This document shows, piece by piece, positions 1-64,000 of a stretch of DNA of 64,000 bases (position 1 is its first letter; each line of letters starts with the position of its first letter). The stretch spans positions 1 through 64,000 of IMG/VR virus record IMGVR_UViG_3300023174_000075; one strand, given 5' to 3'. The notes beneath the pieces were generated by a model that saw only the letters and a program-made list of their open reading frames with translations, was not told where the DNA came from and did not search any database. Origin of the DNA: a virus. A program made the position numbers and the translations under genes.

Positions 1-188
1 TGCAAAACATATGATTTAGCTAAAGCTCCTTTATCATTGTTAACGTTAACGCTAGATTGCATCTTAATCCATGAATTACGAGAATTAAGATATTGTATAT
101 TATCAACAGTACGATTAACCATCGCATTTTGACGACGATTCAATGATGCTTTTATATTTTTATGAAACGTTTCTCTAAATATTGACAT
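1..188 (-). CDS. Structural (baseplate-type) protein, N-terminal part only
   Basis: Only the first 62 codons are in the window; the gene runs off the left edge. It begins MSIFRETFHKNIKASLNRRQ and continues with an Asn/Arg-rich stretch and a YLNSRNSWIKMQSSV segment. I know this kind of N-terminus from large structural proteins in the baseplate region of T4-like phages, but I cannot name the family. It is the last gene seen downstream of the tape-measure and baseplate cluster, separated by 6 bases from the LysM-like gene. The start is the only ATG near the preceding stop. It is too truncated for a firmer call. Confidence 0.6.
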   Translation of the reverse strand, partial: MSIFRETFHKNIKASLNRRQNAMVNRTVDNIQYLNSRNSWIKMQSSVNVNNDKGALAKSYVL

Positions 189-194
189 AACATT

Positions 195-500
195 TTATCT
201 GGCTTTATTAAAATTATTAAATAGATACATAACATCAGAAAGATTTTGTGGTATTCTTAATTGAGTACCTGGTATTGGAAATAATGAACCTTTAGTTACA
301 TTATTGTTGGCTGCTGATATAACCCACCATGCTTCTGAGTCATTATAATAAAGATAGGCTAGGTAATCAAGTCTGTCTCCAATAGTTGTTATAACATATA
401 TATCACTTTCTAATAAAGGAATATTAGGGTAATATTTTCCTTTTTCATAAGGAACGTTTTGGGATGTTTTTAGTATTGTTGGGTTATCGTATCGTGACAT
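195..500 (-). CDS. LysM-like baseplate protein (gp53-like candidate)
   Basis: A 101-residue protein. The middle segment (DRLDYLAYLYYNDSEAWWVI, then ISAANN and later GSLFPIPGTQLRIP) has the LysM-like layout: a tyrosine/aspartate-rich first half, a WW pair, then a proline-rich strand ending in a hydrophobic-arginine-isoleucine-proline motif. T4 gp53 and other myovirus baseplate wedge or hub proteins contain such a fold and help join wedges around the hub. It sits between two large tail proteins downstream of the tape measure, as expected for a baseplate subunit. T4 gp53 is about 196 residues, so this would be a minimal version. Assignment to gp53 rather than another LysM tail protein is inference. 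Confidence 0.55.
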   Translation of the reverse strand: MSRYDNPTILKTSQNVPYEKGKYYPNIPLLESDIYVITTIGDRLDYLAYLYYNDSEAWWVISAANNNVTKGSLFPIPGTQLRIPQNLSDVMYLFNNFNKAR

Positions 501-504
501 AATT

Positions 505-512
505 ATAAATAT
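505..512 (-). promoter_or_regulatory. ATATTTAT junction motif
   Basis: The coding strand reads ATATTTATAATT directly before the ATG of the LysM-like gene. It is one copy of the 8-mer found at about two dozen gene junctions here; a promoter role is inferred. Confidence 0.4.
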
Positions 513-514
513 TA

Positions 515-2926
515 TTATTTAGTTTTAGTTCCCAATCCAAAGCTTCCTGTTATATATTGGGTACTATTACTACCTGTTAAGTAATTCTGTGCTATATGAG
601 ATACAAAGTTAGTTTCAGATTCTTTATTTGATAATCTATTTTTATTTCCTGTTTGAGAACCAATAGGTGTAAAGCTTAGTTGTACTTCAATAATGTGAGG
701 TAAAATTAATTTATCTTTATTACCATCAATATTAATTTCCCAAGGTGAGTCAGTTGATACTGTATAGGTTAATGAATCAAATATTCCTGGTTGGCTATTA
801 ATATAGTTTCCAACTGTCATTCTAACTAATGGACCCCTCATTAATCCTCCATCCTGACTTACATAGTCTGGCATTAAATTGCTCATTAAAGCATTTAATT
901 TTTGATACATAGGTTTCATTTCTCCTTCTGATAAAGCTGCTACTTTAAAACTTATATTTATTTTACGAGTAAATCCAGTATACACATAAAATTTTTCTCC
1001 TCTACCAGCATATTTTATATCAGTCCAATCTGCATTTACACTATCTGATAAATTTGTTATATATGCTCTAAATACCATATATACTGATTTAGTTGATGGA
1101 GATGTAGCATCAATAGCTTCAATCATAAACGGAACTAGATCTTTTATTCTATAAGGGTTTGAATTAATAGTTACTGAGTCCCAACTTGCTGCTTCTCCTG
1201 GTCTTGCTGAAAATATTGGAGTTAGGTTGATGGAATCTTGTCTTCCACTGCCAAAATTAGTTTCACGAGAAACTTTATCCCAACGAGAAGCACTAATGAC
1301 AACCGCTTCATTATATCCATTTTTATAAATTATAGAACCAAGTAAATCTGTTTTATCATCATAATTCCCTATAGCATTATATACATCATTATACCCATAT
1401 ATATTATTTCCTTTTCCTCTAATAGTGTTATATATTCCTATTAAAGGACTATAAACTGCATCTAATGTTTGAAGATCATATGTATCGTTATCAACTTGAT
1501 CATAATCAGCATATTGTCGAGTTTGTGCTAAAGAGGATGCTATGTCACTATTATCAAAATCATCAACTTCAGGATGTGATCCTATTTCATAGGTGGTGCT
1601 ACTTTTAGATACTCTTTTATTTGATCCTAAAGCATTTCCTATTAAACTGGAATTTTTTGGGTTTGGATCTATATAATCTAAAGAATGCCTATCATCTGAT
1701 TGTCCAAGTTGCACATATTTACCAGCATTTTCTCTACTATGTCTTAAAGATTCTTCTATTTTGGCTAAATCTTCAGTAAAAGAATATCTTCTAATAGATG
1801 TAAATCCAAGTCCATAGGTTGAACCAGGACCCGTTAAATAATCATCTATATTTGTTTTAGTAGAATCAGGTAATTTTAAATTTTTATATTTAATTCTATC
1901 ACCAAATAATCTTAGGGGAGATGAAAGAACAGATCCAAAAACCTCTAGTGCTCCGAATACACCCTCTTCTCCAAAAGCAAGTTCTTCAGCAGCTGCTGTA
2001 TTTGCTGTTATTAAGCGATTTGCTCTTCTAGTAGCTCTAGTTTGTCTACGAGCAGCTCTTCTACCTTTTCTATTTATTTTTTTAGTGCTTCTTCTTAACT
2101 TTCTAAGTATCTCACTTGCATTAACTGCCTCTCCTTCTCCATCTCCTAATTCAAATTTTTGTGTTAATCTTAATAATCTATTTGAGGGTGGTTCTAATGC
2201 ATTTACAAGTCCACTGCTGCTTAATTTATTATTTACTAATTCATTATTCCATTTAGTTATATCTTCATACTTATCATCATTAGAGATAGGTAATAAGCCA
2301 TGTCTTAAAATATGGCCACCAATATAATTAACAGGGATTTGAGCTATAGTGTTAATACCTAAATTATATAAGCGAGTAGGTTCTAAATATCCTCTAGTGG
2401 TAGTTCCTACTATATTTCCTAATTGACCTGTTAATATTGAATTACCTACTTCTTTTATAAGCTTCCATGGAGAATTAGAAAATGCCGATATTTTATATCG
2501 TTTCCATTCTAATCTAGGATTAGTCAATTGCATTGCTGCTTGACGAGCTAAAAATAAAGGACCTTTAGGTGTATCAGTAAAGAATTTAGCTATACGAATA
2601 GTATCTGTTATAGAAGCGTTAGTAGCTCCTATAGCACCTCCTCTAATAAAACCATCATCAATTTTTCCAAATTGATCAATAGCAATACCTGCTTTTAATA
2701 AAGCTTCATCTGCATTAAATTTATCTATTCCAAACCAACCGCCTACATTAGAAACACCATTAAGAAATTGTTTTAATAATGGATTTCTAAGAAGTAAATT
2801 TAATGATGGTGATATTGGATTATTTATATCCGTTTGAATATATGGTTGACTACTACTTCCTCCATTAGGACCATCATGTCCGTATTTAAGGGATTTAAGA
2901 TTTGTTTGTAGATTTATTAAAGGCAT
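515..2926 (-). CDS. Large baseplate/tail structural protein
   Basis: An 803-residue protein. The N-terminal 250 residues are Gly/Asn/Leu-rich. A very basic patch lies at about residues 280-305 (RKLRRSTKKINRKGRRAARR). The C-terminal 250 residues look like a compact beta domain: RIKDLVPFMIEAID, then FRAYITNLSDS, ending with HIIEVQLSFTPIGS. That C-terminal layout resembles tube-like domains of T4-type baseplate-tube initiator proteins (gp48/gp54), and the position two genes downstream of the tape measure fits. I cannot assign a T4 gene number from sequence alone. The basic patch is unusual for a baseplate protein and might bind nucleic acid or acidic partners. Confidence 0.55.
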   Translation of the reverse strand: MPLINLQTNLKSLKYGHDGPNGGSSSQPYIQTDINNPISPSLNLLLRNPLLKQFLNGVSNVGGWFGIDKFNADEALLKAGIAIDQFGKIDDGFIRGGAIGATNASITDTIRIAKFFTDTPKGPLFLARQAAMQLTNPRLEWKRYKISAFSNSPWKLIKEVGNSILTGQLGNIVGTTTRGYLEPTRLYNLGINTIAQIPVNYIGGHILRHGLLPISNDDKYEDITKWNNELVNNKLSSSGLVNALEPPSNRLLRLTQKFELGDGEGEAVNASEILRKLRRSTKKINRKGRRAARRQTRATRRANRLITANTAAAEELAFGEEGVFGALEVFGSVLSSPLRLFGDRIKYKNLKLPDSTKTNIDDYLTGPGSTYGLGFTSIRRYSFTEDLAKIEESLRHSRENAGKYVQLGQSDDRHSLDYIDPNPKNSSLIGNALGSNKRVSKSSTTYEIGSHPEVDDFDNSDIASSLAQTRQYADYDQVDNDTYDLQTLDAVYSPLIGIYNTIRGKGNNIYGYNDVYNAIGNYDDKTDLLGSIIYKNGYNEAVVISASRWDKVSRETNFGSGRQDSINLTPIFSARPGEAASWDSVTINSNPYRIKDLVPFMIEAIDATSPSTKSVYMVFRAYITNLSDSVNADWTDIKYAGRGEKFYVYTGFTRKINISFKVAALSEGEMKPMYQKLNALMSNLMPDYVSQDGGLMRGPLVRMTVGNYINSQPGIFDSLTYTVSTDSPWEINIDGNKDKLILPHIIEVQLSFTPIGSQTGNKNRLSNKESETNFVSHIAQNYLTGSNSTQYITGSFGLGTKTK

Positions 2927-2939
2927 CTAATAATTTTAA

Positions 2940-3302
2940 TTAGTATTGACCAGTTGATGGTCCTAAATCTGAATATTTCCTTCCAGCTTTTGATTTGTAT
3001 ATTTGAGTTACAACGCCAGTGCCATTTCCAGCAGCATAGTTGGTAGGAGCATTACTATCTAATTCATCAATTTGAGATGGGGTTGGTAATAATGTAAGGC
3101 CTTGGTTTGCTTGTCTATTAAAATCTATAACGCGTACATTAGGATCACCATCTACAGAATATGTATTTTGTAATTCACTAAGTTTTGGATCTAATGTATT
3201 AGCAGCTCCTAAGAAACCCCATCCTGGTTGGCTAGGGCGTGGATTTAATCCATTACCCTGTAAGCTATATAAACTATTGCTTAATTGATCTATTATTGCC
3301 AT
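2940..3302 (-). CDS. Small tail-region protein of unknown function
   Basis: A 120-residue soluble protein rich in Pro, Gly and Asn (GLNPRPSQPGWGFLGAANTL near residues 17-36), with no transmembrane segment or catalytic motif that I recognise. It lies between the tape measure and the large baseplate gene, so a minor tail or baseplate role is inferred from position only. The start ATG follows a junction motif by about 25 bases, which supports the chosen start. Confidence 0.5.
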   Translation of the reverse strand: MAIIDQLSNSLYSLQGNGLNPRPSQPGWGFLGAANTLDPKLSELQNTYSVDGDPNVRVIDFNRQANQGLTLLPTPSQIDELDSNAPTNYAAGNGTGVVTQIYKSKAGRKYSDLGPSTGQY

Positions 3303-3326
3303 GTTATTTTATTTTGGTTATTTGAT

Positions 3327-3334
3327 ATAAATAT
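3327..3334 (-). promoter_or_regulatory. ATATTTAT junction motif
   Basis: The coding strand reads ATATTTATATC, about 24 bases before the ATG of the 120-residue gene and just after the tape-measure stop. Promoter role inferred. Confidence 0.4.
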
Positions 3335-3341
3335 TTGTTTG

Positions 3342-5396
3342 TTATGCTAATTTATATGAATTTATACTTTGTTGAGTACCAGTTGATACTTGTCTTCCAA
3401 CTTGTGTACCAACTTTTTGACTATCCATATAAATGTCGTTTGATTTAGTTTTCATTGTTTGGTGTAAACTATCAATTGCTGCTACTAATGCGCTATTGTC
3501 TCCACCACTTCTTTTTCCACCACCTAAATTAGTACCTGCTACTATTGTGTCATTATCATTAAATGCTGTGATGCTACCTTTATCAAGTAACATACGTTGA
3601 CCGTATCCTGGAGATATAACGTCATCTCCTTTTGATAACATAGATGTAAATCCTACAAGTGCGGCTGCTGCTACTGCTGCTGCTATACCAAATCCTATAA
3701 TAGGTATTGAAGCTGCGGATTTAGCCATTGTTAAAGCAGCCTCTACTGCAGTTTGTTGTGCTGCTTTTCTTTTTGCTGCAAGGTCAAGAAGGGTTATACT
3801 TAATGAGTATACTTGTCTTGCTATGTACACTGCCATAATAGCTGCTAAACCTTGTGCTGAATTAAGCATTGTGGCCATTGCTGAGGCTAGTTTTCCAAAA
3901 GCTCCTTCTGCCATTCCACCAACAGTAGCTTCTAATTGCATCATGGCATTATTAAATTTTTCTTGAATAGATTGTTGTTCTTTTTGTTTATCAAGATATT
4001 GATCTAATGCTAACCCTGATTTTTCAAAATCTTCTAATTGGGTTTTATTTAATTTAGCGGCTTCATCTCCATATTTGTTAATAGCTTTTTGTTGCATTAA
4101 CATTTCAGACATTTCATCTCTACTTAATCCAAATGCTTTTGCTAATGATGTTTGAGCAATAACATTCATATTTTGATATTCTTCTAACGACCCTACCTGA
4201 TCTGCTATCTCTCTAGTTAGATCTAATTGGTTACCAGTTAATGCTGCTTCTCTAGCTTTCTCTAAATTAATTTTCCTTCCAGTTATTAATTCAGCTTCTA
4301 ATTCATTTTCAATTGATGATTCAAAATCTAATAATGAATCTCCAATTTTATTTACTTGTTCTAAGCTGGATCCTAATTTTTTAGCTTCAACTACAGCTTG
4401 AGCTATTGCTTTGGGATTACCTTGAAATTTAACTAATATACCAGCACTTAATTTACTAATACTAGATAATAATTCTTTATCACTAATATTAATTCTATTA
4501 GCTTGTTGAGCATAAAAAGCACCTTTACGTAAATCAGATACATATTCTCTTGTGGATTTTCCTGAAGCGGCTGATAGTGTTGTTAATTTTCCTGCTTCAT
4601 CTGCTGATAACCCTATTATTTCTGTTAATTTTGAAAAATTTTCTAATTGTTCTGCGCTAAATTGGGCTTGGAATCCTAATTGTTCTGTTAATTCACCTTG
4701 TGCTTTACTTAATCTTAAAGCATTAGCGTAACCCTCTTTTGATGCTCTAGAATAAGCATCAAAGCTATTATACATTTCAGCTGCAGCATCTCTGCTAATA
4801 CCCATGGATTTACCCATGCCTGTTATAGCAGTATCTGTTTTTTTAGCAGCATTTAATACAAATGTAAATATAGCGGATAAGGGTCCTAGTAAATCATTAT
4901 ATAAAGACTTTAATTTTTTAAGTCTACTACCTAACATTTTATCTATTTCCCCTTGTTGTTTCTTTTCTTTTGTTATTTTATCTTCTTCTTCAGCAATTTG
5001 TACTAATTTTCTATATTGATCTTCAAGTGATTGGCTTATTTGCATTTCAGCCCTTGCTTGGTCAAATTTAAGTTTAGCTGTCTCTAATGCTTTTTGATTA
5101 CTTTTTGATTGAGTTTGAACGGATTTTGCTAAGGCTTTAGTATAACTTTCTTCAGCTATTTTTCTCTTTATTAAAAGTACCTCATTATCATCAGCTAACT
5201 TATTTAATTTTTTAGTAATAGATTCAGCATCTTCTAGAGGATCAGATAGTTTTCTAGCTTCAACAGTAGCTTTTGCAAACCCACCTGCTAAATTCTTCCC
5301 CAATAAATCTCCAGATTCAATTATTCGTTGATTAATTCTATCCAATTCGGCATTGAATTGATCTAGTTGTTGTTGGGTGTCTTGTGATGTTGCCAT
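3342..5396 (-). CDS. Tape measure-like tail protein
   Basis: A 684-residue protein with the build of a tail tape measure. Long charged helical and coiled-coil stretches rich in Gln/Lys/Glu fill residues 1-160. Helical segments alternate with Ala/Gly-rich parts through the middle. Strongly hydrophobic segments follow at about residues 505-590 (LAAIMAVYIARQVYSLSI and an Ala-rich helix), then a Gly/Ser-rich C-terminus. Tape measures set tail length and pass into the host envelope on infection. Its place directly downstream of the tube and the frameshifting chaperone-like gene is the classic order tube, chaperone, tape measure. T4 gp29 (590 residues) is the functional counterpart; sequence-level homology cannot be shown here. 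Confidence 0.75.
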   Translation of the reverse strand: MATSQDTQQQLDQFNAELDRINQRIIESGDLLGKNLAGGFAKATVEARKLSDPLEDAESITKKLNKLADDNEVLLIKRKIAEESYTKALAKSVQTQSKSNQKALETAKLKFDQARAEMQISQSLEDQYRKLVQIAEEEDKITKEKKQQGEIDKMLGSRLKKLKSLYNDLLGPLSAIFTFVLNAAKKTDTAITGMGKSMGISRDAAAEMYNSFDAYSRASKEGYANALRLSKAQGELTEQLGFQAQFSAEQLENFSKLTEIIGLSADEAGKLTTLSAASGKSTREYVSDLRKGAFYAQQANRINISDKELLSSISKLSAGILVKFQGNPKAIAQAVVEAKKLGSSLEQVNKIGDSLLDFESSIENELEAELITGRKINLEKAREAALTGNQLDLTREIADQVGSLEEYQNMNVIAQTSLAKAFGLSRDEMSEMLMQQKAINKYGDEAAKLNKTQLEDFEKSGLALDQYLDKQKEQQSIQEKFNNAMMQLEATVGGMAEGAFGKLASAMATMLNSAQGLAAIMAVYIARQVYSLSITLLDLAAKRKAAQQTAVEAALTMAKSAASIPIIGFGIAAAVAAAALVGFTSMLSKGDDVISPGYGQRMLLDKGSITAFNDNDTIVAGTNLGGGKRSGGDNSALVAAIDSLHQTMKTKSNDIYMDSQKVGTQVGRQVSTGTQQSINSYKLA

Positions 5397-5414
5397 TAAT
5401 ACAATATTGTGTAT

Positions 5415-5422
5415 ATAAATAT
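5415..5422 (-). promoter_or_regulatory. ATATTTAT junction motif before the tape measure
   Basis: The coding strand reads ATATTTATATAC, two bases after the T-tract of the terminator hairpin and about 18 bases before the tape-measure ATG. The terminator-then-motif order supports a promoter. Confidence 0.5.
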
Positions 5423-5423
5423 C

Positions 5424-5446
5424 AAAAGCGCCTATTTTTTAGGCGC
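5424..5446 (-). terminator. Rho-independent terminator after the chaperone frames
   Basis: On the minus strand a perfect 7-bp stem GCGCCTA / TAGGCGC with an AAAAA loop is followed by TTTT. It overlaps the stop codon of the frameshift extension and precedes the tape-measure junction motif. Confidence 0.75.
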
Positions 5447-5695
5447 CTTTGCAGTATATGTTGGTTGAGGAGCTATGTTCGGACGTGCTACTTCACTTTT
5501 ATTTTTTAACGTATTATTTTGTTTTTCTATCTCTTCATTTTGCTTGTTATAATGTTCCTTCATCAAATTAAACGTAGTTCGACGTAACCATAAGGGCATA
5601 CTATATACGGTTTCCCAATCGTACCCACCATTACCATGAAATACTATTTCATGTATTTGTTTGAATAGATGTGGTCTATACTCCGGAGTCAGGCC
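5432..5695 (-). CDS. Frameshift extension of the gp26-like protein (tail-assembly chaperone, long form)
   Basis: Eighty-seven codons open in the +1 (equivalently -2) frame relative to the gp26-like gene. They begin GLTPEYRPHLFKQIHEIVFH, continue with GNGGYDWETVYSMPLWLRR, and end in a Lys/Gln/Pro-rich tail. The frame is open back to a stop at 5705-5707, and its first ATG is codon 34, after the most protein-like part. Independent translation is therefore unlikely. The 0-frame and this frame overlap on a run of seven T (coding strand). Fusion would give about 332 residues, 245 from the 0-frame. The position between tube and tape measure matches the programmed-frameshift chaperones known in many phages. 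The frame itself is seen; its expression is inferred. Confidence 0.7.
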   Translation of the reverse strand, partial: GLTPEYRPHLFKQIHEIVFHGNGGYDWETVYSMPLWLRRTTFNLMKEHYNKQNEEIEKQNNTLKNKSEVARPNIAPQPTYTAKAPKK

Positions 5696-6431
5696 AAAAA
5701 AAGTTTAATGAAATTGGGACTGTTATACCCTCCCCTGTATAACTTTCATCTTCTGGAATGAATTTCATTTCAACGTCTGGTTGAATACTATTATAATATT
5801 CACGTAATGCTCTAGCATCAGGTGCTAATAGGAAACCATCTACAAAATCACGAATTGATTTTAATTCACGATCACTATTGATAGAAGTAATTATATATTT
5901 TAAACGAGTAGTAACATCGTATGAGCCATTTGGATTTACTTTTGTTAATCCTTTAATTTCAGCATCAATTTTCTTTTCATCACCGTGTGTTAATAATTTA
6001 AATGTTACTGTATTACCTGATTTAGGTAAATCAAAGGTAAAATCATTACCTTTTTTAAATAATGATTCATCAATTTTCTTTTCTTCTAATTTAGATAAAT
6101 CAACAGTTGCCTCTAACTCTTTTCCACGGCCATCAGTGTATTTAAACTGATATTCAGCTCCATATCCTAAAATACGTGCTGAAATTAATATTGCATTTTT
6201 ATCACCAATTAATAAATCATCATAATTAAATGGTGTTACAATTAATGACTGCAATAATTTATCAATTACAGTGCCTTGGCGAATGAAATTGCTATTAGTA
6301 AGGATATCTTCTTCCTTAGCTGTCATATACTTCATTTCAATTTCACCTTTAGATAGTGGTGATTCTTTTGGATACAGTAAACCTTTGGAGGGTAACGAAA
6401 CGACTTCTGTTGGTAACTTTAATTCTGCCAT
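5676..6431 (-). CDS. 26: gp26-like baseplate/tail assembly protein (short form of chaperone)
   Basis: A 251-residue protein beginning MAELKLPTEVVSLPSKGLLY, with GEIEMKYMTAKEEDIL at about residues 29-44 and IVTPFNYDDLLIGDKNAI near 65-82. This SKG-x-Y plus K-Y-M/L-T-x-K-E-E-D-I pattern is typical of the T4 gp26-type baseplate protein family found in T4-like phages. T4 gp26 (208 residues) is a baseplate hub component or assembly factor. Here the gene lies between tube and tape measure and ends NFFWPDSGV on a T7 run that allows a shift into an 87-codon extension. This makes it a good candidate for the tail-assembly chaperone pair. The family call is firm; the chaperone role is inferred. Confidence 0.75.
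   Translation of the reverse strand: MAELKLPTEVVSLPSKGLLYPKESPLSKGEIEMKYMTAKEEDILTNSNFIRQGTVIDKLLQSLIVTPFNYDDLLIGDKNAILISARILGYGAEYQFKYTDGRGKELEATVDLSKLEEKKIDESLFKKGNDFTFDLPKSGNTVTFKLLTHGDEKKIDAEIKGLTKVNPNGSYDVTTRLKYIITSINSDRELKSIRDFVDGFLLAPDARALREYYNSIQPDVEMKFIPEDESYTGEGITVPISLNFFWPDSGV
5694..5702 (-). other. Candidate programmed frameshift site
   Basis: The coding strand reads AAC TTT TTT TGG in the gp26 frame. A P-site Phe tRNA on TTT can move one base forward to another TTT, giving GGC as the next codon and entering the 87-codon frame. A -2 slip on the same T7 run reaches the same frame. The -1 frame stops after two codons (TTG GCC TGA), so -1 is excluded. Confidence 0.6.
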
Positions 6432-6460
6432 AAACTTGTTTTATTTTATTTTGTTCGTAT

Positions 6461-6468
6461 ATAAATAT
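6461..6468 (-). promoter_or_regulatory. ATATTTAT junction motif
   Basis: The coding strand reads ATATATTTATATAC about 29 bases before the gp26-like ATG, in the gap after the three-repeat tail protein. Promoter role inferred. Confidence 0.42.
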
Positions 6469-6480
6469 ATAAAAAGATAA

Positions 6481-7443
6481 CTAGATGTAAGCACTTATAA
6501 AATCTGAGTAAGTATTTGTTGCTGAATATACTTGATTAAATTTAGATACTGGTTTACCTTCTGTTGCAAAATACCCTCTAACTGGTGTTGCTCCGTTTGT
6601 TGTTATAGGATAAATTGTTGGGTCTTTTTGTTGATTATACGGAATACCACCATTTACTCCTGGTTCTTCTGTATCCAAATCAGTCATGGAAAATGTATTC
6701 TTTCCATTACTTCTATTTCTAGTAAATCTACTTTCACCTTTAATAGGATATGCATCTAAATAAGTATCTCCAGGAAACCACACTTGAGTAAATTGGATAG
6801 CAGGACCCGGATTTGATAATAAATTAGGTGTACCTGTTGCTAATGGAGGATAGTTTGTTGTTATGTCCTGTATTGGAGAAGAAAGTCGTTCAACATCAAA
6901 ATCGGTAATGTCTAATGTATTTTTTCCACGACCTAAATCCTCAGTAAATCTACTATTTCCAGCTATAGAATATCTATCTAGATACTGTTGGTCTGGGAAG
7001 AAAGGTTGTGAAAATCGTTGTGGGTATGATGGATTAGCATATAGTGTTGGGGTACCTGTTGTATATATTCCATATGTTGTAGAAATATCATCACTATAAA
7101 ACCCATTAGGACCATCATTTTCAACATCAAAATTAGTAATGTTAAATGTGGTTATCCCACGACCTAAATCCTCAGTAAATCTGCTATTTCCATCATAATA
7201 TATATCTAAATATTGTTCATAAGGAAACCAACGTTGAAAAAATCGATTAGCATGACCTGGGTTTGAATATATTGTGGGGGTACCTGTTGTATATTGTGGA
7301 TAGCCAGTTGATGTATCATTAGTTGGGGGAACAGTATATATATAATTACTATCCTCTAAATCTAGACTTGTTTTATCAAAAGATGCTAACAGTCCTAAAT
7401 TAGTAGTAAATGAAGGTACATTTAAATTAGGTAAAAAAGCCAT
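6481..7443 (-). CDS. Three-repeat tail protein of unknown function
   Basis: A 320-residue protein made largely of three tandem copies of a module of about 58 residues, at roughly 50-108, 126-184 and 201-259, with a period near 75. Each copy has TTGTP or ATGTP, then a hydrophobic-Asn-Pro pair, an aromatic-rich FFP or WFP turn, Q/T-YLD, GNSRFTEDLGRG or a variant, and a closing T/N-FDVE-like strand. The third copy is the most diverged. It sits between the tube and the gp26-like chaperone gene, where T4 has no equivalent. A tail-decorating or tube-associated role is inferred from position; I do not recognise the family. Confidence 0.55.
   Translation of the reverse strand: MAFLPNLNVPSFTTNLGLLASFDKTSLDLEDSNYIYTVPPTNDTSTGYPQYTTGTPTIYSNPGHANRFFQRWFPYEQYLDIYYDGNSRFTEDLGRGITTFNITNFDVENDGPNGFYSDDISTTYGIYTTGTPTLYANPSYPQRFSQPFFPDQQYLDRYSIAGNSRFTEDLGRGKNTLDITDFDVERLSSPIQDITTNYPPLATGTPNLLSNPGPAIQFTQVWFPGDTYLDAYPIKGESRFTRNRSNGKNTFSMTDLDTEEPGVNGGIPYNQQKDPTIYPITTNGATPVRGYFATEGKPVSKFNQVYSATNTYSDFISAYI
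6667..7299 (-). repeat. Three tandem protein-coding repeats
   Basis: Three copies with a period of about 225 bases, each encoding TGTP...YLD...SRFT...N/T-FDVE. Copies 1 and 2 share SRFTEDLGRG exactly; copy 3 reads SRFTRNRSNG. This is divergence by amino-acid change within one gene, not a DNA satellite. Confidence 0.75.
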
Positions 7444-7461
7444 AGTATTATTTTATCATAT

Positions 7462-7469
7462 ATAAATAT
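7462..7469 (-). promoter_or_regulatory. ATATTTAT junction motif
   Basis: The coding strand reads CTTTATATTTATATAT directly after the T-rich tail of the terminator hairpin and about 18 bases before the ATG of the three-repeat gene. Confidence 0.5.
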
Positions 7470-7470
7470 A

Positions 7471-7498
7471 AAGAAAAGCGCCTGTTATTAACAGACGC
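7471..7498 (-). terminator. Rho-independent terminator after the tail tube gene
   Basis: On the minus strand the stem GCGTCTGTT / AACAGGCGC (one G-T pair) has a 3-base loop and is followed by TTTTCTTT. It lies about 27 bases past the tube stop, giving the very abundant tube mRNA its own end. Confidence 0.75.
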
Positions 7499-7524
7499 TT
7501 CCTTTTTATAATTATGAAGTATTC

Positions 7525-8010
7525 TTAGAAGTTTAGGATACAATAATCCATAGCAATTGTCATTGAAATACTAACAGCTGAGTCAGCACTCCAATCGTAA
7601 TCACCAAAAGTTGCTGTTTTAACATAAGCACCTTTAATAATCCATTCACTAACAATATCACCTACTGGACCTAAAACGTTCATTGTGATATCTTTTTTAT
7701 AAAAATCAGAATAACCATCACGGCCTGTTACTGATTCATGAGCCAAACGAGCCCATTCCATTACTGATTGAGCACCTGATGGAGTAACGGGATCGTATAA
7801 TTCTAAGCTCATATCATTCCATTTTACCTTACCTTTTACTTTACGGTAAACGTTGATATGATCTAAAATTACTTCACCAGCTTCAAAGCCAGGAGCTGCA
7901 GCTTTCTTAATTAGGTAAGCTGGGATACCATCTATATACATAATAAACCTATTTTGAACTTTTGGTTCAAAAGCGGTAAACATTATTTCATTTGGATTTA
8001 ATACGGCCAT
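7525..8010 (-). CDS. 19: Tail tube protein (gp19-like)
   Basis: A 161-residue protein, almost the length of T4 gp19 (163). It begins MAVLNPNEIMFTAFEPKVQN, then FIMYIDGIPAYLIKKAAAPG, and contains VYRKVKGKVKWNDMSLELYDPV, a typical T4-type tube core. Tube monomers stack as hexamer rings through which DNA passes. It directly follows the sheath gene, as in T4 (18 then 19), and is bounded by a junction motif upstream and a strong terminator downstream, consistent with very high expression. The start is set by the motif spacing and the family-like N-terminus. Confidence 0.9.
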   Translation of the reverse strand: MAVLNPNEIMFTAFEPKVQNRFIMYIDGIPAYLIKKAAAPGFEAGEVILDHINVYRKVKGKVKWNDMSLELYDPVTPSGAQSVMEWARLAHESVTGRDGYSDFYKKDITMNVLGPVGDIVSEWIIKGAYVKTATFGDYDWSADSAVSISMTIAMDYCILNF

Positions 8011-8036
8011 TTTATATTATAATTTATTTGTTGTCA

Positions 8037-8044
8037 ATAAATAT
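8037..8044 (-). promoter_or_regulatory. ATATTTAT junction motif before the tube gene
   Basis: The coding strand reads ATATATTTATTGAC about 26 bases before the tube ATG, in the sheath-tube gap. Promoter role inferred. Confidence 0.45.
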
Positions 8045-8060
8045 ATGGAACTACATCCCC

Positions 8061-9767
8061 TTATGCAGGGAATGTAGCGCCAGTTGGAAGGATATTGAAG
8101 TTTAAGATAATGAATTCAGCCGTTTTAGTTGGTTGAATATAAATTTGACCTACTAATTGGTTACGATCTACTACATCAGGAGTATTGTTTGAATCATCCA
8201 TTACTACTTTGTAAGCATATAAACCTTGACGTTGTACTACTGAACTTAAGTATGGGTTAACTTGTGATAAGAATCTATTACGAGTTACTGTTGTATTTTG
8301 TTCGAATACTAAACCACGAGAAACACCACCTATAAATCCTTTTAATGCGATCAATAAACGACGAACGTTTACGCGATCTAAAGATGTTGGTTTACGTTGT
8401 AATGTCTTTTGACCCCAAACACATACTCCAGTTCCTGGGAATGTTGCTAATGGGTTAACATTTGCTAGGTATAATGTATCTCTATCTGATTGTTGTAATC
8501 TTCTTTCAGCACGGATAACTGATGGAATACCACCTCTATTCAAACCTGCTGGTGCGAACCATTCAGCGCCTACTTGGTCGTTAAATGCTAATACACCGCC
8601 GATAACAGTTGATGGAGGACACCATACAGTCTTACCTAAATTACTTGAGAATAATTGAACCCAAGGCCAATATGTTGCTGCATAGTTACTTGAAGAACCG
8701 CCTGCTGCTGAAGTTGCTGCTGAAACTGATTGACCATAAACTGTAGCATCTGTGATTGCAATTGCATCACCTCTACCTTCTGCTGTAGCTATCATATTAT
8801 CATCAGCACCCGATCCTAAAGCAACACCTGGGGCTAATAATACATTGTATGAATATTCATCTGCATTTGATAATAGATTAAATGCTAAATTATAATCAGC
8901 TGGTTGGAAACCTTGAATATTTGATAATGAAATATTTTCATTCATTAATTTAGGTAATGCAGTATCAATAGCACCACCACTAAATGAACCACCATATGAT
9001 CCACTACCCGTAGTTGGTAAAGTTCCAGCATATTGAACAGTTCTGTAGTTACCATTATTGTCAATAGAATCTACGTTTGGTGATGTTACTGAAGCGACAC
9101 GAACATATTGAGAAGCATTTGGATAAGTACCATCATATGTTACATATCCATTAGCTACATCGTATTTTGGTTTTAAATCACCAATAACACGAGATACATA
9201 GTTTGGTAATTGAGGATCTAAACTCATGTTAGCCCATGTTTCTAAAATATTTTTTGTTGATTGATTATCGTCACCACGACGAACCACAATAGAGAATGTA
9301 CCTAAAATTGGATTAACATTAGTTACTTCCCAACGTACATTATAAGCAGATCCATTAGCTAAAGCGCCATTAGACATGCTAGAGGTATTATTCATTTTAT
9401 CACCCCAGTCTAATGTTTCAAGTACAAGTTGAGTTGTACTACCACTAGTTACATTTGAGGTAGCATATGTATTAATATTTGCTGTACCATTAATGATTCT
9501 AGTTACTAATAATGTTTGACCGCCATTGTTAAAATATTCCTTAGCCGCCATTGAAGTTAAATATTCAAAGTAGTAACTACCACTTTTAAATATATCACCA
9601 AATAGTGATAAATATTGACTATAAGTTGTAACGTATGTTGGTATATACGGACGACCACCAACTGTAGGGCCTACGATAGCGGCACCAAGGGCTGGTGGAG
9701 CTTGCGTATATGTACTTTGGTCTGATTCAATCTGGAATACACCAGGAGATAGAATTACTTCTGCCAT
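8061..9767 (-). CDS. 18: Contractile tail sheath protein (gp18-like)
   Basis: A 568-residue protein beginning MAEVILSPGVFQIESDQSTY, with PPALGAAIVGPTVGGRPYIPT near residues 24-44. It ends with the sheath C-terminal domain: QLVGQIYIQPTKTAEFIIL followed by NFNILPTGA. The internal WCPPSTVIGGVLAFND and VNVRRLLIALKGFI segments are also typical of T4-type sheath. T4 gp18 is 659 residues, so one of the outer variable domains is probably smaller here. The sheath surrounds the tube and contracts on infection. The gene has its own junction motif about 45 bases upstream and is followed by the tube gene. Confidence 0.93.
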   Translation of the reverse strand: MAEVILSPGVFQIESDQSTYTQAPPALGAAIVGPTVGGRPYIPTYVTTYSQYLSLFGDIFKSGSYYFEYLTSMAAKEYFNNGGQTLLVTRIINGTANINTYATSNVTSGSTTQLVLETLDWGDKMNNTSSMSNGALANGSAYNVRWEVTNVNPILGTFSIVVRRGDDNQSTKNILETWANMSLDPQLPNYVSRVIGDLKPKYDVANGYVTYDGTYPNASQYVRVASVTSPNVDSIDNNGNYRTVQYAGTLPTTGSGSYGGSFSGGAIDTALPKLMNENISLSNIQGFQPADYNLAFNLLSNADEYSYNVLLAPGVALGSGADDNMIATAEGRGDAIAITDATVYGQSVSAATSAAGGSSSNYAATYWPWVQLFSSNLGKTVWCPPSTVIGGVLAFNDQVGAEWFAPAGLNRGGIPSVIRAERRLQQSDRDTLYLANVNPLATFPGTGVCVWGQKTLQRKPTSLDRVNVRRLLIALKGFIGGVSRGLVFEQNTTVTRNRFLSQVNPYLSSVVQRQGLYAYKVVMDDSNNTPDVVDRNQLVGQIYIQPTKTAEFIILNFNILPTGATFPA

Positions 9768-9812
9768 TTTTTATGATTTATTTATAATTTACTTATTAAG
9801 AGTTACCTAATA

Positions 9813-9820
9813 ATAAATAT
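9813..9820 (-). promoter_or_regulatory. ATATTTAT junction motif before the sheath gene
   Basis: The coding strand reads ATATTTATTATTAGG about 45 bases before the sheath ATG, in a 91-base gap that holds nothing else I can recognise. Confidence 0.42.
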
Positions 9821-9858
9821 CTATAAAGCCATGCAAAACGCAGAAGTAATATGGGAGA

Positions 9859-10131
9859 TTATGCTGAGGTTATTTCTCCGGTTTCGATATTGATATTACC
9901 GTTTCCGTATTTTTCTTGTAGTGTAGCTAAAAGTTCTCTTTCTTTAGTACCTAATGTTTTAATATCTTCTAGGATATTAGTTTTTTCTTCTTCCAATGTT
10001 TGCTTATGGTAAGCTACTTCGGCTAATTGAGTTTCCATACTACCAAGTTCAAATACAAACTTATTGTATTGAGTTTGTAGTTCTTTAATCTTAGCAATTT
10101 CTTCTTCTGTTAATTTTTTTACTTCTGACAT
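9859..10131 (-). CDS. Small coiled-coil protein
   Basis: A 90-residue, strongly helical and charged protein (KKLTEEEIAKIKELQTQYNK, then LEEEKTNILEDIKTLGTKER), ending in a short NGNINIETGEITSA strand. The heptad-like spacing of Leu/Ile suggests a coiled coil across about residues 5-75. There is no membrane segment. It sits upstream of the sheath gene in a run of small genes. Function unknown; a chaperone-like or scaffold role is only a guess. Confidence 0.55.
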   Translation of the reverse strand: MSEVKKLTEEEIAKIKELQTQYNKFVFELGSMETQLAEVAYHKQTLEEEKTNILEDIKTLGTKERELLATLQEKYGNGNINIETGEITSA

Positions 10132-10142
10132 ATGTTTTTTAT

Positions 10143-10376
10143 TTATTTTTTCCAGCGCTTATCAGGACATGCCTCTTCGCCAGAAACGGGTGAAAATATT
10201 TTTTTATCTAATGGACATCCACATAATCCACACGTATGTGTATCAATATGTTTGTGATATTGTTTATAAGGACAAGTACCACATACCGATATCCTATATT
10301 CTGCTATTTCTTTTTGCTCAGGTGTAGGATTTGCTGCAGCTATCCATGCCTTAGCTATTTCTACTATTTTAAGCAT
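10143..10376 (-). CDS. Small zinc-ribbon-like protein
   Basis: A 77-residue protein with a Cys cluster: C32-x2-C35, then C49-x2-C52-x-C54 and C70, plus several His (residues 41, 43, 47). This suggests one or two structural zinc sites. The first 30 residues form a helix with Trp and an EQKEIAEYR stretch. Its start overlaps the end of the upstream membrane-protein gene by 8 bases, implying coupled translation. I do not know a function for this phage family. Confidence 0.6.
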   Translation of the reverse strand: MLKIVEIAKAWIAAANPTPEQKEIAEYRISVCGTCPYKQYHKHIDTHTCGLCGCPLDKKIFSPVSGEEACPDKRWKK

Positions 10377-10623
10377 TTACTTTTTTAGCTGGTTTTTTCT
10401 TAGGTTGAGGTTTTTTCTTTGATTTAGCATCCATTTTAGGTGCTTCAATAATAACTTTTGATTCTACCAAAGGTTCAATTACTACAGCTGTTTCTGGTGC
10501 TAATTCTTCTGGTATAAGTGTTTCACCTGGGGCTAAGAATGTGGTTGGTTTTGGTTTTGGATAGAATTTAGCGACTAATCCGCCTACTATCAATACCATG
10601 ATAAGTACAATAACGATTGACAT
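10369..10623 (-). CDS. Single-pass membrane protein with Lys/Pro-rich tail
   Basis: An 84-residue protein from MSIVIVLIMVLIVGGLVAKF, one clear N-terminal transmembrane helix, then a Pro/Glu-rich stretch and a very basic C-terminus (KSKKKPQPKKKPAKK). I chose this ATG at 10623 because it opens directly on the hydrophobic helix and leaves the ATATTTAT motif 22 bases upstream. A longer frame reaching 10677 would contain that motif. A lysis or envelope role is possible but unsupported. Confidence 0.6.
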   Translation of the reverse strand: MSIVIVLIMVLIVGGLVAKFYPKPKPTTFLAPGETLIPEELAPETAVVIEPLVESKVIIEAPKMDAKSKKKPQPKKKPAKKVNA

Positions 10624-10645
10624 AATTAATTTATTTTTGTTTGAT

Positions 10646-10653
10646 ATAAATAT
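10646..10653 (-). promoter_or_regulatory. ATATTTAT junction motif
   Basis: The coding strand reads ATATATTTATATCAA about 22 bases before the preferred start of the membrane protein, after the stop of the upstream gene. Promoter role inferred. Confidence 0.42.
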
Positions 10654-10679
10654 ATACAAAAGATAGGAGCCAACCAAAT

Positions 10680-11015
10680 TTATTTTTCGTCTTCTTCAAT
10701 AGCATCTATACTATGGTTTTTATCTATAGCATCTAATAATGTATCTAATAAATAACCAGTCATAGTTAATGTATTTGTTCTTTTATTTTTTCCAATAACA
10801 CTGCTAATTGTTTCATCTTCGTTTCCAAACCTATGTCCTGCTTTTTTTATTAGTGTTAAATTAAATAATTGACCACATACTACGTTTCCAAGTTGGTCTA
10901 TTCCTCTAGCAATATTATACAGGTGTTTTTTTCTATTAGGATAAAACATCGACATTATAAATCCTATTGGAAATAATATTATTGATATTAATATAGCTAC
11001 TAGTAGTTCTATCAT
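10680..11015 (-). CDS. Small membrane protein of unknown function
   Basis: A 111-residue protein beginning MIELLVAILISIILFPIGFI, one hydrophobic N-terminal segment of about 25 residues, then a soluble basic-to-acidic part with VVCGQLFNLTLIKKAGHRFG. It overlaps the upstream gene by 4 bases (ATGA-type), implying translational coupling. No catalytic motif seen. Phage membrane proteins of this size next to tail genes are sometimes lysis factors, but nothing specific shows that here. Confidence 0.55.
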   Translation of the reverse strand: MIELLVAILISIILFPIGFIMSMFYPNRKKHLYNIARGIDQLGNVVCGQLFNLTLIKKAGHRFGNEDETISSVIGKNKRTNTLTMTGYLLDTLLDAIDKNHSIDAIEEDEK

Positions 11016-11446
11016 AAATTATCAATAAAAGATTTTCCTTGAGATATAGCATTATCTTTTGCTATTGTGTTTAATTCTTTAGCATATATTATACCTCTAG
11101 CTATTAATTGCCAATATGCATTATCAGGTAAATTACCATCTATATCAGGACCTATTCCTGCTGCTTGTTCATCTGCTATCCCTAATACTATCTGTGGTAT
11201 TAATAAATCATCCATTTCCACATTCATTCTATTAGCTTGACCTTCAGGCAACACTGTTAATGTTTTAAACATATCTATCACTTCCACTACACTAGCATTT
11301 ACATCAAAAGAAAGATCTAAATCATTGTTTCCACTCAATGATGTTTTCAATCTATTGATTAATGAGAAGTATTGTTGCACTGAACTATTTCGTAAGTAGT
11401 GTATTATGTAATAATAATGTTTTGCTTTTAATCTAATTTGTACCAT
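11012..11446 (-). CDS. Tail-region protein of unknown function
   Basis: From the ATG at 11446 the product is 144 residues, beginning MVQIRLKAKHYYYIIHYLRN. An upstream ATG at 11491 would overlap the preceding fibre-like gene by 32 bases and adds a poor sequence, so the shorter start is preferred. The protein is helical, with ANRMNVEMDDLLIPQIVLGI in the middle and a Lys/Asn-rich end. No family recognised. It follows a fibre-like gene and precedes two membrane proteins. Confidence 0.55.
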   Translation of the reverse strand: MVQIRLKAKHYYYIIHYLRNSSVQQYFSLINRLKTSLSGNNDLDLSFDVNASVVEVIDMFKTLTVLPEGQANRMNVEMDDLLIPQIVLGIADEQAAGIGPDIDGNLPDNAYWQLIARGIIYAKELNTIAKDNAISQGKSFIDNL

Positions 11447-11459
11447 ATTTTTTATTTTA

Positions 11460-12599
11460 TTATTCAATATAAATTGTGCCTCCAAATACATTAGCTGTTG
11501 GGGCTACTGAATTAACAGATGTCACTTTCATTTCAATATAATCTCCCTCAGTAACACTAATTGATAAAGCATTATTATTAAAAGTTCTAAAATTAGAATT
11601 TGCTGTTGAGGTTGCTATTAAAGTATCAGTTGTATTATTTAATCTTATACTAGCACTAATTGAAGTTATTGTACCTGTTGTAGCTGAGTAGTGACTAATG
11701 TAGGCTTTTTTTATTGTACCTGTTTTTGGAATATACACTCTTGACTGATCAGCAGTTGTAATTATTGCTCTACCAAGATTTCCAAAATAATAAGTTGTTC
11801 CTGATACAAGGTTAGAAGCAACTGATGTTAATCCTAATGTATATCCTTTACTATTTAATTGTGTTTGTACAGCGGATGTAACACCGCTTAAATATCCTAT
11901 TTCAGTTGGTGTAGCTCCAACAACAGTAGAGGCAACTGATGATGTTTGTGCATATGAGCTACTTAAAACTGTACCTGCTATATTTGATGCTGTTACGTAA
12001 CTAGCAGTAGCAGCGTATGATGCACTTAAAGCAGGATTATTACTATTATGGACAGCACCTGATACATACGATGCTGTAGCAACAGTCATTGAACTTGTTT
12101 GACTATTTTGTACAAACGATGATGTTTGTGTGTTAGTTACAAACGAATTTGTAGCACTATTTAATACATAATTTGGAGCGAATGAGGTTGTTGCGGCATA
12201 TGATGCACTTACTGCTTGTAAAACATAAGAAGCTGTTGTTGCTGTTACTACATAAGAAGCGGTGTTGGATGTTTGTGCTAATGTAGCAAATGATGCTGTT
12301 CCAAGTAATGATCCTGTTATACTACCTGTTACTACTAAACTACCAGATATACTAACTGTCTTATTATTATCTATATTAAAAACAGTTATACTACCTGTTG
12401 ATACTGTAAATAGATTTGGTGAGAATGTGTCTGATATTTTAAATATTTCACTTGTGCTACTTGATACTGATAGTAATGTTCCTGTACCACCTTTAATTTG
12501 TAAAGGAATGCCAGATGAGGCAGATACTGTTAACGATCCACTTATAGTGGTATTATTTTGAGATATTAATCCATTCTTTGCTACAAATTCGTTTGCCAT
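11460..12599 (-). CDS. Fibre-like tail protein with Ala-Ser-Tyr repeats
   Basis: A 379-residue Ser/Thr/Ala-rich protein. Residues 1-80 resemble a fibre start (VAKNGLISQNNTTISGSLTV). A repetitive shaft follows at about 95-220 with recurring ASYV, TASYA and NSQTSS units, then a compact C-terminal beta domain ending ANVFGGTIYIE. The shaft shares the APNYVLNS and NSQTSSF blocks with the 809-residue neighbour, so the two genes are related by duplication or exchange. It is probably an adhesion or whisker-like fibre. The receptor is unknown. Confidence 0.6.
   Translation of the reverse strand: MANEFVAKNGLISQNNTTISGSLTVSASSGIPLQIKGGTGTLLSVSSSTSEIFKISDTFSPNLFTVSTGSITVFNIDNNKTVSISGSLVVTGSITGSLLGTASFATLAQTSNTASYVVTATTASYVLQAVSASYAATTSFAPNYVLNSATNSFVTNTQTSSFVQNSQTSSMTVATASYVSGAVHNSNNPALSASYAATASYVTASNIAGTVLSSSYAQTSSVASTVVGATPTEIGYLSGVTSAVQTQLNSKGYTLGLTSVASNLVSGTTYYFGNLGRAIITTADQSRVYIPKTGTIKKAYISHYSATTGTITSISASIRLNNTTDTLIATSTANSNFRTFNNNALSISVTEGDYIEMKVTSVNSVAPTANVFGGTIYIE
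11930..12310 (-). repeat. Coding repeats ASYV/NSQTSS in the fibre shaft
   Basis: Repeated codons for ASY(V/A) and (N/T)SQTSS units, imperfect at DNA level, with the same units as in the larger fibre-like gene to the right. Confidence 0.65.
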
Positions 12600-12612
12600 A
12601 ATATATTATAGT

Positions 12613-12909
12613 TTAATCACACACTCCTGTACTCGTTGCTGTATTACCGGTTAGTATGAAATAATCTTGTCCTGGGTTATTAGGATTAGATACCTGACTA
12701 TATGTTGTTGGGATTGTTAATTCTATGTTTGTGTATAGTATTGAACCTATACCAAATATTGGTGATGCAGTGTAAACAGTAACATCCGCTCCTAGAGAAC
12801 AAACATTACCATTGGGTGATACACTAAAGGCATATGATTGTTTAGCACTATCTACTGTAATACTAGTGCTTGCTGTAATAGTACCTTGATTTCCTATTTG
12901 TATTGCCAT
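12613..12909 (-). CDS. Small fibre-associated protein of unknown function
   Basis: A 98-residue protein rich in Thr, Ser, Ile and Gly (MAIQIGNQGTITASTSITVD), predicted all-beta, with three Cys residues and NPNNPGQDYFILTGN near the end. It lies between two fibre-like genes and ends close to the next start. Probably a virion surface or fibre accessory protein; this rests on composition and position. Confidence 0.5.
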   Translation of the reverse strand: MAIQIGNQGTITASTSITVDSAKQSYAFSVSPNGNVCSLGADVTVYTASPIFGIGSILYTNIELTIPTTYSQVSNPNNPGQDYFILTGNTATSTGVCD

Positions 12910-12947
12910 GTTTAATTAGTTTTCACTATCCAACTAATAGTTCAATA

Positions 12948-12955
12948 ATAAATAT
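12948..12955 (-). promoter_or_regulatory. ATATTTAT junction motif
   Basis: The coding strand reads AATATATTTATTATTGAAC about 38 bases before the 98-residue gene, right after the stop of the large fibre-like gene. Confidence 0.42.
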
Positions 12956-12960
12956 ATTAA

Positions 12961-15390
12961 TTACATAAAAGTTGTTAATATTTTTACCTGCCATCCTGAT
13001 GGCGTAGTATTGCTTGTATTAATTTGGATTTGACCTGATACTACTGCTGATGTAAATACTATAGCTGATGTATTACCTATATCTACTGTTGAATTATCAT
13101 AATATGACACTGTTGTACCATTCCATGATGTTACAAATTCACCAGCTCTAGAGTTAGAACCACTATATGTTGTATATTTACTAAATGCTGATGTAAATGA
13201 ACCTGTATTTTTAGTAAATAGATTATTTATGCCTGGGTCTGTACTAGGAGATACAGCATAAAAATCAGTTAATGTAGCATCTAATGTTAGTGTACTTGCT
13301 ACTATAAAGTTATTACTGTAGGATGCAGTTGCTGCTGTATCTGCTGTACCAGCAAATGTAGATGAAGATGACCCAGTATAGCTGTTAAATGAAGATGTTG
13401 TTACAAAGCCACTTCCACCCGATCCTCCTGTTGAACTAATAGTAACAACTCCAATTCCATTAGTAGGAGATATTATTATACCTGAACCTGTTAATATTTG
13501 AGTTACACCAGCTGTGCCACCACCAATTGCTGAGGAAGCAGTATAATATATTTGACCTGAGGTTGAATCATATGTTAATACACTTGCTTGATTGGATGTT
13601 GTTAAGTTTCTTATAGCTAAACTACCACTAATTTCTAATGAACCTGTCATTTGATGACTGTTATTAGGATTTAATTGTAATTTTCTATTTGTATTAGTAT
13701 CAAATCCACCAGCAAAGAATTGTATTGGTTTGTTTGGAGTTGCATTACCAATATGTAGGTCACTACCAGTGGAATATAAATAGGCGTCATTAGGATTACC
13801 TATAATACCATTAAAGTTACTACCATTAATACCCATATCAATGTAGTTACCATTTTCATCACCATTATTAGCTGTTGCTACAACGTCTGATGATACTGAT
13901 GTACCGGCATTGGTATTATGTATATTAAGCTGTAGGTAGTTATTTAAATTACCTTTACCACTAATTACATTAAATGACGTAGGATGTGTTTGCTCAACAT
14001 ATAATGCTTCAGGATTAGCTATTGTATTAACAGCAGCATTAATAATAATACTTGTTGATCCTGATTGGTATATTGAACTGGTTGCTAGTGTAGTATCTGT
14101 TTTGAAAAACGGTATATATGTTGCTTTACCACCTAGTATATTTGATGCTGTTGAGGCAAATGAGGCTGATGTACTGTTTAAAGCATATGAGCTGCTTAAT
14201 GCATACGACGCACTTGTAACAGTTCCAACTATGTTAGATGATGTTACATAACTAGCAGTTAAAGCAGTTACTACGTACGATGCTGTTTTTGCATATGATG
14301 CACTTAGTACAGTTCCTACAATAGCAGATGATGTTATATAAGAAGCAGTCAAGGCTATCACTACATAACTAGCAGTTGTAGCATAGGATGCTGTACCTTG
14401 TAATGAACCAGTAAAAGATCCTGTGAATGATCCAGTATTGTATGATGAGGTAAAGGTATTAAATGAACTAGTTGTAACAAACGATGATGTTTGGCTGTTC
14501 TGTACAAATGAACTTGTTTGACTGTTTTGTATAAATGAACTAGTAACACTATTTAAAACATAGTTTGGTGCTAATGATGCTGTTGAGGAATATGACGCAG
14601 TACCATAAAATCGAGATGTTGTTGATCCAGTATAGCTATTAAATGAACTAGTAGTAACAAATCCACTTGTATCTACAGAACCACTACCTCCTCCACCTCC
14701 AAATGCTGATGATGCTGTATAATATAGTTGGCCTGTTACTGTATCAATTGTTACTACGTTTGATTGTGGAGTATCAGTTATTGTATTTAATAATACAGAT
14801 CCAGTTATTGTTATTGTTTGTGCAACATCATCAATAACTATTTGAGTATTATTTCCATTAAAACCACCTATTTTATAAATATCATTAATAAAATCTAAAC
14901 TTAAACCATTACTTGTTGAAGGGGTATCAAATGTTTGTATTGTTTGAAGACCTTGATTAATACCTAAATATGTATAACCACCCGTAAATGCACCTATATT
15001 AGTAAAACCTCCACCTACTTGTAAACCATTTGCACCATTTGAATCTGTTGTACTTATTAGTTGGTTAGCATCATTTACTATGATTTTGAATTGGTTATTT
15101 GAATTATTATAATCTCCTAAAGTAAAAATAGAATTATTAAAATCTAATTTTAAACCCTTATCAATACTAGCTGATGTTGTTTTTAATATACTACTAGATT
15201 GATTTAAATAACTATCCTGGAATGTACCTGCATCATTAAATGGGAGATAATTAGGGGTAGGGTTTACACTACCTGGGGCAAGAGTAATTGGATTACCTAA
15301 ACCATCAGCAAAGCTCGATCCACTAACTTGTACAAGTCGTTGATAGGTTTGATCAATATAGGACCCTAGTAATGAAGGAATTGTTGGCAT
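12961..15390 (-). CDS. Large repetitive tail fibre-like protein
   Basis: An 809-residue Ser/Thr/Gly/Asn-rich protein with no Cys-rich or catalytic motif. Residues 1-230 contain two copies of a beta motif (SASIDKGLKLDFNNSIFTLG and STSNGLSLDFINDIYKIGGF). Residues about 255-430 are a repetitive shaft of TASYV, SSFVQNSQTSSF and GSFTGSL units. A second mixed region carries YTASSAIGGG, a unit also seen earlier in the protein as YTASSAFGGG. The C-terminus is a compact beta domain. The repeat-shaft and terminal-domain layout is that of a host-recognition fibre. I cannot match it to a named T4 gene. Confidence 0.65.
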   Translation of the reverse strand: MPTIPSLLGSYIDQTYQRLVQVSGSSFADGLGNPITLAPGSVNPTPNYLPFNDAGTFQDSYLNQSSSILKTTSASIDKGLKLDFNNSIFTLGDYNNSNNQFKIIVNDANQLISTTDSNGANGLQVGGGFTNIGAFTGGYTYLGINQGLQTIQTFDTPSTSNGLSLDFINDIYKIGGFNGNNTQIVIDDVAQTITITGSVLLNTITDTPQSNVVTIDTVTGQLYYTASSAFGGGGGSGSVDTSGFVTTSSFNSYTGSTTSRFYGTASYSSTASLAPNYVLNSVTSSFIQNSQTSSFVQNSQTSSFVTTSSFNTFTSSYNTGSFTGSFTGSLQGTASYATTASYVVIALTASYITSSAIVGTVLSASYAKTASYVVTALTASYVTSSNIVGTVTSASYALSSSYALNSTSASFASTASNILGGKATYIPFFKTDTTLATSSIYQSGSTSIIINAAVNTIANPEALYVEQTHPTSFNVISGKGNLNNYLQLNIHNTNAGTSVSSDVVATANNGDENGNYIDMGINGSNFNGIIGNPNDAYLYSTGSDLHIGNATPNKPIQFFAGGFDTNTNRKLQLNPNNSHQMTGSLEISGSLAIRNLTTSNQASVLTYDSTSGQIYYTASSAIGGGTAGVTQILTGSGIIISPTNGIGVVTISSTGGSGGSGFVTTSSFNSYTGSSSSTFAGTADTAATASYSNNFIVASTLTLDATLTDFYAVSPSTDPGINNLFTKNTGSFTSAFSKYTTYSGSNSRAGEFVTSWNGTTVSYYDNSTVDIGNTSAIVFTSAVVSGQIQINTSNTTPSGWQVKILTTFM
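14130..14630 (-). repeat. Coding repeats in fibre shaft
   Basis: Repeats encode TASYV(V/T)xALTASYV(T/I)SS units and NSQTSSFVQNSQTSS units. The copies differ at synonymous positions, so the repetition is old and kept at protein level. Confidence 0.65.
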
Positions 15391-15403
15391 AATTTGTCAT
15401 AAC

Positions 15404-16012
15404 TTATTTTAACATTTGCTTAATAACCGATACTTTATCTAAACCGTTTGCTTCACAAATACTGTTAAAGAAGTTTTTATGTTGGTGATTTTTTATAGTA
15501 TTATGAAAGCCTTTTGCTGTACCATCAAAATTTGTTTTAAAAGCAAAATAACTTACTATTTCGTTTATTGGATCTTTTGATTTCTTTACAATAGGTTTTG
15601 GTTTAACTTCTACTTTTGGTTGTATTTTAGCTTCAACCTTAGGTTGAGGAGTAGGAGCGGCTTCTTGCACCTTAACTTCCATCATTGGTTTTTTAGGTGC
15701 TTCTGTTTGTTGTTTTACCTCTACTGTAATACTTTTTTCAGCTTCTAATACATAATTACTTTCGTAAGGTACGAACAAAGTATCATCAGCCAAAACTTCT
15801 AATCGTATTTTTCCGCTTTCCAATAAATTAGCAAACTTTTTTAGTTTACCCATTGGAATTGTACATTTATTACCATCAATTTCACCTGTAAATGAGTATT
15901 CAGCACCATCTGCCTCTAGAAATAAACGTGCTTTAGCATTATTAATACTAGCACCTTCTAATTTAATTTCGCACTGAAATTCGTTATTCTTATCCTTTAA
16001 TAATTTGTACAT
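15404..16012 (-). CDS. Protein with Pro/Lys/Val-rich linker, unknown function
   Basis: A 202-residue protein with two parts. An N-terminal beta domain covers about residues 1-95 (KNNEFQCEIKLEGASINNAK). A low-complexity linker of PKVEAKIQPKVEVKPK type spans about 105-145. A helical C-terminal domain of about 55 residues follows (FHNTIKNHQHKNFFNSICEA). The start overlaps the upstream gene by 23 bases. Its place after the gp15-like region suggests a virion or assembly protein; no family recognised. Confidence 0.5.
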   Translation of the reverse strand: MYKLLKDKNNEFQCEIKLEGASINNAKARLFLEADGAEYSFTGEIDGNKCTIPMGKLKKFANLLESGKIRLEVLADDTLFVPYESNYVLEAEKSITVEVKQQTEAPKKPMMEVKVQEAAPTPQPKVEAKIQPKVEVKPKPIVKKSKDPINEIVSYFAFKTNFDGTAKGFHNTIKNHQHKNFFNSICEANGLDKVSVIKQMLK

Positions 16013-16382
16013 CGCTTAGTGATATTTGTGTTTTCAATTGTTCTGATAGTTTATTTTGAATATCAGATACGATCTGTGGTGCGATAATATCTTTCACTTC
16101 TTTTGTTTGTTCAGTGTGTACATCGCCCATAATAAATATCAACTTAATTTTCTTCCGTGCTACTTTATTTTTTCCTCCAATAACACCATCCTGTAATGGA
16201 GCACCACCTGGTGTTACTATAACTTCAATAACATTTAATACATGGTTCCATATAACTCTACCACCTGCCTCTACGGTTATACCGTAGGTATCAAAAAGGT
16301 ATTGTGTATATAAATCACCTAGTTTAAAGTCATTCCATAAATTATGGGCTTGACCCCATTTTATTTGTGTAGCTTGTAGCAT
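15990..16382 (-). CDS. Tail-completion region protein of unknown function
   Basis: A 130-residue protein, MLQATQIKWGQAHNLWNDFK, with GITVEAGGRVIWNHVLNVIE in the centre and a C-terminal helix. Part of its start region is separated from the gp15-like gene by 36 bases. The length and position directly downstream of gp15 suggest a small neck or tail-terminator component. I cannot match it to a T4 protein. Confidence 0.5.
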   Translation of the reverse strand: MLQATQIKWGQAHNLWNDFKLGDLYTQYLFDTYGITVEAGGRVIWNHVLNVIEVIVTPGGAPLQDGVIGGKNKVARKKIKLIFIMGDVHTEQTKEVKDIIAPQIVSDIQNKLSEQLKTQISLSDVQIIKG

Positions 16383-16418
16383 CGTGTAATGTATGGAAAA
16401 TTGTTAATATAACCAAAT

Positions 16419-17279
16419 TTATAAACTACCTGTTGTTTCTAATCCAAATATTACTTGTGATTTGGTATAGAATTTATTGCGAATACCTGCTAAGTCTTTA
16501 CTTACCATTTGTGGAATTAAATAACCACTCATTTTAATACTACAAGTAGATTTAGCTGCTCTATCATTACCATTCTCTACAGCTACTGTTGTAGCAAATG
16601 ACTCTATACTTGCTCTAAATTTCCATCTATTTGGATTGCCCCAGTATGAATCAGAAGCAAATTCAATAGCTTCTATTAATTTATTATTATGTTCTACAAA
16701 GTTAGTAAATACAATACAATCATATGTTACATCAACATAATCAGGTACTGTTGTAGCATAATATTGTTGTGATGGGATTCTATTATTGATTACATCAAAT
16801 TGATCGTATACATTTCTTCTATTATAGTGTGTACCTACAACTTGATATAAAGCAGCAAAGTTACCATCAATTTTATTACCCATTGTCCTATTCTTAGTGA
16901 TATTATTGCGTTTAAGGACGATTAAAGGTACAGTAATTTGGTTGTTATTATCTCTGTAAAAACCATCTTGCTGGATTGATTTCCACCGTTCAGGCGATGA
17001 GAATATTGTTTTAACAGTCATTTGGTTATTATCCTGAACAACATTTGGTTTTAGGATATCATTAAAATAAAATAAAATAGCTTCATCAATGTCTTGTAAA
17101 CCAATACTAACATCCTGTACAGTATCATTCCTCATGGAATAATCTGTACCACGATCATCATGCTTACTAAAGATGGTTTCGCTAATAGGCAAACCATCTT
17201 GGCTAGCAAGATATGGGTTAAATTGCTCCCTTGTTATTTCAGAAGCATTTTTTGGTGTTGGTTTAATGTTACGAGCCAT
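16419..17279 (-). CDS. 15: Tail sheath stabiliser / tail completion protein (gp15-like)
   Basis: A 286-residue protein, close to T4 gp15 (272). The segment LQDIDEAILFYFNDILKPNV at about residues 62-81 is the part I recognise most, a diagnostic D-x-x-I-x-x-Y-F...I-x-P helix. A beta-rich body follows (TVPLIVLKRNNI; PDYVDVTYDCIVFTNFVEHN; WKFRASIESFATTVAVENGN). In T4, gp15 forms the hexamer that caps the tail and joins it to the head. The start overlaps the preceding gene's stop by 1 base. Assignment rests on pattern and position. Confidence 0.65.
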   Translation of the reverse strand: MARNIKPTPKNASEITREQFNPYLASQDGLPISETIFSKHDDRGTDYSMRNDTVQDVSIGLQDIDEAILFYFNDILKPNVVQDNNQMTVKTIFSSPERWKSIQQDGFYRDNNNQITVPLIVLKRNNITKNRTMGNKIDGNFAALYQVVGTHYNRRNVYDQFDVINNRIPSQQYYATTVPDYVDVTYDCIVFTNFVEHNNKLIEAIEFASDSYWGNPNRWKFRASIESFATTVAVENGNDRAAKSTCSIKMSGYLIPQMVSKDLAGIRNKFYTKSQVIFGLETTGSL

Positions 17280-17608
17280 TATTTAGATTGTCTTTGTAAT
17301 TCTATCATTTTATCTAATGCAAATATCATTTGACTTAATTTAGTCATATTTGTATTAATTTCTTTAGCTACACTAGCAATATCAGGATTAGATGAAAATT
17401 TAAATGGTTGAAATTCTTTACGCAATTTGATAATATCTTTACGAATTTGCTCAAACTTAGGTAAATAAGTTACTGTAGTAATACTAGCTCCTGTTTCAGG
17501 ATCAATAGTTGCTTTACCTAATTTGAAACCTTGTTTCATTAACTCATTATCTGGTGAGTCAGGTACATCTGTATAAATATCTTCTAGTAATGTTTGTAAT
17601 TTTATCAT
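17279..17608 (-). CDS. Small protein with MIKL-type N-terminus
   Basis: A 109-residue protein beginning MIKLQTLLEDIYTD, one of the recurring MIKLxxLLE starts seen across the window, here with LLE|D at residues 9/10. The rest is a short beta part (TVTYLPKFE) and helices rich in Lys/Phe/Gln. It overlaps gp15 by 1 base and is next to a second MIKL gene. A head-packaged role is inferred from the tag; the position among neck genes leaves a structural role open. Confidence 0.5.
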   Translation of the reverse strand: MIKLQTLLEDIYTDVPDSPDNELMKQGFKLGKATIDPETGASITTVTYLPKFEQIRKDIIKLRKEFQPFKFSSNPDIASVAKEINTNMTKLSQMIFALDKMIELQRQSK

Positions 17609-17613
17609 CTGTA

Positions 17614-17952
17614 TTAATATTTTCCTATGTTTTGTGCTGTTTTGTATCTTGGAATAAATTGTAATAATCCTGGTATCCTAGTTGTTACTAGAGCGTCTAC
17701 TTTAATTTTATCAATGTCTGTTTTAGAGTCTGATGTTACAATATATTTCATGTGTAATAAAGAATATTCAAATCTATCTGTTGCTTTGCTATCTAAAAAT
17801 TCACTTTGTTCTACAGTTACAACCACAACACCCGTAAGTGCTCTAATTTGATTATATACTTCTACTTTATTAATATCAGTAGATGTTTTAATTAAAACGT
17901 CAATTTTATCTAAGCTAATTGCTTCTAATAATATTTTAGATAATTTTATCAT
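17614..17952 (-). CDS. Small protein with capsid-targeting-like N-terminus
   Basis: A 112-residue protein beginning MIKLSKILLEAISL, with a perfect (L/I)xE|A site at residues 10/11, like the T4 internal-protein tag. The body is a compact alpha/beta fold (VEVYNQIRALTGVVVVTVEQ; RFEYSLLHMKYIVTSDSK). It overlaps the neck gene start-stop by 4 bases. If the protease cuts here, the mature chain would start at Ala11. Its location among neck genes means it could also be a structural subunit that is processed. Confidence 0.55.
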   Translation of the reverse strand: MIKLSKILLEAISLDKIDVLIKTSTDINKVEVYNQIRALTGVVVVTVEQSEFLDSKATDRFEYSLLHMKYIVTSDSKTDIDKIKVDALVTTRIPGLLQFIPRYKTAQNIGKY

Positions 17953-18581
17953 TGATAATATTCTATTAAGTTAAGTTTAGTTGTTCTAGTTAGATTAGCT
18001 GATAATACATATTGTATAACTGATGTTGCTGTTGCACCAATAGATGCTCCAGGTAATGTAAGTAGATTTTGATTTATGCTATTTACTTCATAATGTCTTT
18101 CTTGATCTACTATTATATCTCCTACCTCAGGTAAAACATTAAATAATATAAATGTATCTTTATAAACAGTTACTGCTAAAGAGTGAGCTACATCAGTACC
18201 AAATTCATCATCAGGATATGAAAAATCATTTCTTACAATAGTACAAGGTAAATTAAATGGTTGATAATACCATTTTTCTAATGATTCCCCATATATATTT
18301 GTTTTAGTAAGCTCAAGATTAATTTTAAAATATCCAATCTTCATATTACTAAAATCTGCTGGAGGATATATAGTTGGTCCTGCAGGAGGTAATCCTCCTC
18401 CTGATGGTGGTGCAGGTGGTGGTGGTAATGGTGGTGGAGGAGGAGGAACTGATGGGCTTCCTCCAGGTGTTGGTGTTGGTGATGGTGGTGGTGGTAGTGG
18501 TGCCGGTGCCGGTGGTGGTATTGGTGGTGGCACTGGTACTACTGTTGTTGGTGGTAATTTTATAATTCCTCCTGATCCCAT
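17949..18581 (-). CDS. Neck protein candidate (gp14-like) with polyproline N-terminus
   Basis: A 210-residue protein with two very different parts. Residues about 9-72 are a Pro/Gly/Ser low-complexity arm with runs of up to seven prolines. Residues 75-210 form a beta-rich domain with TKTNIYGESLEKWYYQPFNL, DDEFGTDVAHSLAVTVYKDT and LPEVGDIIVDQERHYEVNS. The latter resembles T4 gp14 and related head-closure proteins (GDxI...YEI). T4 gp14 is 256 residues. The polyproline arm has no counterpart that I know in gp14. The gp14 identity is a moderate inference from the pattern and from its position between a gp13 candidate and gp15. Confidence 0.55.
   Translation of the reverse strand: MGSGGIIKLPPTTVVPVPPPIPPPAPAPLPPPPSPTPTPGGSPSVPPPPPPLPPPPAPPSGGGLPPAGPTIYPPADFSNMKIGYFKINLELTKTNIYGESLEKWYYQPFNLPCTIVRNDFSYPDDEFGTDVAHSLAVTVYKDTFILFNVLPEVGDIIVDQERHYEVNSINQNLLTLPGASIGATATSVIQYVLSANLTRTTKLNLIEYYQ
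18365..18560 (-). repeat. Low-complexity polyproline coding tract
   Basis: About 195 bases of CCA/CCT/CCG-rich codons on the coding strand, giving GGTGGTGG-type runs on the plus strand. It stands out by composition from the AT-rich surroundings. Confidence 0.8.
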
Positions 18582-18582
18582 A

Positions 18583-20610
18583 TTACATTATATAAATTGT
18601 TGCTGGAATATTAGTTAATGTATCACGTGTAAATCCTGCTTCTAATTGTTTACGTTCTAATTGGCCTTTGCGTGATACTTCATTTAACATTTCCTTCAGT
18701 TCGTTAATTAATGATTCTTTTTCTGTTCTAGCATCTTGTATCATTTCGTTACCTTGAAGTGGACCTGATCCTTGTATTTGTAAATTAGCGTATTGGATAC
18801 GGATATGTGCTTCAATTTCTCTACATATAGCTAATGTATATTTAAAAATCCATGTTCTACCAACTGTATTGATGTTTGAATATATAGGATTTCTATATGG
18901 TACATTCATTATATCTGTTACTACATTTGGTCTTGTATCTCTTACTACTTGGCTCTTTTGACTTAAAGTAACATATTCAAATCGTAATCTATGCTCTGCT
19001 CCATCCATTCTATCTCCTGGTATAGGGAATATTCTTAATTGATTATTTACTAAGTCAAATGAGAATGCTGCTTTTCTAATTTGATCATTTAATTCGATTG
19101 CTTGAAGCTTTAGTGCATCAAATGATATAGGCATTAACATAAAATTAATACCAGGAGAGAATTGACCAAACCCAAATGATTCAAGTAAGGATTGAATACC
19201 TGTACCTGTACCAGCATATGGATCAAAATAACGAGCTATAGCTGGGGGTTCTTCAAAAAATACTCTTCTAATTTCAATTGTATCTCCAGGACTTAATGAA
19301 GCAGATTCAGCTGCCCAAGCATTTAAATCATAGTCTTGTACTCCATTTTGTAATCGTAATGTACCCTTTTTAACATCATAATTTCCACCTACACTTGCTT
19401 CAGCTGCATAATCACTTGCTATACGAGAAGTAATAGTAGTTAGATTATTACTTAATAATTTACCATTTAATGAAGGATTTAAATTTGATTGCATGTAAAC
19501 CGTTGGTAATGGTTGTTGTACAGATGCTGATTGAAAAACTTGAGAACCTCCTGCTATTAAATTAGTAGTTACATAAAAATATATATGAGAAACACCATCT
19601 GCTACTGATGGAGTAGAACCAGATATTACATTTGAAAATATAGGTGTAGTATTTACCTTAAAATTACTAATATTATAATTCGATAAAGATGAGGTAAATG
19701 CTACTGTAGTAGATGAATTTGAAGCAGTTACAAACGTACCAAATGTACCTAAAGATATACTTGATATTTTGGATGCTATATTAGCTGTTGTATCTGCTGC
19801 TGTACTACCCGTAATAACATAATATGTTAATGGAGTATCTACTTGTGTAGTTGAAGAAGTAACTTTAAATTGAACAGCAACTGTATTACTACCTGTTACT
19901 GAGAAGGTATTACCGTCTGTTATATAGCCACTAAAATTATATGATCCACTATTTATATTATAATAAGGTGTATAAACAGTAGCATTACCCGTTTTATTAA
20001 ACTGATTATTAACAAACTGAGATAAATTTAATGTTGTTCCGTAAAGATAGGAATAATAGTTATCAGCTAAATTAAATGATTTAATGAAATTAAAATCAGG
20101 AGCAATATAATCAGCAATTGAGGATGATATAGCCCATATTTCACTATCAACTACTGATTGTGAATATGCTTGATCATATCCAATTTCAGCCCATGTTGCT
20201 GGTCTAGCTGCTGACCAGTTTATAGGTGAGTTTACATCATCACTATTAACATAGGTAATAGTATTATTAAAGAAGGGTAATGTATCTGATCCTTCAATGT
20301 TAATGTAGTTATCTCTAATTTTGTATTGATAAACTAAATTACCATAGGTAGTTACTGCTTCTTCAAATCCAGCATATACTGTTAAATCAGTAATACTAAG
20401 ATTACCAGGACTCTTTGTAAGAACATTACCTACATAAGTAGGACCCGTTATACCTAAACGTTGAGCTACAAATTTAGCAACGTTTAATGCATCTGATGTA
20501 AATTCGGGATCATTATCGTAATATCCAAATGGAGTATTACCTTTAGGTTGATTAAGATATCTTGGATCACCTAGATATGAATCATATAGGTCTCTTAAAT
20601 TTATTGCCAT
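18583..20610 (-). CDS. Neck/connector protein candidate
   Basis: A 675-residue protein beginning MAINLRDLYDSYLGDPRYLN. The middle (about 200-370) is Ser/Thr/Asn-rich and beta-like, probably an inserted decoration domain. The C-terminal 250 residues are more conserved-looking: GDTIEIRRVFFEEPPAIARY, LPISF-type segments, FDLVNNQLRIFPIPGDRMDG, and a final helical part (TWIFKYTLAICREIEAHIRI, then EKESLINELKEMLNEVSRKG). Its place between PhoH and the gp14 candidate, upstream of gp15, matches T4 gp13. At more than twice the gp13 length (309), this remains tentative. Confidence 0.5.
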   Translation of the reverse strand: MAINLRDLYDSYLGDPRYLNQPKGNTPFGYYDNDPEFTSDALNVAKFVAQRLGITGPTYVGNVLTKSPGNLSITDLTVYAGFEEAVTTYGNLVYQYKIRDNYINIEGSDTLPFFNNTITYVNSDDVNSPINWSAARPATWAEIGYDQAYSQSVVDSEIWAISSSIADYIAPDFNFIKSFNLADNYYSYLYGTTLNLSQFVNNQFNKTGNATVYTPYYNINSGSYNFSGYITDGNTFSVTGSNTVAVQFKVTSSTTQVDTPLTYYVITGSTAADTTANIASKISSISLGTFGTFVTASNSSTTVAFTSSLSNYNISNFKVNTTPIFSNVISGSTPSVADGVSHIYFYVTTNLIAGGSQVFQSASVQQPLPTVYMQSNLNPSLNGKLLSNNLTTITSRIASDYAAEASVGGNYDVKKGTLRLQNGVQDYDLNAWAAESASLSPGDTIEIRRVFFEEPPAIARYFDPYAGTGTGIQSLLESFGFGQFSPGINFMLMPISFDALKLQAIELNDQIRKAAFSFDLVNNQLRIFPIPGDRMDGAEHRLRFEYVTLSQKSQVVRDTRPNVVTDIMNVPYRNPIYSNINTVGRTWIFKYTLAICREIEAHIRIQYANLQIQGSGPLQGNEMIQDARTEKESLINELKEMLNEVSRKGQLERKQLEAGFTRDTLTNIPATIYIM

Positions 20611-20632
20611 TATTAACTAGTATTTAACACGT

Positions 20633-20640
20633 ATAAATAT
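20633..20640 (-). promoter_or_regulatory. ATATTTAT junction motif
   Basis: The coding strand reads GTATATTTATACGTG about 22 bases before the 675-residue neck candidate and just after the PhoH stop. Confidence 0.42.
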
Positions 20641-20654
20641 ACTAAAGTTGCATA

Positions 20655-21329
20655 CTATTTGCCGCTATATTCATAATCTAGTATTTTACCTACTAGATCT
20701 GAGCGATGGTTATGTTTAAGTTTAACCCATTTAATTTCTGGGATTTTTTTAGATAATTCTATAATATATGATAAACCATTCATTTCTCCATTTTTGGTAG
20801 TAATGTCTGTTTGTTCATTATCGCCATTGATTATAATACGACCATTTTTACCAAGTCGTGTAAGAATAGCAAGCATTTCAGCTTTAGTAAGGTTTTGTGC
20901 TTCTTCCACCACAAGTACATCATCAATCGTTTTTCCACGTATGAATTGTACAGGGAGTGCTTCAACTTTATTGTCCTTGATAAGGTCGTCGATTTTAACT
21001 TTGTCATAGCATTTAACTAAATTTTCTTGGAATGCTTCTAGGTAGGGGTTGAATTTTTCATTAAGAGAACCCGGTAGAAATCCAAGTGAATGGCCTACTT
21101 CTACTGCTGCTCTTGTTACTAAAATTTTCTCGAATTGTTTTTTGAATAGGAAATCAAGTGCTGTTTGAGCCGAAACTAATGATTTACCACAACCTGCTCT
21201 ACCTGTTATAACTACTATTTGGTTATCTATGATTAACCTTTTAGCTTCCTTTTGTTCGTCGTTTAGTGTGATTTGATATTTTATATCATTTTTCAACACT
21301 TTTTTTTGCTTGGATTTATCCTCTTGCAT
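20655..21329 (-). CDS. phoH: PhoH-like ATPase
   Basis: A 224-residue P-loop ATPase of the PhoH family. Walker A is GRAGCGKS at residues 43-50, Walker B VLVVEEAQ at about 138-145, and sensor-like NGDNEQTD lies near 168-175. The segment VTRAAVEVGHSLGFLPGSLN is diagnostic of PhoH. PhoH proteins are common in marine and aquatic phages and are linked to RNA helicase/nuclease activity and stress; the phage role is not settled. The gene is free-standing between a fibre-like and a neck gene, each with a junction motif, so it is probably expressed late with the structural genes. Confidence 0.9.
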   Translation of the reverse strand: MQEDKSKQKKVLKNDIKYQITLNDEQKEAKRLIIDNQIVVITGRAGCGKSLVSAQTALDFLFKKQFEKILVTRAAVEVGHSLGFLPGSLNEKFNPYLEAFQENLVKCYDKVKIDDLIKDNKVEALPVQFIRGKTIDDVLVVEEAQNLTKAEMLAILTRLGKNGRIIINGDNEQTDITTKNGEMNGLSYIIELSKKIPEIKWVKLKHNHRSDLVGKILDYEYSGK

Positions 21330-21350
21330 AAGACTGTATGTTGGTTACTT

Positions 21351-21358
21351 ATAAATAT
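21351..21358 (-). promoter_or_regulatory. ATATTTAT junction motif before phoH
   Basis: The coding strand reads TTAATATTTATAAGTAACC about 21 bases before the phoH ATG, after the stop of the C1q-like gene. Confidence 0.42.
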
Positions 21359-21366
21359 TAAATAAA

Positions 21367-22113
21367 TTATGCTATCTGTGTTACTGTTAATATTATTGAT
21401 GGTGTTGCGGGTCTTGTTGGTGTTGATTGTGTTCCTTTTGCTAGTAGCCGTCCTTCCGTAGTTGTTTTTGAATATTTTAGTTCTACGTAACTACCGCTTG
21501 CTATTTGAGTTAAAAAGTTTAAGGCTGCTAACACGTATCCTCCACCAGTTATTTTTTCAATGGTAAAATCACTATTTGAGTTAGCAATATTAGAACCAGT
21601 CATAGCAAACCAAATTGAAAAGTCAACTGCTTGATTGACTGTCGTATTTAGCTGTGATGAAAATTGAATATTATATACCCCTGTGTTTGCTACTGTTATT
21701 CTACTTCCGGCTACTAAGCTCACTCCTTGAGAGAAATCAGTTGTATTAAAGGTTGCTGAGTAAGCAGTATCTGCTGATCCCGATTGTGTTGTTGTACTGC
21801 TGAATTGTCCGTAGTTAAACTGCTTGTTACCGTTTACATAGAAACCATCGTTTATATTTAGTGATGATCCGGAGCCTAATGTTAGTGAACCTGTTATTAT
21901 TTGGTTACCTACTAAATTAATAGAACCAGATACAAAAAAACTACCAGTATGAGGAGTTGCGATAAATTCAGCTATTGATGGATTATTACCACCTCGTTTA
22001 AAATATGCTTTACCATCAACTGTGTTAAATGCTATTTCATTTAAATTAATGGAGGATGTTGTAGGAACAACACCAGCGACGTTACTATATTTTATATCTA
22101 TTTTATTAGCCAT
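21367..22113 (-). CDS. Capsid- or fibre-associated protein with C1q/TNF-like C-terminus
   Basis: A 248-residue protein. Residues 1-100 are Ser/Gly/Asn-rich with SGSINLVGNQIITGSLTLGS, in the style of fibre trimerisation stems. Residues about 110-248 have a jelly-roll-like pattern: QGVSLVAGSRITVANTGVYN, IQFSSQL, then GGGYVLAALNFL and a closing IILTVTQIA strand. This resembles C1q/TNF-like heads found on many phage surface proteins. The gene follows the major capsid gene and its terminator, so it could be a head-decoration fibre. Fold and role are inferred from pattern. Confidence 0.55.
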   Translation of the reverse strand: MANKIDIKYSNVAGVVPTTSSINLNEIAFNTVDGKAYFKRGGNNPSIAEFIATPHTGSFFVSGSINLVGNQIITGSLTLGSGSSLNINDGFYVNGNKQFNYGQFSSTTTQSGSADTAYSATFNTTDFSQGVSLVAGSRITVANTGVYNIQFSSQLNTTVNQAVDFSIWFAMTGSNIANSNSDFTIEKITGGGYVLAALNFLTQIASGSYVELKYSKTTTEGRLLAKGTQSTPTRPATPSIILTVTQIA

Positions 22114-22120
22114 ATCTAAT

Positions 22121-22128
22121 ATAAATAT
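22121..22128 (-). promoter_or_regulatory. ATATTTAT junction motif after the capsid terminator
   Basis: The coding strand reads TTCATATTTATATTAGAT and then ATG. It lies a few bases after the capsid-gene terminator and only 7 bases before the start codon, so a transcript from here would have almost no leader. Confidence 0.5.
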
Positions 22129-22130
22129 GA

Positions 22131-22162
22131 ATAAAAGAACCCAGGCTTACGGGCCTGGGTTC
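22131..22162 (-). terminator. Rho-independent terminator after the major capsid gene
   Basis: On the minus strand a perfect 10-bp stem GAACCCAGGC / GCCTGGGTTC has a 6-base loop and is followed by TTTTATTC. It is the strongest hairpin in the window and closes the scaffold-capsid unit. Confidence 0.85.
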
Positions 22163-22196
22163 AAAGTTATAATACTAAGACTATAACGGAGTTATA

Positions 22197-23864
22197 TTAG
22201 ATAGTATTTAAACCACTAACGAAAATTTTACCATAATAATCAGGACGGATCATCTTCTTTGCATATCTTGTCATCAAACCTTTACGTGGAGTAAATGTAG
22301 ATGGATCGTAAAGAAGTGGAGTCATAATTAACGGAACGTATGGAGCAAATACAGCACCACACTCTAGGAATTGGTTTCCTTTGTAACCCATTAAAATAAC
22401 ATTTTCAGTCATATAAGGATTCTTATAAACTTTATAACGGCTATTTAATGAACCTACTTTTTGGATACCAAAATTGAATTCCATTTTCTCACCAGTACCA
22501 TCTGAAGCAAATCCTGGGATTGACTCGATGATTGTAGCAACTGTTGGAGAACAAACCATGAAGTTTGCACCGCCTCTTAAAGTCAACTGATGTATTTTGT
22601 TACTAACTTTTTGTAATTTAGTTCCTAAAGTTTGGAACCAACCACCTTGTGTATTGTAGAAACCAGCTGTGTTAACAGTTGGGTTAGCAGATAATACGTT
22701 ATTGTTAACTGTAACAGTAGTGTTGTTAACTGCAGACCAAGCATCAACTGTGAATGCATTTTGGATCAACATATCTAACAATTCCAAATCAATTTCCATT
22801 GAAATGTATTGAGATAAGATACCAGTCAATTCAGCTTCAGCATCTACGCTATGGTAAGCGTTCAAATCCTGAGCGAATTCTGGTGTCCATTGTGCTTTCA
22901 ATTTACGAGTTTTAGCAACAATAGGCTCAGATTTTAACTGAACGTTAATTTCTGGAATAGCAATATTGTTTTGAGTACCTAATTGACCAGTTGGATAACC
23001 ACCACCTGAAGCATCTTCAAAATCACCACGTGCTTGAGCACCTGTAGCACCAAGAGCTTGAGGAGATTTGTCATAGAACAAAGTCCAAGTACCTGCTTCA
23101 GCTGGTTTTACTTTAGAAGCAGAAACGAATAAAGAAGCTGTAGTTTGAGCAGCGTTAACTGTAGTAAAGTTTTGTAAAATATCAGTAACAGCAACTAAAG
23201 CACCAGCAGAACCAGATTGAGCTACGAATGCTCTTACACCATTTCCATCAGCTCCAGAAGGAAGAGGAAATAATAATTTAACCCATTGACCAGCAGCCGC
23301 CATAGAAGCTGAGTAATCAGAATCAAAGTTAAAATCAGCCCAAGTAGCAGAACTACTTACTGGAGCTGTAATAGATTGAGTAAATTGGTTGATTGAGTAA
23401 CCAAATTTACCAGCACCATACAATGAAGCTGAAGCGATATCAGTTACGTTTGTTGTGTTATTAGCACCATATAATGAACCACCATTAGTGAATGGAGAAA
23501 CACCAGTACCATATTTGAAATCAAGATAGAATACAAGACCTGAAGGTAAGTTCATTGGTTGTACACTAACGAATTCTTTAGCAGCGATTTCACCGAATAC
23601 TCTTCTTACTAATGGAAGAGCTACTCCGTTCCAAGCTTCTTGTCCATAAGCACCACCACCTATAGTACCAGTACCAGTTGAAGATGCTTCTGTAACTAAT
23701 TGTTTTGCCTGATTTTCCAATAGCACAGCCATTGTGTTGCGATCAGTTTCGCTTTTCATACCTTCTAAAAGGCCAGACTTAACCCACTTTGAGTTAAGCT
23801 TTTTTGCGTCATCAGCAATTACTTTATACTGATTTGACGATTCTAATAATTGTTGTACGTTCAT
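22197..23864 (-). CDS. 23: Major capsid protein (gp23-like)
   Basis: A 555-residue protein with clear gp23 features. It has a removable N-terminus rich in LLE motifs (QLLE|S, GLLE|G, VLLE|N) and QLVTE|A at residues 59/60. The mature region then starts ASSTGTGTIGGGAYGQEAWN and continues LPLVRRVFGEIAAKEFVSVQPMN (quoted in part), as in T4, where gp23 is cut after residue 65. It forms the hexamers of the T4-type head. T4 gp23 is 521 residues. The gene lies directly after the scaffold gene and is followed by a strong terminator, matching very high expression. The VTE|A cleavage is inferred by analogy. Confidence 0.92.
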   Translation of the reverse strand: MNVQQLLESSNQYKVIADDAKKLNSKWVKSGLLEGMKSETDRNTMAVLLENQAKQLVTEASSTGTGTIGGGAYGQEAWNGVALPLVRRVFGEIAAKEFVSVQPMNLPSGLVFYLDFKYGTGVSPFTNGGSLYGANNTTNVTDIASASLYGAGKFGYSINQFTQSITAPVSSSATWADFNFDSDYSASMAAAGQWVKLLFPLPSGADGNGVRAFVAQSGSAGALVAVTDILQNFTTVNAAQTTASLFVSASKVKPAEAGTWTLFYDKSPQALGATGAQARGDFEDASGGGYPTGQLGTQNNIAIPEINVQLKSEPIVAKTRKLKAQWTPEFAQDLNAYHSVDAEAELTGILSQYISMEIDLELLDMLIQNAFTVDAWSAVNNTTVTVNNNVLSANPTVNTAGFYNTQGGWFQTLGTKLQKVSNKIHQLTLRGGANFMVCSPTVATIIESIPGFASDGTGEKMEFNFGIQKVGSLNSRYKVYKNPYMTENVILMGYKGNQFLECGAVFAPYVPLIMTPLLYDPSTFTPRKGLMTRYAKKMIRPDYYGKIFVSGLNTI

Positions 23865-23884
23865 TTTAATGAAGTTTTTGTTTT

Positions 23885-24919
23885 TTATTTAATAATGTTT
23901 GCAAGCTTTTGCATTCTAGTGATAGCATCATTTGTTTCAACGATTGCTTTTCTAGGTGCATTTCCAGCCGCTCTTGAAGCGAATCCGTAAGATTCTTTTA
24001 TTGCTTGTTTAGGAGCAGTTGTTAAGTTAGCGTTCAATGATTCGAATACAACTTTAGCTTCTTTAGCTGTAGTTGCTTTATCAAATGAAGCAATAACTTT
24101 TAATTTTTGTGATTCAGATAAATTCTTAGATTTGAAGATTTTATTAACATAAAGCAACTTAGCATTTAACAAGTTAACTTCATTTAATTCATTGCGAAGA
24201 GTATTGATAGTAGCAATAGCTTCTTTCATTTCTTTTTTCTCTTCTTCTTCTTTAGCTTTTTTAGCTTTCATTTTTTTAGCTTCATACATAGATTCTTCTT
24301 CCATGTCGTCACCTTCGTTAAAAGCATCTAATTCAGCTAATAATTCATCAAGATTAATTTCATCTTCTTCTTCGCCACCCATGTTCATTGGCTCTTCTCC
24401 AGCTTCTTCTTCAGCTTCCGCTTCAGGTCCTTCAGCTTCTTCAGCTTCAATTTCCTGAGTAACGATGTCTTTAATAAGAGCTTTCAAATCTTCAACAGAC
24501 ATATCAGCAACATCTTCAGATTCTTCATCTTCTTCTTCTTCATCTTCTTCTTTAGCTTCAAAAAGATTTGCATCTTCTTCAAGTTCAGCTAAGATTTCAG
24601 ATAAATCAAAATCTTCTTCTAAATCTTCATTTGCATAATCATATGGATCCGTATCCATATCCATTTCTTCTAGATTGAAATCAAGATTTTCATCACTATC
24701 ATCTCCATGAGATGTAGTAAATCCTTCTTCCATTTCTTCTTCGCCCTCGTATCCTTCTTCTTCCATTTCATATTCCATCTCGTTTAACTTTGCAGCTAAC
24801 ATAGATTGTAATTTTGGAGTCAGAGCTTCTTCAAGAGCGACTTTTGCGTTTGCTAACGCAGCTTCGCGAACGGCTTTAGCGTCGGCGATAGCCTCTTTAA
24901 ATAGGTTTTTGTTTGACAT
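23885..24919 (-). CDS. 22: Acidic prohead scaffold protein (gp22-like)
   Basis: A 344-residue, extremely acidic protein. Residues about 50-215 contain long Glu/Asp tracts. The N-terminus is helical (NLFKEAIADAKAVREAALAN), and Lys/Glu helices lie near the end. Position between protease and capsid genes, acidity and helical build fit T4 gp22 (269 residues), the main core protein that templates the prohead and is destroyed by the protease. Sites such as ALEEAL and LNE are plausible protease targets. It is the only gene in the window where I noticed a strong Shine-Dalgarno sequence (AAGGAGAA, 6 bases from the ATG). Confidence 0.85.
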   Translation of the reverse strand: MSNKNLFKEAIADAKAVREAALANAKVALEEALTPKLQSMLAAKLNEMEYEMEEEGYEGEEEMEEGFTTSHGDDSDENLDFNLEEMDMDTDPYDYANEDLEEDFDLSEILAELEEDANLFEAKEEDEEEEDEESEDVADMSVEDLKALIKDIVTQEIEAEEAEGPEAEAEEEAGEEPMNMGGEEEDEINLDELLAELDAFNEGDDMEEESMYEAKKMKAKKAKEEEEKKEMKEAIATINTLRNELNEVNLLNAKLLYVNKIFKSKNLSESQKLKVIASFDKATTAKEAKVVFESLNANLTTAPKQAIKESYGFASRAAGNAPRKAIVETNDAITRMQKLANIIK

Positions 24920-24925
24920 AAAATG

Positions 24926-24933
24926 TTCTCCTT
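24926..24933 (-). promoter_or_regulatory. Strong Shine-Dalgarno before the scaffold gene
   Basis: The coding strand has AAGGAGAA, then CATTTT, then ATG. Other starts in the window show A/T-only upstream regions, so this site is unusual and fixes the scaffold start. Confidence 0.8.
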
Positions 24934-25014
24934 AAATTTTTTTTAGGAAATAAGATTATTGGGAATCTTAATGTGTGGGGTTTTAAAAATGCCGAGCTAT
25001 CATGAGGATAAAAA

Positions 25015-25040
25015 ATGGATAGCTATTGTAGGCTATCCAT
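25015..25040 (-). terminator. Hairpin in the scaffold leader (terminator or 5' stabiliser)
   Basis: On the minus strand the stem ATGGATAGC / GCTATCCAT (9 bp) has an 8-base loop and is followed by TTTTTATCC. It could end the upstream protease transcript. But an ATATTTAT motif overlaps its 5' edge, so in a transcript from that motif it would sit at the 5' end of the scaffold-capsid mRNA instead. The 155-base gap 24920-25074 is the longest non-coding stretch in the window. Confidence 0.6.
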
Positions 25041-25046
25041 AAATAT
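25039..25046 (-). promoter_or_regulatory. ATATTTAT motif before the scaffold-capsid unit
   Basis: The coding strand reads ACATATATTTATGGATAGCC, after the stop of the 203-residue gene and directly before the hairpin; about 120 bases of leader separate it from the scaffold ATG. Confidence 0.45.
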
Positions 25047-25074
25047 ATGTAGATATTAAAAACCGCGAATTGTT

Positions 25075-25686
25075 TTATACAGCTGCTATTTTTTGGGCTA
25101 AAGATATTACCTCAGATGATTTGAATGCGGTTAAGCCACCTTCTAATCCTGCTGCTACAGTACTATGAGCTTGAGCAGCTCCTAATCCACTGGATATAGC
25201 AGCTGCTGCTAGCATAGCGGCATAAACACCATGAGCTGTTTTATATAAAGCTGAATTATGGTCTGTTACTTTTTGACCAGTATATGTTTTAGGGAAAGCT
25301 TTAATTAAGATTTCACCTATAACTTTTAAATAGGTTTCTTCTAATTGATGACCCCATTTTTTAAGAGCATTACCAACTACTGTACCTTGTTTTTTATCTT
25401 TTTGAAATACACCTGATATAGCATTAACACCTTTACCTAATAAACTTATTAAGCCAGGAGCTCCTGCTACTAATCCTAATGCTAATCCCGCTGCTTCTTG
25501 CATTTTACCATCTTGTGGAGATGGTTTAATATTATTTTCACCTGAACGAAGCATAGATAATGCTTGCTTTAAGGCTATTTGAGCATCTTTTTCAGCTACT
25601 GGATCGATTTGTATTTTTTCTGCTTCAGTTATGATGCCAGCTAATTTCTGGAATCGTTTTGCTTCTTGTATTAACATAGTGGACAC
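25075..25686 (-). CDS. Head-cluster protein with targeting-like N-terminus and hydrophobic segments
   Basis: A 203-residue protein beginning MSTMLIQEAKRFQKLAGIIT and then EAE: two possible cut sites, IQE|A (8/9) and ITE|A (21/22). The RFQ-K/Q-LAG block before the second is shared with the 290-residue cargo protein (RFQQLAGLTE|G). The body has hydrophobic Ala/Gly helices (AAGLALGLVAGAPGLISLLG; AMLAAAAISSGLGAAQ) that could insert in membranes. It lies between protease and scaffold and overlaps the protease gene by 16 bases. I infer an internal head protein, perhaps membrane-active on ejection. Confidence 0.6.
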   Translation of the reverse strand: MSTMLIQEAKRFQKLAGIITEAEKIQIDPVAEKDAQIALKQALSMLRSGENNIKPSPQDGKMQEAAGLALGLVAGAPGLISLLGKGVNAISGVFQKDKKQGTVVGNALKKWGHQLEETYLKVIGEILIKAFPKTYTGQKVTDHNSALYKTAHGVYAAMLAAAAISSGLGAAQAHSTVAAGLEGGLTAFKSSEVISLAQKIAAV

Positions 25687-26294
25687 ACGCCTGTTTGTGA
25701 ACAGATTATTTCAGTTATTAATGAATTTACTTTACTATAATCTTTAGTTTTGTATTGCTTACTTTCATTCATTGTACCTAATTTACCAACTGGTTGCATA
25801 TATGCATTTGGTGTACTTGGTACTGATACTAGGTCCCAACATAATAATTCAAAATCATCTTGTACTTCAACTGTCTCTCCTAATTGCTTAACAGAACCCA
25901 TACCACGTGATGATATACCTAATGGTATTCCAGCGCTTACTAATTCCATTGCAATTTTACCTGATGGTGTTTGAAGTAATTCAAGTTGACCCATCAAATC
26001 ATTACCATCCCACCACACTTTTTTTATGTTGTGTGATACGTTTGATAAGTTGATAATTGATGCTTCAGGGTGATCTAATTCACCCATAGCATTATTTTGC
26101 TTAACAGGACCATCAATATATTTTTGCACCTCACGTTCAAGTATTTCGCGAGGATATACACGACCATTACCGTTTTTTACTTCGGCTTCTTGTAACTTAC
26201 CCTGCAATAACATTCTACCGTTAGTAGATTTACCTTCGGTAAGTGTTAATTTAGCAATTCTAAATGGTGTGTGGTCTATTAAAAGTTGTTTCAT
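25671..26294 (-). CDS. 21: Prohead protease (gp21-like)
   Basis: A 207-residue serine protease of the T4 gp21 type (212 residues in T4). The catalytic-type His is in NAMGELDHPE (H75), and the Ser is in GIPLGISSRGMGSV (S128/S129). VWWDGNDLMGQLELL and LCWDLVSVPSTPNA are the flanking signature segments. It cuts scaffold, capsid and internal proteins after (L/I)xE during head maturation. Its own N-terminus holds LTE|G (20/21) and LQE|A (36/37), likely self-processing sites. This gene is the key partner for the many MIKLxxLLxEA proteins in the window. Confidence 0.92.
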   Translation of the reverse strand: MKQLLIDHTPFRIAKLTLTEGKSTNGRMLLQGKLQEAEVKNGNGRVYPREILEREVQKYIDGPVKQNNAMGELDHPEASIINLSNVSHNIKKVWWDGNDLMGQLELLQTPSGKIAMELVSAGIPLGISSRGMGSVKQLGETVEVQDDFELLCWDLVSVPSTPNAYMQPVGKLGTMNESKQYKTKDYSKVNSLITEIICSQTGVCPLC

Positions 26295-26304
26295 TTATAA
26301 TATA

Positions 26305-27510
26305 TTATTCGTTATCTAGTCCTGTACGGCTCATTGGTTCCATTCCATCCATATTTTCAGCTATTTTTTTAATAACTTCTTTAAGTTTATTTAAATCATA
26401 TTGACCTAAATTAGTAGTTGACATTTTATGTTTTGGTTTTAGGAAATAAGCAATTGTTGGTGCTTTATCGTCATGTTCTTCAATATCTTCTTCAACTTCA
26501 AATTGTAATTCTAATTTATTAAATACATCATCTGGTATTGCTTCCCAATAGTTGTATTTTAAAATAGCATCATCTTTACCGTTTTGAATTGTAAATTCGT
26601 CTGAATGTTGTTTCAATAATGGATTAGATTCGATAAATTGCATAGCTAATTTAACAGCTTCGTTTGGTTCTTCACCAGGAAAATTATTTAATTTAACTTC
26701 TTTTACTGCAATTTTTTTCATTTTTTCACCAGTTGCATCCATTTTTTGAACACCACGTGTTGATTTAGCGATAAGTGACATTAATGAAACACCTTTTTCC
26801 ATTTTATTTGTTTCACCACCTTTATCAGAATCTTTTTTTGCTTTTTCCACATCTTTTACGGGTTGCATTCCCATTTTCTTATCAACTACATTACCCATAT
26901 TTTTTTCAAGGTATTGCATTTGATGTGCTTCTGGATTTGTTGATTTTCCACCTATATATTCTGGTTCATATCCTTCAACACCAGACATATCCCAAGATGT
27001 ATAGTAAAGTGGGTTTTTCTTTAATTTTTTAATTACTATCTTAGTAGCTTCATTTTTAGTTAATTCAGGATTACATTGCATTTCCCAATCAATACCTTGT
27101 GTTACTTCATGCCCATTTAAATTATCAACTTCTTTGAATTGATCATACATTGCTTTTCCGTTAGCGTTTGTCCATTTACCTTTTTCGTCTTTAGCTTCAT
27201 TTAATGATTCAGCTTCAGAGTAAAGTTTATTAGCGATATCATTAGCGGCTTGAGGACTTAATCCCATATCTTCTAATTTGTCCACAGCAGCTTCATAGCT
27301 TCCTGCAGCTAATGCAATTTCTTCGGCAGCATCTGGGTCTAGCATTTCTGTTAATATACCTTTATTTTTAAGGATTTTAACTGAGTCTTCAAATGAAGAT
27401 AAATTAGTAATGTATTGAGGTAAGGTCATACGTAAATTACGCATAAAATTAGCTTGCGTCATGTTACCTTCACGTAAATCGATGTACTGTTGTTTAATAC
27501 TTTTTAACAT
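26305..27510 (-). CDS. Head-cluster protein of unknown function
   Basis: A 401-residue hydrophilic protein with many Lys/Glu residues. The N-terminus is MLKSIKQQYIDLREGNMTQ, with LRE|G at residues 13/14. A second possible site, ILTE|M, lies near residue 54. The central part (GPL-poor, NPEAHQMQYLEKNMGNVVDK) and the end (AYFLKPKHKMSTTNL) show no catalytic motif. It sits between the homing endonuclease gene and the protease gene, where T4 has core genes 67 and 68, so a prohead core role is plausible. No family recognised. Confidence 0.5.
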   Translation of the reverse strand: MLKSIKQQYIDLREGNMTQANFMRNLRMTLPQYITNLSSFEDSVKILKNKGILTEMLDPDAAEEIALAAGSYEAAVDKLEDMGLSPQAANDIANKLYSEAESLNEAKDEKGKWTNANGKAMYDQFKEVDNLNGHEVTQGIDWEMQCNPELTKNEATKIVIKKLKKNPLYYTSWDMSGVEGYEPEYIGGKSTNPEAHQMQYLEKNMGNVVDKKMGMQPVKDVEKAKKDSDKGGETNKMEKGVSLMSLIAKSTRGVQKMDATGEKMKKIAVKEVKLNNFPGEEPNEAVKLAMQFIESNPLLKQHSDEFTIQNGKDDAILKYNYWEAIPDDVFNKLELQFEVEEDIEEHDDKAPTIAYFLKPKHKMSTTNLGQYDLNKLKEVIKKIAENMDGMEPMSRTGLDNE

Positions 27511-27511
27511 A

Positions 27512-28039
27512 TTATGTAGTTGTTTTATATTTCCATTTAAATCCGCCTGATTTTTTAATTTTATTTAATGCACAAGTACTAATATTAGTTATACCTGTTT
27601 GTCGTTGTGCTTCAGACACAGATGGGTATGTCTGGATATAATTATTATTTAGATCAAATTGATGTACAGGCTTTGATGTGTATCCTCCAACACTCCAATT
27701 ATTTTTTCCTAACATTGATTTACTAATTTTTTGTTTAGTTATATCAGATTTAGGGAAATGGTATTTATTAGAAGGACATCCAACACCTTTTTTACTCATA
27801 TTATAAAATAATGGATTTTCATATGCATTAAAATATTCAATCCAATATTCTTCCATTTCTTGTTTAAACTCTTCAGGTCCTTCCCACAATGTAACTCGTT
27901 CAAAATTTTCTTTATTATGTTTTTTAACTGCTATTTTTAATCTAAATCCACTTCCTAAATAATTAGGATTATTAGCACTATGACTTCCTATATATTTTTT
28001 ACCATTAATTTTATTATGTGTGCAATATACTATAGCCAT
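27512..28039 (-). CDS. GIY-YIG homing endonuclease with NUMOD domains
   Basis: A 175-residue free-standing homing endonuclease. The GIY-YIG core is VYCTHNKINGKKYIGSH (residues 4-20), with R33 and the E60-containing region behind it. A NUMOD3-like motif (ITKQKISKSMLGKNNW) follows, then a NUMOD1-like DNA-recognition end (KPVHQFDLNNNYIQTYPSVS). Such genes cut related genomes lacking the insertion and spread by repair. It is inserted between the 43-residue gene and the 401-residue gene in the head cluster, with only 1 base to the next start. It looks intact. Confidence 0.88.
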   Translation of the reverse strand: MAIVYCTHNKINGKKYIGSHSANNPNYLGSGFRLKIAVKKHNKENFERVTLWEGPEEFKQEMEEYWIEYFNAYENPLFYNMSKKGVGCPSNKYHFPKSDITKQKISKSMLGKNNWSVGGYTSKPVHQFDLNNNYIQTYPSVSEAQRQTGITNISTCALNKIKKSGGFKWKYKTTT

Positions 28040-28048
28040 TTTGTTAAA

Positions 28049-28180
28049 TTAAGCTCTTCCTTGACCAACGTATTTTTTTGGTCTTGGAGTATGTTTGTTA
28101 AATGACTTTTTTGCTGCACCTTTTTTACGAGCACCGAATGTTAATTTTTTAACGTCGCTTGTTCCTTTTGCCTTTGCCAT
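28049..28180 (-). CDS. Very small basic protein in the head cluster
   Basis: A 43-codon frame beginning MAKAKGTSDVKKLTFGARKK and ending KKYVGQGRA, with about a third Lys/Arg. It fills the gap between the 220-residue gene and the homing endonuclease, with 3 bases to the upstream stop. Its position matches the small core genes between portal and protease in T4 (67, 68), although T4 gp67 is acidic. A DNA-binding or core role is inferred from charge and context. Confidence 0.6.
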   Translation of the reverse strand: MAKAKGTSDVKKLTFGARKKGAAKKSFNKHTPRPKKYVGQGRA

Positions 28181-28183
28181 TTA

Positions 28184-28846
28184 CTAATGTAAATTTTTTA
28201 TTTTATTATTTAATTGATTTACCATTTCTGATATGGTTGCTATATTGCTTTCTGTTTTCTTCCAGTATTTTAATCCTTCTTCACCTTCACTTAATTCTTG
28301 TTTCATACGAGATGTATATTCAACAATACGATCAATTTCAGATAATTTACGTTTTACTTCACGAATTGCTTTATGTAGTTGTTCGTTTTTAGTACGGAAT
28401 TTAACTTCGTTTTTAAATTTATGATATGTTACTTCATTAATCAATTCTTCTTTTACGATGTTTATTATGGATTCATTCATACTTTCTTTTTTATAATAAT
28501 CGTCTCCTTTTATACCACCACCTGTATATCCGCTTGGTGCTGTATAGTCACTTGGTGCCCCTTGGTATGATGCTTTATCGTAATTACTTTCGTTATATAT
28601 TTTATTTCTTTTTTTCTTATTGCTCCAAAGTGATTTATAATCTTTTACTTTAGAATCACCTGGCATTGTAGTTTCACCTTTAGTAACAGTAAAGCCTTGC
28701 TTTTTAGCTGTTTTTGTAGCTGCATTTTCTCCTTGTCCCCTACGAGAAAAAGCCATTGGACTTAGATAACCACCAGCATCACCAGATGCTGATTCTTCAT
28801 CTAGTATTTCGCGTGTAAGTGATTTTATATATTCTTTTAAAGTCAT
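28184..28846 (-). CDS. Head-cluster protein of unknown function
   Basis: A 220-residue protein beginning MTLKEYIKSLTREILDEESA, with a LDE|E site near residue 17 and an amphipathic start like the cargo proteins. A Gly/Ser-rich motif follows (SGDAGGYLSPMAFSRRGQGE), then a Lys-rich linker, and the last 100 residues form a long charged coiled coil (INEVTYHKFKNEVKFRTKNE; MKQELSEGEEGLKYWKK). It overlaps the preceding gene by 1 base. A prohead core or gp68-like role is plausible from position; no family named. Confidence 0.5.
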   Translation of the reverse strand: MTLKEYIKSLTREILDEESASGDAGGYLSPMAFSRRGQGENAATKTAKKQGFTVTKGETTMPGDSKVKDYKSLWSNKKKRNKIYNESNYDKASYQGAPSDYTAPSGYTGGGIKGDDYYKKESMNESIINIVKEELINEVTYHKFKNEVKFRTKNEQLHKAIREVKRKLSEIDRIVEYTSRMKQELSEGEEGLKYWKKTESNIATISEMVNQLNNKIKNLH

Positions 28847-29700
28847 TACTTTACCGATTTTAATTCAGCTATTAATTGGTGAAATTGGAGTAAAGCCATG
28901 ATATTATCATCTTTTACATTTTGATTTTTATCAAGTGGCTTTAATATATTTACTACTTCATTTATTTTAATCTGAGTAGTTTTATCTGTTACTGTTGTAT
29001 TCATTTTATTTAGTTCTGCTCTAATAGCAGCAAAATGATTATTAACAAATTCACGTAATTTAACAGTATTAGATATATTGTTGATATATTCTTTTAATAC
29101 AGATTTTTGAGCATTAGACATATTATTGTATTTGCTATTAAATCTTTCAAGTAATGTCTTATATACCAAAATACGTGTGCCTTTATCCATAGAAAGATAT
29201 TCTTCCATTACACGGTCTGTAACTTCATCTTTATTAACTTCTTTACGAGTAATATGTTCAAGTAAATTTACTTTATTTTCAATAACTTGAGATGGTTCAA
29301 TAAATTCTAATGAATTGTGTGCTTCAATTAAGTTAAAAGCAGCAGCATATTGTGAATAATTGTTGATTTTAGATTTAAAAAATTCTTCTAAATCATAAGA
29401 TTCACGAATATCTTTAATAATGTTGTACTTTTCTTTACGTAATGCAGAACGATTTAAGCGTGAAGATATTTCAAGAGTAGCATTAATTAATGATTCAGCT
29501 TTACCTTCAGTTAGTGCTTTTGAGCTAACTAAAGCCTGATATAATTTATGTTCCTTAGCCAATTCTGACTTAGAAAAATATTTTCTAATTAAATTAATAG
29601 CTGCAGAGTCTTTGCCAGATACAGTATCTGATGCGACTTGTCTTACTAGTAATTCAAATAGTATACCAGTATTTTTAAATTTGCTATGTTTTATTTTCAT
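28846..29700 (-). CDS. Helical protein next to the portal gene
   Basis: A 284-residue all-helical protein beginning MKIKHSKFKNTGILFELLVR, with LIRKYFSKSELAKEHKLYQA and several Lys/Asn-rich helices. T4-like phages of aquatic hosts often carry a gene of this type between portal and protease; I know no function for it. No protease tag is present in its first 20 residues. It overlaps the next gene by 1 base and has its own junction motif upstream. Confidence 0.55.
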   Translation of the reverse strand: MKIKHSKFKNTGILFELLVRQVASDTVSGKDSAAINLIRKYFSKSELAKEHKLYQALVSSKALTEGKAESLINATLEISSRLNRSALRKEKYNIIKDIRESYDLEEFFKSKINNYSQYAAAFNLIEAHNSLEFIEPSQVIENKVNLLEHITRKEVNKDEVTDRVMEEYLSMDKGTRILVYKTLLERFNSKYNNMSNAQKSVLKEYINNISNTVKLREFVNNHFAAIRAELNKMNTTVTDKTTQIKINEVVNILKPLDKNQNVKDDNIMALLQFHQLIAELKSVK

Positions 29701-29721
29701 ATAAGTTAGTATGCACTACCA

Positions 29722-29729
29722 ATAAATAT
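29722..29729 (-). promoter_or_regulatory. ATATTTAT junction motif
   Basis: The coding strand reads CTACATATTTATTGGTAG about 21 bases before the 284-residue gene, after the portal stop. Confidence 0.42.
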
Positions 29730-29736
29730 GTAGTTA

Positions 29737-31626
29737 TTATATGTCCTTAATATTTTTTTCATCTAATAGTGAAGATTCCTGTTTAGTTTCAAACACCATT
29801 TGTTTATCGGCTCTAGGTATAGCTTTTAACATATCTCTATATTTTAAAGATTCAGCTAATGCTAAAGCACCATAGCTTTTTGGTGTACCACTTCCTTCAT
29901 CAGGTATATTTGCAGTATACAATGTAGCATTTTCTTCTCTACCTAATCTATCTTTACCTAATGGGTCTTTTTGTGTATTAATCATAGATGATTTTTCTTC
30001 AGGACGACCAACAGGACGTTTTTCATCATATCCTGGAGGGACAGGTCCATCTACATTCATACCTGCTCTACCTTTACCATATAATGAAGCTAAATCATGT
30101 GGTGTTCCGTATGATTGACCTGATTTAGATGGGTCGTTACCTTCATTCTCAATTTGTGAGAAGCGGAATGTACGTTTCATATCTTCAGCTATTAAATCAC
30201 GATATTCATCATATTGATCTTCACTGAATTGGAATACATTATCGTAAATCCAATCTGATGGGACTAATTTGCTGTCTATCATGTCTTTAGCTAATGCAAT
30301 CTTTTCCTTCCATAGTGCTACTTTTTCTTGTTCGTAGATTACTGATGGTGTCGATAAAGTTAATTCAAAATTATTTAGAGAAGCACCATCAAATCCTTGT
30401 GTATATAGATGTACTAATGCAATTTTATATAATTCAGATAATATTATACGTTGAATACGTTCTACTGTACGAGCGAAACGAATATCTTCAGCAGCTAATG
30501 TAGCTTTACCAGTCAAGTCTTTTTCAAATCCGAAAAAGGCTTTAGGTACCTTAAGAGCAGCTAACATTTCATCACGTAAAAAGTTTACGTCTTCAATTGC
30601 ATTATATTCTAGACCTTTAATTGTATCAATCTTAGTATTACTATTAGTACCACGCTGAGGGATATAAAAATCTTCCAATACATTCATTTGATTATAACGT
30701 AAGTTATATTCGCCTGTATTATGATCCATGAATGGAGTTTTCTTCATTTTATTTTTCAAACGCTCCATGTATCCATCAACTTCATTTGGAGGTAAATTAC
30801 CAATATCAACATAAAATACACGTTTTTCCGGGGCACGTGTTATACGATGGAGCAACATTGCATCCTTCATCAATACATATTGTTTGTATGTCTTACGAGC
30901 TGGTTCTATATATGCTCTACCATAAGGGAGGTAATTAGCATCAGTTAATAGCCTAAAGTGAGCTATTTCGTAGTTTTCAAATTTAATTTTACCATCTCTA
31001 TCTTTAGCACGTGAATTGATACCACCAGCTGCAATAACCATTGGATCAATCTTAAAGCAAACATAAGATGGATTTTGTGGATCCATACCTTCTTCACGAA
31101 CCATATCATAGACCGATAATGGTGTTACACTATATACACCAAATTTTTCAGCTATTTCAAGATGTAAATAAAAATCACCATACTTACACATATTTCTAAC
31201 CCACATCCATAAGTTAAATTCTACATTTAATACATCGTAAAATAAATTATAAAGTATACGTTGAATATTTTCGTCTGCTGATCTAATTTGTAATACTTCG
31301 TTTGCTTCATTCTTTAGAGTAGCTTCATCTGCTACAATATCAAGTGCAGAAGCAATAATTGATTCAGTATCCATTGCTTCATAGTCAGTGTATAACTGAA
31401 TACGAAGTGTTTGGTAATTCATTGTTGGATTGTATGGCATATTAGCGCCATAGCGATGAAGTTTAGTAAATCTATCTATAAGAGCATTGGTTTTTACATT
31501 ACCATATGCTTGTATTCTATCAACGTCTGTAACCTTCAATTGATTACCGCCTATGTTTCTGATTACTACATCAGTTCCAAATAAACGTTTCAGTCTACTA
31601 AATAAGCCTGTATTTTGTTCAGCCAT
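29737..31626 (-). CDS. 20: Portal protein (gp20-like)
   Basis: A 629-residue T4-type portal (T4 gp20 is 524). Segments that show it: NTGLFSRLKRLFGTDVVIRN at the start, AMDTESIIASALDIVADEAT near residue 85, MWVRNMCKYGDFYLHLEI near 140, and APEKRVFYVDIGNLPPNEVD in the clip/stem area, followed by RFARTVERIQRIILSELYKI in the crown. Twelve copies form the channel at the DNA-entry vertex and nucleate prohead assembly. The extra C-terminal residues (Gly/Pro-rich, about 500-629) are a lineage-specific extension. It lies right after the terminase gene. Confidence 0.93.
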   Translation of the reverse strand: MAEQNTGLFSRLKRLFGTDVVIRNIGGNQLKVTDVDRIQAYGNVKTNALIDRFTKLHRYGANMPYNPTMNYQTLRIQLYTDYEAMDTESIIASALDIVADEATLKNEANEVLQIRSADENIQRILYNLFYDVLNVEFNLWMWVRNMCKYGDFYLHLEIAEKFGVYSVTPLSVYDMVREEGMDPQNPSYVCFKIDPMVIAAGGINSRAKDRDGKIKFENYEIAHFRLLTDANYLPYGRAYIEPARKTYKQYVLMKDAMLLHRITRAPEKRVFYVDIGNLPPNEVDGYMERLKNKMKKTPFMDHNTGEYNLRYNQMNVLEDFYIPQRGTNSNTKIDTIKGLEYNAIEDVNFLRDEMLAALKVPKAFFGFEKDLTGKATLAAEDIRFARTVERIQRIILSELYKIALVHLYTQGFDGASLNNFELTLSTPSVIYEQEKVALWKEKIALAKDMIDSKLVPSDWIYDNVFQFSEDQYDEYRDLIAEDMKRTFRFSQIENEGNDPSKSGQSYGTPHDLASLYGKGRAGMNVDGPVPPGYDEKRPVGRPEEKSSMINTQKDPLGKDRLGREENATLYTANIPDEGSGTPKSYGALALAESLKYRDMLKAIPRADKQMVFETKQESSLLDEKNIKDI

Positions 31627-31645
31627 TTTTTATTTTATTATATCA

Positions 31646-31653
31646 ATAAATAT
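31646..31653 (-). promoter_or_regulatory. ATATTTAT junction motif before the portal gene
   Basis: The coding strand reads AAATATTTATTGATAT about 19 bases before the portal ATG, after the terminase stop. Confidence 0.42.
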
Positions 31654-31660
31654 TTATCAT

Positions 31661-33253
31661 TTATAGCATCCACGTAATATCTTCGGTACCGTATGGAGTT
31701 TCTATTTGGTATGGATTAGCCATACCACTAGGTAATGAGGGTGCATTATATCTATTTAAAGTACTAGACATACCATCAATAGCTTTACGGGTAATATCCA
31801 TACCTTGTTGAGCAAATTTAATACCAGTATCTCTAGTAAATAATCCAATACCTAATGCCATTACCAAATCATCATTATATCCATTCTGTGCTTGTGCTTT
31901 ACCATGTTGCCAAATAAACACACGTAATTCTTCTAATAAGCGTTTAGAACGAAAGACGAAATGTCTATCTCGAATGTACGACTCCATCTTTGATATAACA
32001 AGTGGTCTTGTTTTTTGGGATGTTGTAAATCCAGGTATTGTTTGTTCATTATCAATTTTAGCCATCCATTTATCAATATTCATTTCACCATAAGCGCGTG
32101 GAGAATAATATAGATTTTGATAACCTTTCTCGATGATGGTATTAATAACATCCCAACCGATATTAGCGTTTTCAGGGACTAATAAAGCGTTGTTATACTC
32201 AGTTGCAACAGAGACTAGCATATGACCAAATTCTCGTGTACCTATTTGAGATTTATATTCTGCAACTTGTTCGCAACTTTCGACATCAATAACGTGAAAC
32301 GCCGAGTAATCACTACCATCACCTCGAGCAACGTCAGCACTAATGATATAATTACGGCTATAGTCAGGATAATTCCAAATCCAAAAATCACCCCCCATAA
32401 ACCTACGTTCAACAGGTTCTTGTATGTATGTTTGTTCATAAAATGATAAATTATCGGGTTCAATAACAGAATTACCTGATCCTAAAAAGTCACAATCATA
32501 TTCTTGGGCAAATTCACGTGGTGACATATTTGCACGTTCACGATCTTCCCATCCTGCATCTATTGGTGCTACTCTATCTGGGTGTAAATTCCATTTTAGT
32601 TCTATTGCTTTAAAATCATTTTTACCAATTTGAGCCTCAGTATACATTTTATGGAACCAATTACCAATACCATTTGGAGATGATAAGGCAATAATTCCTC
32701 CACCCGTAGCAATTGTTGGTTTAATACTCGTGTATATTTTATCAATACCTTCAATAAACGCAGCCTCATCTATTAACAATAAAGATACAGCGTAAGATCT
32801 ACCTGCATCTGATGCAGCTGATGTAGCTACAATCTGAGAGTTATTAGCTAGTTTGAGTGAGAGTTTATTATCTGATATTGGTTTTTGATTACCCCGTAAC
32901 CAGGCTGGTAGGTTATTGTACATGAATTGTACTTTCTCAACCATACCTTTAGCGGTTTCTTGTTTTGTTGCTATACACAATACAGTTTTATCTTTGTTAA
33001 ATAACATTGTCCATAATGCGTATCCTGCTACTAGAGTAGAGATACCTAACTGGCGTGATTTATTTACAATGGAAAAACGATTTTGTCTAAATGCCCCTAA
33101 TGTATCTTCCTGAAATGGATATAGATGAAATAATACTCTACCTTTAACTGGGTGAGTAATATAACAATATTTGCGAAAAAAGTGTACGGGATCCATTGCA
33201 CACTTTATATATTCTTGTTTTATTATATCTTTGATGTTAGCTTGTTCAGCCAT
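31661..33253 (-). CDS. 17: Terminase large subunit (gp17-like)
   Basis: A 530-residue packaging motor (T4 gp17 is 610). The ATPase has a deviant Walker A, NKSRQLGIST (residues 64-73), with Lys at the front instead of before the Thr, as in many terminases. Walker B is LLLIDEAAFI (158-167). The coupling segment is IIALSSPNGIGNWFHKMY (about 187-204). The nuclease domain starts ISADVARGDGSDYSAF. The C-terminus ends PYGTEDITWML. It cuts concatemeric DNA and drives it through the portal. A terminator and junction motif precede it, so it heads its own transcript. I found no obvious small terminase in the window. Confidence 0.94.
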   Translation of the reverse strand: MAEQANIKDIIKQEYIKCAMDPVHFFRKYCYITHPVKGRVLFHLYPFQEDTLGAFRQNRFSIVNKSRQLGISTLVAGYALWTMLFNKDKTVLCIATKQETAKGMVEKVQFMYNNLPAWLRGNQKPISDNKLSLKLANNSQIVATSAASDAGRSYAVSLLLIDEAAFIEGIDKIYTSIKPTIATGGGIIALSSPNGIGNWFHKMYTEAQIGKNDFKAIELKWNLHPDRVAPIDAGWEDRERANMSPREFAQEYDCDFLGSGNSVIEPDNLSFYEQTYIQEPVERRFMGGDFWIWNYPDYSRNYIISADVARGDGSDYSAFHVIDVESCEQVAEYKSQIGTREFGHMLVSVATEYNNALLVPENANIGWDVINTIIEKGYQNLYYSPRAYGEMNIDKWMAKIDNEQTIPGFTTSQKTRPLVISKMESYIRDRHFVFRSKRLLEELRVFIWQHGKAQAQNGYNDDLVMALGIGLFTRDTGIKFAQQGMDITRKAIDGMSSTLNRYNAPSLPSGMANPYQIETPYGTEDITWML

Positions 33254-33274
33254 ATTATATACTATTAGTTGTAT

Positions 33275-33282
33275 ATAAATAT
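33275..33282 (-). promoter_or_regulatory. ATATTTAT junction motif before the terminase gene
   Basis: The coding strand reads TTTTTTATATATTTATATAC, directly after the T-tract of the terminator and about 21 bases before the terminase ATG. Confidence 0.5.
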
Positions 33283-33284
33283 AT

Positions 33285-33315
33285 AAAAAAGCCCTAACCT
33301 TACGGGATTAGAGCT
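33285..33315 (-). terminator. Rho-independent terminator upstream of the terminase gene
   Basis: On the minus strand the stem AGCTCTAA / TTAGGGCT (one T-G pair) has a 10-base loop and is followed by TTTTT. It closes the transcript of the 70-residue gene. Confidence 0.75.
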
Positions 33316-33365
33316 TGCACCTATGGTCTAGATAGGCAGTCCTAGGTAGCAGGACGATTATTTTA

Positions 33366-33578
33366 TTACTGCATTCCTAATTGTTGACGAATCCATCCTG
33401 CAGCAGTTTCTACTAATTCATCTATATTTGTAGAATGAGGATGTTCATTAATTGCTGTTTGAGCTGCATCATCAGATATGTCAGATAGAGTACGTGGGTT
33501 GCCAGATTCTTGTAATAAGAATACCATAAGTACATTAAACTTATCTGATAGGAATTTTAATTTAATTTGATCTTTCAT
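33366..33578 (-). CDS. Small helical protein of unknown function
   Basis: A 70-residue protein, MKDQIKLKFLSDKFNVLMVF, with an acidic middle (DISDDAAQTAINEHPHSTN) and the end AAGWIRQQLGMQ. No membrane segment long enough and no motif recognised. It precedes the terminase gene, where a small terminase might be expected, but it is far shorter than T4 gp16 (164 residues) and shows no DNA-binding helix-turn-helix that I can identify. Confidence 0.5.
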   Translation of the reverse strand: MKDQIKLKFLSDKFNVLMVFLLQESGNPRTLSDISDDAAQTAINEHPHSTNIDELVETAAGWIRQQLGMQ

Positions 33579-33589
33579 TTTTTTATTTT

Positions 33590-33982
33590 TTATTTTTTAA
33601 TATAGATATAAGTTATAAACCCAGTAAATAAAATTGATATTATTCTAGTGAATGTTAATTTTGCTTTTAGCTTTTTATTTTCTTTACGCAAATCATCAAC
33701 CCACATTCCTTGTACTTTAAATTTAGATTGTTCATTTTGAATACGCTCTTCATACATAATACCTTTATCAACATAGTTTGATATAATATTATCTTTTAAT
33801 ATAACTTTATCTTTAGTTAATATAAGTTGCTCTTTAGTTAGTTCATGTACTGCTTTAATACTATCACATGTTGCTAAATCTTTAGCAATTTGACGAGCAG
33901 CCGGTACTGGTATTTTAATTGTATCTTGTGATTTAGCTACTAGGGGTAGTATAAATGCTAGTATAATTAATAGTTGTTTCAT
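33590..33982 (-). CDS. Secreted coiled-coil protein with C-terminal membrane helix (possible spanin component)
   Basis: A 130-residue protein with a signal peptide (MKQLLIILAFILPLVAKSQD, likely cut near SQ). A charged coiled coil (LTKEQLILTKDKVILKDN; NEQSKFKVQGMWVDDLRKEN) and a C-terminal hydrophobic segment (IISILFTGFITYIYIKK) follow. It overlaps by 1 base a gene for a membrane-anchored coiled-coil protein. A pair of coiled-coil envelope proteins in tandem is the usual look of phage spanins, which fuse inner and outer membranes at lysis. There is no lipobox Cys, so the o-spanin role is not proven. Confidence 0.5.
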   Translation of the reverse strand: MKQLLIILAFILPLVAKSQDTIKIPVPAARQIAKDLATCDSIKAVHELTKEQLILTKDKVILKDNIISNYVDKGIMYEERIQNEQSKFKVQGMWVDDLRKENKKLKAKLTFTRIISILFTGFITYIYIKK

Positions 33983-34335
33983 TAGTAGTTATAACGTTTT
34001 TTAAAGAATGAATCAATTTGAGCAGCATTATAATGACTTACTTGTTGTATTATTTCATGATGATACTCTTTAATAATAGTTTCTTTTACTTTGATATTGT
34101 TTATTTTAGAATCAATAATATCAATTTTATTCTCATAAACACGAATAGTACTATCTAATTGATTTTGTTTTTTAATTAATAAAGTATTAGCTTTAGTTAA
34201 TGAATCAATAGCAGCTCTATAATCAGTAGGCATTTGGGGTTTGCGTGTTGTAATCCATATAACACCATATAATACAAATAAACCTACGATAACGTAGGCT
34301 ATTTGTTTTTTATACTTATTTAATAATTCCAGCAT
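33982..34335 (-). CDS. Inner-membrane coiled-coil protein (possible i-spanin)
   Basis: From the ATG at 34335 the product is 117 residues, MLELLNKYKKQIAYVIVGLF, with one transmembrane helix near the start and a periplasm-facing coiled coil (TKANTLLIKKQNQLDSTIRV, then ENKIDIIDSKI). This is the topology of an i-spanin. Upstream ATGs to 34380 are in frame but overlap the neighbour by 65 bases, so the shorter start is preferred. It is coupled to the signal-peptide protein by a 1-base overlap. Confidence 0.5.
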   Translation of the reverse strand: MLELLNKYKKQIAYVIVGLFVLYGVIWITTRKPQMPTDYRAAIDSLTKANTLLIKKQNQLDSTIRVYENKIDIIDSKINNIKVKETIIKEYHHEIIQQVSHYNAAQIDSFFKKRYNY

Positions 34336-35317
34336 AGAATTGTAATTTGCGTTTTTCATATTCAGTATTATATGCTTCATCTAATGTATCTGTATCATCT
34401 TCAGGTTCAATTTCAATTGGTTTGTATGTTTTACCTGTTAATTTTTCAATACGTTTTTGTAAATATGGAGAATCTTTTACAATATCATCTATTCTAGATT
34501 CTAAAGATGTTTTTAATGTTTGTAAACGAGCTAATTCAGTACCTGGTTTATCACCAATATCTCCTGCTGTACCACCTTTACCACGTTTTGATTTTAAGAT
34601 ATTAGATTTAGTAGCATCTAAACGATTTTTTAAATCATCATATTTCATAAATGCTTCATAATCTTCATCACTCATACTACCAGCTGCTGGTTGAGCTGGT
34701 TCTAGTTCATCTGGTGTTGGTTCTTCGCTATCGTTAAAATCTTCAGAGCCATCATCATTAGGTACACCATCAAACATACCAGCTAATGGATCACCACTAC
34801 CAATTAAAAATGATTCAGGACCATCAATTGTTTCTGGACGTTCTTCACCTGGTACTGCCGGAGCTATCTCTTCACCACTTGCTGTTAATTTAGTTAATAC
34901 ACCTGCATCCAATAAACCTTTAACTAATCCGTTTGCAATTTGTGGACGAACAAAATTAAATTGTGTTTGAATAGATTTTACATCTGCTCCTGGATTTTCT
35001 TTAAAATAATCAAGAATAGCAGATAGTGGTGTGCCACTGATTGTTTTAGTATACGTTGATGTATTTAAATCTGGATTTGCTAGTCTAAATCCTTTAGGGA
35101 CACGAGCCATTTCTTCAATTTCTCCTTCAGTTACAGTTGCTTGTGTATCTTGTTTAAGATCTTTTTCTTTTTCTGCTGTGGCTTGTTTATCCATATTAAT
35201 AGCCTGCTGACGAAGTTGATTTGCTTTAATTGTAAGATTTTTAGCTTTTGCTGGATCTTCGTTTAAAACCTCCATTACGGATTCGCGTATTAATCTACGA
35301 AGTTGTTTAACTTTCAT
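34316..35317 (-). CDS. Cargo-like protein with helix-turn-helix-type segment
   Basis: From the ATG at 35317 the product is 333 residues, beginning MKVKQLRRLIRESVMEVLNE, with an LNE|D site after an amphipathic helix. An upstream ATG at 35347 lies inside the ATATTTAT motif, which argues against it. A winged-helix-like stretch sits around SAILDYFKENPGADVKSIQT and NGLVKGLLDAGVLTKL. The middle is an acidic Pro/Glu linker, and the C-terminus is Lys-rich. DNA binding is possible. No family recognised. Confidence 0.5.
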   Translation of the reverse strand: MKVKQLRRLIRESVMEVLNEDPAKAKNLTIKANQLRQQAINMDKQATAEKEKDLKQDTQATVTEGEIEEMARVPKGFRLANPDLNTSTYTKTISGTPLSAILDYFKENPGADVKSIQTQFNFVRPQIANGLVKGLLDAGVLTKLTASGEEIAPAVPGEERPETIDGPESFLIGSGDPLAGMFDGVPNDDGSEDFNDSEEPTPDELEPAQPAAGSMSDEDYEAFMKYDDLKNRLDATKSNILKSKRGKGGTAGDIGDKPGTELARLQTLKTSLESRIDDIVKDSPYLQKRIEKLTGKTYKPIEIEPEDDTDTLDEAYNTEYEKRKLQFYAGIIK

Positions 35318-35345
35318 TGTTTTTAGTTCGTTTAGTGTGATATCC

Positions 35346-35353
35346 ATAAATAT
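35346..35353 (-). promoter_or_regulatory. ATATTTAT motif overlapping a candidate start
   Basis: The coding strand reads CTAATATTTATGGATATC: the motif's last bases form an ATG. If the motif is a promoter, translation must start at the later ATG (35317). Confidence 0.42.
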
Positions 35354-35874
35354 TAGCTTAGTTGTGAAATAATAGTGTTTATACGTTCTTCTGTAGAACC
35401 TTTAATATTAATTAATTTTTTAGGTGGATATTCATCTAACATATTTTTGATAGTAAAATCAATTTGTTCACGATATTTTGCATCTATTGTACGAACGCCG
35501 TTATCTTCAATTTCAACACCTTCAGGTGATACATAGATAATAACGTCATAATCATCACGTAGTGTCATTAATATATTAGTAAAATAACATTTTTCAGTCC
35601 AGCCGATTGATTTGGCTGATAATGTAAATGCACAAACATCATATATTGTTCTATCTGTTATGATATTTGGTTTCATTAATTCAATACTACGTTCAGCAGC
35701 AAATACTAATTGACCTTTTAATGTTGAATCAGTATTTAAACTAATACCTTGATCACGTAAGTATTTACTACGTTCAGTTGCTGTTTCATAATCTTTAAAT
35801 TGATCGATTTGTTTAAGGGCATTAACTAATGTGGTCTTACCTACACTAATTGTACCGCATAATCCTATTTTCAT
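35353..35874 (-). CDS. P-loop kinase/ATPase (NadR/AAA-type)
   Basis: A 173-residue P-loop protein: Walker A GTISVGKTT (residues 7-15), Walker B-like DVIIYVSPEGVEIED (about 109-123), and TDRTIYDVCAFTLSAKSIGW in the middle. The pattern matches small nucleoside/nicotinamide-riboside-kinase-type ATPases (AAA_28/NadR-like), which may act on nucleotides or cofactors. Substrate unknown. It overlaps the glycosyltransferase-like gene by 4 bases, so the two are co-translated. Confidence 0.65.
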   Translation of the reverse strand: MKIGLCGTISVGKTTLVNALKQIDQFKDYETATERSKYLRDQGISLNTDSTLKGQLVFAAERSIELMKPNIITDRTIYDVCAFTLSAKSIGWTEKCYFTNILMTLRDDYDVIIYVSPEGVEIEDNGVRTIDAKYREQIDFTIKNMLDEYPPKKLINIKGSTEERINTIISQLS

Positions 35875-36425
35875 AATATTGTTTTTTTCTCGTGTCCTAT
35901 AATTAATGTAGGATCAATATAAGATTTAAATCCTGCATTTCTAGCTTTTTCTTGGAATGTAAAATCTTCCCATTGGTCTGGATTTAATGGTTCGAATGGA
36001 TCTATTATACGATCAAATACTTCTGCTTTAACAAGCATAAAACCCATACCATTTGCTTTAACTTCTATTAAATCTGTTTTAAAGGCTATATCATCAATAG
36101 TCATTGTTTTACCCTCTAAATCACAACATGCTAATAATGTAGGGGATTTTTTATATATACCTGATACTATTGGTTTATTATGTTGGATTAACTTTTCAAG
36201 TTGCATAAAATTAAATACCTGGTCATTATCAATCCACATGTAATGAGTGGGTCTAAATAGTTTAGCTCTATCTAATAGTGCTTGTCTATTATAAAATATA
36301 TTAGGTACATAACCAGATACATGAAACCATTTCCATTCAGGAGGTATGTTAAAAAGAACATTAGTCCAGCTGTCTAAGAAATTATTAGAAAATTCTCGAC
36401 CAGGTAAAATAAAACCTATTTTCAT
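35871..36425 (-). CDS. Glycosyltransferase-like protein (GT-A type)
   Basis: A 184-residue protein, MKIGFILPGREFSNNFLDSW, with the metal-binding DxD-type motif in THYMWIDNDQVF (D66, D68), PIVSGIYKKSPTLLACCDLE, and GMGFMLVKAEVFDRI near residue 128. This is the GT-A fold layout seen in small phage glycosyltransferases. It could sugar-modify DNA, virion proteins or host surface glycans; nothing here decides which. It overlaps the neighbours on both sides by 4 bases. Confidence 0.65.
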   Translation of the reverse strand: MKIGFILPGREFSNNFLDSWTNVLFNIPPEWKWFHVSGYVPNIFYNRQALLDRAKLFRPTHYMWIDNDQVFNFMQLEKLIQHNKPIVSGIYKKSPTLLACCDLEGKTMTIDDIAFKTDLIEVKANGMGFMLVKAEVFDRIIDPFEPLNPDQWEDFTFQEKARNAGFKSYIDPTLIIGHEKKTIL

Positions 36426-36667
36426 TTATTATTTATTTTTTTCATTTGACGTGCTGTTTTCTTTTCCTGTTTAGCTTCTTTAGCACCTTGTTTCATTGCT
36501 TTTTCAGCACCTGGTTTATATTTAATATCAACACTTATTGGACCATGGTGTTTATCTAGATTATATATCCATGTCTCTATAGTATATTCATCTTCATATA
36601 CTTTAGTAAACTTACGTGGAGTAGGTTCAATAACTATTTCTTTAGGTCTTCCTCTTCTTTCTATCAT
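36422..36667 (-). CDS. Small basic protein with AT-hook-like start
   Basis: An 81-residue protein beginning MIERRGRPKEIVIEPTPRKF. RGRP at residues 5-8 is an AT-hook core, which binds the minor groove of AT-rich DNA, fitting for this genome. A short beta part follows, and the end is very Lys-rich (EKAMKQGAKEAKQEKKTARQ). It overlaps the glycosyltransferase-like gene by 4 bases. DNA binding is inferred. Confidence 0.5.
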   Translation of the reverse strand: MIERRGRPKEIVIEPTPRKFTKVYEDEYTIETWIYNLDKHHGPISVDIKYKPGAEKAMKQGAKEAKQEKKTARQMKKINNK

Positions 36668-36677
36668 AACGTTAAAT

Positions 36678-36701
36678 TAAAAAAGGGACTTTGCAGTCCC
36701 T
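36678..36701 (-). terminator. Rho-independent terminator
   Basis: On the minus strand a perfect 7-bp stem AGGGACT / AGTCCCT with loop GCAA is followed by TTTTTTAATT. It starts 5 bases past the stop of the 85-residue gene. Confidence 0.8.
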
Positions 36702-36705
36702 AATA

Positions 36706-36963
36706 TTATACTCTTGCGCCTGCTGCTTTACCAGCTGCGGTTTTGTAAAATGGTACACCGTTAACGTTCTTTTTCTTATCTAACCACTGATCTTTAGTAT
36801 GTTTAATACCAAATAAATAATATTCAGCTTGACGTTTATTACCTTGTGGTATTAGTGCTGCTCCATCCCAGTTATGCATTTTATTTACTCCATTAATACG
36901 AACGTAATGTGCTACTGTTCCGTCTGCCGATACTAATTTTTGTGTTTCTAGTGTTTCTTTCAT
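36706..36963 (-). CDS. Small protein of unknown function
   Basis: An 85-residue protein with KMHNWDGAALIPQGNKRQAE, then YYLFGIKHTKDQWLDKKKNV. Rich in Trp/Tyr/Lys, compact and soluble, with no known motif. The terminator directly after it makes this the last gene of a transcript that includes the 338-residue gene upstream. Confidence 0.55.
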   Translation of the reverse strand: MKETLETQKLVSADGTVAHYVRINGVNKMHNWDGAALIPQGNKRQAEYYLFGIKHTKDQWLDKKKNVNGVPFYKTAAGKAAGARV

Positions 36964-36998
36964 ACGTTTTTATTTTAAAGGTACGAAAGTTATTTTGA

Positions 36999-38015
36999 CT
37001 AGTCTAAATCTTCTAAACCAGTGTCGTCTTTTTTTAAATCACGTTCAATATCTCTCATTTCACCTATCGCCCATTGTTTTTGATCACGTGTTAACTCACT
37101 ATTAACTGCATTTTCTACAAATGGAAAAAATTCATCGTCTGGTAGTTTATATAATGCCGCAAAAAATAATTCACGAACACGAGCATCTTCTACATCGCTT
37201 TCAGCATATATTTTATTGATAGCATCATATAGGAATTTACCAAAGCGCAAATCATTTGGTTCATTAGATAATTTATCTATAGCACCCACAATAGCTTGAT
37301 TTTTTTCTTTATCAGCACCAAATCCTTCTGTACCAATAATTTCATATAATCCTTTTACAATTTCATGTACAAGCATTGGGAAACATAAGGCACGAGCTTT
37401 AATAACAAACTGCTCATTTTCTTCATCATATTCCATCTCACTTTCACCCCCTTGTGGTGTTTGTCCTTGTGCTAATGCTGCTAATAACATAGCAATAGCA
37501 TTTTCATCATCGTAAATACCAAATGCTAGTTTTAGTATTTCATTATATTTTTCTACTAATGCTGGATTGATATCATCAAGATATTCTTTAAATAACATAA
37601 AACCAAAAGCGCCTCTAATTGATGCTCCTTGTGTTATACCATTGATAATACGGCGTTTTGCTTTTAATTTTTCAGGATCATCTTCACCAAAATCAGGTAA
37701 TGTTGGGTCTTCTTGTGGTGGAGGATTTTGTAAACTAAAATCATTTCCTATTTTAGCATCAATTCTAATATTAGCATAGTCAATAATAGGATAAGCATCA
37801 GTTACCATTTGAGCTGCTACCATTTCAAGTTCATCACGATATCCTTCTTCAGCATCAATAATTTCATCTAATACTGCTTTAGAACGTACCATTGTTTGCA
37901 TCAATGACTTATTACCAAGCATTGAACGTAATGATTCACCAGACTTACCTTTTAAAGAAGCCATGGTTTTAGGGGAGAATATTTTTTCGTATTCTACTTC
38001 TAATAAATTAGGCAT
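36999..38015 (-). CDS. Conserved-looking helical phage protein, unknown function
   Basis: A 338-residue, mostly helical acidic protein beginning MPNLLEVEYEKIFSPKTMAS, with GKSGESLRSMLGNKSLMQTM, PIIDYANIRIDAKIGNDFSL, a Pro-rich acidic loop, ALCFPMLVHEIVKGLYEIIG, and DDEFFPFVENAVNSELTRDQ near the end. Its compact helical architecture and virion-region location suggest a head or packaging protein, but I know no named family. It overlaps the 84-residue gene by 8 bases. Confidence 0.5.
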   Translation of the reverse strand: MPNLLEVEYEKIFSPKTMASLKGKSGESLRSMLGNKSLMQTMVRSKAVLDEIIDAEEGYRDELEMVAAQMVTDAYPIIDYANIRIDAKIGNDFSLQNPPPQEDPTLPDFGEDDPEKLKAKRRIINGITQGASIRGAFGFMLFKEYLDDINPALVEKYNEILKLAFGIYDDENAIAMLLAALAQGQTPQGGESEMEYDEENEQFVIKARALCFPMLVHEIVKGLYEIIGTEGFGADKEKNQAIVGAIDKLSNEPNDLRFGKFLYDAINKIYAESDVEDARVRELFFAALYKLPDDEFFPFVENAVNSELTRDQKQWAIGEMRDIERDLKKDDTGLEDLD

Positions 38016-38262
38016 TCTTTTTTGATTTAAAGCGTTTAATTACTTGTTTCAACATTTCAGCTTCTTTCATTGTCGCCTTTGCTTTTGGAGCAGGATTAAC
38101 ATTAGGATTTCCTAATGGACGACGTGGTTTCTTTTCAGCTGGTTTGCCTGGTGCTACTGCAGGACCTGGTGTTTCTCTTGGTTTAGAGGGTGCAGGAGCA
38201 TTTTCATTCAATTCTTGATTAATAATACGGCGTATAGTTTCGCGTAATTGTTGTTTAGTCAT
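38008..38262 (-). CDS. Small protein with cargo-like N-terminus
   Basis: An 84-residue protein, MTKQQLRETIRRIINQELNE, with an amphipathic start ending LNE|N, then a Pro/Ala/Lys linker (PAPSKPRETPGPAVAPG) and a basic end. It has the same plan as the other small tagged proteins: helical tag, cut site, disordered basic body. The upstream junction holds an ATATTTAT motif and the displaced oxidoreductase fragment. Confidence 0.5.
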   Translation of the reverse strand: MTKQQLRETIRRIINQELNENAPAPSKPRETPGPAVAPGKPAEKKPRRPLGNPNVNPAPKAKATMKEAEMLKQVIKRFKSKKNA

Positions 38263-38277
38263 TCGTTACGTTTGTCA

Positions 38278-38285
38278 ATAAATAT
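38278..38285 (-). promoter_or_regulatory. ATATTTAT junction motif
   Basis: The coding strand reads GGAATATTTATTGAC about 15 bases before the 84-residue gene. It sits at the end of the relic oxidoreductase homology, consistent with the old gene junction. Confidence 0.42.
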
Positions 38286-38404
38286 TCCGAAACATAAATC
38301 CCATGAGCACCTGATACAGTAATACCACGAGCACTTAAAGCATCACCAACAAAGTGTACATTTGGATATTCATTTAATGCTAAATTAGTATAGTTTACTA
38401 GATT
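38282..38404 (-). pseudogene. Displaced 3' end of an FAD oxidoreductase gene
   Basis: Translating the minus strand gives TNLVNYTNLALNEYPN and then VHFVGDALSARGITVSGA and HGIYVSEY. The intact oxidoreductase 1.2 kb upstream ends TNHFDLSLIEYPN, VYFVGDALSARGITVSGA, QAIYVAES. Over the core 30 residues 25 are identical, but the codons differ widely, so this is not a recent copy. The frame is open but starts without an ATG and runs into the next gene's start region (stop at 38255). It is a relic C-terminus of a second, diverged allele. Confidence 0.8.
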
Positions 38405-38409
38405 AGTGG

Positions 38410-38694
38410 TTATATTTGATCTAGTATACTTTTTAAATAATTAACATTGTTATATAAATCTAAAGCAGTATTTATTATATTTTGTTGTTCTATTTTGTCT
38501 ACATTACTATAGTATTCGGATAATACTTTAAGATTATCTAAATTATTATTAAACGTATCTATATTAATTTTTAAATATTTTTGTTCTTCCATAGTAAGTA
38601 TATTTTTATTGTATATATCTTCTGCAAAAGAAATAATATTTTGAATTTTATTAATACCCTGTATTAAAGTTTCAATACTTTCTATTATTAACAT
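38410..38694 (-). CDS. Small helical protein in the insertion block
   Basis: A 94-residue helical protein (MLIIESIETLIQGINKIQNI), very rich in Asn/Ile/Leu and extremely AT-biased in codons. No motif recognised. It lies between the oxidoreductase relic and a homing endonuclease and overlaps the 55-residue gene by 23 bases, so it is probably part of the DNA that came in with the endonuclease. Confidence 0.45.
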   Translation of the reverse strand: MLIIESIETLIQGINKIQNIISFAEDIYNKNILTMEEQKYLKINIDTFNNNLDNLKVLSEYYSNVDKIEQQNIINTALDLYNNVNYLKSILDQI

Positions 38695-38839
38695 TTTTAC
38701 TTTCTTGTTTTAACTGAATTAATTCTGCAAATTTATTTAAATTTACTTTATTATTTTTAATAGAAGTACGAATATTGTTTGTTAAAGTATTAACATTTTC
38801 TTTAATAACATCTTTTGATATTTCTGATAATTTTATCAT
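38672..38839 (-). CDS. Small MIKL-start protein
   Basis: A 55-codon frame starting MIKLSEISKDVIKENVNTLT and ending ESKNVNNRKY. The start matches the MIKL cargo tag, with a possible IKE|N cut at 14/15. The body is a single charged helix. A junction motif lies 5 bases upstream of the ATG, directly after the homing endonuclease stop. Its reality rests on the tag and motif. Confidence 0.5.
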   Translation of the reverse strand: MIKLSEISKDVIKENVNTLTNNIRTSIKNNKVNLNKFAELIQLKQESKNVNNRKY

Positions 38840-38843
38840 ATTA

Positions 38844-38851
38844 ATAAATAT
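38844..38851 (-). promoter_or_regulatory. ATATTTAT junction motif
   Basis: The coding strand reads AAATATTTATTAAT and then ATG of the 55-residue gene; a transcript from here would be leaderless or nearly so. Confidence 0.42.
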
Positions 38852-39496
38852 TTATTGTTTATATTTCCATATATAACTATATGCTGTTTTTTGACGTCCT
38901 GCTGCACAATCTGCTATACTATTACCGGATTTACCTAAACACCTTCCTGCGTCCTGTGCTGATTGGTATTCATTAAGTAGATTATTTTGAAGGTCATATT
39001 GGAGTACAGGTTTATAATGACTCAAATAGTTTTTAGGTTTACCTCTAAGTGCATCTCCTATTTTGTCAGCCCATAATATATTTCTACCTTTGTTTGCTTT
39101 ACTAATATTAGGTTGAAGTTTACCTGTTCTTACTTGTGATATTTTATGTTTAGTTTCTTCCGATAATGGTTTTCGTTTTATACCTTTTAATGCTTTACTA
39201 ATTTTAACACCAGTACCTACTTTATGTGGTTTTCTCATTTTTTGTTTTTGTTCTTCTGTGTATTGTTCAGGACCACCACCTCCATTATTTTTATTTTCTA
39301 ATTCAAATCCCCATGCCTTAAATTGACATATCCAATATTGCTCCCAAAATTTCCATTCAGTATCGTTTACAATATCTATTTCAGTATATGTTATATCTTT
39401 ATATTTTCTTTTATGTATATTTTGTCTCCATTTACCTCTAGTTTTACCTATATAAAATGGTATATCTTCTTTTTCTAACACATAAATACTAGTCAT
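38852..39496 (-). CDS. GIY-YIG homing endonuclease with NUMOD domains
   Basis: A 214-residue endonuclease: GIY-YIG core SIYVLEKEDIPFYIGKT (residues 3-19). Two NUMOD3-like repeats follow (VGTGVKISKALKGIKRKPLS; ETKHKISQVRTGKLQP), then a third weaker one, and a NUMOD1-like end (KPVLQYDLQNNLLNEYQSAQ). It sits right after the 3' end of the FAD oxidoreductase gene, and beyond it lies a relic copy of that same 3' end. This suggests the endonuclease block entered at the oxidoreductase gene. It looks intact. Confidence 0.88.
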   Translation of the reverse strand: MTSIYVLEKEDIPFYIGKTRGKWRQNIHKRKYKDITYTEIDIVNDTEWKFWEQYWICQFKAWGFELENKNNGGGGPEQYTEEQKQKMRKPHKVGTGVKISKALKGIKRKPLSEETKHKISQVRTGKLQPNISKANKGRNILWADKIGDALRGKPKNYLSHYKPVLQYDLQNNLLNEYQSAQDAGRCLGKSGNSIADCAAGRQKTAYSYIWKYKQ

Positions 39497-39511
39497 GATA
39501 TATTATTTATA

Positions 39512-39519
39512 ATAAATAT
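39512..39519 (-). promoter_or_regulatory. ATATTTAT junction motif before the homing endonuclease
   Basis: The coding strand reads TTATATATTTATTAT about 15 bases before the endonuclease ATG. Confidence 0.42.
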
Positions 39520-39546
39520 ATAAGAGACCAGAAATTAAGTACTTTC

Positions 39547-40881
39547 CTATATTTTTCTTAAGATACTTTCAGCTACATATATAGCTTGTGCACCACTAAC
39601 TGTTATTCCTCTTGCTGATAGTGCGTCCCCTACAAAATAAACATTTGGGTACTCTATTAAAGACAAATCAAAGTGATTTGTTAAAGGCTCTGGTGCGGCA
39701 TACTTGCACTCGGGTATGTAGATTCCATAATCATCACCAAAGTTGAATACTTTATTCATATCATCAATAAAATTCATGACATAATCCATGTATCCTCCCA
39801 TTACTCTTTTAACAAAACCATTAAATGTATCTTCACCAATTGGGTGAGCTACTACAGTTATACCTTCAGATGTTAATCCTGGTTGGCGAGTAAAATTAGG
39901 TGAATAATATAATCCTTCATTGTTTATTTGTAGCTTATTAACAACATCTCTTGACCACTTAAATGGGTCTTCAATACCTTTAATTTCCATTAATATACCA
40001 AAATTGGTCATATCGTTTCGGAATTGTTTGCCCTTTTTCGCATGGCCGTTGTACGTAATATCGCCGTACGTTTCCTCCACGGCCACGTAAGCGGCATTGT
40101 TATTAGTACAAAAGCTACGTAGAGAAACATTTTCATATTTTTGATATAATTTGAAATCATATGATATGTCTATTAATTTTTGAAAATATTTTTGTGGTGC
40201 TTCAAATCGAACACCTATTTGAACTGATTTAGGTTCAGTTGGTAATTTATAGTTGTCTGATAATGATTGTGCAAAGTCAATACCTGATTTGCCTACAGCA
40301 AATATTAATTTGTCATATCCAATAGGTGATAAATAACTCCTACCCGGAGCTATTGGTTTACTATCACACAATACTGTTAAAGCATCTTCTTTAAAATTTA
40401 TATCTGTTACTTCAGTTTCCCATTTAAATTTAACACCTTTATCAACTAAATATTGATACCATGCTTTAGCGATCTCGTGTAAATAGTTACTACCAATATG
40501 CCATACAGGAAATAAACGTAAACCAAAGTATGGTTTAATAAAGTCTGGTTCAGCTACTGGATCAGAACAGAATATTTCTTCTGGTTTAGGGTGAAAACGT
40601 CTGAAATTACTAATAACTTGATCCATCAACTCCATTGCTTTATTCTCACCACAATACTTAGACAATTGACCACCGATTGCTATATGATATGTTAATTTGC
40701 CATCACTCCAGCCACCAGCACCTAACATACCTGTCATTACCTCTTCAGGTAAGCGATTATGTGGATCATTACCTTTGTCTATAATGGTAATCAATTCACC
40801 AGGATAGCCATTATCTACTAATTTAGTTGCAGCGTTTATGCCCGCTACACCGGCACCTACGATTACGATTTTCTTTTGCAT
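39547..40881 (-). CDS. FAD-dependent oxidoreductase
   Basis: From the ATG at 40881 the product is 444 residues, MQKKIVIVGAGVAGINAATK, with the dinucleotide-binding GxGxxG at residues 9-14. Further FAD-fold segments are YDKLIFAVGKSGIDFAQSLS in the middle and NVYFVGDALSARGITVSGAQ at the C-terminus (the GD motif contacting FAD). The layout matches the FAD-dependent dehydrogenase group related to COG2509. A 24-codon upstream extension to 40953 contains a hairpin and is not convincing. Such enzymes are rare in T4-like phages. Substrate unknown. It is followed by a homing endonuclease. Confidence 0.8.
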   Translation of the reverse strand: MQKKIVIVGAGVAGINAATKLVDNGYPGELITIIDKGNDPHNRLPEEVMTGMLGAGGWSDGKLTYHIAIGGQLSKYCGENKAMELMDQVISNFRRFHPKPEEIFCSDPVAEPDFIKPYFGLRLFPVWHIGSNYLHEIAKAWYQYLVDKGVKFKWETEVTDINFKEDALTVLCDSKPIAPGRSYLSPIGYDKLIFAVGKSGIDFAQSLSDNYKLPTEPKSVQIGVRFEAPQKYFQKLIDISYDFKLYQKYENVSLRSFCTNNNAAYVAVEETYGDITYNGHAKKGKQFRNDMTNFGILMEIKGIEDPFKWSRDVVNKLQINNEGLYYSPNFTRQPGLTSEGITVVAHPIGEDTFNGFVKRVMGGYMDYVMNFIDDMNKVFNFGDDYGIYIPECKYAAPEPLTNHFDLSLIEYPNVYFVGDALSARGITVSGAQAIYVAESILRKI

Positions 40882-40923
40882 ATAATTAAATATAAGTTTT
40901 TTGTTTTGACGAGCAAAGAGAGA

Positions 40924-40942
40924 GCGCACCTTTTGAGTGCGC
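40924..40942 (-). terminator. Hairpin between the 384-residue gene and the FAD gene
   Basis: On the minus strand a 6-bp GC-rich stem GCGCAC / GTGCGC with a 7-base loop is followed by TCTCTCTTT. A second small hairpin (GAACAG / CTGTTC) lies at 40972-40992. The T-tract is weak, so termination is probable, not sure. Confidence 0.5.
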
Positions 40943-40998
40943 CACAGCTGCATTAATGTTATTTATTAATCGAACAGGCTATGAATCTGTTCTATATG

Positions 40999-42153
40999 TT
41001 ATTGTAAAGATGGTGTCTTATTGTAATCTAATACTAATGTTTTGCCACCTCTAGTTGGTTCTAATTTTGCTTGTTTATAAGGTATTGTTCTAAAATCTAT
41101 ACCATGAGATTGATTTTCGTGACGAGCTAACATTATTACAGGTTTATCATCAGCTATTAGATCATCTACGTCATTCATGTTTCTAGTAGTTTTAACAGTT
41201 AATACACCATTTTCTAAACTATAATCAGTTGATGAAAATGAACGTTGAACGATTTTGGCTTTATCAGGCCCAAATGTAATTTTTTCTAAATTATTATCTA
41301 TACCGGGGTAGTTAAGGATAAATATTCTACCATATCTTCTTTCATCTTTAGGATCCATCATATCCATTACTTTAGGTTGTAATGGATTTGATTTAATGAT
41401 TAGATTAGGAATTTTACCCTCTTTACCACTTTCTATAAATTTATTAAGTAGTTCACCAAAGTTTTTCCTTTCACTACTCCACCAATATGGACCATCTTTT
41501 TTAATCGATAGATTTTGCTCACCATTTTTAGTAACTAATGTTACGTCACCTTTAAGACCTTGTTTACTACCTGTATTACCCATTCCTTTAGCTTGTGTTA
41601 CATCAGGTATTAAAGTTTCTTTATTATCATCATCGATAAATTTAACACTTATAGGTCCACCATTTTGAGTAATAGCATCATTAACGGCATTAACTAATTC
41701 TTTTTCATTTGATACACCAGCTCCACCACCTTCTTGTCCACCTAAATTAGCTGATTTATATATTGAACTTACATTTAATGTTGTTTCTTGTCCATTAAGT
41801 TGTCCTATAATTCTAACGTTACGAGCGTTTTGTACATTTCTAAGTGCTCCTACTAAATTGGATTTTTCGTTTTTATCTTTAGCATAGAATGTTTCATCAC
41901 CTACTACTACATAATCTGCTACAAAATCATCCTCACCTTTAGCACCTATTTTAAATGGATCTTCATTATAAAATATAGTAGTAAATTGATCAGGACGTTT
42001 TTTTATTGAGTTAAGTGATAACATAGCTTCTTCTAATTCTAATTCATTAACCATTTCTTGTAATATGGTTAATTTAGTTGGATCGTTCAAATCAACGATT
42101 CCATCGTGGCAACGGTATGACCACTCTAATAATATTTTATCTATAACATTCAT
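40999..42153 (-). CDS. Cargo-like protein, possible restriction-endonuclease-type fold
   Basis: A 384-residue protein, MNVIDKILLEWSYRCHDGIV, with LLE|W at residues 10/11 and a helical start. The central segment GLKGDVTLVTKNGEQNLSIK (about residues 190-210) has the D-x(n)-x-K spacing of a PD-(D/E)XK core, though no residue set is proven. Later segments (YGRIFILNYPGIDNNLEKIT; VIMLARHENQSHGIDFRTIP) are beta-rich. It is the first gene of the accessory run. A nuclease is a hypothesis only. Confidence 0.5.
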   Translation of the reverse strand: MNVIDKILLEWSYRCHDGIVDLNDPTKLTILQEMVNELELEEAMLSLNSIKKRPDQFTTIFYNEDPFKIGAKGEDDFVADYVVVGDETFYAKDKNEKSNLVGALRNVQNARNVRIIGQLNGQETTLNVSSIYKSANLGGQEGGGAGVSNEKELVNAVNDAITQNGGPISVKFIDDDNKETLIPDVTQAKGMGNTGSKQGLKGDVTLVTKNGEQNLSIKKDGPYWWSSERKNFGELLNKFIESGKEGKIPNLIIKSNPLQPKVMDMMDPKDERRYGRIFILNYPGIDNNLEKITFGPDKAKIVQRSFSSTDYSLENGVLTVKTTRNMNDVDDLIADDKPVIMLARHENQSHGIDFRTIPYKQAKLEPTRGGKTLVLDYNKTPSLQ

Positions 42154-42154
42154 A

Positions 42155-42703
42155 TTATGCTTCTGCTGGTGGTGTTTCTTCTTCTGTTGGAGGTGCTGCT
42201 CCTGCCTCTGGTGCTGTTGTTTCAGGACCAGCTGATGCTAATTCAGGGCCTAATTCAGCTCCTGATGCTGCTGGGGATTCAGCTGGTGGTGTTTCTGCTC
42301 CTCCACTTTCCATACCTTCTTTAGGTGCATAATTTAATTCTAATAAATCAGCTATACCTTGTGAAGCACGCTCCAATTCACCTATATTAATTGGGTTGTA
42401 TCTTTTACCTGCTACTTTTACTTGAAAATTATCTCTACCTAGATATTTAATACTAAAATCTTGTCCGTTGATTAAATCAACTTTAAATGTTGTTGGTTTA
42501 GGGGCAACAATATTAATACCATTAACGTAACGACCAAAAGCGGGAGACATTAATTCTTCCATTATCTTTTTTAGTCCAGGAAAGCGATACACCATGTACA
42601 TCGCCTTCTCTGCTTTTCGCTGTTGTTCTTCTTGCTCTTTAAGAGCTTTTTTAACAGCTACCTTAATGTATTTTTCTAGTAATAATTGTTTATTCATTAT
42701 CAT
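42155..42703 (-). CDS. Cargo-like protein with Pro/Ala/Glu tail
   Basis: A 182-residue protein. From the second Met it reads MNKQLLLEKYIKVAVKKALK, with an early LLE site. A beta domain at about 55-120 (FKVDLINGQDFSIKYLGRDN) is followed by an acidic Pro/Ala/Glu-rich tail of about 45 residues (PAESPAASGAELGPELASAG). It overlaps the next gene upstream by 14 bases (8 from the second Met). Function unknown; the plan resembles the neighbouring tagged proteins. Confidence 0.5.
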   Translation of the reverse strand: MIMNKQLLLEKYIKVAVKKALKEQEEQQRKAEKAMYMVYRFPGLKKIMEELMSPAFGRYVNGINIVAPKPTTFKVDLINGQDFSIKYLGRDNFQVKVAGKRYNPINIGELERASQGIADLLELNYAPKEGMESGGAETPPAESPAASGAELGPELASAGPETTAPEAGAAPPTEEETPPAEA

Positions 42704-43322
42704 TTAATTCATGGAATCCTTGTGCAGCTTGATCGATATAGTTTTCAGCATTTGTTATGTGGTCTTGAATCCATCCTGGTATATCACGCTCCATCATTCC
42801 TAATTTATTCATTAGTTGAGCAGCAGATTTAATAATTGATTTTAAACTAGCTTGAGCCATTGCTACCTCATGATCATCACCTTCTTTAATATTTTTAGCT
42901 ATTGCTTTACGGCGATTAGCTAGATATTTATCTGTTTTATCTACCTTACCATCATTATTAATGTCTTTGTCTTCTTTTCCTACTGGGTCTAATTTTTCAG
43001 ACATTGTTTTATTAATAAAATCATCAGAAACAGCAAATACTTGTACTATACCATTTTCTAAATCTGTTACTTCAATATCTTCAAGATCATATTCTGCTTG
43101 TAATTCTTCAGCAACTTGGTTACCTATTGCTAAAGCTTTTCTAGCTCCTTCTTCTCTTTGTTGACCAGAAGCTGTTTTTGAACCTAACGCTACTAAAGCA
43201 CCTCCTGCTCCTACTGGGTATTTAATTTTTACAATTAAAAAATTAGGGTGATTAGGGTCTTTAGACATTTTAGGTTTAAAGTACTCTGTAGCTTCTGCTA
43301 GTAATTCAGCTAACTTTATCAT
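42690..43322 (-). CDS. Tagged cargo protein with calcium-loop motif
   Basis: A 210-residue protein with a textbook tag: MIKLAELLAEATEYFKPKMS, AE|A at residues 10/11. The middle is an alpha/beta domain (IVKIKYPVGAGGALVALGSK; VAEELQAEYDLEDIEVTD). At residues 120-131 DINNDGKVDKTD is an EF-hand/dockerin-type calcium-binding loop (D120, N122, D124, D128, D131 as likely ligands). The rest is helical (SLKSIIKSAAQLMNKLGMME; DIPGWIQDHITNAENYIDQA). It overlaps its neighbours by 4 and 14 bases. Packaging and calcium binding are inferred. Confidence 0.6.
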   Translation of the reverse strand: MIKLAELLAEATEYFKPKMSKDPNHPNFLIVKIKYPVGAGGALVALGSKTASGQQREEGARKALAIGNQVAEELQAEYDLEDIEVTDLENGIVQVFAVSDDFINKTMSEKLDPVGKEDKDINNDGKVDKTDKYLANRRKAIAKNIKEGDDHEVAMAQASLKSIIKSAAQLMNKLGMMERDIPGWIQDHITNAENYIDQAAQGFHELNDNE

Positions 43323-43699
43323 TTTAAAAAGCGTAATTTATATATTGTAGAATTAATTAAAGCAACAATCTCATCAATTTGATTTTGGATGTATGTATCT
43401 TGTGGAAGTACTTGTCTGCTTTTTTCAACGTACATACAAAGTGTTTCAAAATATGAAATTACACCTTCGCAATTTTGAAATTCTTGTAATGCTATATTAC
43501 CATATCCACTAATTATACCATATTTTCCTTGGTATGATTCTACAATACCATCAGTTATACCTACGATTTCGTCATAATATACATTTAGTGCTGAGTGTGC
43601 AGCAAATGAATCTGTTTGAAGATGAAATACATGTGATTGTGTGCGTGATGCAAACAAGGTTGATATGAATTGTCCTACGATTGGGTTATTATTTTCCAT
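43319..43699 (-). CDS. Helical (ferritin-like-type) small protein
   Basis: A 126-residue protein, MENNNPIVGQFISTLFASRT, rich in long helices with regularly placed His/Glu/Tyr: QSHVFHLQTDSFAAHSALNV, YYDEIVGITDGIVESYQGKY and ISYFETLCMYVEKSRQVLPQ. The helix pattern and the H-x-Y/D-E spacing look like a four-helix bundle of the ferritin/Dps type, which some T4-like phages carry. No targeting tag at the N-terminus. The fold is a guess from pattern. Confidence 0.45.
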   Translation of the reverse strand: MENNNPIVGQFISTLFASRTQSHVFHLQTDSFAAHSALNVYYDEIVGITDGIVESYQGKYGIISGYGNIALQEFQNCEGVISYFETLCMYVEKSRQVLPQDTYIQNQIDEIVALINSTIYKLRFLK

Positions 43700-43701
43700 T
43701 A

Positions 43702-44241
43702 TTATTTTTTTACTACTTTTTTAAGAATAGCACCAGCTACTTTCTTACCAGCTTCTTCTGAACCATATTGTTTAGCTGCTTTCTTAGCAATTTTTTCAAA
43801 TCCTTTACCTGGTTTGCCAATATCAGTACCTTTTTTAAAACGAGATTCATCTACTATTTTTTCTTGTCCAGCTTCAGGAACAAGACCCATCATTTCTTTA
43901 ATCTTATTCTTTTCAGCTGAGATTTTATCTTCAAGTGCTTTGATTTGTTCGTCAATACTTGCTTCTAATGCAACACCACCTGCTTTAATTTTATCTAATT
44001 CTTTAGCAAATTTAGCTAAATTAGCAAATTCAACTTCAGTTGATGTTGTTTTTTCAGCAAATTTAGCAGCCATTAATTCATCTTTCATTGTTTTCAATGC
44101 AGCTAACTCTTTTTTAAGATCAACTAACTTACCAGAGCTTTTTGGAAGACCTGCTTCTTTTTTCTTTGGTTCTTTATCTTTTGTTTCTTTTGCTTCGTTT
44201 ATTAAACTGCGTACGAATAGACGTAATGCGAAATTGTTCAT
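43702..44241 (-). CDS. Tagged coiled-coil, Lys-rich protein
   Basis: A 179-residue protein, MNNFALRLFVRSLINEAKET, with INE|A at residues 16/17. Long Lys/Glu-rich helices form a likely coiled coil (LVDLKKELAALKTMKDELMA; SIDEQIKALEDKISAEKNKI). The basic end GSEEAGKKVAGAILKKVVKK suggests DNA contact. This is the plan of T4 internal proteins: tag, cut, basic helical body. The gene is preceded by a junction motif. Confidence 0.55.
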   Translation of the reverse strand: MNNFALRLFVRSLINEAKETKDKEPKKKEAGLPKSSGKLVDLKKELAALKTMKDELMAAKFAEKTTSTEVEFANLAKFAKELDKIKAGGVALEASIDEQIKALEDKISAEKNKIKEMMGLVPEAGQEKIVDESRFKKGTDIGKPGKGFEKIAKKAAKQYGSEEAGKKVAGAILKKVVKK

Positions 44242-44261
44242 TATTTTTTATGTTTATATGT

Positions 44262-44269
44262 ATAAATAT
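44262..44269 (-). promoter_or_regulatory. ATATTTAT junction motif
   Basis: The coding strand reads AATATTTATACATATAAAC, overlapping the end of the 872-residue gene's stop and 20 bases before the 179-residue gene. Confidence 0.42.
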
Positions 44270-46887
44270 TATTGATTTCTGGTTTCATTAACGTGTTGTC
44301 TTATTAATTCACGTACTTCATCTAAATGACGTGGATTAGTAGCAACGTATTCACGTACTAAGTAATTACGTATTTCAGCTAAGTTACGACGTTGTAGTGC
44401 CTGCATTAATTCAGCTGGTGAATTTAATGTTACCGCTGTACCATCTGGTAATAATATATAATTTCTATTACCTGGTTGGATGTTTATAGATGCTATTATT
44501 TGTTGGTTTGCTAAACGAATAATATATATTTTGCTAGGGCCAACACTGATAACTCGACCTACACTACCAGCACCACCTAATTGATTATTACGACGTGCAG
44601 CACCTCTGTCACCATTTGGAGCAACACGTGTTGCATTATCTACATTTAATCGTCTATAATCAGCACGTGGTAAACGCATAAAAGCATTAGTTAATCCCGC
44701 GTCATCTATTACTTCAGCTACACCTATATCACCACCTCCTACGGCTGCTGGAGCTGCGGCACGTGGAGCATTAGCTACACCTGCTGGTCTACCTCTTCTA
44801 CCGGTTGTTGCTGTAGCTGCTATTGGTGTAGCGTCATCTGGTGTAGCGCCTGTTAATTGACGAGCCATAGCTCCAGGTATGTTTGCTTTAACTAATTTAC
44901 CTGTATCTGATAATTTAAATGATTCTCTTGGATTAGCTTTATTAATCAAATAAAAACCATTTGCTCCTACTGCTGGGGTAAAGCGATCTGTTGGTGAGAA
45001 TGGAGGTTGTGCTCTAAACCATGCTTTTTTACCTTCAGTATTACTCCAAGAACTTCTCCAAGCTCTCATTAATGGATCACTTTCATATACTTTATTCTCA
45101 TTTCTCATCCAGTTGAAATAAGCTCTAAATTCTGCTTCATCCATATTACTACTAGAAGTTCCTTCTCTCCAATTACCATTAGTTCCAAAAATATAATTAG
45201 TTCCAAAAGGTGAAAAATATAAATTTTTATCTTTTATAAAGATAGATCTATCACTTTGTCCATCTGGGACTAATATAATATGATCTGAATTATTTCTAGT
45301 TGCTGTTCTCTTACTATATGGGGTGGCATTAATTATAGATATAAATGCTTCTTTATCTAATGTTGGTGGAAGATCATCTCTACTATCAAATGCCGTTTTA
45401 ACAGCATTCATTGCTGAATCTTGGAATGATGTATTATCTTTTTCAGCAGCAAATACTGATTGTACATCTTCATCATTAAATGGTATTTTAGTTATTTTAC
45501 CATCTTCAACTTTATATGACGCAAATGAATTTGAATCAACTATAATTTCTTTACCATCTACATCTTTAACTACAATAGCAGAATTTTCATCTGTTTTAGC
45601 TTTTTCAATAACTGTATCTAATAATTTTCTATCAATAACACCATCAGTAGCTAATTTTATCATTATATTGAATGGTATCTTATCTAATTCTGGGTAATCA
45701 AGTAAATATTTTGATGTACGTTGGTTTAGTTTAATGGTTGGATAATCGTCTTCCGCTGTATATACTCCTACATTAACTGTGTCTCCAAATCTTAATTTAA
45801 CTATAGCTTTACCATCTTTAGTAACATACATTCTATCAGTAGATGGTATATTCCATTTCTTCAATATTGTTAATAATTTCTTAACATCAAATGGAAAGAT
45901 ATCTAATGGAAGATATTTTAAGTCGATTGCTGACTGGATATTAGCTGTTATTGATTTTCTATCTTGATTACTAAATTTATCTAAATTAGCTAATAAAAAA
46001 GTATTATCAATAATACCAGGAGTAACAGCAATAAATTCAGCTATTTGGGGATATTGTGGTAAATATTTTTCAACAAATTCTTTATTTTCTATGTCACTAA
46101 ATAATTTACTACTTTTTCTAACAACTAAATATTGTTTTTTAGTATTGAATGGCATTTTTACCCATTCTCTAATACTAACAGCATCTCTCTTATATTTTTG
46201 ATTTACTTTTTCTTGATTAGATAACGGAATGTAACGTAATATACTCCTAATATTAGGAACATCATTTAACCAAGGTACTTCAGATGATAATCTACTAAAA
46301 GGCATTGGGGATGATTCGTATGGGCTATTATGTCTATTTGTATAGACGTATTTTCTATTTTCATCCTCTACATCTCTAACTTGTACAGCAACAAAACTCA
46401 ATTTATCACTATCTGATATATTGGTATTTTTAATTAAATAAAATGTTGGGTAACCTTTAGAAGCATCATAACGATAATTACCAAATGATCCCCTAGTGAT
46501 ACACCATTTTTCACCACTACCATAATTTACACAGTTACCTTCTTTAGAACCATTCCATACAGTAATACCATTATCTTGATATACTACATCTGGTGTTTGA
46601 TCTTCTTCATCATCTGATGCTTCAGCTCCTGCTGATGATGTAACCAATTTTATTAGTTTAGATAAAGACCATTTACGTAAATCTTTTTCCTGTATTTTAG
46701 GTGAATTTTTTATAGCATCAAAACGTTCAATATATTTTTTTAATGTATCATCACTAATATTAATATTTAAATCGTCAGCTTCTTCTCTAAATTGAGCCAT
46801 TAAACGTTTTATTTCACCTTCAGAATATTCATTCAGTGGAAAAATATTGTGTACTACATGTAATATGAATTTATCTATTGCTCTCAT
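44269..46887 (-). CDS. Large multidomain accessory protein with YGxGxxWCI motif
   Basis: An 872-residue protein, the largest accessory product here. It starts MRAIDKFILHVVHNIFPLNE, an amphipathic helix with LNE|Y at 20/21. Residues 122-132 hold YGSGEKWCITR with an upstream GNCV, and a beta core follows (GYPTFYLIKNTN; KLSFVAVQVRDVE). This combination recurs in several large phage proteins, but its activity is unknown to me; the Cys and Trp suggest a catalytic or ligand site. The middle is helical with repeated Phe/Leu/Asp segments. The C-terminal third is Ala/Arg/Gly-rich (RRGRPAGVANAPRAAAPAA) and ends in a beta plus helical domain (IIRLANQQIIASINIQPGNR). Tight 4-base overlap with the peptidase gene upstream. 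Confidence 0.55.
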   Translation of the reverse strand: MRAIDKFILHVVHNIFPLNEYSEGEIKRLMAQFREEADDLNINISDDTLKKYIERFDAIKNSPKIQEKDLRKWSLSKLIKLVTSSAGAEASDDEEDQTPDVVYQDNGITVWNGSKEGNCVNYGSGEKWCITRGSFGNYRYDASKGYPTFYLIKNTNISDSDKLSFVAVQVRDVEDENRKYVYTNRHNSPYESSPMPFSRLSSEVPWLNDVPNIRSILRYIPLSNQEKVNQKYKRDAVSIREWVKMPFNTKKQYLVVRKSSKLFSDIENKEFVEKYLPQYPQIAEFIAVTPGIIDNTFLLANLDKFSNQDRKSITANIQSAIDLKYLPLDIFPFDVKKLLTILKKWNIPSTDRMYVTKDGKAIVKLRFGDTVNVGVYTAEDDYPTIKLNQRTSKYLLDYPELDKIPFNIMIKLATDGVIDRKLLDTVIEKAKTDENSAIVVKDVDGKEIIVDSNSFASYKVEDGKITKIPFNDEDVQSVFAAEKDNTSFQDSAMNAVKTAFDSRDDLPPTLDKEAFISIINATPYSKRTATRNNSDHIILVPDGQSDRSIFIKDKNLYFSPFGTNYIFGTNGNWREGTSSSNMDEAEFRAYFNWMRNENKVYESDPLMRAWRSSWSNTEGKKAWFRAQPPFSPTDRFTPAVGANGFYLINKANPRESFKLSDTGKLVKANIPGAMARQLTGATPDDATPIAATATTGRRGRPAGVANAPRAAAPAAVGGGDIGVAEVIDDAGLTNAFMRLPRADYRRLNVDNATRVAPNGDRGAARRNNQLGGAGSVGRVISVGPSKIYIIRLANQQIIASINIQPGNRNYILLPDGTAVTLNSPAELMQALQRRNLAEIRNYLVREYVATNPRHLDEVRELIRQHVNETRNQ

Positions 46888-47537
46888 TGTATTGGAGGTA
46901 AATTTAGTGCTTTTAATCTAGTAGACCACACATTTAATATGTCTTGTCTTTCTTGTGGGTCTAATCCTACTTTATCAAAATAATCGTTAATTACTTTTTT
47001 AAATGGTGTACGTGTTTTTTTAGCTTTTATATATAAGCCTTGTAACATAGCATCCACTTCTCTTTCTAATTTAAAATACTCAGCTCTTGGTAATTTTCCT
47101 TTATTAATTTGTTTACGTATTTTTATATCATCCGCCATTTCCTTAGAAGGGATAACATTAATACCTTCTTGTGTAAAATGTTCTAATTCATGTCTAATAA
47201 CATCCGTTAAATCATGATATATTGTTTCCCACATTTGTGGTAAATCTCTTGGATCTACCTGAAATCTAATTTCAAGATATGGAGGATCTAGTTTTTGATT
47301 AACGCCACCATCTACAGCATATGTACCTTCTTCAGTTTCTTCAACTCTTAATATAGCATTTAATTCAAATTCAAATGGACGACCTTTAGCATCAGTTAAA
47401 TCATAGTCTTCCTCAAATTCTAAATCACCTTGTTCGTCCATATATTGATCTTTCCATTCTCTCATAATGTCAGTGACTATGTTTCTAGTTATAGAATCAT
47501 AAGCACCTTCTTTCAATATATTAATTAATTTAATCAT
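46884..47537 (-). CDS. Tagged zinc metallopeptidase-like protein
   Basis: From the ATG at 47537 the product is 217 residues, MIKLINILKEGAYDSITRNI, with KE|G at residues 10/11. The active-site motif HELEH (116-120, in VIRHELEHFTQEG) is the gluzincin-type HExxH zinc site, with a possible third ligand Glu in REVDAMLQGL downstream. An upstream ATG at 47594 would overlap the neighbouring gene by 56 bases and hide the tag, so the MIKL start is better. A packaged protease that acts on entry is a reasonable inference; the substrate is unknown. Confidence 0.65.
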   Translation of the reverse strand: MIKLINILKEGAYDSITRNIVTDIMREWKDQYMDEQGDLEFEEDYDLTDAKGRPFEFELNAILRVEETEEGTYAVDGGVNQKLDPPYLEIRFQVDPRDLPQMWETIYHDLTDVIRHELEHFTQEGINVIPSKEMADDIKIRKQINKGKLPRAEYFKLEREVDAMLQGLYIKAKKTRTPFKKVINDYFDKVGLDPQERQDILNVWSTRLKALNLPPIQ

Positions 47538-47538
47538 A

Positions 47539-48270
47539 TTACCATTTTCTACAAGACCAATAATTTGCTTTCCAACGTGGTCCTGGATTATCACAGTGAT
47601 GTCTTTTGCGGTATGCGCTGCGGCGTTTTGGATTTTTAGCTTTAATTACCATGCGTTTGCCTTTTGCTGACTTTCCGCCAAATCCAAAATTAACCTTTAC
47701 AACTTTACCTTTGTTATTTTTAACGTATACTTTAAATTTTTTAATGTCGCCTTGCATTGGTTTGCCCAATTGTACTTTACGACCATGATATTCAGCTTCT
47801 GTTACACAGTTACATGATGCTTCGGTTAAGAATGTTTTATATTCTTTCATAAATCTAATGAAGTCTTTTACCTCATACAAGTCATTTTCATTAACGTCAT
47901 ATTCATCTATTTGATTGCTATTATCATGTCCACATTTATGACAAGTGTAAGGATCGGTTCCACCATTATCTAATTTCCACTCCCAACCACAGTTTTCGCA
48001 TGTAATTGTTTGATCTTCACCAATAAAAAATGCTTCATTAATTTCACTATCTAAATGACGAATAATACCTGATTTTAAATCGGCTTGAAAGTTACCTTTA
48101 TACTCTGCTGGTTCATCACTGTTGATATATTTTATTGTTACCTCACCTGGATATTGTAAATAGTTTATATCAATAGTTTGAAATTGATTTCCGTCTCTAT
48201 CTACATAATAATCTACTTCATTTTCATTAATGATTTCTAAAATAAGTTGTTTTAATTCTGTAAGTTTCAT
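47539..48270 (-). CDS. Zinc-ribbon protein with basic aromatic C-terminal module
   Basis: A 243-residue protein, MKLTELKQLILEIINENEVD, with a cargo-like helical start. A zinc ribbon has C91-x2-C94 and C110-x2-C113 in TCENCGWEWK and YTCHKCGHDN. The C-terminal 80 residues are strongly basic: KKFKVYVKNNKGKVVKVNFG, KNPKRRSAYRKRHHCDNPGP, then WKANYWSCRKW. The last block is recognisable as a small module found at the end of several phage proteins, without known role. Basic, Cys-rich and probably DNA-associated. A second TE|A-type site lies inside (LTE|ASCNC). Confidence 0.55.
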   Translation of the reverse strand: MKLTELKQLILEIINENEVDYYVDRDGNQFQTIDINYLQYPGEVTIKYINSDEPAEYKGNFQADLKSGIIRHLDSEINEAFFIGEDQTITCENCGWEWKLDNGGTDPYTCHKCGHDNSNQIDEYDVNENDLYEVKDFIRFMKEYKTFLTEASCNCVTEAEYHGRKVQLGKPMQGDIKKFKVYVKNNKGKVVKVNFGFGGKSAKGKRMVIKAKNPKRRSAYRKRHHCDNPGPRWKANYWSCRKW

Positions 48271-48273
48271 AAT

Positions 48274-48678
48274 TTATTTATTAAGACGTACTTTTGCTTT
48301 TTTTGTGTTTGGTACAAATTGTTTTTTAGCTGCTGCTTTTTTCTTTGATGTAGCAGCACGTTCAGCTTTAGTTAAACTATTAGCTTTAGCACGAGGTAAA
48401 CAACGAGTTGTTTTATTACCTTTTTTCATTGTACCACAAGGACCAGTTATATTACCTGCTGTATCAATACGAACCCAATCTTCTTTTTTAAACCAATCAC
48501 GTAATGATTCATCTATTTTTTCTTTCATTAATCCTTTACATACTTTAACAGCACGACCAGAAAGGTAAGCTGATGGTTTTTCTCCAGCAGCTCTACGACG
48601 ATTATAATAAGCTTTACCTTTAGGGCATAGCTTTTTTTCTGCTAATATATCGCTTAATATTTCGGTTAGTTTAATCAC
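48274..48678 (-). CDS. Tagged, very basic small protein (DUF5872-like)
   Basis: A 134-residue protein, MIKLTEILSDILAEKKLCPK, with a MIKL start and LAE|K at 14/15. Two segments are distinctive: KAYYNRRRAAGEKPSAYLSG with flanking Cys, and WVRIDTAGNITGPCGTMKKG followed by TTRCLPRAKANSLTKAERAA. I associate these with the DUF5872 type, with moderate certainty. More than a quarter of residues are Lys/Arg. The charge and tag fit a protein packed with DNA inside the head, like T4 internal proteins. Confidence 0.6.
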   Translation of the reverse strand: MIKLTEILSDILAEKKLCPKGKAYYNRRRAAGEKPSAYLSGRAVKVCKGLMKEKIDESLRDWFKKEDWVRIDTAGNITGPCGTMKKGNKTTRCLPRAKANSLTKAERAATSKKKAAAKKQFVPNTKKAKVRLNK

Positions 48679-49295
48679 TTTATAATTTCTTTAATATCAT
48701 AATAAAAAGAATCTGTATCTTCTGACACCCATCTATCTGCTACTGATTCTACAGCTAGTAGTTCTGTATCTACTTTTATAGTTTTAGGATCAACTGGAAA
48801 ATCTTTAGTTATCCAATTTGAATCTTTCCAAAATATTCTATTATTTGGCATACACATTAGATATCCATCATCCGCTGCTAATACATGTCCACATTTATAG
48901 TCAGTAGGTTCGTCTGAGTATGGGTTATTTTGCCAGTCTATCGTAAATAAATATGTAGCCCAAACATATGTTTTATCTCTTAATATAACCTTACATTTCT
49001 TTTCTTTTAAATAACTATAAGTTATTATTGTCGCGTCATTATCAAAACAATCCCATAATTGCTTATAATAAAATGGTAAGTCTTTTTTAGGTTCTTGTAA
49101 GTAAATTTCAGATAGTGGTACTCTAGATCTTAACATCCCATAATCAGTCATGATATGAAATGTAAGTATTTTGCCCATTATTGATTGTATACCAAAAGCA
49201 TAAGCGTTATGATACTTATTAGAGTCTTTAGGATTTTTAGTAAAATACGATTCTTTTATAAGACATTTAAAATATGGTATGTTTTCATTTAACAT
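48675..49295 (-). CDS. Protein of unknown function in the accessory run
   Basis: A 206-residue protein, MLNENIPYFKCLIKESYFTK, with a possible IKE|S site at 14-16 that may be chance. It is rich in aromatic residues and Cys (YFKCLI; WDCFDN; DYKCGHVLAADDGYLMCMPN). No zinc pattern is convincing. It overlaps the DUF5872-like gene by 4 bases and is followed by a MIKL gene. No family recognised. Confidence 0.45.
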   Translation of the reverse strand: MLNENIPYFKCLIKESYFTKNPKDSNKYHNAYAFGIQSIMGKILTFHIMTDYGMLRSRVPLSEIYLQEPKKDLPFYYKQLWDCFDNDATIITYSYLKEKKCKVILRDKTYVWATYLFTIDWQNNPYSDEPTDYKCGHVLAADDGYLMCMPNNRIFWKDSNWITKDFPVDPKTIKVDTELLAVESVADRWVSEDTDSFYYDIKEIIK

Positions 49296-49296
49296 A

Positions 49297-49638
49297 TTAT
49301 TTTTTTCTTATTAGTAGTTCGCCTAATACTTCCATACGACCCACCTCTCGTTGAAACTCGACTGGAGTCATACTTAATGATATACTCTTTAATGTTTTTT
49401 CAAACTCCTTTTTAGCTTCTTCAACATCGAACTTACCCTCCATTGCTTTCTCATAGTAAGATGCTTTCACTTTAAAGTGATGCCAAGTCAATAATGCCAG
49501 ACCACCTTTCTCTTCAGCTGTGGAAGCTATCTTGGCTGCTCCAGCACCACGGGTGTCAGCAAACTCTTCGAACGCTTTTTCCTCTTGGGACACCTTCTTG
49601 TCGTCAGCTTCCTTTAGTATGTGAGTAAGTTTAATCAT
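49297..49638 (-). CDS. Tagged small helical cargo protein
   Basis: A 113-residue protein, MIKLTHILKEADDKKVSQEE, with KE|A exactly at residues 10/11. The remainder is helical and charged (KAFEEFADTRGAGAAKIAST; KKEFEKTLKSISLSMTPVEF). Codons use more C and G at third positions than most genes here, hinting at a different origin for this part of the run. No known motif. Packaging is inferred from the tag. Confidence 0.6.
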   Translation of the reverse strand: MIKLTHILKEADDKKVSQEEKAFEEFADTRGAGAAKIASTAEEKGGLALLTWHHFKVKASYYEKAMEGKFDVEEAKKEFEKTLKSISLSMTPVEFQREVGRMEVLGELLIRKK

Positions 49639-49639
49639 T

Positions 49640-49942
49640 TTAGTATAGTACTGTGTTGCATAAGTTAGACACGGTTAAGTTAGCTATAAGCGATATAAAG
49701 AACATAGCCCAAGTTTGATTGATCTGTGGGACAGTCTTATTGTTATCAATATTGCCAATACCCTTTGGAGCAGTCTTAAAGCCAACAGTGCCATATGTTA
49801 ATGCAGTCCCAATAAAAGCATTCAAAAAGCTAAGTGGTGTAAACAAGAGGCTGTGACCATAGTCCAACAACTCAGAGGAAATAATTACTTGTGGTAATCC
49901 AACCATGAATGCTAATGATAAAAAAATTTTTACTACCTTCAT
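49640..49942 (-). CDS. Small membrane protein
   Basis: A 100-residue protein with two to three hydrophobic segments (VKIFLSLAFMVGLPQVIISS; LLFTPLSFLNAFIGTALTYG; TWAMFFISLIANLTVSNLCN). It overlaps the 76-residue membrane gene by 4 bases. The pair could be holin-related, but no signature proves it. It sits inside a run of tagged genes without having a tag. Confidence 0.5.
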   Translation of the reverse strand: MKVVKIFLSLAFMVGLPQVIISSELLDYGHSLLFTPLSFLNAFIGTALTYGTVGFKTAPKGIGNIDNNKTVPQINQTWAMFFISLIANLTVSNLCNTVLY

Positions 49943-50169
49943 AAATGTGATATTAAAACAGGCACACTGCCTGCTATTGTGTATAAAAAATCGTTTATGT
50001 CCGGTGTACCCTTTTTAGAGTAGTGATCGTATACTTCTTTAGCTACACCCACTACTGCTGTTACTATGAAGGCATATAGCCATGGCATAACTAATATAGC
50101 GACCCCCGATATTAGAGCTCCATATATAAAATGGTTAGCTTTGTCCAGTGGTACTATTGGTAGTTTCAT
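49939..50169 (-). CDS. Small membrane protein (YfiM/DUF2279-like)
   Basis: A 76-residue protein, MKLPIVPLDKANHFIYGALI, with DKANHFIYGA, two hydrophobic segments and GVAKEVYDHYSKKGTPDIND. This D-K-x-x-H...G-x-x-K-E-x-x-D plan is typical of YfiM/DUF2279-like small envelope proteins common in phages of Gram-negative hosts. A lysis-related role is often assumed for them but not shown here. Overlaps the next membrane gene by 4 bases. Confidence 0.5.
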   Translation of the reverse strand: MKLPIVPLDKANHFIYGALISGVAILVMPWLYAFIVTAVVGVAKEVYDHYSKKGTPDINDFLYTIAGSVPVLISHL

Positions 50170-50170
50170 G

Positions 50171-51043
50171 TTATCGTTTTATTAAAAGATAATAATCTTC
50201 TAACTGCTCTCTCTTCTTTTTAGTAGGTTTTTCATCGGCATAATCCGCATCAAACCTAATAAAGAATTTATCACCTTCTATTTTTGCTATTTCACCAAAC
50301 CATATATCTCCCATTCTAACAATTTCGTTACCTACTTTAAGTTTAGTTTGTGGAGTTATTCTTATCCAATTACCGGCTTTAAAGTCTTTTTGCGCTCTAG
50401 GATCTGCCCAGTTAGGTAGTAAGGTTGGATCTACATCATTTTTAATATAGGTAATTAAATCATCAGCTGATCCATTTCTGATTACTTTTTGCCTGTCGTA
50501 TGTTACAAGATTATTAGCAAGATCTTGTAAATCTTCTGGTTTTTGTTTCTTGCCAGCTTTCTTAAAGCCTAATTTATAGGCAGCTATAAGTACGTTTGTA
50601 ATATCCTTTTTTACTTTAGAATTGTTCGGATATTTATTGAAGCGTTCCATTGCTTTGGTGAATATATTTTTCCACTCATCACCAGGATTGTTATAGTCGT
50701 ATGTATTTGGTTGTGCACTTATGACTTCACCCATGAAGTCAACATCAGGGTCACCAGTCATTTGTCTTGTAGTTGATATTGGCTTCACTGCTTTAATGAA
50801 GGATACCGCTAAGGCACTTTCTCTACTTACCGGCTTATCATTCTTTAGCATCTTGAAGGTAGGTTCATTTTGTGAATTGGTACCCACTCTTACATACAGT
50901 TGCTTGGTATCATCATCGAGAGTAAGCTCTATCTTATCGCCTGGCTTAGTACTTAGCAACTGTCTTTCTACTGCCCCTTCTGTTAGACCAGCTAGTTGTT
51001 GAAAGCGTCTTACTTCGTTTAATATATCTGTTAATTTAATCAT
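50171..51043 (-). CDS. Tagged cargo protein of unknown function
   Basis: A 290-residue protein, MIKLTDILNEVRRFQQLAGL followed by TEGAVE. Two possible cuts exist: LNE|V (10/11) and the better LTE|G (22/23). RFQQLAG is shared with the head protein at 25075-25686. The body is alpha/beta (LLSTKPGDKIELTLDDDTKQ; EIVRMGDIWFGEIAKIEGDK with FFIRFDADYADEK). No catalytic motif. It overlaps the next tagged gene by 4 bases. Slightly higher GC than average. Confidence 0.55.
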   Translation of the reverse strand: MIKLTDILNEVRRFQQLAGLTEGAVERQLLSTKPGDKIELTLDDDTKQLYVRVGTNSQNEPTFKMLKNDKPVSRESALAVSFIKAVKPISTTRQMTGDPDVDFMGEVISAQPNTYDYNNPGDEWKNIFTKAMERFNKYPNNSKVKKDITNVLIAAYKLGFKKAGKKQKPEDLQDLANNLVTYDRQKVIRNGSADDLITYIKNDVDPTLLPNWADPRAQKDFKAGNWIRITPQTKLKVGNEIVRMGDIWFGEIAKIEGDKFFIRFDADYADEKPTKKKREQLEDYYLLIKR

Positions 51044-51555
51044 TTTTTATTTTTTACACAATTAGGGTATTTTTTGCCAAACATTGTTTTTATTCCTTTT
51101 TTAGTATATCCAGGCCAACATTTTTCATTTAGTATATCTTCATTCTGTTGTACAGGAGCATATCCTGAGCCATATGGTGCTGCTTTACCGGATTGAGGGT
51201 CTGCTGTTTCTTTATTTAAAGTTTTAGTTTTTCTTTTAGATGCTTCTTTACGTGTTTCAATATAATCTAAAGCACGTTTTAAACGTTTTTTAACCTCAGG
51301 ATCTTTAGCTTTACCATATGCTGCTCTAACACGTTGATGAATTAAATTAATAATTTGTGATTTACGAGCGTGTGTTTTAGATTTAAATGATGCTTTAGTT
51401 AAAGTATCTTTTATATCTTCAGCTGTTTTAAATTTAATAGATACAGTATCTTTAGGATTTTCATCTGTGTATAAACGACGACTGGATCCTTTAGGTTTTT
51501 TACCGGTACCTGTTTTAGGATCAGCTTCAGTTAATATATCTATTAATTTTATCAT
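51040..51555 (-). CDS. Tagged, very basic protein with Cys-containing end module
   Basis: A 171-residue protein, MIKLIDILTEADPKTGTGKK, TE|A exactly at 10/11. It is highly basic (KKRLKRALDYIETRKEASKR) and ends with CWPGYTKKGIKTMFGKKYPN followed by CVKNKK, a short module seen at the end of other phage proteins. This is the classic internal-protein plan: tag, then a basic DNA-associating body. An internal ILNE site near residue 145 could be a second cut that frees the end module. Confidence 0.6.
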   Translation of the reverse strand: MIKLIDILTEADPKTGTGKKPKGSSRRLYTDENPKDTVSIKFKTAEDIKDTLTKASFKSKTHARKSQIINLIHQRVRAAYGKAKDPEVKKRLKRALDYIETRKEASKRKTKTLNKETADPQSGKAAPYGSGYAPVQQNEDILNEKCWPGYTKKGIKTMFGKKYPNCVKNKK

Positions 51556-51566
51556 ATTAAACTATA

Positions 51567-51851
51567 TTACTTCTTTAATTTAATATTTTCAGTGGATAAG
51601 AAATCAACTTTAACACGTAGTTCTGCTACTTCAGATGTTAATTTCAATACTAAATTACGTAATTCATCTTTTTCTTTAGCTGATGCTTCTAATAGAGCTT
51701 CTAATTTAGAGATACGATCTTTGCAGTCATGACGAATAAAATCATCATCACGTTCTCTATGTATTGCTCTTTTTTCATAATAGCGAAAAGCTGTAGTACC
51801 ACCTAAAACTGTTATTGCTGTGATTAATACTGACCAAATGTTACTATCCAT
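51567..51851 (-). CDS. Membrane-anchored coiled-coil protein
   Basis: A 94-residue protein with one N-terminal hydrophobic segment (SNIWSVLITAITVLGGTTAF) and a long coiled coil (DRISKLEALLEASAKEKDEL; LKLTSEVAELRVKVDFLSTE). This topology is shared by i-spanins and some holin-associated proteins. There is no tag. Located between a tagged gene and a junction motif. Lysis role possible. Confidence 0.5.
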   Translation of the reverse strand: MDSNIWSVLITAITVLGGTTAFRYYEKRAIHRERDDDFIRHDCKDRISKLEALLEASAKEKDELRNLVLKLTSEVAELRVKVDFLSTENIKLKK

Positions 51852-51884
51852 AATACTTAAGACTTATTGTATAAATTATTACCA

Positions 51885-51892
51885 ATAAATAT
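51885..51892 (-). promoter_or_regulatory. ATATTTAT junction motif
   Basis: The coding strand reads AATATTTATTGGTAAT immediately after the stop of the 193-residue gene and about 33 bases before the membrane coiled-coil gene. Confidence 0.42.
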
Positions 51893-52473
51893 TATGCGTT
51901 CATGGCCTCCTTGAGTTTCTGGATGTATTCTTGTATATCTTTTATGAATTGATTGTCTAGACTTTTACCTTTCCATTCTTCAATATCACCTGCTTCTGTA
52001 ACGTATGATTCGCCAGATTGACCCATAAGTAATTCTAATAATACATTTTCCATTTCCTTAATGTGATATGTAATACCCTGTTTAATTATATTTTGTTCAT
52101 ATTCTTTATATTCACCTCTAACCTTTAATTTAGTTTCATAATCAATTACACAATCAGAACATTTTTGATGTATTTTGAACATATACTTATCAAAATGACC
52201 TTTTGTCATTGGTTTGTTACAGTTAGGACATGTGATAGGTGTGAATATTTTTTTCTTAATATCGTCAAAGCGTGTTACAGTTTGTTTAATTCCATTTTTT
52301 ATAGTCCATTTTTTGCCACGTTCTTCCCAAACGTCACCTTCCTTGCGTTCAACATAGTCGGCAGTATATCCAACCTGTATGCCGGTTTTATCACCCGCTT
52401 TTTTGGTAATGATATTACGCATACGTTGTACATCGCGTGTTTTAAATTCTTTTTTAAGTAAATTATCGCTCAT
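51892..52473 (-). CDS. Zinc-binding protein of unknown function
   Basis: A 193-residue protein with two CxxC pairs (C82/C85 in ITCPNCNKPM and C105/C108 in IHQKCSDC), a likely zinc ribbon. Basic N-terminal helices (DVQRMRNIITKKAGDKTGIQ) come before it and an acidic helix after it. It overlaps the deoxynucleotidase-like gene by 1 base. Related to small zinc proteins of T4-like phages in aquatic habitats; function not known. Confidence 0.55.
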   Translation of the reverse strand: MSDNLLKKEFKTRDVQRMRNIITKKAGDKTGIQVGYTADYVERKEGDVWEERGKKWTIKNGIKQTVTRFDDIKKKIFTPITCPNCNKPMTKGHFDKYMFKIHQKCSDCVIDYETKLKVRGEYKEYEQNIIKQGITYHIKEMENVLLELLMGQSGESYVTEAGDIEEWKGKSLDNQFIKDIQEYIQKLKEAMNA

Positions 52474-52940
52474 TATAACCCTAATTTTTTAAGTTGTGCA
52501 ATTGTATTTGTAGCTGAAGTATGGTGTATTCCCATACCACCAGCATTATTCCATTCTCTAATGGTTTGTTCCATATCATCAATTAATATTCGTTCAGGGC
52601 CAGCAAACATTTGTTTATATGCTCTAGAATAAAAATATAATTTTTTATATTGATTATTAATATGCATTTTGCACCAAGCTTCCTTACCTACTTTAGATGA
52701 AGGATCTTGTGATGGAGATGATAAAATATTTGGTTTATAGCGTTTGATATAACTCCATAGAGTTTTACCATCTGACATCCAGGGTAGATTAGCCCAAAAA
52801 GCGGCCCCTTCTTCTTCTATTGGTTGCCAAAAGGCAGCGTCACCTTTAACGTATTGTTTTGTGTGAACACCTGTTAGATCATAATAACCTTTTTCAAAAT
52901 CAACAAGGACACCATCCATGTCACAGTAAATTGTATACAT
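52473..52940 (-). CDS. HAD-type 5'(3')-deoxyribonucleotidase-like protein
   Basis: A 155-residue HAD-superfamily protein: motif I is YCDMDGVLVDF (D7, D9), the motif II Ser is in NILSSPSQD (about 71-79), and motif III/IV is RILIDDMEQTIREW (D121, D122). The length fits phage 5'(3')-deoxyribonucleotidases, which remove phosphate from dNMPs and adjust nucleotide pools. It is next to nucleotide- and DNA-handling genes. Cytosolic. The exact substrate is not shown. Confidence 0.75.
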   Translation of the reverse strand: MYTIYCDMDGVLVDFEKGYYDLTGVHTKQYVKGDAAFWQPIEEEGAAFWANLPWMSDGKTLWSYIKRYKPNILSSPSQDPSSKVGKEAWCKMHINNQYKKLYFYSRAYKQMFAGPERILIDDMEQTIREWNNAGGMGIHHTSATNTIAQLKKLGL

Positions 52941-52953
52941 AACTTATATTTTA

Positions 52954-54366
52954 TTATTGATATATTTCTTCGTTTTGTTTGCCGAATTTTCTTAATAATA
53001 CACCTGCTTGCGCATTTGCTTCATTTTCAATTTCACTACCCGTCTCACCACTATTATAATCAATTCTACCATCCTCAGCTTGCTTGCGATGTACTAACTC
53101 ATGAGCTAATGTACGTAATAAATCGGCCATGTTACGATTTTTAACATACAACCATATTTTATCATTATTAGGATCAAATGAACCAAATGAATGATTTGAT
53201 TTAGCCATATTATTATCTCTTGACAATGTAAGAGATGTTGGCGGTTTTTGTATTCCTAATTCGTCAATAGCAAAAGCAATAAATTTCTTTAATAATTTAT
53301 TATCGTTTGCTGTATTTAAACCTTCCCCAAGATCAATGGGTTGATGTAATTGTTTAGTTTGTAGATTTAATGTGCCTTGTAATACAGTAGGAATTGAACC
53401 TAAAGCTTTATATAAAGATAATACAACTTCTCCACCTACCAAATAATACTTATCTTGAGCATAACATAATACAAGAGGTAACGGCATATCCTTACCAGCT
53501 TTAATTTGATCAATGTATGGTTTTGGGTTAATACCTAATTTTAAAGCATGTTGGATAGCATCATCTAGTGTTTTCATTTTATATGACTTGCTATTTTCTA
53601 ATTTAGACCATATATCATCATTTAATACTGTTTCCTCTCCACCATTAAAAGCATATTCCATATCCTCTATTGGAATATTAAATACAGCAGATGCTTTTTC
53701 TATTTTAGCACGATTTTGTGTTATGTAGTCTTGATAAGCATCATCATCAAAATTAATTGGAGGTGATTCTTTTAATGGCTCTTCTGTAGGTGTTTCGGCA
53801 GGAGTTTCTATTGGTGGTGTTTCTGTTGATTTTTCTTCTGGTTTATTATTCAATGCATTTAAAAAATCATCTACAGACACTCCATCGGGAAGATATTTTG
53901 CAATTTCTTCCTCATTCTTTTGAGCTAAGGCCATACGTAAGTTAGTTGCACTAACACCTTCAATAGCACCAGCATCAAATACTTTTACGTTAGGGTATTT
54001 CTCAATACTTTTATAGCGATCCATTTCACCTTTACCAAATGCTACTAAAAAATTAGTATCAGGATTATTTTTAACAACATCATATACTTCCTTAACAGGA
54101 CTAGAATCAGCAGATACTTTTACTTCAACTGAACCATTAAATTTATTTTTATATAGATCCCATACAGCAATACTTTCATCAGCAGTAACACCTTCACGTG
54201 TTTGAGGTGACACAAGTACTACTACTTGATCAGCAGCTTTTAATAATTTTTCAACAACATCAACATGTCCTTTATGAGGTGGTTTAAAGGCACCTGGGAA
54301 TAGTGCTATTGTTGGTTGATTTTCTGCTTCTAATAATATATTAGCTAAGTATTGGCCTAAATTCAT
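52954..54366 (-). CDS. Tagged fusion: nucleotidyltransferase, ParB-like segment, HExxH peptidase-like end
   Basis: A 470-residue protein that seems to join three modules. Residues 1-13, MNLGQYLANILLE|A, are a targeting-like tag. Residues 17-150 are a cytidylyltransferase-type domain: FPGAFKPPHKGHVDVVEKLL with the HxGH site (31-34) and GVSATNLRMAL (137-147), the (I/V)SxTxxR-type motif. Residues about 265-335 resemble a ParB/sulfiredoxin-like fold (MPLPLVLCYAQDKYYLVGGE). Residues 400-455 hold AHELVHRKQAEDG (HELVH 422-426) with downstream Glu residues (445-449), a zinc-peptidase pattern. Pro/Glu linkers separate the modules. I do not know another phage protein with this combination. Roles are inferred. 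Confidence 0.65.
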   Translation of the reverse strand: MNLGQYLANILLEAENQPTIALFPGAFKPPHKGHVDVVEKLLKAADQVVVLVSPQTREGVTADESIAVWDLYKNKFNGSVEVKVSADSSPVKEVYDVVKNNPDTNFLVAFGKGEMDRYKSIEKYPNVKVFDAGAIEGVSATNLRMALAQKNEEEIAKYLPDGVSVDDFLNALNNKPEEKSTETPPIETPAETPTEEPLKESPPINFDDDAYQDYITQNRAKIEKASAVFNIPIEDMEYAFNGGEETVLNDDIWSKLENSKSYKMKTLDDAIQHALKLGINPKPYIDQIKAGKDMPLPLVLCYAQDKYYLVGGEVVLSLYKALGSIPTVLQGTLNLQTKQLHQPIDLGEGLNTANDNKLLKKFIAFAIDELGIQKPPTSLTLSRDNNMAKSNHSFGSFDPNNDKIWLYVKNRNMADLLRTLAHELVHRKQAEDGRIDYNSGETGSEIENEANAQAGVLLRKFGKQNEEIYQ

Positions 54367-55118
54367 TTTATAAAATTATTTATTTTCGATTTAGCATTTT
54401 TAATAGATGTAAATTGTGGTATTATTTCTACTAAATGAGCTATCATGTCATTTAAAGCTTGATTTTCTTGTTCTTTTTTAGCGCGTTCGTCTGCTGTATA
54501 AACCTTACCACTACCTTTTACTGTTTGAAAAAATAATCGTTTAGCAGTTTCAGGATTATATTCAGCTTTACCTTCAGGATCATTATTTACTAATATAAAT
54601 TTATCACCAAAAGCTTTTTTATACGTATCTATATTATTATTAACTCCAGCCCATGTTTTTAATACAATACCAGGAGGTAATGCTCTATCCCTATCAGCAT
54701 TACGTTTTAATGATGTATAAGGGGAAACCCAAATCATTAACATCATTGTATCATATCCTAATGCTTCTAATTCAGATTTTTTCTTAAGTAATGGTTTACT
54801 AGCGGCACCTGTACCATCTATTACTATATTATTTTTATCAGCAGATAGTTGTGCAAATTTTTCTTTAGTAGTCTTTTGAGCTCTACCCATCATTTGTGCT
54901 GCTTGGGATAATTGATCTTGACTAAAATCAGAAATTTTAGTACCTAATCCAGCTGCTTTAAGTAGTTCTTCATAAGCATCATCTACGTTAATTACAGTTA
55001 AATCTGATGGTATAATTTGCTTAGTTACAAATGTTTTACCAGAGCCAGCAGGACCAGCTAAAAATATAGCTTTTGGTCGAGCTGATGCTTCTAATAATAA
55101 GTTTAATAATTTAATCAT
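54363..55118 (-). CDS. Tagged zeta-toxin/polynucleotide-kinase-like P-loop kinase
   Basis: A 251-residue protein with a perfect tag: MIKLLNLLLEASARPKAIFL, LE|A at 10/11. Right after it comes Walker A GPAGSGKT (22-29), then VINVDDAYEELLKAAGLG (possible catalytic Asp), IVIDGTGAASKPLLKKK, and an Arg-rich lid (KRNADRDRALPPG). This matches the zeta-toxin/PNK-like kinase layout. In T4, a packaged enzyme (Alt) acts on the host on entry; a packaged kinase could do the same. Whether it phosphorylates sugar nucleotides, RNA/DNA ends or something else is open. It overlaps the fusion gene by 4 bases. Confidence 0.7.
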   Translation of the reverse strand: MIKLLNLLLEASARPKAIFLAGPAGSGKTFVTKQIIPSDLTVINVDDAYEELLKAAGLGTKISDFSQDQLSQAAQMMGRAQKTTKEKFAQLSADKNNIVIDGTGAASKPLLKKKSELEALGYDTMMLMIWVSPYTSLKRNADRDRALPPGIVLKTWAGVNNNIDTYKKAFGDKFILVNNDPEGKAEYNPETAKRLFFQTVKGSGKVYTADERAKKEQENQALNDMIAHLVEIIPQFTSIKNAKSKINNFIK

Positions 55119-55127
55119 AATATATCA

Positions 55128-55135
55128 ATAAATAT
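55128..55135 (-). promoter_or_regulatory. ATATTTAT junction motif
   Basis: The coding strand reads AATATATTTATTGATAT about 9 bases before the kinase ATG, right after the stop of the RecB-like nuclease gene. Confidence 0.42.
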
Positions 55136-55136
55136 A

Positions 55137-55922
55137 TTACTTTGCTATTTTAACTGAAGTTGGTAATATTTCTGTGTATGGTTTGTGGTCAGGATTTTCC
55201 ATTTTATATATTTCCTGTACGTTTTTAAACATTTTGAAATTATTCTCAATATCACTAACTATTTTTAGTTCCCAACCTTTACCTTGTATTCTACCACCTT
55301 TACCCTCACCGCGTGTATTTGCTTTAACCCACAATATACCAGTTTGTGTAATTTTTTCACTATGCGTTTCGTTCCATGCTGTAGCATAGGCTGCTAACTG
55401 TAAGTCATAGCTAGTATGAAGTGAATTTGATGTTTTAAGATCCATTAACCATAAATGATCCATAAATCGAACTACTAAATCTGCAGTACCTGCAAATTCA
55501 TGTTCATCTGAAAATAAATGATATTCTGTAGCTACTAGTTCTGGTTTATGAGTGTTCCAAAAATCAGCAAAGCGTAATATCATACGCCAAACATCTAAAT
55601 TGTATTTAACATTACCCCATTCATCTAACCAATGAATTTCTTCACCATTAATAAAGGCTTCAACAGCATTGTGTACTTGTGTACCTTCACCAGCTGCTTT
55701 ATTAGCTATGATGTCGGAATTGTGTCCTACATCTTTTAACCAGCTATGGAAGAATTGATTTTTAGGGAAATAATTTAGAATTGATGTTACTGAGGGGAAA
55801 TATTTTCCATCTCTACGATAGAATCTATTATCTAAAACATTAATTTGTTTGTCACCTTCTTTATATTCTACAAGGCGTTTGATCTTAGGATCTTTAATAA
55901 TGTTTACATTTTTTTCAATCAT
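55137..55922 (-). CDS. RecB/Cas4-like PD-(D/E)XK nuclease
   Basis: A 261-residue nuclease with a complete core: GEGTQVHNAVEAF (H84), E133 in VATEYHLF, D148 in FAGTADLVV, D161 and K163 in WLMDLKTS, and Q175 in YDLQLAAYATAWNE. This is the RecB-family exonuclease arrangement (motifs H, E, GxxD, DxK, QxxxY). It probably acts in DNA recombination, repair or host DNA breakdown. It overlaps the primase gene by 4 bases, so both are made together. Confidence 0.85.
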   Translation of the reverse strand: MIEKNVNIIKDPKIKRLVEYKEGDKQINVLDNRFYRRDGKYFPSVTSILNYFPKNQFFHSWLKDVGHNSDIIANKAAGEGTQVHNAVEAFINGEEIHWLDEWGNVKYNLDVWRMILRFADFWNTHKPELVATEYHLFSDEHEFAGTADLVVRFMDHLWLMDLKTSNSLHTSYDLQLAAYATAWNETHSEKITQTGILWVKANTRGEGKGGRIQGKGWELKIVSDIENNFKMFKNVQEIYKMENPDHKPYTEILPTSVKIAK

Positions 55923-56860
55923 AATTGGAGTTTTTTAGTCAATAGAGATTGAAAGTTAAGAGGTGCAGTATTTTCAATAATGTTTAAAAACCTCTCAAAT
56001 CCAATTTCATTAGCATCTTTACCATCTAATTCTACTAGATATACTTCTTTACCATACGACATCAATTCTTCGCAATATTTAAAAGCATTTTTAATAGCAT
56101 CAGGATCAAGAGCAATATAGATTCTATTGACTGATGAACGGACTAATTTTTTCATTAGCTTCTCGTGAATAATTTTCCCAAATAAGGGGATTACATTGCG
56201 TTTAATTGTTAGTGCATCAAACATACCTTCAACAAGTATAATAGGTGCGTCCCAATTTATATATAACTCCCAACCAATAGCAGATTTAGCATCAGCAGGA
56301 GGATTTTTATATTTTTGTGGTCCATCTTTATAAGCGCGAGCAATAAAGTAATTTATAATACCATTCTCGTCATATGAGGGAACTATAACTCTATCTTTGT
56401 ATAGACCATCATTACAAAATCCAATATTATATTTGATAATATCGTCAAGTGTTATACCACGCTTACGTAAAAATTTAATAGCATGTTTTGCTTCAATAGT
56501 AGTGATTTTATTTTCAACAATATCTGTTAGTGATATAAATTCCTTAGGTAATTCAAGTGTGGTAGATATTTGCTTATATTCTTTACCAGGAGCTATAATC
56601 ATGTTTAGCTCAGCTACTTTATTAGCGGGTATCTTAGCGTTTTTAAAAAGAGATCTAATGGTTTTACCTTTTGCCTCACACACCCAACAATGCCAAGGAT
56701 TCTCGCTTTTAGCGTTTGTTATGCAATTGATTTCTAGTTTATTCTTATGATGAGTACAAAATGGACATTTAAAGGAGTAGTTACCCCGACTAGTCTTGTT
56801 ACCAGTACCTAAAACAGATTCTAATAATATTAATAGAGCAGCATTTTCCATAGTCCTCAA
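55919..56860 (-). CDS. 61: DNA primase (gp61-like)
   Basis: A 313-residue primase, close to T4 gp61 (342). The N-terminal zinc site is C32-x2-C35 and C58-x2-C61 in FKCPFCTHHKN and WHCWVCEAKG. The TOPRIM part has PIILVEGMFDALTIKR (about 205-220), with the catalytic Glu in VEG, and IYIALDPDAIKNAF (about 250), with the DxD Asp pair. It makes RNA primers on the lagging strand with the replicative helicase, which is not in this window. A second in-frame ATG 3 codons in is equally possible. Confidence 0.85.
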   Translation of the reverse strand: MRTMENAALLILLESVLGTGNKTSRGNYSFKCPFCTHHKNKLEINCITNAKSENPWHCWVCEAKGKTIRSLFKNAKIPANKVAELNMIIAPGKEYKQISTTLELPKEFISLTDIVENKITTIEAKHAIKFLRKRGITLDDIIKYNIGFCNDGLYKDRVIVPSYDENGIINYFIARAYKDGPQKYKNPPADAKSAIGWELYINWDAPIILVEGMFDALTIKRNVIPLFGKIIHEKLMKKLVRSSVNRIYIALDPDAIKNAFKYCEELMSYGKEVYLVELDGKDANEIGFERFLNIIENTAPLNFQSLLTKKLQL

Positions 56861-56869
56861 TATACGAAA

Positions 56870-57310
56870 TTATTCTGCCGTAACAAAATCTTTGCGATAG
56901 AATTTACCTAGTATATTATCATTGTAACTATCAGTAAATAGTACTGAGTATGATACTTGGTATTGTATTTCGTAGTATGTAAGTTGTTTTTTAGTAGAGC
57001 AGAATTTTATTATTTCCTTCTCGAAGTTATCTGCTCCTAGTAATTTAACATCAGCTAATAATTCTTTAGATGAACCCCAGTAATTACGCCAACCACTGTC
57101 GACTTGTTCTATTTTAGTAATTGAGCGACGACCAGGACCAGTTTGTTCAGCTAATTCCTTTTTAGTAAGCTTTTTCTTCTTATTGTGAAAGAATGCTTTT
57201 TTACCTATGTAAAATTTATTTGTTTCTAGATTAGTGATTTTATAAATAAAACCATAATCGTTCGTAGTAAAATCGTCCTGTAGTGGGACGTATTCATATA
57301 ACCAATTCAT
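56870..57310 (-). CDS. GIY-YIG nuclease (Seg-like)
   Basis: From the ATG at 57310 the product is 146 residues, MNWLYEYVPLQDDFTTNDYG, with the GIY-YIG core in YGFIYKITNLETNKFYIGKK, the R/K-rich segment GPGRRSITKIEQVDSGWRNY, and E in NFEKEIIKFC. It lacks NUMOD DNA-binding repeats. Similar genes in T4-like phages are called Seg-like homing endonucleases. Two upstream ATGs (57331, 57340) overlap the structural gene before it; the chosen start avoids this and gives the usual MNWLY-type beginning. Confidence 0.75.
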   Translation of the reverse strand: MNWLYEYVPLQDDFTTNDYGFIYKITNLETNKFYIGKKAFFHNKKKKLTKKELAEQTGPGRRSITKIEQVDSGWRNYWGSSKELLADVKLLGADNFEKEIIKFCSTKKQLTYYEIQYQVSYSVLFTDSYNDNILGKFYRKDFVTAE

Positions 57311-57320
57311 AAAAACTGTT

Positions 57321-58337
57321 TTAAGTGTCATATTTGACAATAAATGTCATATCTGTGTCTGATGATAGAACTATTGGTTTAACTAATTTAGCAACCATTA
57401 ATAATTCATCTTCATCATTATATAAACCTATTGTTGTAACATATGGTTGAAATGCAGATCCAGTAGCAAAATCTTTAACTACACTATCAAATGATCCAGT
57501 TAATGTATAAAGATTACTACTTCCTGAAACTATAGAATTACTACCTGATATTAATGGTACAATACATTGTCCGCCATATTTTAATAAGGTTGGATTAAAT
57601 GATAAATTATAATCACTTTCTTTTACAATGCAGCGAACTTCATTTTCATATATAATATGTTCGTTTTGAAAGGAAATTGTTGTTATACCTGTTAATAAAT
57701 TTTGATAACTAGAACTTTGATTAGTTATTACTACTAATCCCTGAGCATAAAATATATTTCCAATAAAATTTACTCCTGCTGATAGACTACCAGTTAAGGT
57801 ATAATTTAGTGTTATGTAATTTAAATCAATGTATTGGTTTTGAGCTTGTATTATATCATATAAATTACCATTTCCATCATCCTTAATAAAAATGCCTGAG
57901 GATGAAATTTGAAAGCTAGCAGGTAATATTTTAGAACCATATATATTTTGATTAATACTCAATACTCCTATTGTTTCATTAGCCCCAGTAGGAAACTGTT
58001 TAATTAATAAAGGATTAATATTATAATTAAAATATGAAGCTGTTGGACGTTGTTGAGAAGCAGATTGATAAGTATCGGCATTAAACATCAATGACCCTGT
58101 ATCTAAACTACCAGTATATGATTGGTAGAACATATGGTTCATTTGACTATATATCAGTGACTGATACTGAGAGTTTGTTGTAGTGGAGTTTGATGAATTA
58201 AAAACTTCATTTTTACCAACATAATAAACAGCGTATTCATTATTTGGGGTTGTGGTATAAGGTAATACCCAACGCTTATTTGCAGCATAGGGTACTGTTG
58301 TTACATCAGCCTTGTTTAATTTTTTGAATGATGACAT
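57321..58337 (-). CDS. Tail surface protein, paralogue A
   Basis: A 338-residue Ser/Thr/Tyr/Asn-rich beta protein. It ends YVTTIGLYNDEDELLMVAKL and then VKPI, a C-terminal block shared with the next gene (YVTTVGMYNDNNELLAVAKL, then SKPL). Both proteins have a large variable N-terminal part and this conserved end, so they are paralogues by duplication, or carry one attachment domain with different exposed parts. Probably tail or baseplate surface subunits. Confidence 0.6.
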   Translation of the reverse strand: MSSFKKLNKADVTTVPYAANKRWVLPYTTTPNNEYAVYYVGKNEVFNSSNSTTTNSQYQSLIYSQMNHMFYQSYTGSLDTGSLMFNADTYQSASQQRPTASYFNYNINPLLIKQFPTGANETIGVLSINQNIYGSKILPASFQISSSGIFIKDDGNGNLYDIIQAQNQYIDLNYITLNYTLTGSLSAGVNFIGNIFYAQGLVVITNQSSSYQNLLTGITTISFQNEHIIYENEVRCIVKESDYNLSFNPTLLKYGGQCIVPLISGSNSIVSGSSNLYTLTGSFDSVVKDFATGSAFQPYVTTIGLYNDEDELLMVAKLVKPIVLSSDTDMTFIVKYDT

Positions 58338-58340
58338 GCA

Positions 58341-59342
58341 TTAATAATCTAATTTGATCCTAATTAGAGCTTCTTTAGTGAAATCTTTTGTTAATGGTTT
58401 ACTTAATTTAGCTACAGCTAATAATTCATTATTATCATTATACATACCTACTGTTGTAACATATGTTTGAGGATTATCAATTAATGTAGTGTATAATAAA
58501 TTACCATTTGCATCTATAATAGATGGGTTTGTTGTATAATTAAATTCACTATTTTTAACACGTGTGAAAAAATAACGTGATGAAATTACTTCTGATGATT
58601 TTAATTGAAAACTACCTGATGTTGCGGCTGCTGATTGAGATATAGATTGCCATAATCTAAGATGATTATTTGATACTGTGGATGTTCCTAGAGAAGAAGC
58701 AGAGATATATGGAGTTAATGACCCAGAAGCATCTAATATAATAACTCCTAAATCAGGTAGCATCATACCATAATAAGTAGTTGCTGCACTACTTGTATAG
58801 GCATTACCATTACTACCACTAATAATATAATATACTCTATTTTCACCAATAAATCTAGTTAATGATGTTGTATTACTATCATCTGTTAAATTAATTCCTT
58901 TATAATTAGCACCACTGCCACTACTTAACGTTAAATTAAATGATCCTGGAGAGAATGATTGTTTGTATTGAGCTCTAGAAACATTAATTACATATATTTG
59001 TCTAGCAGTTGTAGTACCACCATCAAAACTAAAATTAGTATTTTCATCCCCATATACTAAATTTCTATATTGACCATATACAGTACGTGATGGAGAATAT
59101 CCAGGTACAGCAGCATTAATGGGTAAAGAACCAGATCCTGATATATGACCATATTGGATATCAAATTGAACGGATGCTGTTGTTGTGGTTGGATTACCTT
59201 GATATATATCTAAATAATATTCTGTGTATCCACTTCCTGTAAAAAATGTTGATAAAGTATTAATATCCCCAGCCCATAATCCACGAACTACGGTTTCTGA
59301 ACTTATTACTGAATCATCTGTTGCGTATCTTGAAAATGACAT
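58341..59342 (-). CDS. Tail surface protein, paralogue B
   Basis: A 333-residue protein, MSFSRYATDDSVISSETVVR, rich in Ser/Gly/Tyr and beta-like, with the conserved C-terminal block described for paralogue A. Three bases separate it from paralogue A. The N-terminal parts differ strongly between the two, while the ends match, which suggests a conserved anchoring domain and a variable exposed domain. Family not named. Confidence 0.6.
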   Translation of the reverse strand: MSFSRYATDDSVISSETVVRGLWAGDINTLSTFFTGSGYTEYYLDIYQGNPTTTTASVQFDIQYGHISGSGSLPINAAVPGYSPSRTVYGQYRNLVYGDENTNFSFDGGTTTARQIYVINVSRAQYKQSFSPGSFNLTLSSGSGANYKGINLTDDSNTTSLTRFIGENRVYYIISGSNGNAYTSSAATTYYGMMLPDLGVIILDASGSLTPYISASSLGTSTVSNNHLRLWQSISQSAAATSGSFQLKSSEVISSRYFFTRVKNSEFNYTTNPSIIDANGNLLYTTLIDNPQTYVTTVGMYNDNNELLAVAKLSKPLTKDFTKEALIRIKLDY

Positions 59343-59360
59343 ATTATATTTTTATTTTAA

Positions 59361-60026
59361 TTAGGTTGTTGATACTTTTTGAATGTTAATAGGAATAGTA
59401 ATTCTAGCACCACTATCTCTACCAATTACAGTAATTGTTGTAGATAATGTAGTTAATGATGTACCAAATAATGTATTAACTGTTGTTCCAGTTAAAGTAA
59501 ATGATGTACCAATTGTTGATTTAGATAATACAGTACCTGTAGTAGTATTTAAATTTTGATTACCAACTGTAGTAGTAGTAATACCTGTACCTTGGAAAGA
59601 TGATACTAATCTAATATCAGTAATTGTGGCTACGTATCCGTTAGCTTCAAATGTACTTGTAGCACCCAAATAATTTAATGTTTGTGGTGTTAATGTTAAT
59701 GAAGCACCTTGTTTGAGGGTAATGATATTGTAACCCAAACTAATAACTGGTAGACGGGATGTACCACGTGGTAATGTTGTTAGTTTATAGCGCATTATTT
59801 GTGTATCATTAGGAAATGCTTGAATTACAGGCATATTCTCAATTGCTTCACCATAAAATGCTGATCCTGATGGGTGAGTTGGATTATACATTGTATAATC
59901 TACTTCATCATCAGCTAAAGAAAATTGTGTAATTTGAAAGGATCCGTCATTGCGAGCTAATAACTCACGACCTTTCGTAGTTAGAAGTGCATCTACTGTT
60001 ACCGTTGTAGGATTTAATATTGCCAT
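59361..60026 (-). CDS. Structural protein of the tail surface cluster
   Basis: A 221-residue protein, MAILNPTTVTVDALLTTKGR, then NDGSFQITQFSLADDEVDYT and GTSRLPVISLGYNIITLKQG. The N-terminal 95 residues look like a conserved domain (KGRELLARNDG...FSLADDEVDY) seen in tail clusters of large phages; the C-terminal half is Thr/Ser-rich and beta-like. It precedes the two paralogous surface proteins and has its own junction motif. A baseplate or fibre-base role is inferred. Confidence 0.6.
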   Translation of the reverse strand: MAILNPTTVTVDALLTTKGRELLARNDGSFQITQFSLADDEVDYTMYNPTHPSGSAFYGEAIENMPVIQAFPNDTQIMRYKLTTLPRGTSRLPVISLGYNIITLKQGASLTLTPQTLNYLGATSTFEANGYVATITDIRLVSSFQGTGITTTTVGNQNLNTTTGTVLSKSTIGTSFTLTGTTVNTLFGTSLTTLSTTITVIGRDSGARITIPINIQKVSTT

Positions 60027-60050
60027 TTTTTATTGTTTATTGTATATACT

Positions 60051-60058
60051 ATAAATAT
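60051..60058 (-). promoter_or_regulatory. ATATTTAT junction motif
   Basis: The coding strand reads CACATATTTATAGTATATAC about 24 bases before the 221-residue gene, after the stop of the leucine-rich-repeat gene. Confidence 0.42.
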
Positions 60059-60082
60059 GTGAAAAATTCAAATTTAATATAA

Positions 60083-61687
60083 TTAATTTACATTCACTGT
60101 CCAACCTTTACTTGCTAAAGAAGATGTTGTAATAAGTCCAGCTGCTGAGGGTGAGCTATTACCGGTTCCATTTAAAATTATTGTTCCATTATAGCTGCCG
60201 GCTACATTTAAATCATATAATATATTATCTACTGCTGTTTGAGATAATAAATTATTTTGAGCATTAAAATATAATAAATATGGAGATAAACTTCCTGTAG
60301 ATACTACTGTATATCCTGTTAAAGTATTATTATTGCATATAAAATATGCTAGTTGTTGATTATTTTGTAAAGTAGGAATACTACCAGTTAATGAATTGGT
60401 ACTTACATTAAAATAAGTTAATCCTGTACAGTCATTTAAACTTGGTATACTACCTGTTAAAGTATTATTATGTACATCAAAATATTTTAAATTATAACTT
60501 TTATTAAATTCAATAATAGATCCATTCAATAAATTATTATAGGCAATAAATGTTTGTAAAGCAAACGAGGATGATAATATAGGAATACTACCTGTTAATG
60601 AATTAAGACTAATATCTATACTTTGAATAGATCCTGTTGGTAATTTTAATAATATATCACTTATACTTCCTGTTAAATTTGTATTATTAAAAGTAAAACT
60701 TTGTAGATATTGACTACCTGTTAAATAAGGAATTTTACCACCTAAATTAGAATTAGTATTAAGATCTAAATTTATTATACTTGGTAAATTTGATAAATTA
60801 GGAAAAGTAGTTAATAATTCATCTATAAAATTAAGTGTAGTTAAGTTTGATAAATAAGAAGAGGTAAATGAATTTAAAACCTTACTACCAGTATGAGATA
60901 AAGTATTAATAGTACCTAAATTACCCCCATATAGATATATTGTACTTCCTGAACTTGAAACAGCTGAGGCAGTAATATTTAAAAAAGAATTCCATTGATT
61001 TAAACTACTTGTATTAGCAACGGGAAAATTTGGAGCCGTATATGTAAATGCTAAATAAGATTGAGCTTCGGTTAATGCATATATATTATATACATCTGTA
61101 ATATTAGATGATGAAAAGCTAGCTGTTAATGGAGAATTTGAGCTAGAAACATATGATGATGTTGTATTGGTTGATTGGTTAATGATTAATATGCTTGAAG
61201 TATAAAATAATCCGCTACCACTAATTAGTACAGTATAATTAGTATCTTTAATTAATGTTAAAGCTCCATTATTAAGAGATTGAGTTTGATATATACTAGA
61301 AGATACTAATGAAGAAGTATATATAGCAAATATATTATTTGAGGATGTTGTAAATATATCTGGGGTGAAATACCAATTAGTTATAAATGAAGATGTTTCC
61401 GCTGAAATTGGAGGAGATGGTAAAAGAACACCTAATGGAGATTGATTATAATATATTGTTGTATTCTCAGTAGGGAATGATGCTAAGATAGAACTTCCAC
61501 TTTTAACATATATTCTTAATTCACCTAAAGCTGAAATAAATGCTGAACCAGATGTTTCATAGGCACTAGCTGTTGTTTCTAATGTTATGTCAGAATAAAA
61601 TCTTTCACCAATAACATTACTATCTGATAGAATTGTTAATGAGGATGTAAAAGATCCAGATGATGGTATATAATATAAATTTATCAT
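60083..61687 (-). CDS. Tail protein with plant-type leucine-rich repeats
   Basis: A 534-residue protein. Residues 1-260 are Ser/Thr/Tyr-rich and beta-like (tail surface type). Residues about 285-490 are leucine-rich repeats of the LxxLxxNxLTGSIPxL type: SIDISLNSLTGSIPILSSSF, then KYFDVHNNTLTGSIPSLND, YFNVSTNSLTGSIPTLQNN and YFICNNNTLTGYT. The period is about 21-24 residues. Such repeats form a curved binding surface. In a phage tail they most probably recognise a host receptor or protect the tip. It overlaps the upstream gene by 1 base. Confidence 0.75.
   Translation of the reverse strand: MINLYYIPSSGSFTSSLTILSDSNVIGERFYSDITLETTASAYETSGSAFISALGELRIYVKSGSSILASFPTENTTIYYNQSPLGVLLPSPPISAETSSFITNWYFTPDIFTTSSNNIFAIYTSSLVSSSIYQTQSLNNGALTLIKDTNYTVLISGSGLFYTSSILIINQSTNTTSSYVSSSNSPLTASFSSSNITDVYNIYALTEAQSYLAFTYTAPNFPVANTSSLNQWNSFLNITASAVSSSGSTIYLYGGNLGTINTLSHTGSKVLNSFTSSYLSNLTTLNFIDELLTTFPNLSNLPSIINLDLNTNSNLGGKIPYLTGSQYLQSFTFNNTNLTGSISDILLKLPTGSIQSIDISLNSLTGSIPILSSSFALQTFIAYNNLLNGSIIEFNKSYNLKYFDVHNNTLTGSIPSLNDCTGLTYFNVSTNSLTGSIPTLQNNQQLAYFICNNNTLTGYTVVSTGSLSPYLLYFNAQNNLLSQTAVDNILYDLNVAGSYNGTIILNGTGNSSPSAAGLITTSSLASKGWTVNVN
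60200..60830 (-). repeat. Leucine-rich repeat coding region
   Basis: Six to eight tandem units of 21-24 codons encoding N(S/T)LTGSIP or variants (NTNLTGSISD, NNLLNGSIIE), imperfect at DNA level. Confidence 0.75.
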
Positions 61688-64000
61688 TATTGAGTAATAT
61701 TATTTTGATTAGATAAATCCACATTTAATTGTTGGAATATAGTGCCTATACTTGCTTTTATAGCATTATTAGCGTCTTGTGGTATTAAAATAGTTTGTGA
61801 TACATCACCTATAGATTTTTTAAAATTAATAATTATTGATGTTTCATCTGGTTTTGGGCGTAATATAGAAAAATTTTGACTTAATTGACTGCTAAATAAA
61901 GTTGATAATGGTTTGTCTAAATACGCTGTTGTTCGAAAAATACCTAATGCATAAGTATAATTAGTTAATACAGCGTTAGAATAAGATAATATATACCTAT
62001 CCCCCGCCCGAACTGTTGGGAGTACAGTATAGCCCCAGCTTCCAATTGTAGGGACAGTGGGAATATGACTTTGTATGGTTTGGTTTGGTGATACTTGTAT
62101 TTGAAGTACTGAAGGGTATTGAATTCCATCTGCTCCGTTAACTGCTACTGTTTTTATTAAAGGAGAAGAAGCTATTGTTAATGGGTTATTTACTCCATTT
62201 ATGTTTACAATAAATTGTTTTGATGTAGAACTCCAAATATTATTAAATAATAATGTATTTTGAGTTGAAACGGGTATTTGAAGTATACTAGCAAATCTAC
62301 TTGGTGAAGTACTAACTTGAAATGTACCTATAGTAACTGTTGGAATATTTTTTACTGTTATAGATGAATCAATTGAAGATGATATTACAGTATAATAGTC
62401 AGGATTAGGAGAAGATATTGATCCTATTCTTATTAGATCATATGGTTGTAACGGTAAAGTATCTATTACAGGTGAATAATAATTTTGAGTTGGTGTTGTT
62501 ATATCTGGAGTGAAAAGAGAAGATGTTGAAAAAATAGTTTGCATCTCTGGAGAGAAGGTAATTGTATTTTCTGTTGTTGTAAAAGACTCAAATATTTTAC
62601 TACCAGTAATAGCTAAATTATAATTATATAATATTTTGGGTGCTGCTTTATCTTGTATTTCAATATATGAGGGTTCAATATATTTTAATGAATTATTTAC
62701 ATTAAATTTAAGAGCAGATTCAATAAAGGTTTGAGTAGATGGTGGCTGTTGTGGTTTTCCTATTTCAAATTTACAACCTCTACCATATGTAAAAAATCGA
62801 TCCATATCCATTAAAACTATTCTAAATCTAAGAACTTCATTTTGAGCTAAAGATATTGTAGTACCTACTGCTCCGGTAGTATCATCAGTTAATTGAAGGA
62901 TTGCTATTCCTTTTAAAAGTGGAGTATCTATTTGATTATCAAATGAACCATTAGAAAAATTAGTAGGATCAAAATGTATAGTATTAAAATCCGAATTATA
63001 AGTCATACCGACTGATATTTCTCCTATTGTAGATATTTTAGTAGAAGCTTTATAAGTCCATGAATTTGGATCGGTAGGAGTTATTGAACCTTCTAAAAGT
63101 CCAAATATTTTAAATGTACATCCTTTACTTTGATGAAGGTATAACCAATTATCATTAGGATACTGTGTTGATAAACGTTGAAAAAATTCCAACCCAATAG
63201 AAACAGGTATATTTGCTTTTATAAAATATTGACTTGAAGGTCTAGGGGCTTTATATAGATATTGTCCTCCATCTGTTATATCTATATCCTCATTTAAATA
63301 ACCATCTTTATATGAAGTATTGTTGAATTTTAATAAATCAAAAAAATACGCAAACTTTGCAGTAGAATCTTGAGGTTTAAAATCTGCCCATTGTATTACA
63401 ACATTTGGGGTAAAAGCATATGGTGAAGGAGAGTATTTTGTTTTATTTTTTAATTGAAGCGTATTTTGATAAGTTGATGAAAATTGTGTTAAAGATAATT
63501 TTGTTGAAGCCATAGGAGAAGTAGTTTCTAATGTACCATTTCCCCACCATCCATTATAGTTTTTTGACCAACTCCATCCAAATGTATTATAATTAGCAGG
63601 TAAATCAGCAGGTGTTGTTGGTGTATTATGAGAAATACTGTTATTAGCTGGGGATTGGTTATTAAATATTGAGTCTCCACTATTAGCTCCTGTAAAGAAA
63701 TCTAAAGCGTATGATTTTAGCCCTGAAAAAGTATTGGTTGATGATCTAGGAGTAAGAGATAAAAAATTTAATACTTCATTATTTTCTCTAAATAAAATAG
63801 GATCATATGAGTATCCTCCCCTAAAAATAGTTTTAGTACCATCTAGTGTTTTTTGAAATGATGGTTTAGTAGCATCAGATAATGATAATACTACATTCTC
63901 TCCTGATTTAAATATATTTTGTACCTCTATTAAATTGTTATTTTTTAAAGTTAAATCAGTAATATTTAAATCTTTATCAACTAAATATTTTAATTGAATT
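61687..64000 (-). CDS. Large tail protein, 5' end outside the window
   Basis: The frame is open without a stop from 61690 to the right edge, so at least 770 residues are encoded and the true start is beyond 64000. The ATG at 63513 (MASTKLSLTQFSSTYQN) is an internal Met: the frame before it reads GWSWSKNYNGWWGNGTLETT and continues upstream as protein-like sequence. The part seen is beta-rich, with SYALDFFTGANSGDS, FLLEGS-type strands and NEVLRFRIVLMDMDRFFTYG. No enzymatic motif. Probably a large tail-tip or baseplate protein. Confidence 0.75.
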   Translation of the reverse strand, partial: IQLKYLVDKDLNITDLTLKNNNLIEVQNIFKSGENVVLSLSDATKPSFQKTLDGTKTIFRGGYSYDPILFRENNEVLNFLSLTPRSSTNTFSGLKSYALDFFTGANSGDSIFNNQSPANNSISHNTPTTPADLPANYNTFGWSWSKNYNGWWGNGTLETTSPMASTKLSLTQFSSTYQNTLQLKNKTKYSPSPYAFTPNVVIQWADFKPQDSTAKFAYFFDLLKFNNTSYKDGYLNEDIDITDGGQYLYKAPRPSSQYFIKANIPVSIGLEFFQRLSTQYPNDNWLYLHQSKGCTFKIFGLLEGSITPTDPNSWTYKASTKISTIGEISVGMTYNSDFNTIHFDPTNFSNGSFDNQIDTPLLKGIAILQLTDDTTGAVGTTISLAQNEVLRFRIVLMDMDRFFTYGRGCKFEIGKPQQPPSTQTFIESALKFNVNNSLKYIEPSYIEIQDKAAPKILYNYNLAITGSKIFESFTTTENTITFSPEMQTIFSTSSLFTPDITTPTQNYYSPVIDTLPLQPYDLIRIGSISSPNPDYYTVISSSIDSSITVKNIPTVTIGTFQVSTSPSRFASILQIPVSTQNTLLFNNIWSSTSKQFIVNINGVNNPLTIASSPLIKTVAVNGADGIQYPSVLQIQVSPNQTIQSHIPTVPTIGSWGYTVLPTVRAGDRYILSYSNAVLTNYTYALGIFRTTAYLDKPLSTLFSSQLSQNFSILRPKPDETSIIINFKKSIGDVSQTILIPQDANNAIKASIGTIFQQLNVDLSNQNNITQ

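Follow-up and report, generated by a model that had tools for sequence, protein, structure and literature searches.

The late promoters of phage T4 have the core TATAAATA, which is read by gp55 together with gp33 and the gp45 sliding clamp, and they have no −35 element. The T4 late promoter box has been placed at −13 to −6 (PMC2988020), and the late promoter of the cyanophage S-PM2 is NATAAATA (PMC2984593). On the side of the hosts considered here, the −7 element of F. johnsoniae reads T-12 A-11 H H T-8 T-7 T-6 G-5 (PMC6847099).

We analyzed the first 64 kb (the window) of an incomplete viral contig of 124,427 bases, in which nearly all genes are on the minus strand. Matches to T4-type families include the large terminase, portal, tail sheath, tail tube, and major head protein. 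Judged by the terminase, Flavobacterium phage immuto is the named phage nearest to this virus (54% identical), followed by Microcystis phage Mel-JY01 (50%) and the uncultured jumbo phage LR756508 (40%). By analogy with immuto, the host of this virus may be of the Flavobacterium type.

An earlier note on the window had listed 24 sites of the 8-mer ATATTTAT in most nonoverlapping gene junctions, with about eight copies inside genes and none between overlapping genes. Using the criterion that at least 4 of the 8 bases should lie between genes for a copy to be intergenic, we arrived at nearly the same picture: on the coding (minus) strand of the window, we counted 31 copies, 23 between and 8 within genes, and on the plus strand 5. 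The exact 8-mer is present in 19 of the 26 junctions of 20 bases or more and in 0 of the 27 overlapping junctions of the window. Across the whole contig, 39 of the 52 coding-strand copies are intergenic, compared with 2.6 on average, and never more than 10, when the intergenic DNA was shuffled 300 times with its dinucleotides kept. This enrichment, 15-fold over the shuffles, is confined to a single orientation, as 3 intergenic copies in the reverse orientation versus 4.1 in the shuffles correspond to chance. The observation of the earlier note is confirmed. The sites in the window and the intrinsic terminators next to them are the following:

505..512, minus strand: ATATTTAT; start codon 4 nt downstream; predicted leaderless gene 195-500
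3327..3334, minus strand: ATATTTAT; upstream of gene 2940-3302
5415..5422, minus strand: ATATTTAT; directly after a terminator; upstream of gene 3342-5396
5423..5451, minus strand: intrinsic terminator, 12-bp stem; directly before the motif at 5415..5422
6461..6468, minus strand: ATATTTAT; upstream of gene 5676-6431
7462..7469, minus strand: ATATTTAT; after a terminator; upstream of gene 6481-7443
7474..7502, minus strand: intrinsic terminator, 13-bp stem; just before the motif at 7462..7469
8037..8044, minus strand: ATATTTAT; upstream of tail tube gene 7525-8010
9813..9820, minus strand: ATATTTAT; upstream of tail sheath gene 8061-9767
12948..12955, minus strand: ATATTTAT; upstream of gene 12613-12909
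20633..20640, minus strand: ATATTTAT; upstream of gene 18583-20610 (weak match: head-tail adaptor)
21351..21358, minus strand: ATATTTAT; upstream of phoH-like gene 20655-21329
22121..22128, minus strand: ATATTTAT; after a terminator; upstream of gene 21367-22113
22137..22162, minus strand: intrinsic terminator, 10-bp stem; before the motif at 22121..22128
25039..25046, minus strand: ATATTTAT; 9-bp hairpin and T tail (25040-25015) immediately after it, which is unusual
29722..29729, minus strand: ATATTTAT; upstream of gene 28846-29700
31646..31653, minus strand: ATATTTAT; within palindrome ATAAATATTTAT (31646-31657); upstream of portal gene 29737-31626
33275..33282, minus strand: ATATTTAT; after a terminator; upstream of large terminase gene 31661-33253
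33289..33316, minus strand: intrinsic terminator, 11-bp stem; before the putative terminase promoter
35346..35353, minus strand: ATATTTAT; overlaps the start of gene 34316-35347; may be chance (TATTT ATG)
38278..38285, minus strand: ATATTTAT; upstream of gene 38008-38262
38844..38851, minus strand: ATATTTAT; ATG 4 nt downstream; predicted leaderless short ORF
39512..39519, minus strand: ATATTTAT; upstream of homing endonuclease-like gene 38852-39496
44262..44269, minus strand: ATATTTAT; overlaps the stop codon of the preceding gene; upstream of gene 43702-44241
51885..51892, minus strand: ATATTTAT; overlaps the stop codon of the preceding gene; upstream of gene 51567-51851
55128..55135, minus strand: ATATTTAT; upstream of gene 54363-55118
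60051..60058, minus strand: ATATTTAT; upstream of gene 59361-60026

The four minus-strand terminators with the longest stems in the region of 1-40 kb end 0-9 nt before a ATATTTAT; most sites have no terminator. From the motif and hairpin at 25015-25046, a transcript of about 30 bases would result, which may be a small RNA or an attenuator. Single-base variants of ATATTTAT are rare, and a position-weight scan at one false positive per genome added just one inexact site, which together imply that recognition must be strict. The extension to (A/T)(T/G) described in the earlier note is real but weak, and the stronger flanking signal lies after the motif: a purine at +5, with T in most copies at +4.

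This purine is the most regular feature of the flanks. The base at motif+5 is a purine at 38 of 39, 41 of 41, and 43 of 44 sites in the window contig and the whole contigs of two relatives, respectively, and at 34 of 35, 33 of 33, and 39 of 40 sites once leaderless sites are left out (binomial p of 5e-8, 3e-9, and 2e-9). With or without the leaderless sites, none of the other flanking positions, of 72 tested per genome, ranks above it. At the 39 sites, the base preceding it is mostly T. In immuto, the preferred core variant TATTTATA is followed by four bases and then a purine at 24 of 24 sites, placing the inferred start one base further. When T4 was handled in the same way, TATAAATA was followed by five bases and then a purine at 9 of 10 sites, which fits the known placement of the T4 box at −13 to −6. 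Based on these regularities, RNA synthesis probably starts at the motif+5 purine. Neither the 39 sites nor a set of 136 nonredundant sites has a strong upstream or −35 column; weak upstream traits are a preference for purines near −30/−29, where C is depleted, and a weak T near −24.

The distance from the motif to the start codon points to the same base. Because orthologous sites are not independent, we quote within-genome tests and, for spacing, the 136 nonredundant sites drawn from 160 related loci. In that set, the spacing is exactly 4 at 22 sites, all with ATG, while any other spacing from 0 to 10 occurs at most at 2 sites and is followed by a broad hump at 11-25. A spacing of 4, as at window sites 505 and 38844, places the A of the ATG on the predicted first RNA base. 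A fixed start site predicts such a gap, and the pattern indicates that in most cases the mRNA has either no leader or one of about 7 bases or more. It would be hard to obtain without an RNA start at motif+5, and the mRNAs are probably sometimes leaderless. Mel-JY01 (PP395634) has an annotated gene for ribosomal protein S21 (RpsU) at 22183-22410, which is of interest because leaderless or Shine-Dalgarno-free translation is expected.

The motif is shared across the lineage. In about 160 related viral loci, which the earlier note had suggested as a place to look, ATATTTAT is the most enriched intergenic 8-mer, with 310 intergenic copies in 80 terminase loci and 256 in 80 loci around homologues of the candidate sigma factor described below. 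It is also the top intergenic 8-mer in Mel-JY01, and it occurs 21 times versus once in reverse in immuto, beside the TATTTATA form. At the terminase junction, ATATTTAT is kept in nearly all aligned relatives, and there TATATATTTATATA is conserved while the terminators of the relatives differ in sequence. At the portal junction, ATATTTAT and the palindrome ATAAATATTTAT are kept in most relatives aligned; through the palindrome, the motif before the portal gene could fire both ways. The 74 reverse intergenic copies in the terminase loci were considered as a counterexample and rejected as such, since they fit this conserved palindrome. In LR756508 and RM378, a de novo motif search gave no clear late motif and ATATTTAT is not enriched, so that a drift of the motif is untraceable in those two. 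In the literature available without subscription, we found no earlier report of the motif or of immuto or Mel-JY01 promoters.

The small-gene region at 76-100 kb of the contig, outside the window, also has ATATTTAT sites, and "late" is therefore not exclusive. A second promoter-like class lies before small genes at 76.8-94.1 kb (e.g., 83827 and 86687; outside the window) and consists of GGCA, about 10-11 bases, and CGTATATTCACGTTAACCAAAAA; TAnnTTCA is enriched in that region (20 versus 4.0 expected). These are probably early promoters. In immuto (NC_055915), a further intergenic word is strongly enriched, e.g., TAGGTATCAATAATTAAAA, with TAGGTATC occurring 11 times between genes and 0 times in coding DNA; this word is likely the early promoter class of immuto.

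Taken on its enrichment, strand bias, start signature, spacing, and conservation, the best-supported reading of ATATTTAT is the one favored in the earlier note, a lineage-specific promoter on the coding strand. From these sequence patterns, we consider it very likely that the motif is the core of a phage late promoter placed like the T4 late −10 box. Late expression of the genes served would follow from their type, which includes tail sheath, tail tube, portal, and large terminase. The earlier note had also described the orientation as opposite to that of T4. This is correct for the strings as such; if the two are aligned by the inferred start, both point the same way. In this alignment, (T)ATATTTA and T4 TATAAATA both occupy −13 to −6 and agree at 6 of 8 bases, with the two central bases differing; because the register in immuto differs by one base, the alignment is suggestive and not proof. 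The T4 core TATAAATA itself occurs between genes at chance (4 versus 3.6 expected). As the sites do not follow the consensus TATAAATA/NATAAATA and the match to gp55 is weak (see below), we do not claim membership in the T4 late promoter family proper.

Several other explanations account for parts of these data. The motif could be the housekeeping promoter of a Bacteroidota host, i.e., TAnnTTTG at −12 to −5 with its last G changed, given that TATATTTA resembles TAnnTTTG and that the nearest named phage infects Flavobacterium. However, TAnnTTTG is not enriched between genes (6 versus 4.7, 5 versus 4.9, and 12 versus 7.5 expected), TATATTTG occurs 0, 0, and 1 times against 38-42 copies of ATATTTAT, no TTG is clearly enriched upstream, and, relative to the host element, ATATTTAT is shifted upstream by one base. 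With the TAnnTTTG and TATATTTG counts at chance or near zero, we rejected recognition by the host sigma-A; a housekeeping promoter of the host is unlikely. An AT-rich word might also arise by chance in intergenic DNA that is 73% AT, or from terminator tails, as several copies follow T runs. The dinucleotide shuffles and the single orientation refute this; moreover, terminators are missing from most sites, few single-base variants occur, and the motif is kept at orthologous junctions whose terminators differ, leaving chance with next to no credibility.

An element acting at the level of RNA, where the transcript is processed or where the 5' leader signals translation, would fit the position near start codons and the lack of Shine-Dalgarno sequences in Bacteroidota (PMC6847099), and an RNA cut at motif+5 would leave a similar signature; an endonuclease cutting at a fixed distance could thus mimic the purine signal that we take as support for a promoter. 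On the other hand, a spacing to the start codon of 4 to over 50 is ill-suited to a ribosome signal, four sites lie directly after terminators, where upstream transcripts should have ended, and the ATG of leaderless genes aligns with the base that is a purine elsewhere, all of which make an RNA-level function quite improbable. Recognition by a phage-encoded RNA polymerase has precedents in the fixed-start late motifs of phiKZ-like phages, such as AACA-N6-TA/G in AR9 (PMC5312081). A search of eight lineage records gave no match to a multisubunit polymerase with controls working, and the box, 8 bp long and located at −12 to −5, fits a sigma2 domain; a search for a single-subunit polymerase gave no match, but neither did its positive control. 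We regard a phage polymerase as very unlikely.

A late promoter of the kind favored here calls for a reader, and the sole match to sigma region 2 in the contig is a 260-residue protein encoded at 74500-75282 on the minus strand, outside the window. Homologues are present in 596 viral stretches; among 50,697 phage records, they are restricted to immuto isolates, Mel-JY01, and LR756508, and the profile extends to Rhodothermus phage RM378 (E 8e-7). In annotated phage records, they are labelled hypothetical. Matches to Pfam Sigma70_r2 are weak but recur among the homologues (19 of 47, best E 0.0054, under the curated cut-off), and 10 of 47 homologues match the PHROG "RNA polymerase sigma factor". 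With E 0.008, the immuto homologue, KNV73_gp118, hits the gp55 family, and this family was not found in the window contig. Profile comparisons with gp55 using hhalign were not significant (probability 0.4% and 2.8%), although the second alignment set region 2 on region 2. Searching the solved structures by sequence gave nothing relevant.

In the predicted structure (mean pLDDT of 74), residues 42-144 form a bundle resembling region 2, and a second helical domain spans 167-255. All Foldseek E-values for it were >0.4. In a second structural comparison, the best 37 rows were sigma factors or sigma-containing complexes, with Z 8.2 for sigma2 (2.7 Å over 91 residues) and Z 6.3 for the sigma-H C-terminal domain, values to be read with the reservation that helical proteins can trivially give Z scores of less than about 13; T4 gp55 was absent from this list. 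The protein is probably a sigma factor with a sigma2 and a sigma4-like domain. That it is the reader of ATATTTAT is likely but less secure; against it, LR756508 has a homologue with 42% identity, yet no enrichment of ATATTTAT. The gene of the 260-residue protein itself has no ATATTTAT upstream. Homologues of the gp45-like sliding clamp are found in five near relatives (E 2e-6 to 7e-9), making clamp-aided late transcription possible; none was found in the incomplete contig of the window or in immuto.

Together, these data are consistent with a model in which host core RNA polymerase with a phage-encoded sigma factor, the conserved 260-residue protein, would bind and open ATATTTAT, possibly helped by a sliding clamp as in T4. 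RNA would start on the purine of ATATTTAT-N3-Y-R, with R as +1 and the motif at −12 to −5. Most sites would yield a 5' leader of about 7-20 nt, and in roughly one-sixth of the sites RNA would begin with the A of the ATG, giving a leaderless mRNA. Sites after terminators and before virion genes would allow each late unit to be read on its own. More tentatively, and as a possibility that we do not favor, the immuto-like branch of the T4 superfamily may have its own late sigma factor with sigma2 and sigma4-like domains, a promoter alphabet unlike that of T4 or the host, and leaderless late mRNAs from the same signal, as an alternative and perhaps older gp55 system that still has sigma4.

A late promoter and a candidate reader are thus now proposed for a common, little-studied branch of T4-like viruses infecting aquatic bacteria, which comprises hundreds of contigs in the viral collection and whose hosts differ from E. 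coli in gene expression. For about 40 sites per genome, the proposal specifies the very base on which RNA would start. Motif and sigma factor may drift together, which would allow one to study how T4 late transcription evolved, including whether a sigma4 domain was gained or lost. What is new is probably a version of the late signal differing from that of T4, plus an unannotated shared protein that may read it.

Compared with known systems, the candidate reader resembles ECF sigma factors in its predicted sigma2 and sigma4-like domains and in its size, as these factors have about 200-260 residues; it differs in that its sequence match is under curated cut-offs and in that the promoters here lack a clear −35 element. 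With Bacteroidota sigma-A promoters (TTTG/TAnnTTTG), the motif shares the TA..TTT string and a start about 5 bases downstream but neither the terminal G nor the −33 element. The T4 late promoter is similar in having a single AT-only box of 8 bp, located about one turn ahead of the start (inferred here), no strong −35 element, a strict consensus, a purine start (predicted here), and a position before virion genes; the virion here is also T4-type, and relatives have clamp homologues. Unlike in T4, the core here is (T)ATATTTAT, with the central AA replaced by TT, leaderless spacing is frequent, and the probable reader has an added sigma4-like domain, the gp55 profile being without a match in this phage. 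The S-PM2 promoter NATAAATA has AAA at its center where the motif described here has TTT, and the two have in common a degenerate first base, the same place, and the same class of genes.

Follow-up and report, generated by a model that had tools for sequence, protein, structure and literature searches.

The window analysed here, a stretch of 64,000 nucleotides of viral DNA, encodes many unrelated proteins sharing short N-terminal tags, and this is probably a strongly expanded capsid-targeting system of the phage T4 type. We regard it as quite likely that the tags are T4-type capsid-targeting propeptides. This reading rests on a conserved register matching the mutationally mapped T4 capsid-targeting sequence (CTS), on conservation that ends sharply at residue 10, on the T4-type head and protease genes present, on tags that swap at the presumed cleavage bond, on the restriction of the exact decapeptide to a T4-like lineage, and on a cyanophage homologue of the same architecture that has been detected in virions. 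The earlier note had proposed a packaged and injected protein set; its capsid-targeting interpretation is supported by these observations, while docking, cleavage, packaging and injection remain inferences.

All ten proteins previously described as starting with MIKL did so (those at 17279, 17614, 38672, 42690, 46884, 48274, 49297, 50171, 51040 and 54363; genes are cited by their first coordinate). In six of them (17614, 42690, 46884, 49297, 51040 and 54363) the motif (L/I)xE/(A/G) lay at residues 10/11, as had been claimed, the final slash here and below marking the presumed cleavage bond. The later sites were real as well, at 13/14 in 52954, 16/17 in 43702 and 22/23 in 50171; that of 25075 was at 21/22 when counted from a GTG start and at 18/19 from an ATG. 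The tag set was not restricted to MIKL, however, since at least three other N-terminal types were found. The tagged genes and their candidates were as follows.

17279..17608, minus strand: conserved gene adjoining 17614..17952, MIKLQTLLE/D (E9)
17614..17952, minus strand: conserved gene between capsid and tail genes, in many relatives; tag MIKLSKILLE/A
38672..38839, minus strand: short ORF, MIKLSEISKDVIKE/N
40999..42153, minus strand: candidate cargo, N-terminus MNVIDKILLE/W; immuto gp078 starts MSVVDKIVIE/W
42155..42697, minus strand: possible cargo or core component, starting MNKQLLLEKYIKVAVKKALKE/Q
42690..43322, minus strand: protein with a Ca-binding-like motif (DINNDGKVDKTDKYL), tag MIKLAELLAE/A
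43702..44241, minus strand: Lys/Ala-rich protein, tag MNNFALRLFVRSLINE/A; E16 kept in several relatives despite a different tag sequence
46884..47537, minus strand: protein with an HExxH (HELEH) motif, tag MIKLINILKE/G; no family match in Pfam and PHROG searches
47539..48270, minus strand: protein with a longer tag, MKLTELKQLILEIINE/N; phrog_7595; homologue L272
48274..48678, minus strand: basic protein with a GTG start codon, tag VIKLTEILSDILAE/K; DUF5872-like (PF19197, 1.2e-4, under the cut-off)
49297..49638, minus strand: small protein, tag MIKLTHILKE/A; immuto homologue gp082 starts MRLLELLRE/A
50171..51043, minus strand: protein with tandem tags, MIKLTDILNE/V then RRFQQLAGLTE/G
51040..51555, minus strand: basic protein (mature pI 10.1), tag MIKLIDILTE/A
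52473..52940, minus strand: deoxyribonucleotidase-like protein without a tag in the window; tagged versions in L145 (MIKLIDLLNE/) and as immuto gp087
52954..54366, minus strand: nucleotidyltransferase (CTP_transf_like, PF01467, 1.3e-5 from residue 22) with a metallopeptidase-like region at the C-terminus (HExxH); tag MNLGQYLANILLE/A (E13); matches to the phrog_395/3041 cytidyltransferase and phrog_87 metallo-protease (0.0015)
54363..55118, minus strand: P-loop kinase, tag MIKLLNLLLE/A; Zeta_toxin PF06414 (1.1e-9, residues 12-145, the domain starting directly behind the tag), AAA_33 (4e-7), PDB zeta toxin 1gvn (5e-4)

Of the 24 genes in the 39-57 kb cluster, 7 had the motif [LI]xE[AG] within residues 8-25, as did 4 of 29 in the head region (16-39 kb) and 2 of the 123 in the rest of the genome. 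Against a background of 2.6-3.6% of internal windows, its frequency at N-termini was above chance (Fisher p = 4e-5). A basic mature pI, as in the T4 internal proteins, was not typical of the tagged set (median 6.2 vs 6.1), and PADLOC gave no convincing defence-system match for the window cargo.

A T4-like head module was present, with gp20, gp21, gp23 and a T4-type terminase (PF03237), and the gp21-type protease announced by the earlier note was thereby established. The relevant genes are given below.

22197..23864, minus strand: major capsid protein gp23 (PF07068, 1.7e-77)
23885..24919, minus strand: probable scaffold, from its position between the protease region and the capsid gene
25075..25686, minus strand: possible core protein encoded beside the protease; its tag is of another type, MLIQEAKRFQKLAGIITE/A
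25671..26294, minus strand: prohead core protease of gp21 type (PF03420 Peptidase_S77, 1.2e-33; phrog_207, 1.9e-54)
29737..31626, minus strand: portal gp20 (PF07230, 1.2e-69)

Conserved GELxHP and SSRG stretches were common to the protease and T4 gp21, and the protease had an N-terminal LTE/G site of its own at residue 20. Conserved sites were also present in gp23, namely LLE/S8, SGLLE/G (about 34) and VTE/A (about 59). The scaffold candidate had no PHROG match; its start, MSNKNLFKEAIADAK, resembled that of immuto gp067, which has the same position.

A strict register motif (hydrophobic-x-x-hydrophobic-[LI]-x-E at residues 8-23) was found in 19/176 genes of the window genome (p = 2e-11). It was enriched in Flavobacterium phage immuto (p = 6e-10) and T4 (p = 1e-4) and not in two Bacteroidota podoviruses, crAss001 (p = 0.63) and phi38:1 (p = 0.76); the genome-wide count showed no significant enrichment in S-SM1, P-SSM2, RM378 or Mel-JY01. 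The motif was picked only after the tags had been seen and gives false positives, its T4 matches including non-head genes. The loose [LI]xE[AG] count was rejected, since it separated genomes poorly (T4 p = 0.018, crAss001 p = 0.04, immuto p = 0.14), whereas the strict motif did separate them.

The tag stood on 47 unrelated body families in the lineage, a group of uncultured T4-like phages, so that its expected presence on non-homologous proteins of related phages was borne out. In a family-weighted logo of these bodies, L4 reached 94%, I/L7 96%, L8 91% and E10 85%, about 15% of the families lacking E at residue 10, while positions 5 and 9 were freely variable. Conservation dropped sharply after residue 10, the entropy being 1.1 bits at residue 10, 3.0 at 11 and 3.7 at 12. 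Alanine or glycine behind the Glu, suggested by the sites in the window, did not hold as a general rule: by family, the P1' residue was I in 38%, A in 14%, L in 10%, V in 9% and S in 6%. DNA for the exact consensus, MIKLIDILKE, was present in 92 viral stretches and in 0 of 84,980 prokaryote genomes. All 80 of the 80 stretches retrieved came from the same T4-like lineage as the window, and the decapeptide stood ahead of 37 body clusters. The set of tagged proteins differed among relatives. When the phage collection was searched with 27-residue immuto-type tags (FDLKKFLVENKL..., RRMQKLAGIITES), only immuto records were returned; such queries are so short that only near-identical tags could be reached.

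Homologous bodies were joined to different tags at one residue, straight after the E. One body continued as SKQVGTLYHFT behind ...RKVLNE/ in L329, as SKQVGPLYHWT behind MIKLLDILNE/ in L322 and as AKQIGPLYHFT behind MIKLIDILRE/ in L102. Paralogues of Mel-JY01 read MIKLKSLLQE/IISDRVWH and MSLVTE/TISDRVWH, and the window protein 47539..48270 had ...EIINE/NEVDYYVDRDGN where L272 had MIKLSKLLNE/NEVDYYVDRDGN. Untagged immuto gp089 begins M-GGNVF, which is the point where tagged L124 goes on after ILME/GGNVF. In several families the junction was displaced by some residues. These comparisons were used in place of an automatic alignment of tagged and untagged proteins with loose [LI]xE[AGSN], which proved too noisy because of false tags (primase N-terminus) and over-extended starts.

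The T4 internal proteins IPI, IPII and IPIII with their CTS are among the closest known systems (Mullaney and Black 1996; PMC9026906, PMC3012670). Mutational mapping of IPIII (MKTYQEFIAE/A) assigned targeting to residues 4 and 7 and processing to residues 8 and 10 (PMC9026906); gp24 and the internal proteins bear N-terminal propeptides of 10-20 residues (PMC5694885). Two internal-protein genes (MKTYQEFIAE/A) and gp24 (MAKINELLRE/S) of T4 were in register with the tag. By the 47-family logo, the tag met the residue test (hydrophobic 4 and 7, L/I at 8, E10; PMC9026906), and it met the length test, with about 10 N-terminal residues on unrelated proteins, its status as a propeptide being inferred. 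The small P1' residue usual at T4 sites was not met, and the T4 cleavage motif itself is L/I-x-E; the mismatch concerns a tendency and not a defining feature, and weakens the claim of an identical cleavage rule. Since the tag matches the T4 head-entry signal, these phages are likely to bring along an exchangeable set of proteins for injection into the host. As the head assembles, the precursor would be docked on the prohead core by the amphipathic 10-residue helix MIKLxxILxE or by one of several longer alternatives, and the resident gp21-type protease would cut behind the Glu. The cut would release the mature protein inside the head, from which it would be ejected into the host along with the DNA. 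Any gene could become cargo by gaining a tag, given the tag's small size and its independence from the body.

Several cargo bodies had predicted enzyme-like folds, including kinase-like, ADP-ribosyltransferase (ART)-like, GNAT and nucleotidyltransferase proteins. For the L263 family the model (pLDDT 85) had kinases as its best Foldseek matches, with E down to 4e-4 but low TM-scores, and K39 and D198 were invariant (n=13 sequences). The modelled fold is protein-kinase-like; as for all the enzyme-like cargo, the activity is only predicted. The model of the tentatively ART-like L336 family (pLDDT 72) gave a single significant fold match, tRNA 2'-phosphotransferase 7yw4 (E 1.4e-5); H22 and E115 were invariant (n=11 sequences), and for a related member Pfam stayed under the cut-off.

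Experimental evidence from virions was available for one distant relative. The cytidyltransferase T4-GC190 of cyanophage S-SM1 was found in purified virions (PMC3037559), and its N-terminus, MKKFSAFLNE/A, has LNE/A at 10/11. It shares phrog_395 and phrog_3041 with the window protein 52954-54366 (pairwise BLAST 4e-5), at only 20% identity, and like that protein it lies in a gene run near a DNA primase gene. The motif DINNDGKVDKTDKYL of 42690..43322 was also present in the S-SM1 protein adjoining this nucleotidyltransferase. No record was found of cleavage of T4-GC190, a protein of unknown function in the virion. No virion proteome of immuto, Mel-JY01 or RM378 was found in the open-access literature, nor proteomics for any tagged protein of the lineage.

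The tag could instead be an amphipathic membrane helix that tethers unrelated proteins to the inner membrane of the host, with the Glu as part of the helix and neither cleavage nor packaging. The amphipathic character of MIKLxxILxE, the frequent hydrophobic residue at position 11 and the kinase-like model, in which the tag is a short separate predicted helix (residues 4-10), are compatible with this. Such a helix would need neither a fixed Glu10 nor a sharp end at residue 10, and the same bodies take different tags directly behind the Glu. The lack of register enrichment in the two podoviruses, the absence of the decapeptide from the prokaryote genomes and the same architecture on virion-detected S-SM1 GC190 and T4 head proteins also argue against it, and we consider it highly improbable. 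Still less credible is a common start that was copied before many genes as a DNA-level element, such as a recombination hotspot or translation-start signal, and is not a selected peptide. The tags do lie at the extreme 5' end of genes in a high-turnover cluster. However, tag codons differed synonymously with the amino acids fixed, in line with the earlier note (over body clusters, Ile2 was ATT 52%, ATA 38% and ATC 9%; position 4 TTA 51%, CTA 22% and TTT 16%; Glu10 GAA 54% and GAG 5%), positions 5 and 9 vary, and unrelated tag sequences retain the same end motif.

A further alternative accepts core targeting and cleavage, with most tagged proteins being core or scaffold components consumed in assembly and few or none injected. 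The place of 25075 beside the protease fits this, as do the widely conserved 17279 and 17614 between the capsid and tail genes, which may be structural instead of cargo; in T4, gp22, gp67 and gp68 end up as cleaved fragments (PMC5694885, PMC9026906). Against it stands the range of enzyme-like folds among the tagged bodies, which changes from one relative to the next; such variety would be expected if they are injected like the T4 internal proteins and Alt, and we judge this alternative unlikely. Statistics of the sequences cannot by themselves tell docking on the core apart from binding to some other target. Within the capsid-targeting interpretation, we lean slightly towards open-ended delivery in a large lineage of environmental T4-like phages. 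Four or more tags, interchangeable and removable and each with a gp21 site at its end, would direct dozens of unrelated enzymes that modify the host into the head, and new cargo would be recruited by tag acquisition. The enzymes named for this delivery are ART-like, kinase-like, acetyltransferase, 2H phosphoesterase and nucleotidyltransferase proteins.

The tag offers a sequence rule by which uncharacterised proteins of a widespread phage group, studied chiefly through metagenomes, can be predicted to be head-packaged and probably injected. The rule would therefore point to host-takeover or anti-defence proteins acting ahead of any phage gene expression. What T4-like phages inject and how the cargo is recruited, an old question, becomes directly testable, and the ten-residue tag might be used for loading chosen proteins into phage heads.

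Like the T4 internal proteins, those of the lineage bear a ten-residue N-terminal tag with hydrophobic 4/7/8 and Glu10 on unrelated bodies, and a gp21 protease is encoded alongside. Its consensus is MIKLIDILKE and not MKTYQEFIAE, P1' is not mainly Ala, packaging is unproven, and there are tens of cargo families, many enzyme-like, with several alternative tag types. T4 gp24 (MAKINELLRE/S) is very near the MIKL tag, but gp24 is a shell protein. Alt, an injected ADP-ribosyltransferase, has an N-terminal propeptide of six residues cut at ITE-6 (PMC5694885), to which MSLVTE/T of Mel-JY01 is comparable; the modelled fold of the ART-like cargo, which carries several tag types, fits tRNA 2'-phosphotransferase and not Alt. 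In P1, a short N-terminus of DarB (>9, <=30 residues) is enough to package a reporter, but, unlike the tags of the lineage, the N-termini of the Dar proteins yielded no consensus (PMC9024508). MuF-fused and polyvalent head-packaged effectors likewise include packaged enzymes, ARTs among them, that are presumed to enter the host and modify it; they use head-protein fusions or large multidomain proteins, whereas the lineage described here apparently uses a short removable peptide (PMC9503650).

An earlier note on this DNA had recorded ten window proteins starting with MIKL, six (L/I)xE sites followed by Ala or Gly exactly at residues 10/11 and further (L/I)xE sites at later positions, and all of these were found in the window sequence, bases 1-64000 of a 124,427-base IMG/VR virus record. 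Of the proposed (L/I)xE/(A/G) rule (the slash marks the presumed cut), the Glu site was upheld but Ala or Gly in general at the residue directly after it (P1') was not, as judged from P1' composition by family. Occurrences of the (L/I)xE/(A/G) motif were concentrated in the head region and the 39-57 kb cluster, with few in the rest of the genome (Fisher p = 4e-5). A register motif with tighter criteria (hydrophobic, two residues, hydrophobic, L/I, any residue, E, with E at residues 8-23) was present in 19 of 176 genes of the own genome, i.e. the whole record (p = 2e-11). It was also enriched in the cultured relative Flavobacterium phage vB_FspM_immuto_2-6A (immuto), T4 and four uncultured relatives, while no enrichment was found in crAss001 and phi38:1. 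This motif was picked only after the tags were known and yields false positives, as seen in the T4 list. The protein at 50171-51043 carries two tag types in tandem. At 17279-17952, between capsid and tail genes, lie two conserved genes that are tagged across many relatives; the tag therefore extends beyond variable cargo.

Across 158 stretches of related contigs, together with immuto, the own genome and four further whole records, ORFs starting M-I-K/R-L/F formed 67 clusters of bodies (the proteins behind the tags). Because these clusters are BLAST-based, distant relatives may count separately and multidomain proteins may be merged. The filter (hydrophobic at 7 and 8) was passed by 47 clusters, with chance ORFs among the remainder. 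By family, position 4 was L in 94%, position 7 I or L in 96%, position 8 L in 91% and position 10 E in 85%; the filter biases positions 7 and 8 upward, leaving 4 and 10 unaffected. Conservation stops after residue 10 across the 47 clusters. DNA encoding exactly MIKLIDILKE, with no other property used, occurred in 92 stretches in viral contigs and in none of 84,980 bacterial and archaeal genomes. All 80 retrieved stretches had homologues in this lineage, 26 including a terminase gene, and 37 body clusters follow the exact decapeptide. Boundaries of the longer tag types are less precise than those of the MIKL type.

The own genome encodes a T4-type head module: gp23 (PF07068), gp21 (PF03420, E = 1.2e-33), gp20 (PF07230) and a T4-type terminase. 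GELxHP and SSRG stretches are conserved between its gp21-type protease and T4 gp21. In T4 IPIII the first ten residues alone are needed for packaging, targeting depends on residues 4 and 7 and processing on 8 and 10, and gp21 cuts after L/I-x-E (PMC9026906); the lineage tag is conserved at these same four positions. T4 gp24, whose N-terminal propeptide is removed by gp21 (PMC5694885), starts MAKINELLRE/S. A removable propeptide would fit the free variation directly past Glu10.

Immuto is the nearest cultured phage by capsid protein (57% identity). Its counterpart region lies near the genes for primase and exonuclease, and the N-terminal tags of the proteins there are partly different (FDLKKFLVENKLTxNSxLL, MKKSQLRxIIKEAL and RRMQKLAGIITES). 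Homing-type endonuclease genes are scattered among the head and cargo genes of the window:

27512-28039, NUMOD-domain protein, GIY-YIG, homing-type endonuclease
38852-39496, NUMOD-domain protein, homing-type endonuclease
56870-57310, SegE-like GIY-YIG protein, homing-type endonuclease

An untagged FAD/NAD-dependent oxidoreductase-like gene (Pyr_redox_2, 39547-40953) adjoins the tagged genes. Beyond the window, a long row of sugar-nucleotide, glycosyltransferase and ketoacyl-synthase look-alikes, recognized by N-terminal sequence (own genome 102824-123843), suggests putative phage-encoded surface glycan synthesis.

Different tags on homologous bodies can share one end point. Within the ART-like family, three related contig stretches read MKKSELKQIIKEEIRKVLNE/SKQVGTLYHFT (L329), MIKLLDILNE/SKQVGPLYHWT (L322) and MIKLIDILRE/AKQIGPLYHFT (L102), and the window protein at 47539 reads ...EIINE/NEVDYYVDRDGN versus MIKLSKLLNE/NEVDYYVDRDGN in L272. 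In Microcystis phage Mel-JY01 the following genes are tagged, the two ART-like paralogues with differing short N-terminal tags:

11243-13162, tagged nucleotidyltransferase
60276-60926, ART-like paralogue
62068-62718, ART-like paralogue

The paralogues start MIKLKSLLQE/IISDRVWH and MSLVTE/TISDRVWH, the latter tag resembling the six-residue propeptide of T4 Alt. Some bodies are found in both tagged and untagged form: the window nucleotidase lacks a tag (MYTIYCDMDG) that its counterparts in L145 and immuto have, and a nucleotidyltransferase starts M-GGNVF in immuto versus ILME/GGNVF in L124. The same-residue swap is not universal, the junction being displaced by a few residues in several families. 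In several genes of the related stretches L203-L211, residues past the presumed cut are common to two tag types (DILKE/ARIVP, GITE/ARIVP, GINE/ARVVP); tag and downstream linker may move jointly in some cases. One family without a Pfam match (L094 13970-14608, L123 5622-6251, L142 12818-13453) has several LxEG-like sites bunched (LMLNEG, ILLSEG, HIQEG), as if cut multiple times.

Tagged window proteins include a P-loop kinase resembling zeta toxin, two proteins with HExxH (one of them a nucleotidyltransferase), basic proteins and one with a Ca-binding-like motif. Predicted cargo of relatives includes a GNAT acetyltransferase (PF00583, 1.6e-11), a 2H phosphoesterase weakly similar to Acb1 (4e-4, below cut-off) and leucine-rich-repeat-like, kinase-like and ART-like proteins. 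For the kinase-like protein, the model (pLDDT 85) had matches to kinases, short effector kinases among them, with low TM-scores, and in it the tag forms a separate helix at residues 4-10. The single significant match of the ART-like model (pLDDT 72) was tRNA 2'-phosphotransferase (E = 1.4e-5), a member of the ART superfamily. Phage ARTs were argued earlier to be head-packaged by other means (PMC9503650).

No virion detection of any protein from this lineage was found in the searchable literature. In cyanophage S-SM1, cytidyltransferase T4-GC190 was detected in purified virions (Sullivan et al., PMC3037559). Its record sequence starts MKKFSAFLNE/A, and the homologue in cyanophage P-SSM2 starts MKSFSQFLTE/T. 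T4-GC190 shares phrog_395 and phrog_3041 with the tagged window protein at 52954-54366, and the neighbouring S-SM1 gene has a DxDNDG..DKYL motif, as in the tagged protein at 42690-43322.

The N-terminal tag is real, strongly conserved and modular. Novelty was gauged from open-access papers alone, and the idea that T4-like phages package varied proteins via capsid-targeting sequences has already been raised in reviews. The most likely reading of the tag is a capsid-targeting propeptide of the T4 type, expanded to a large, changing cargo set.
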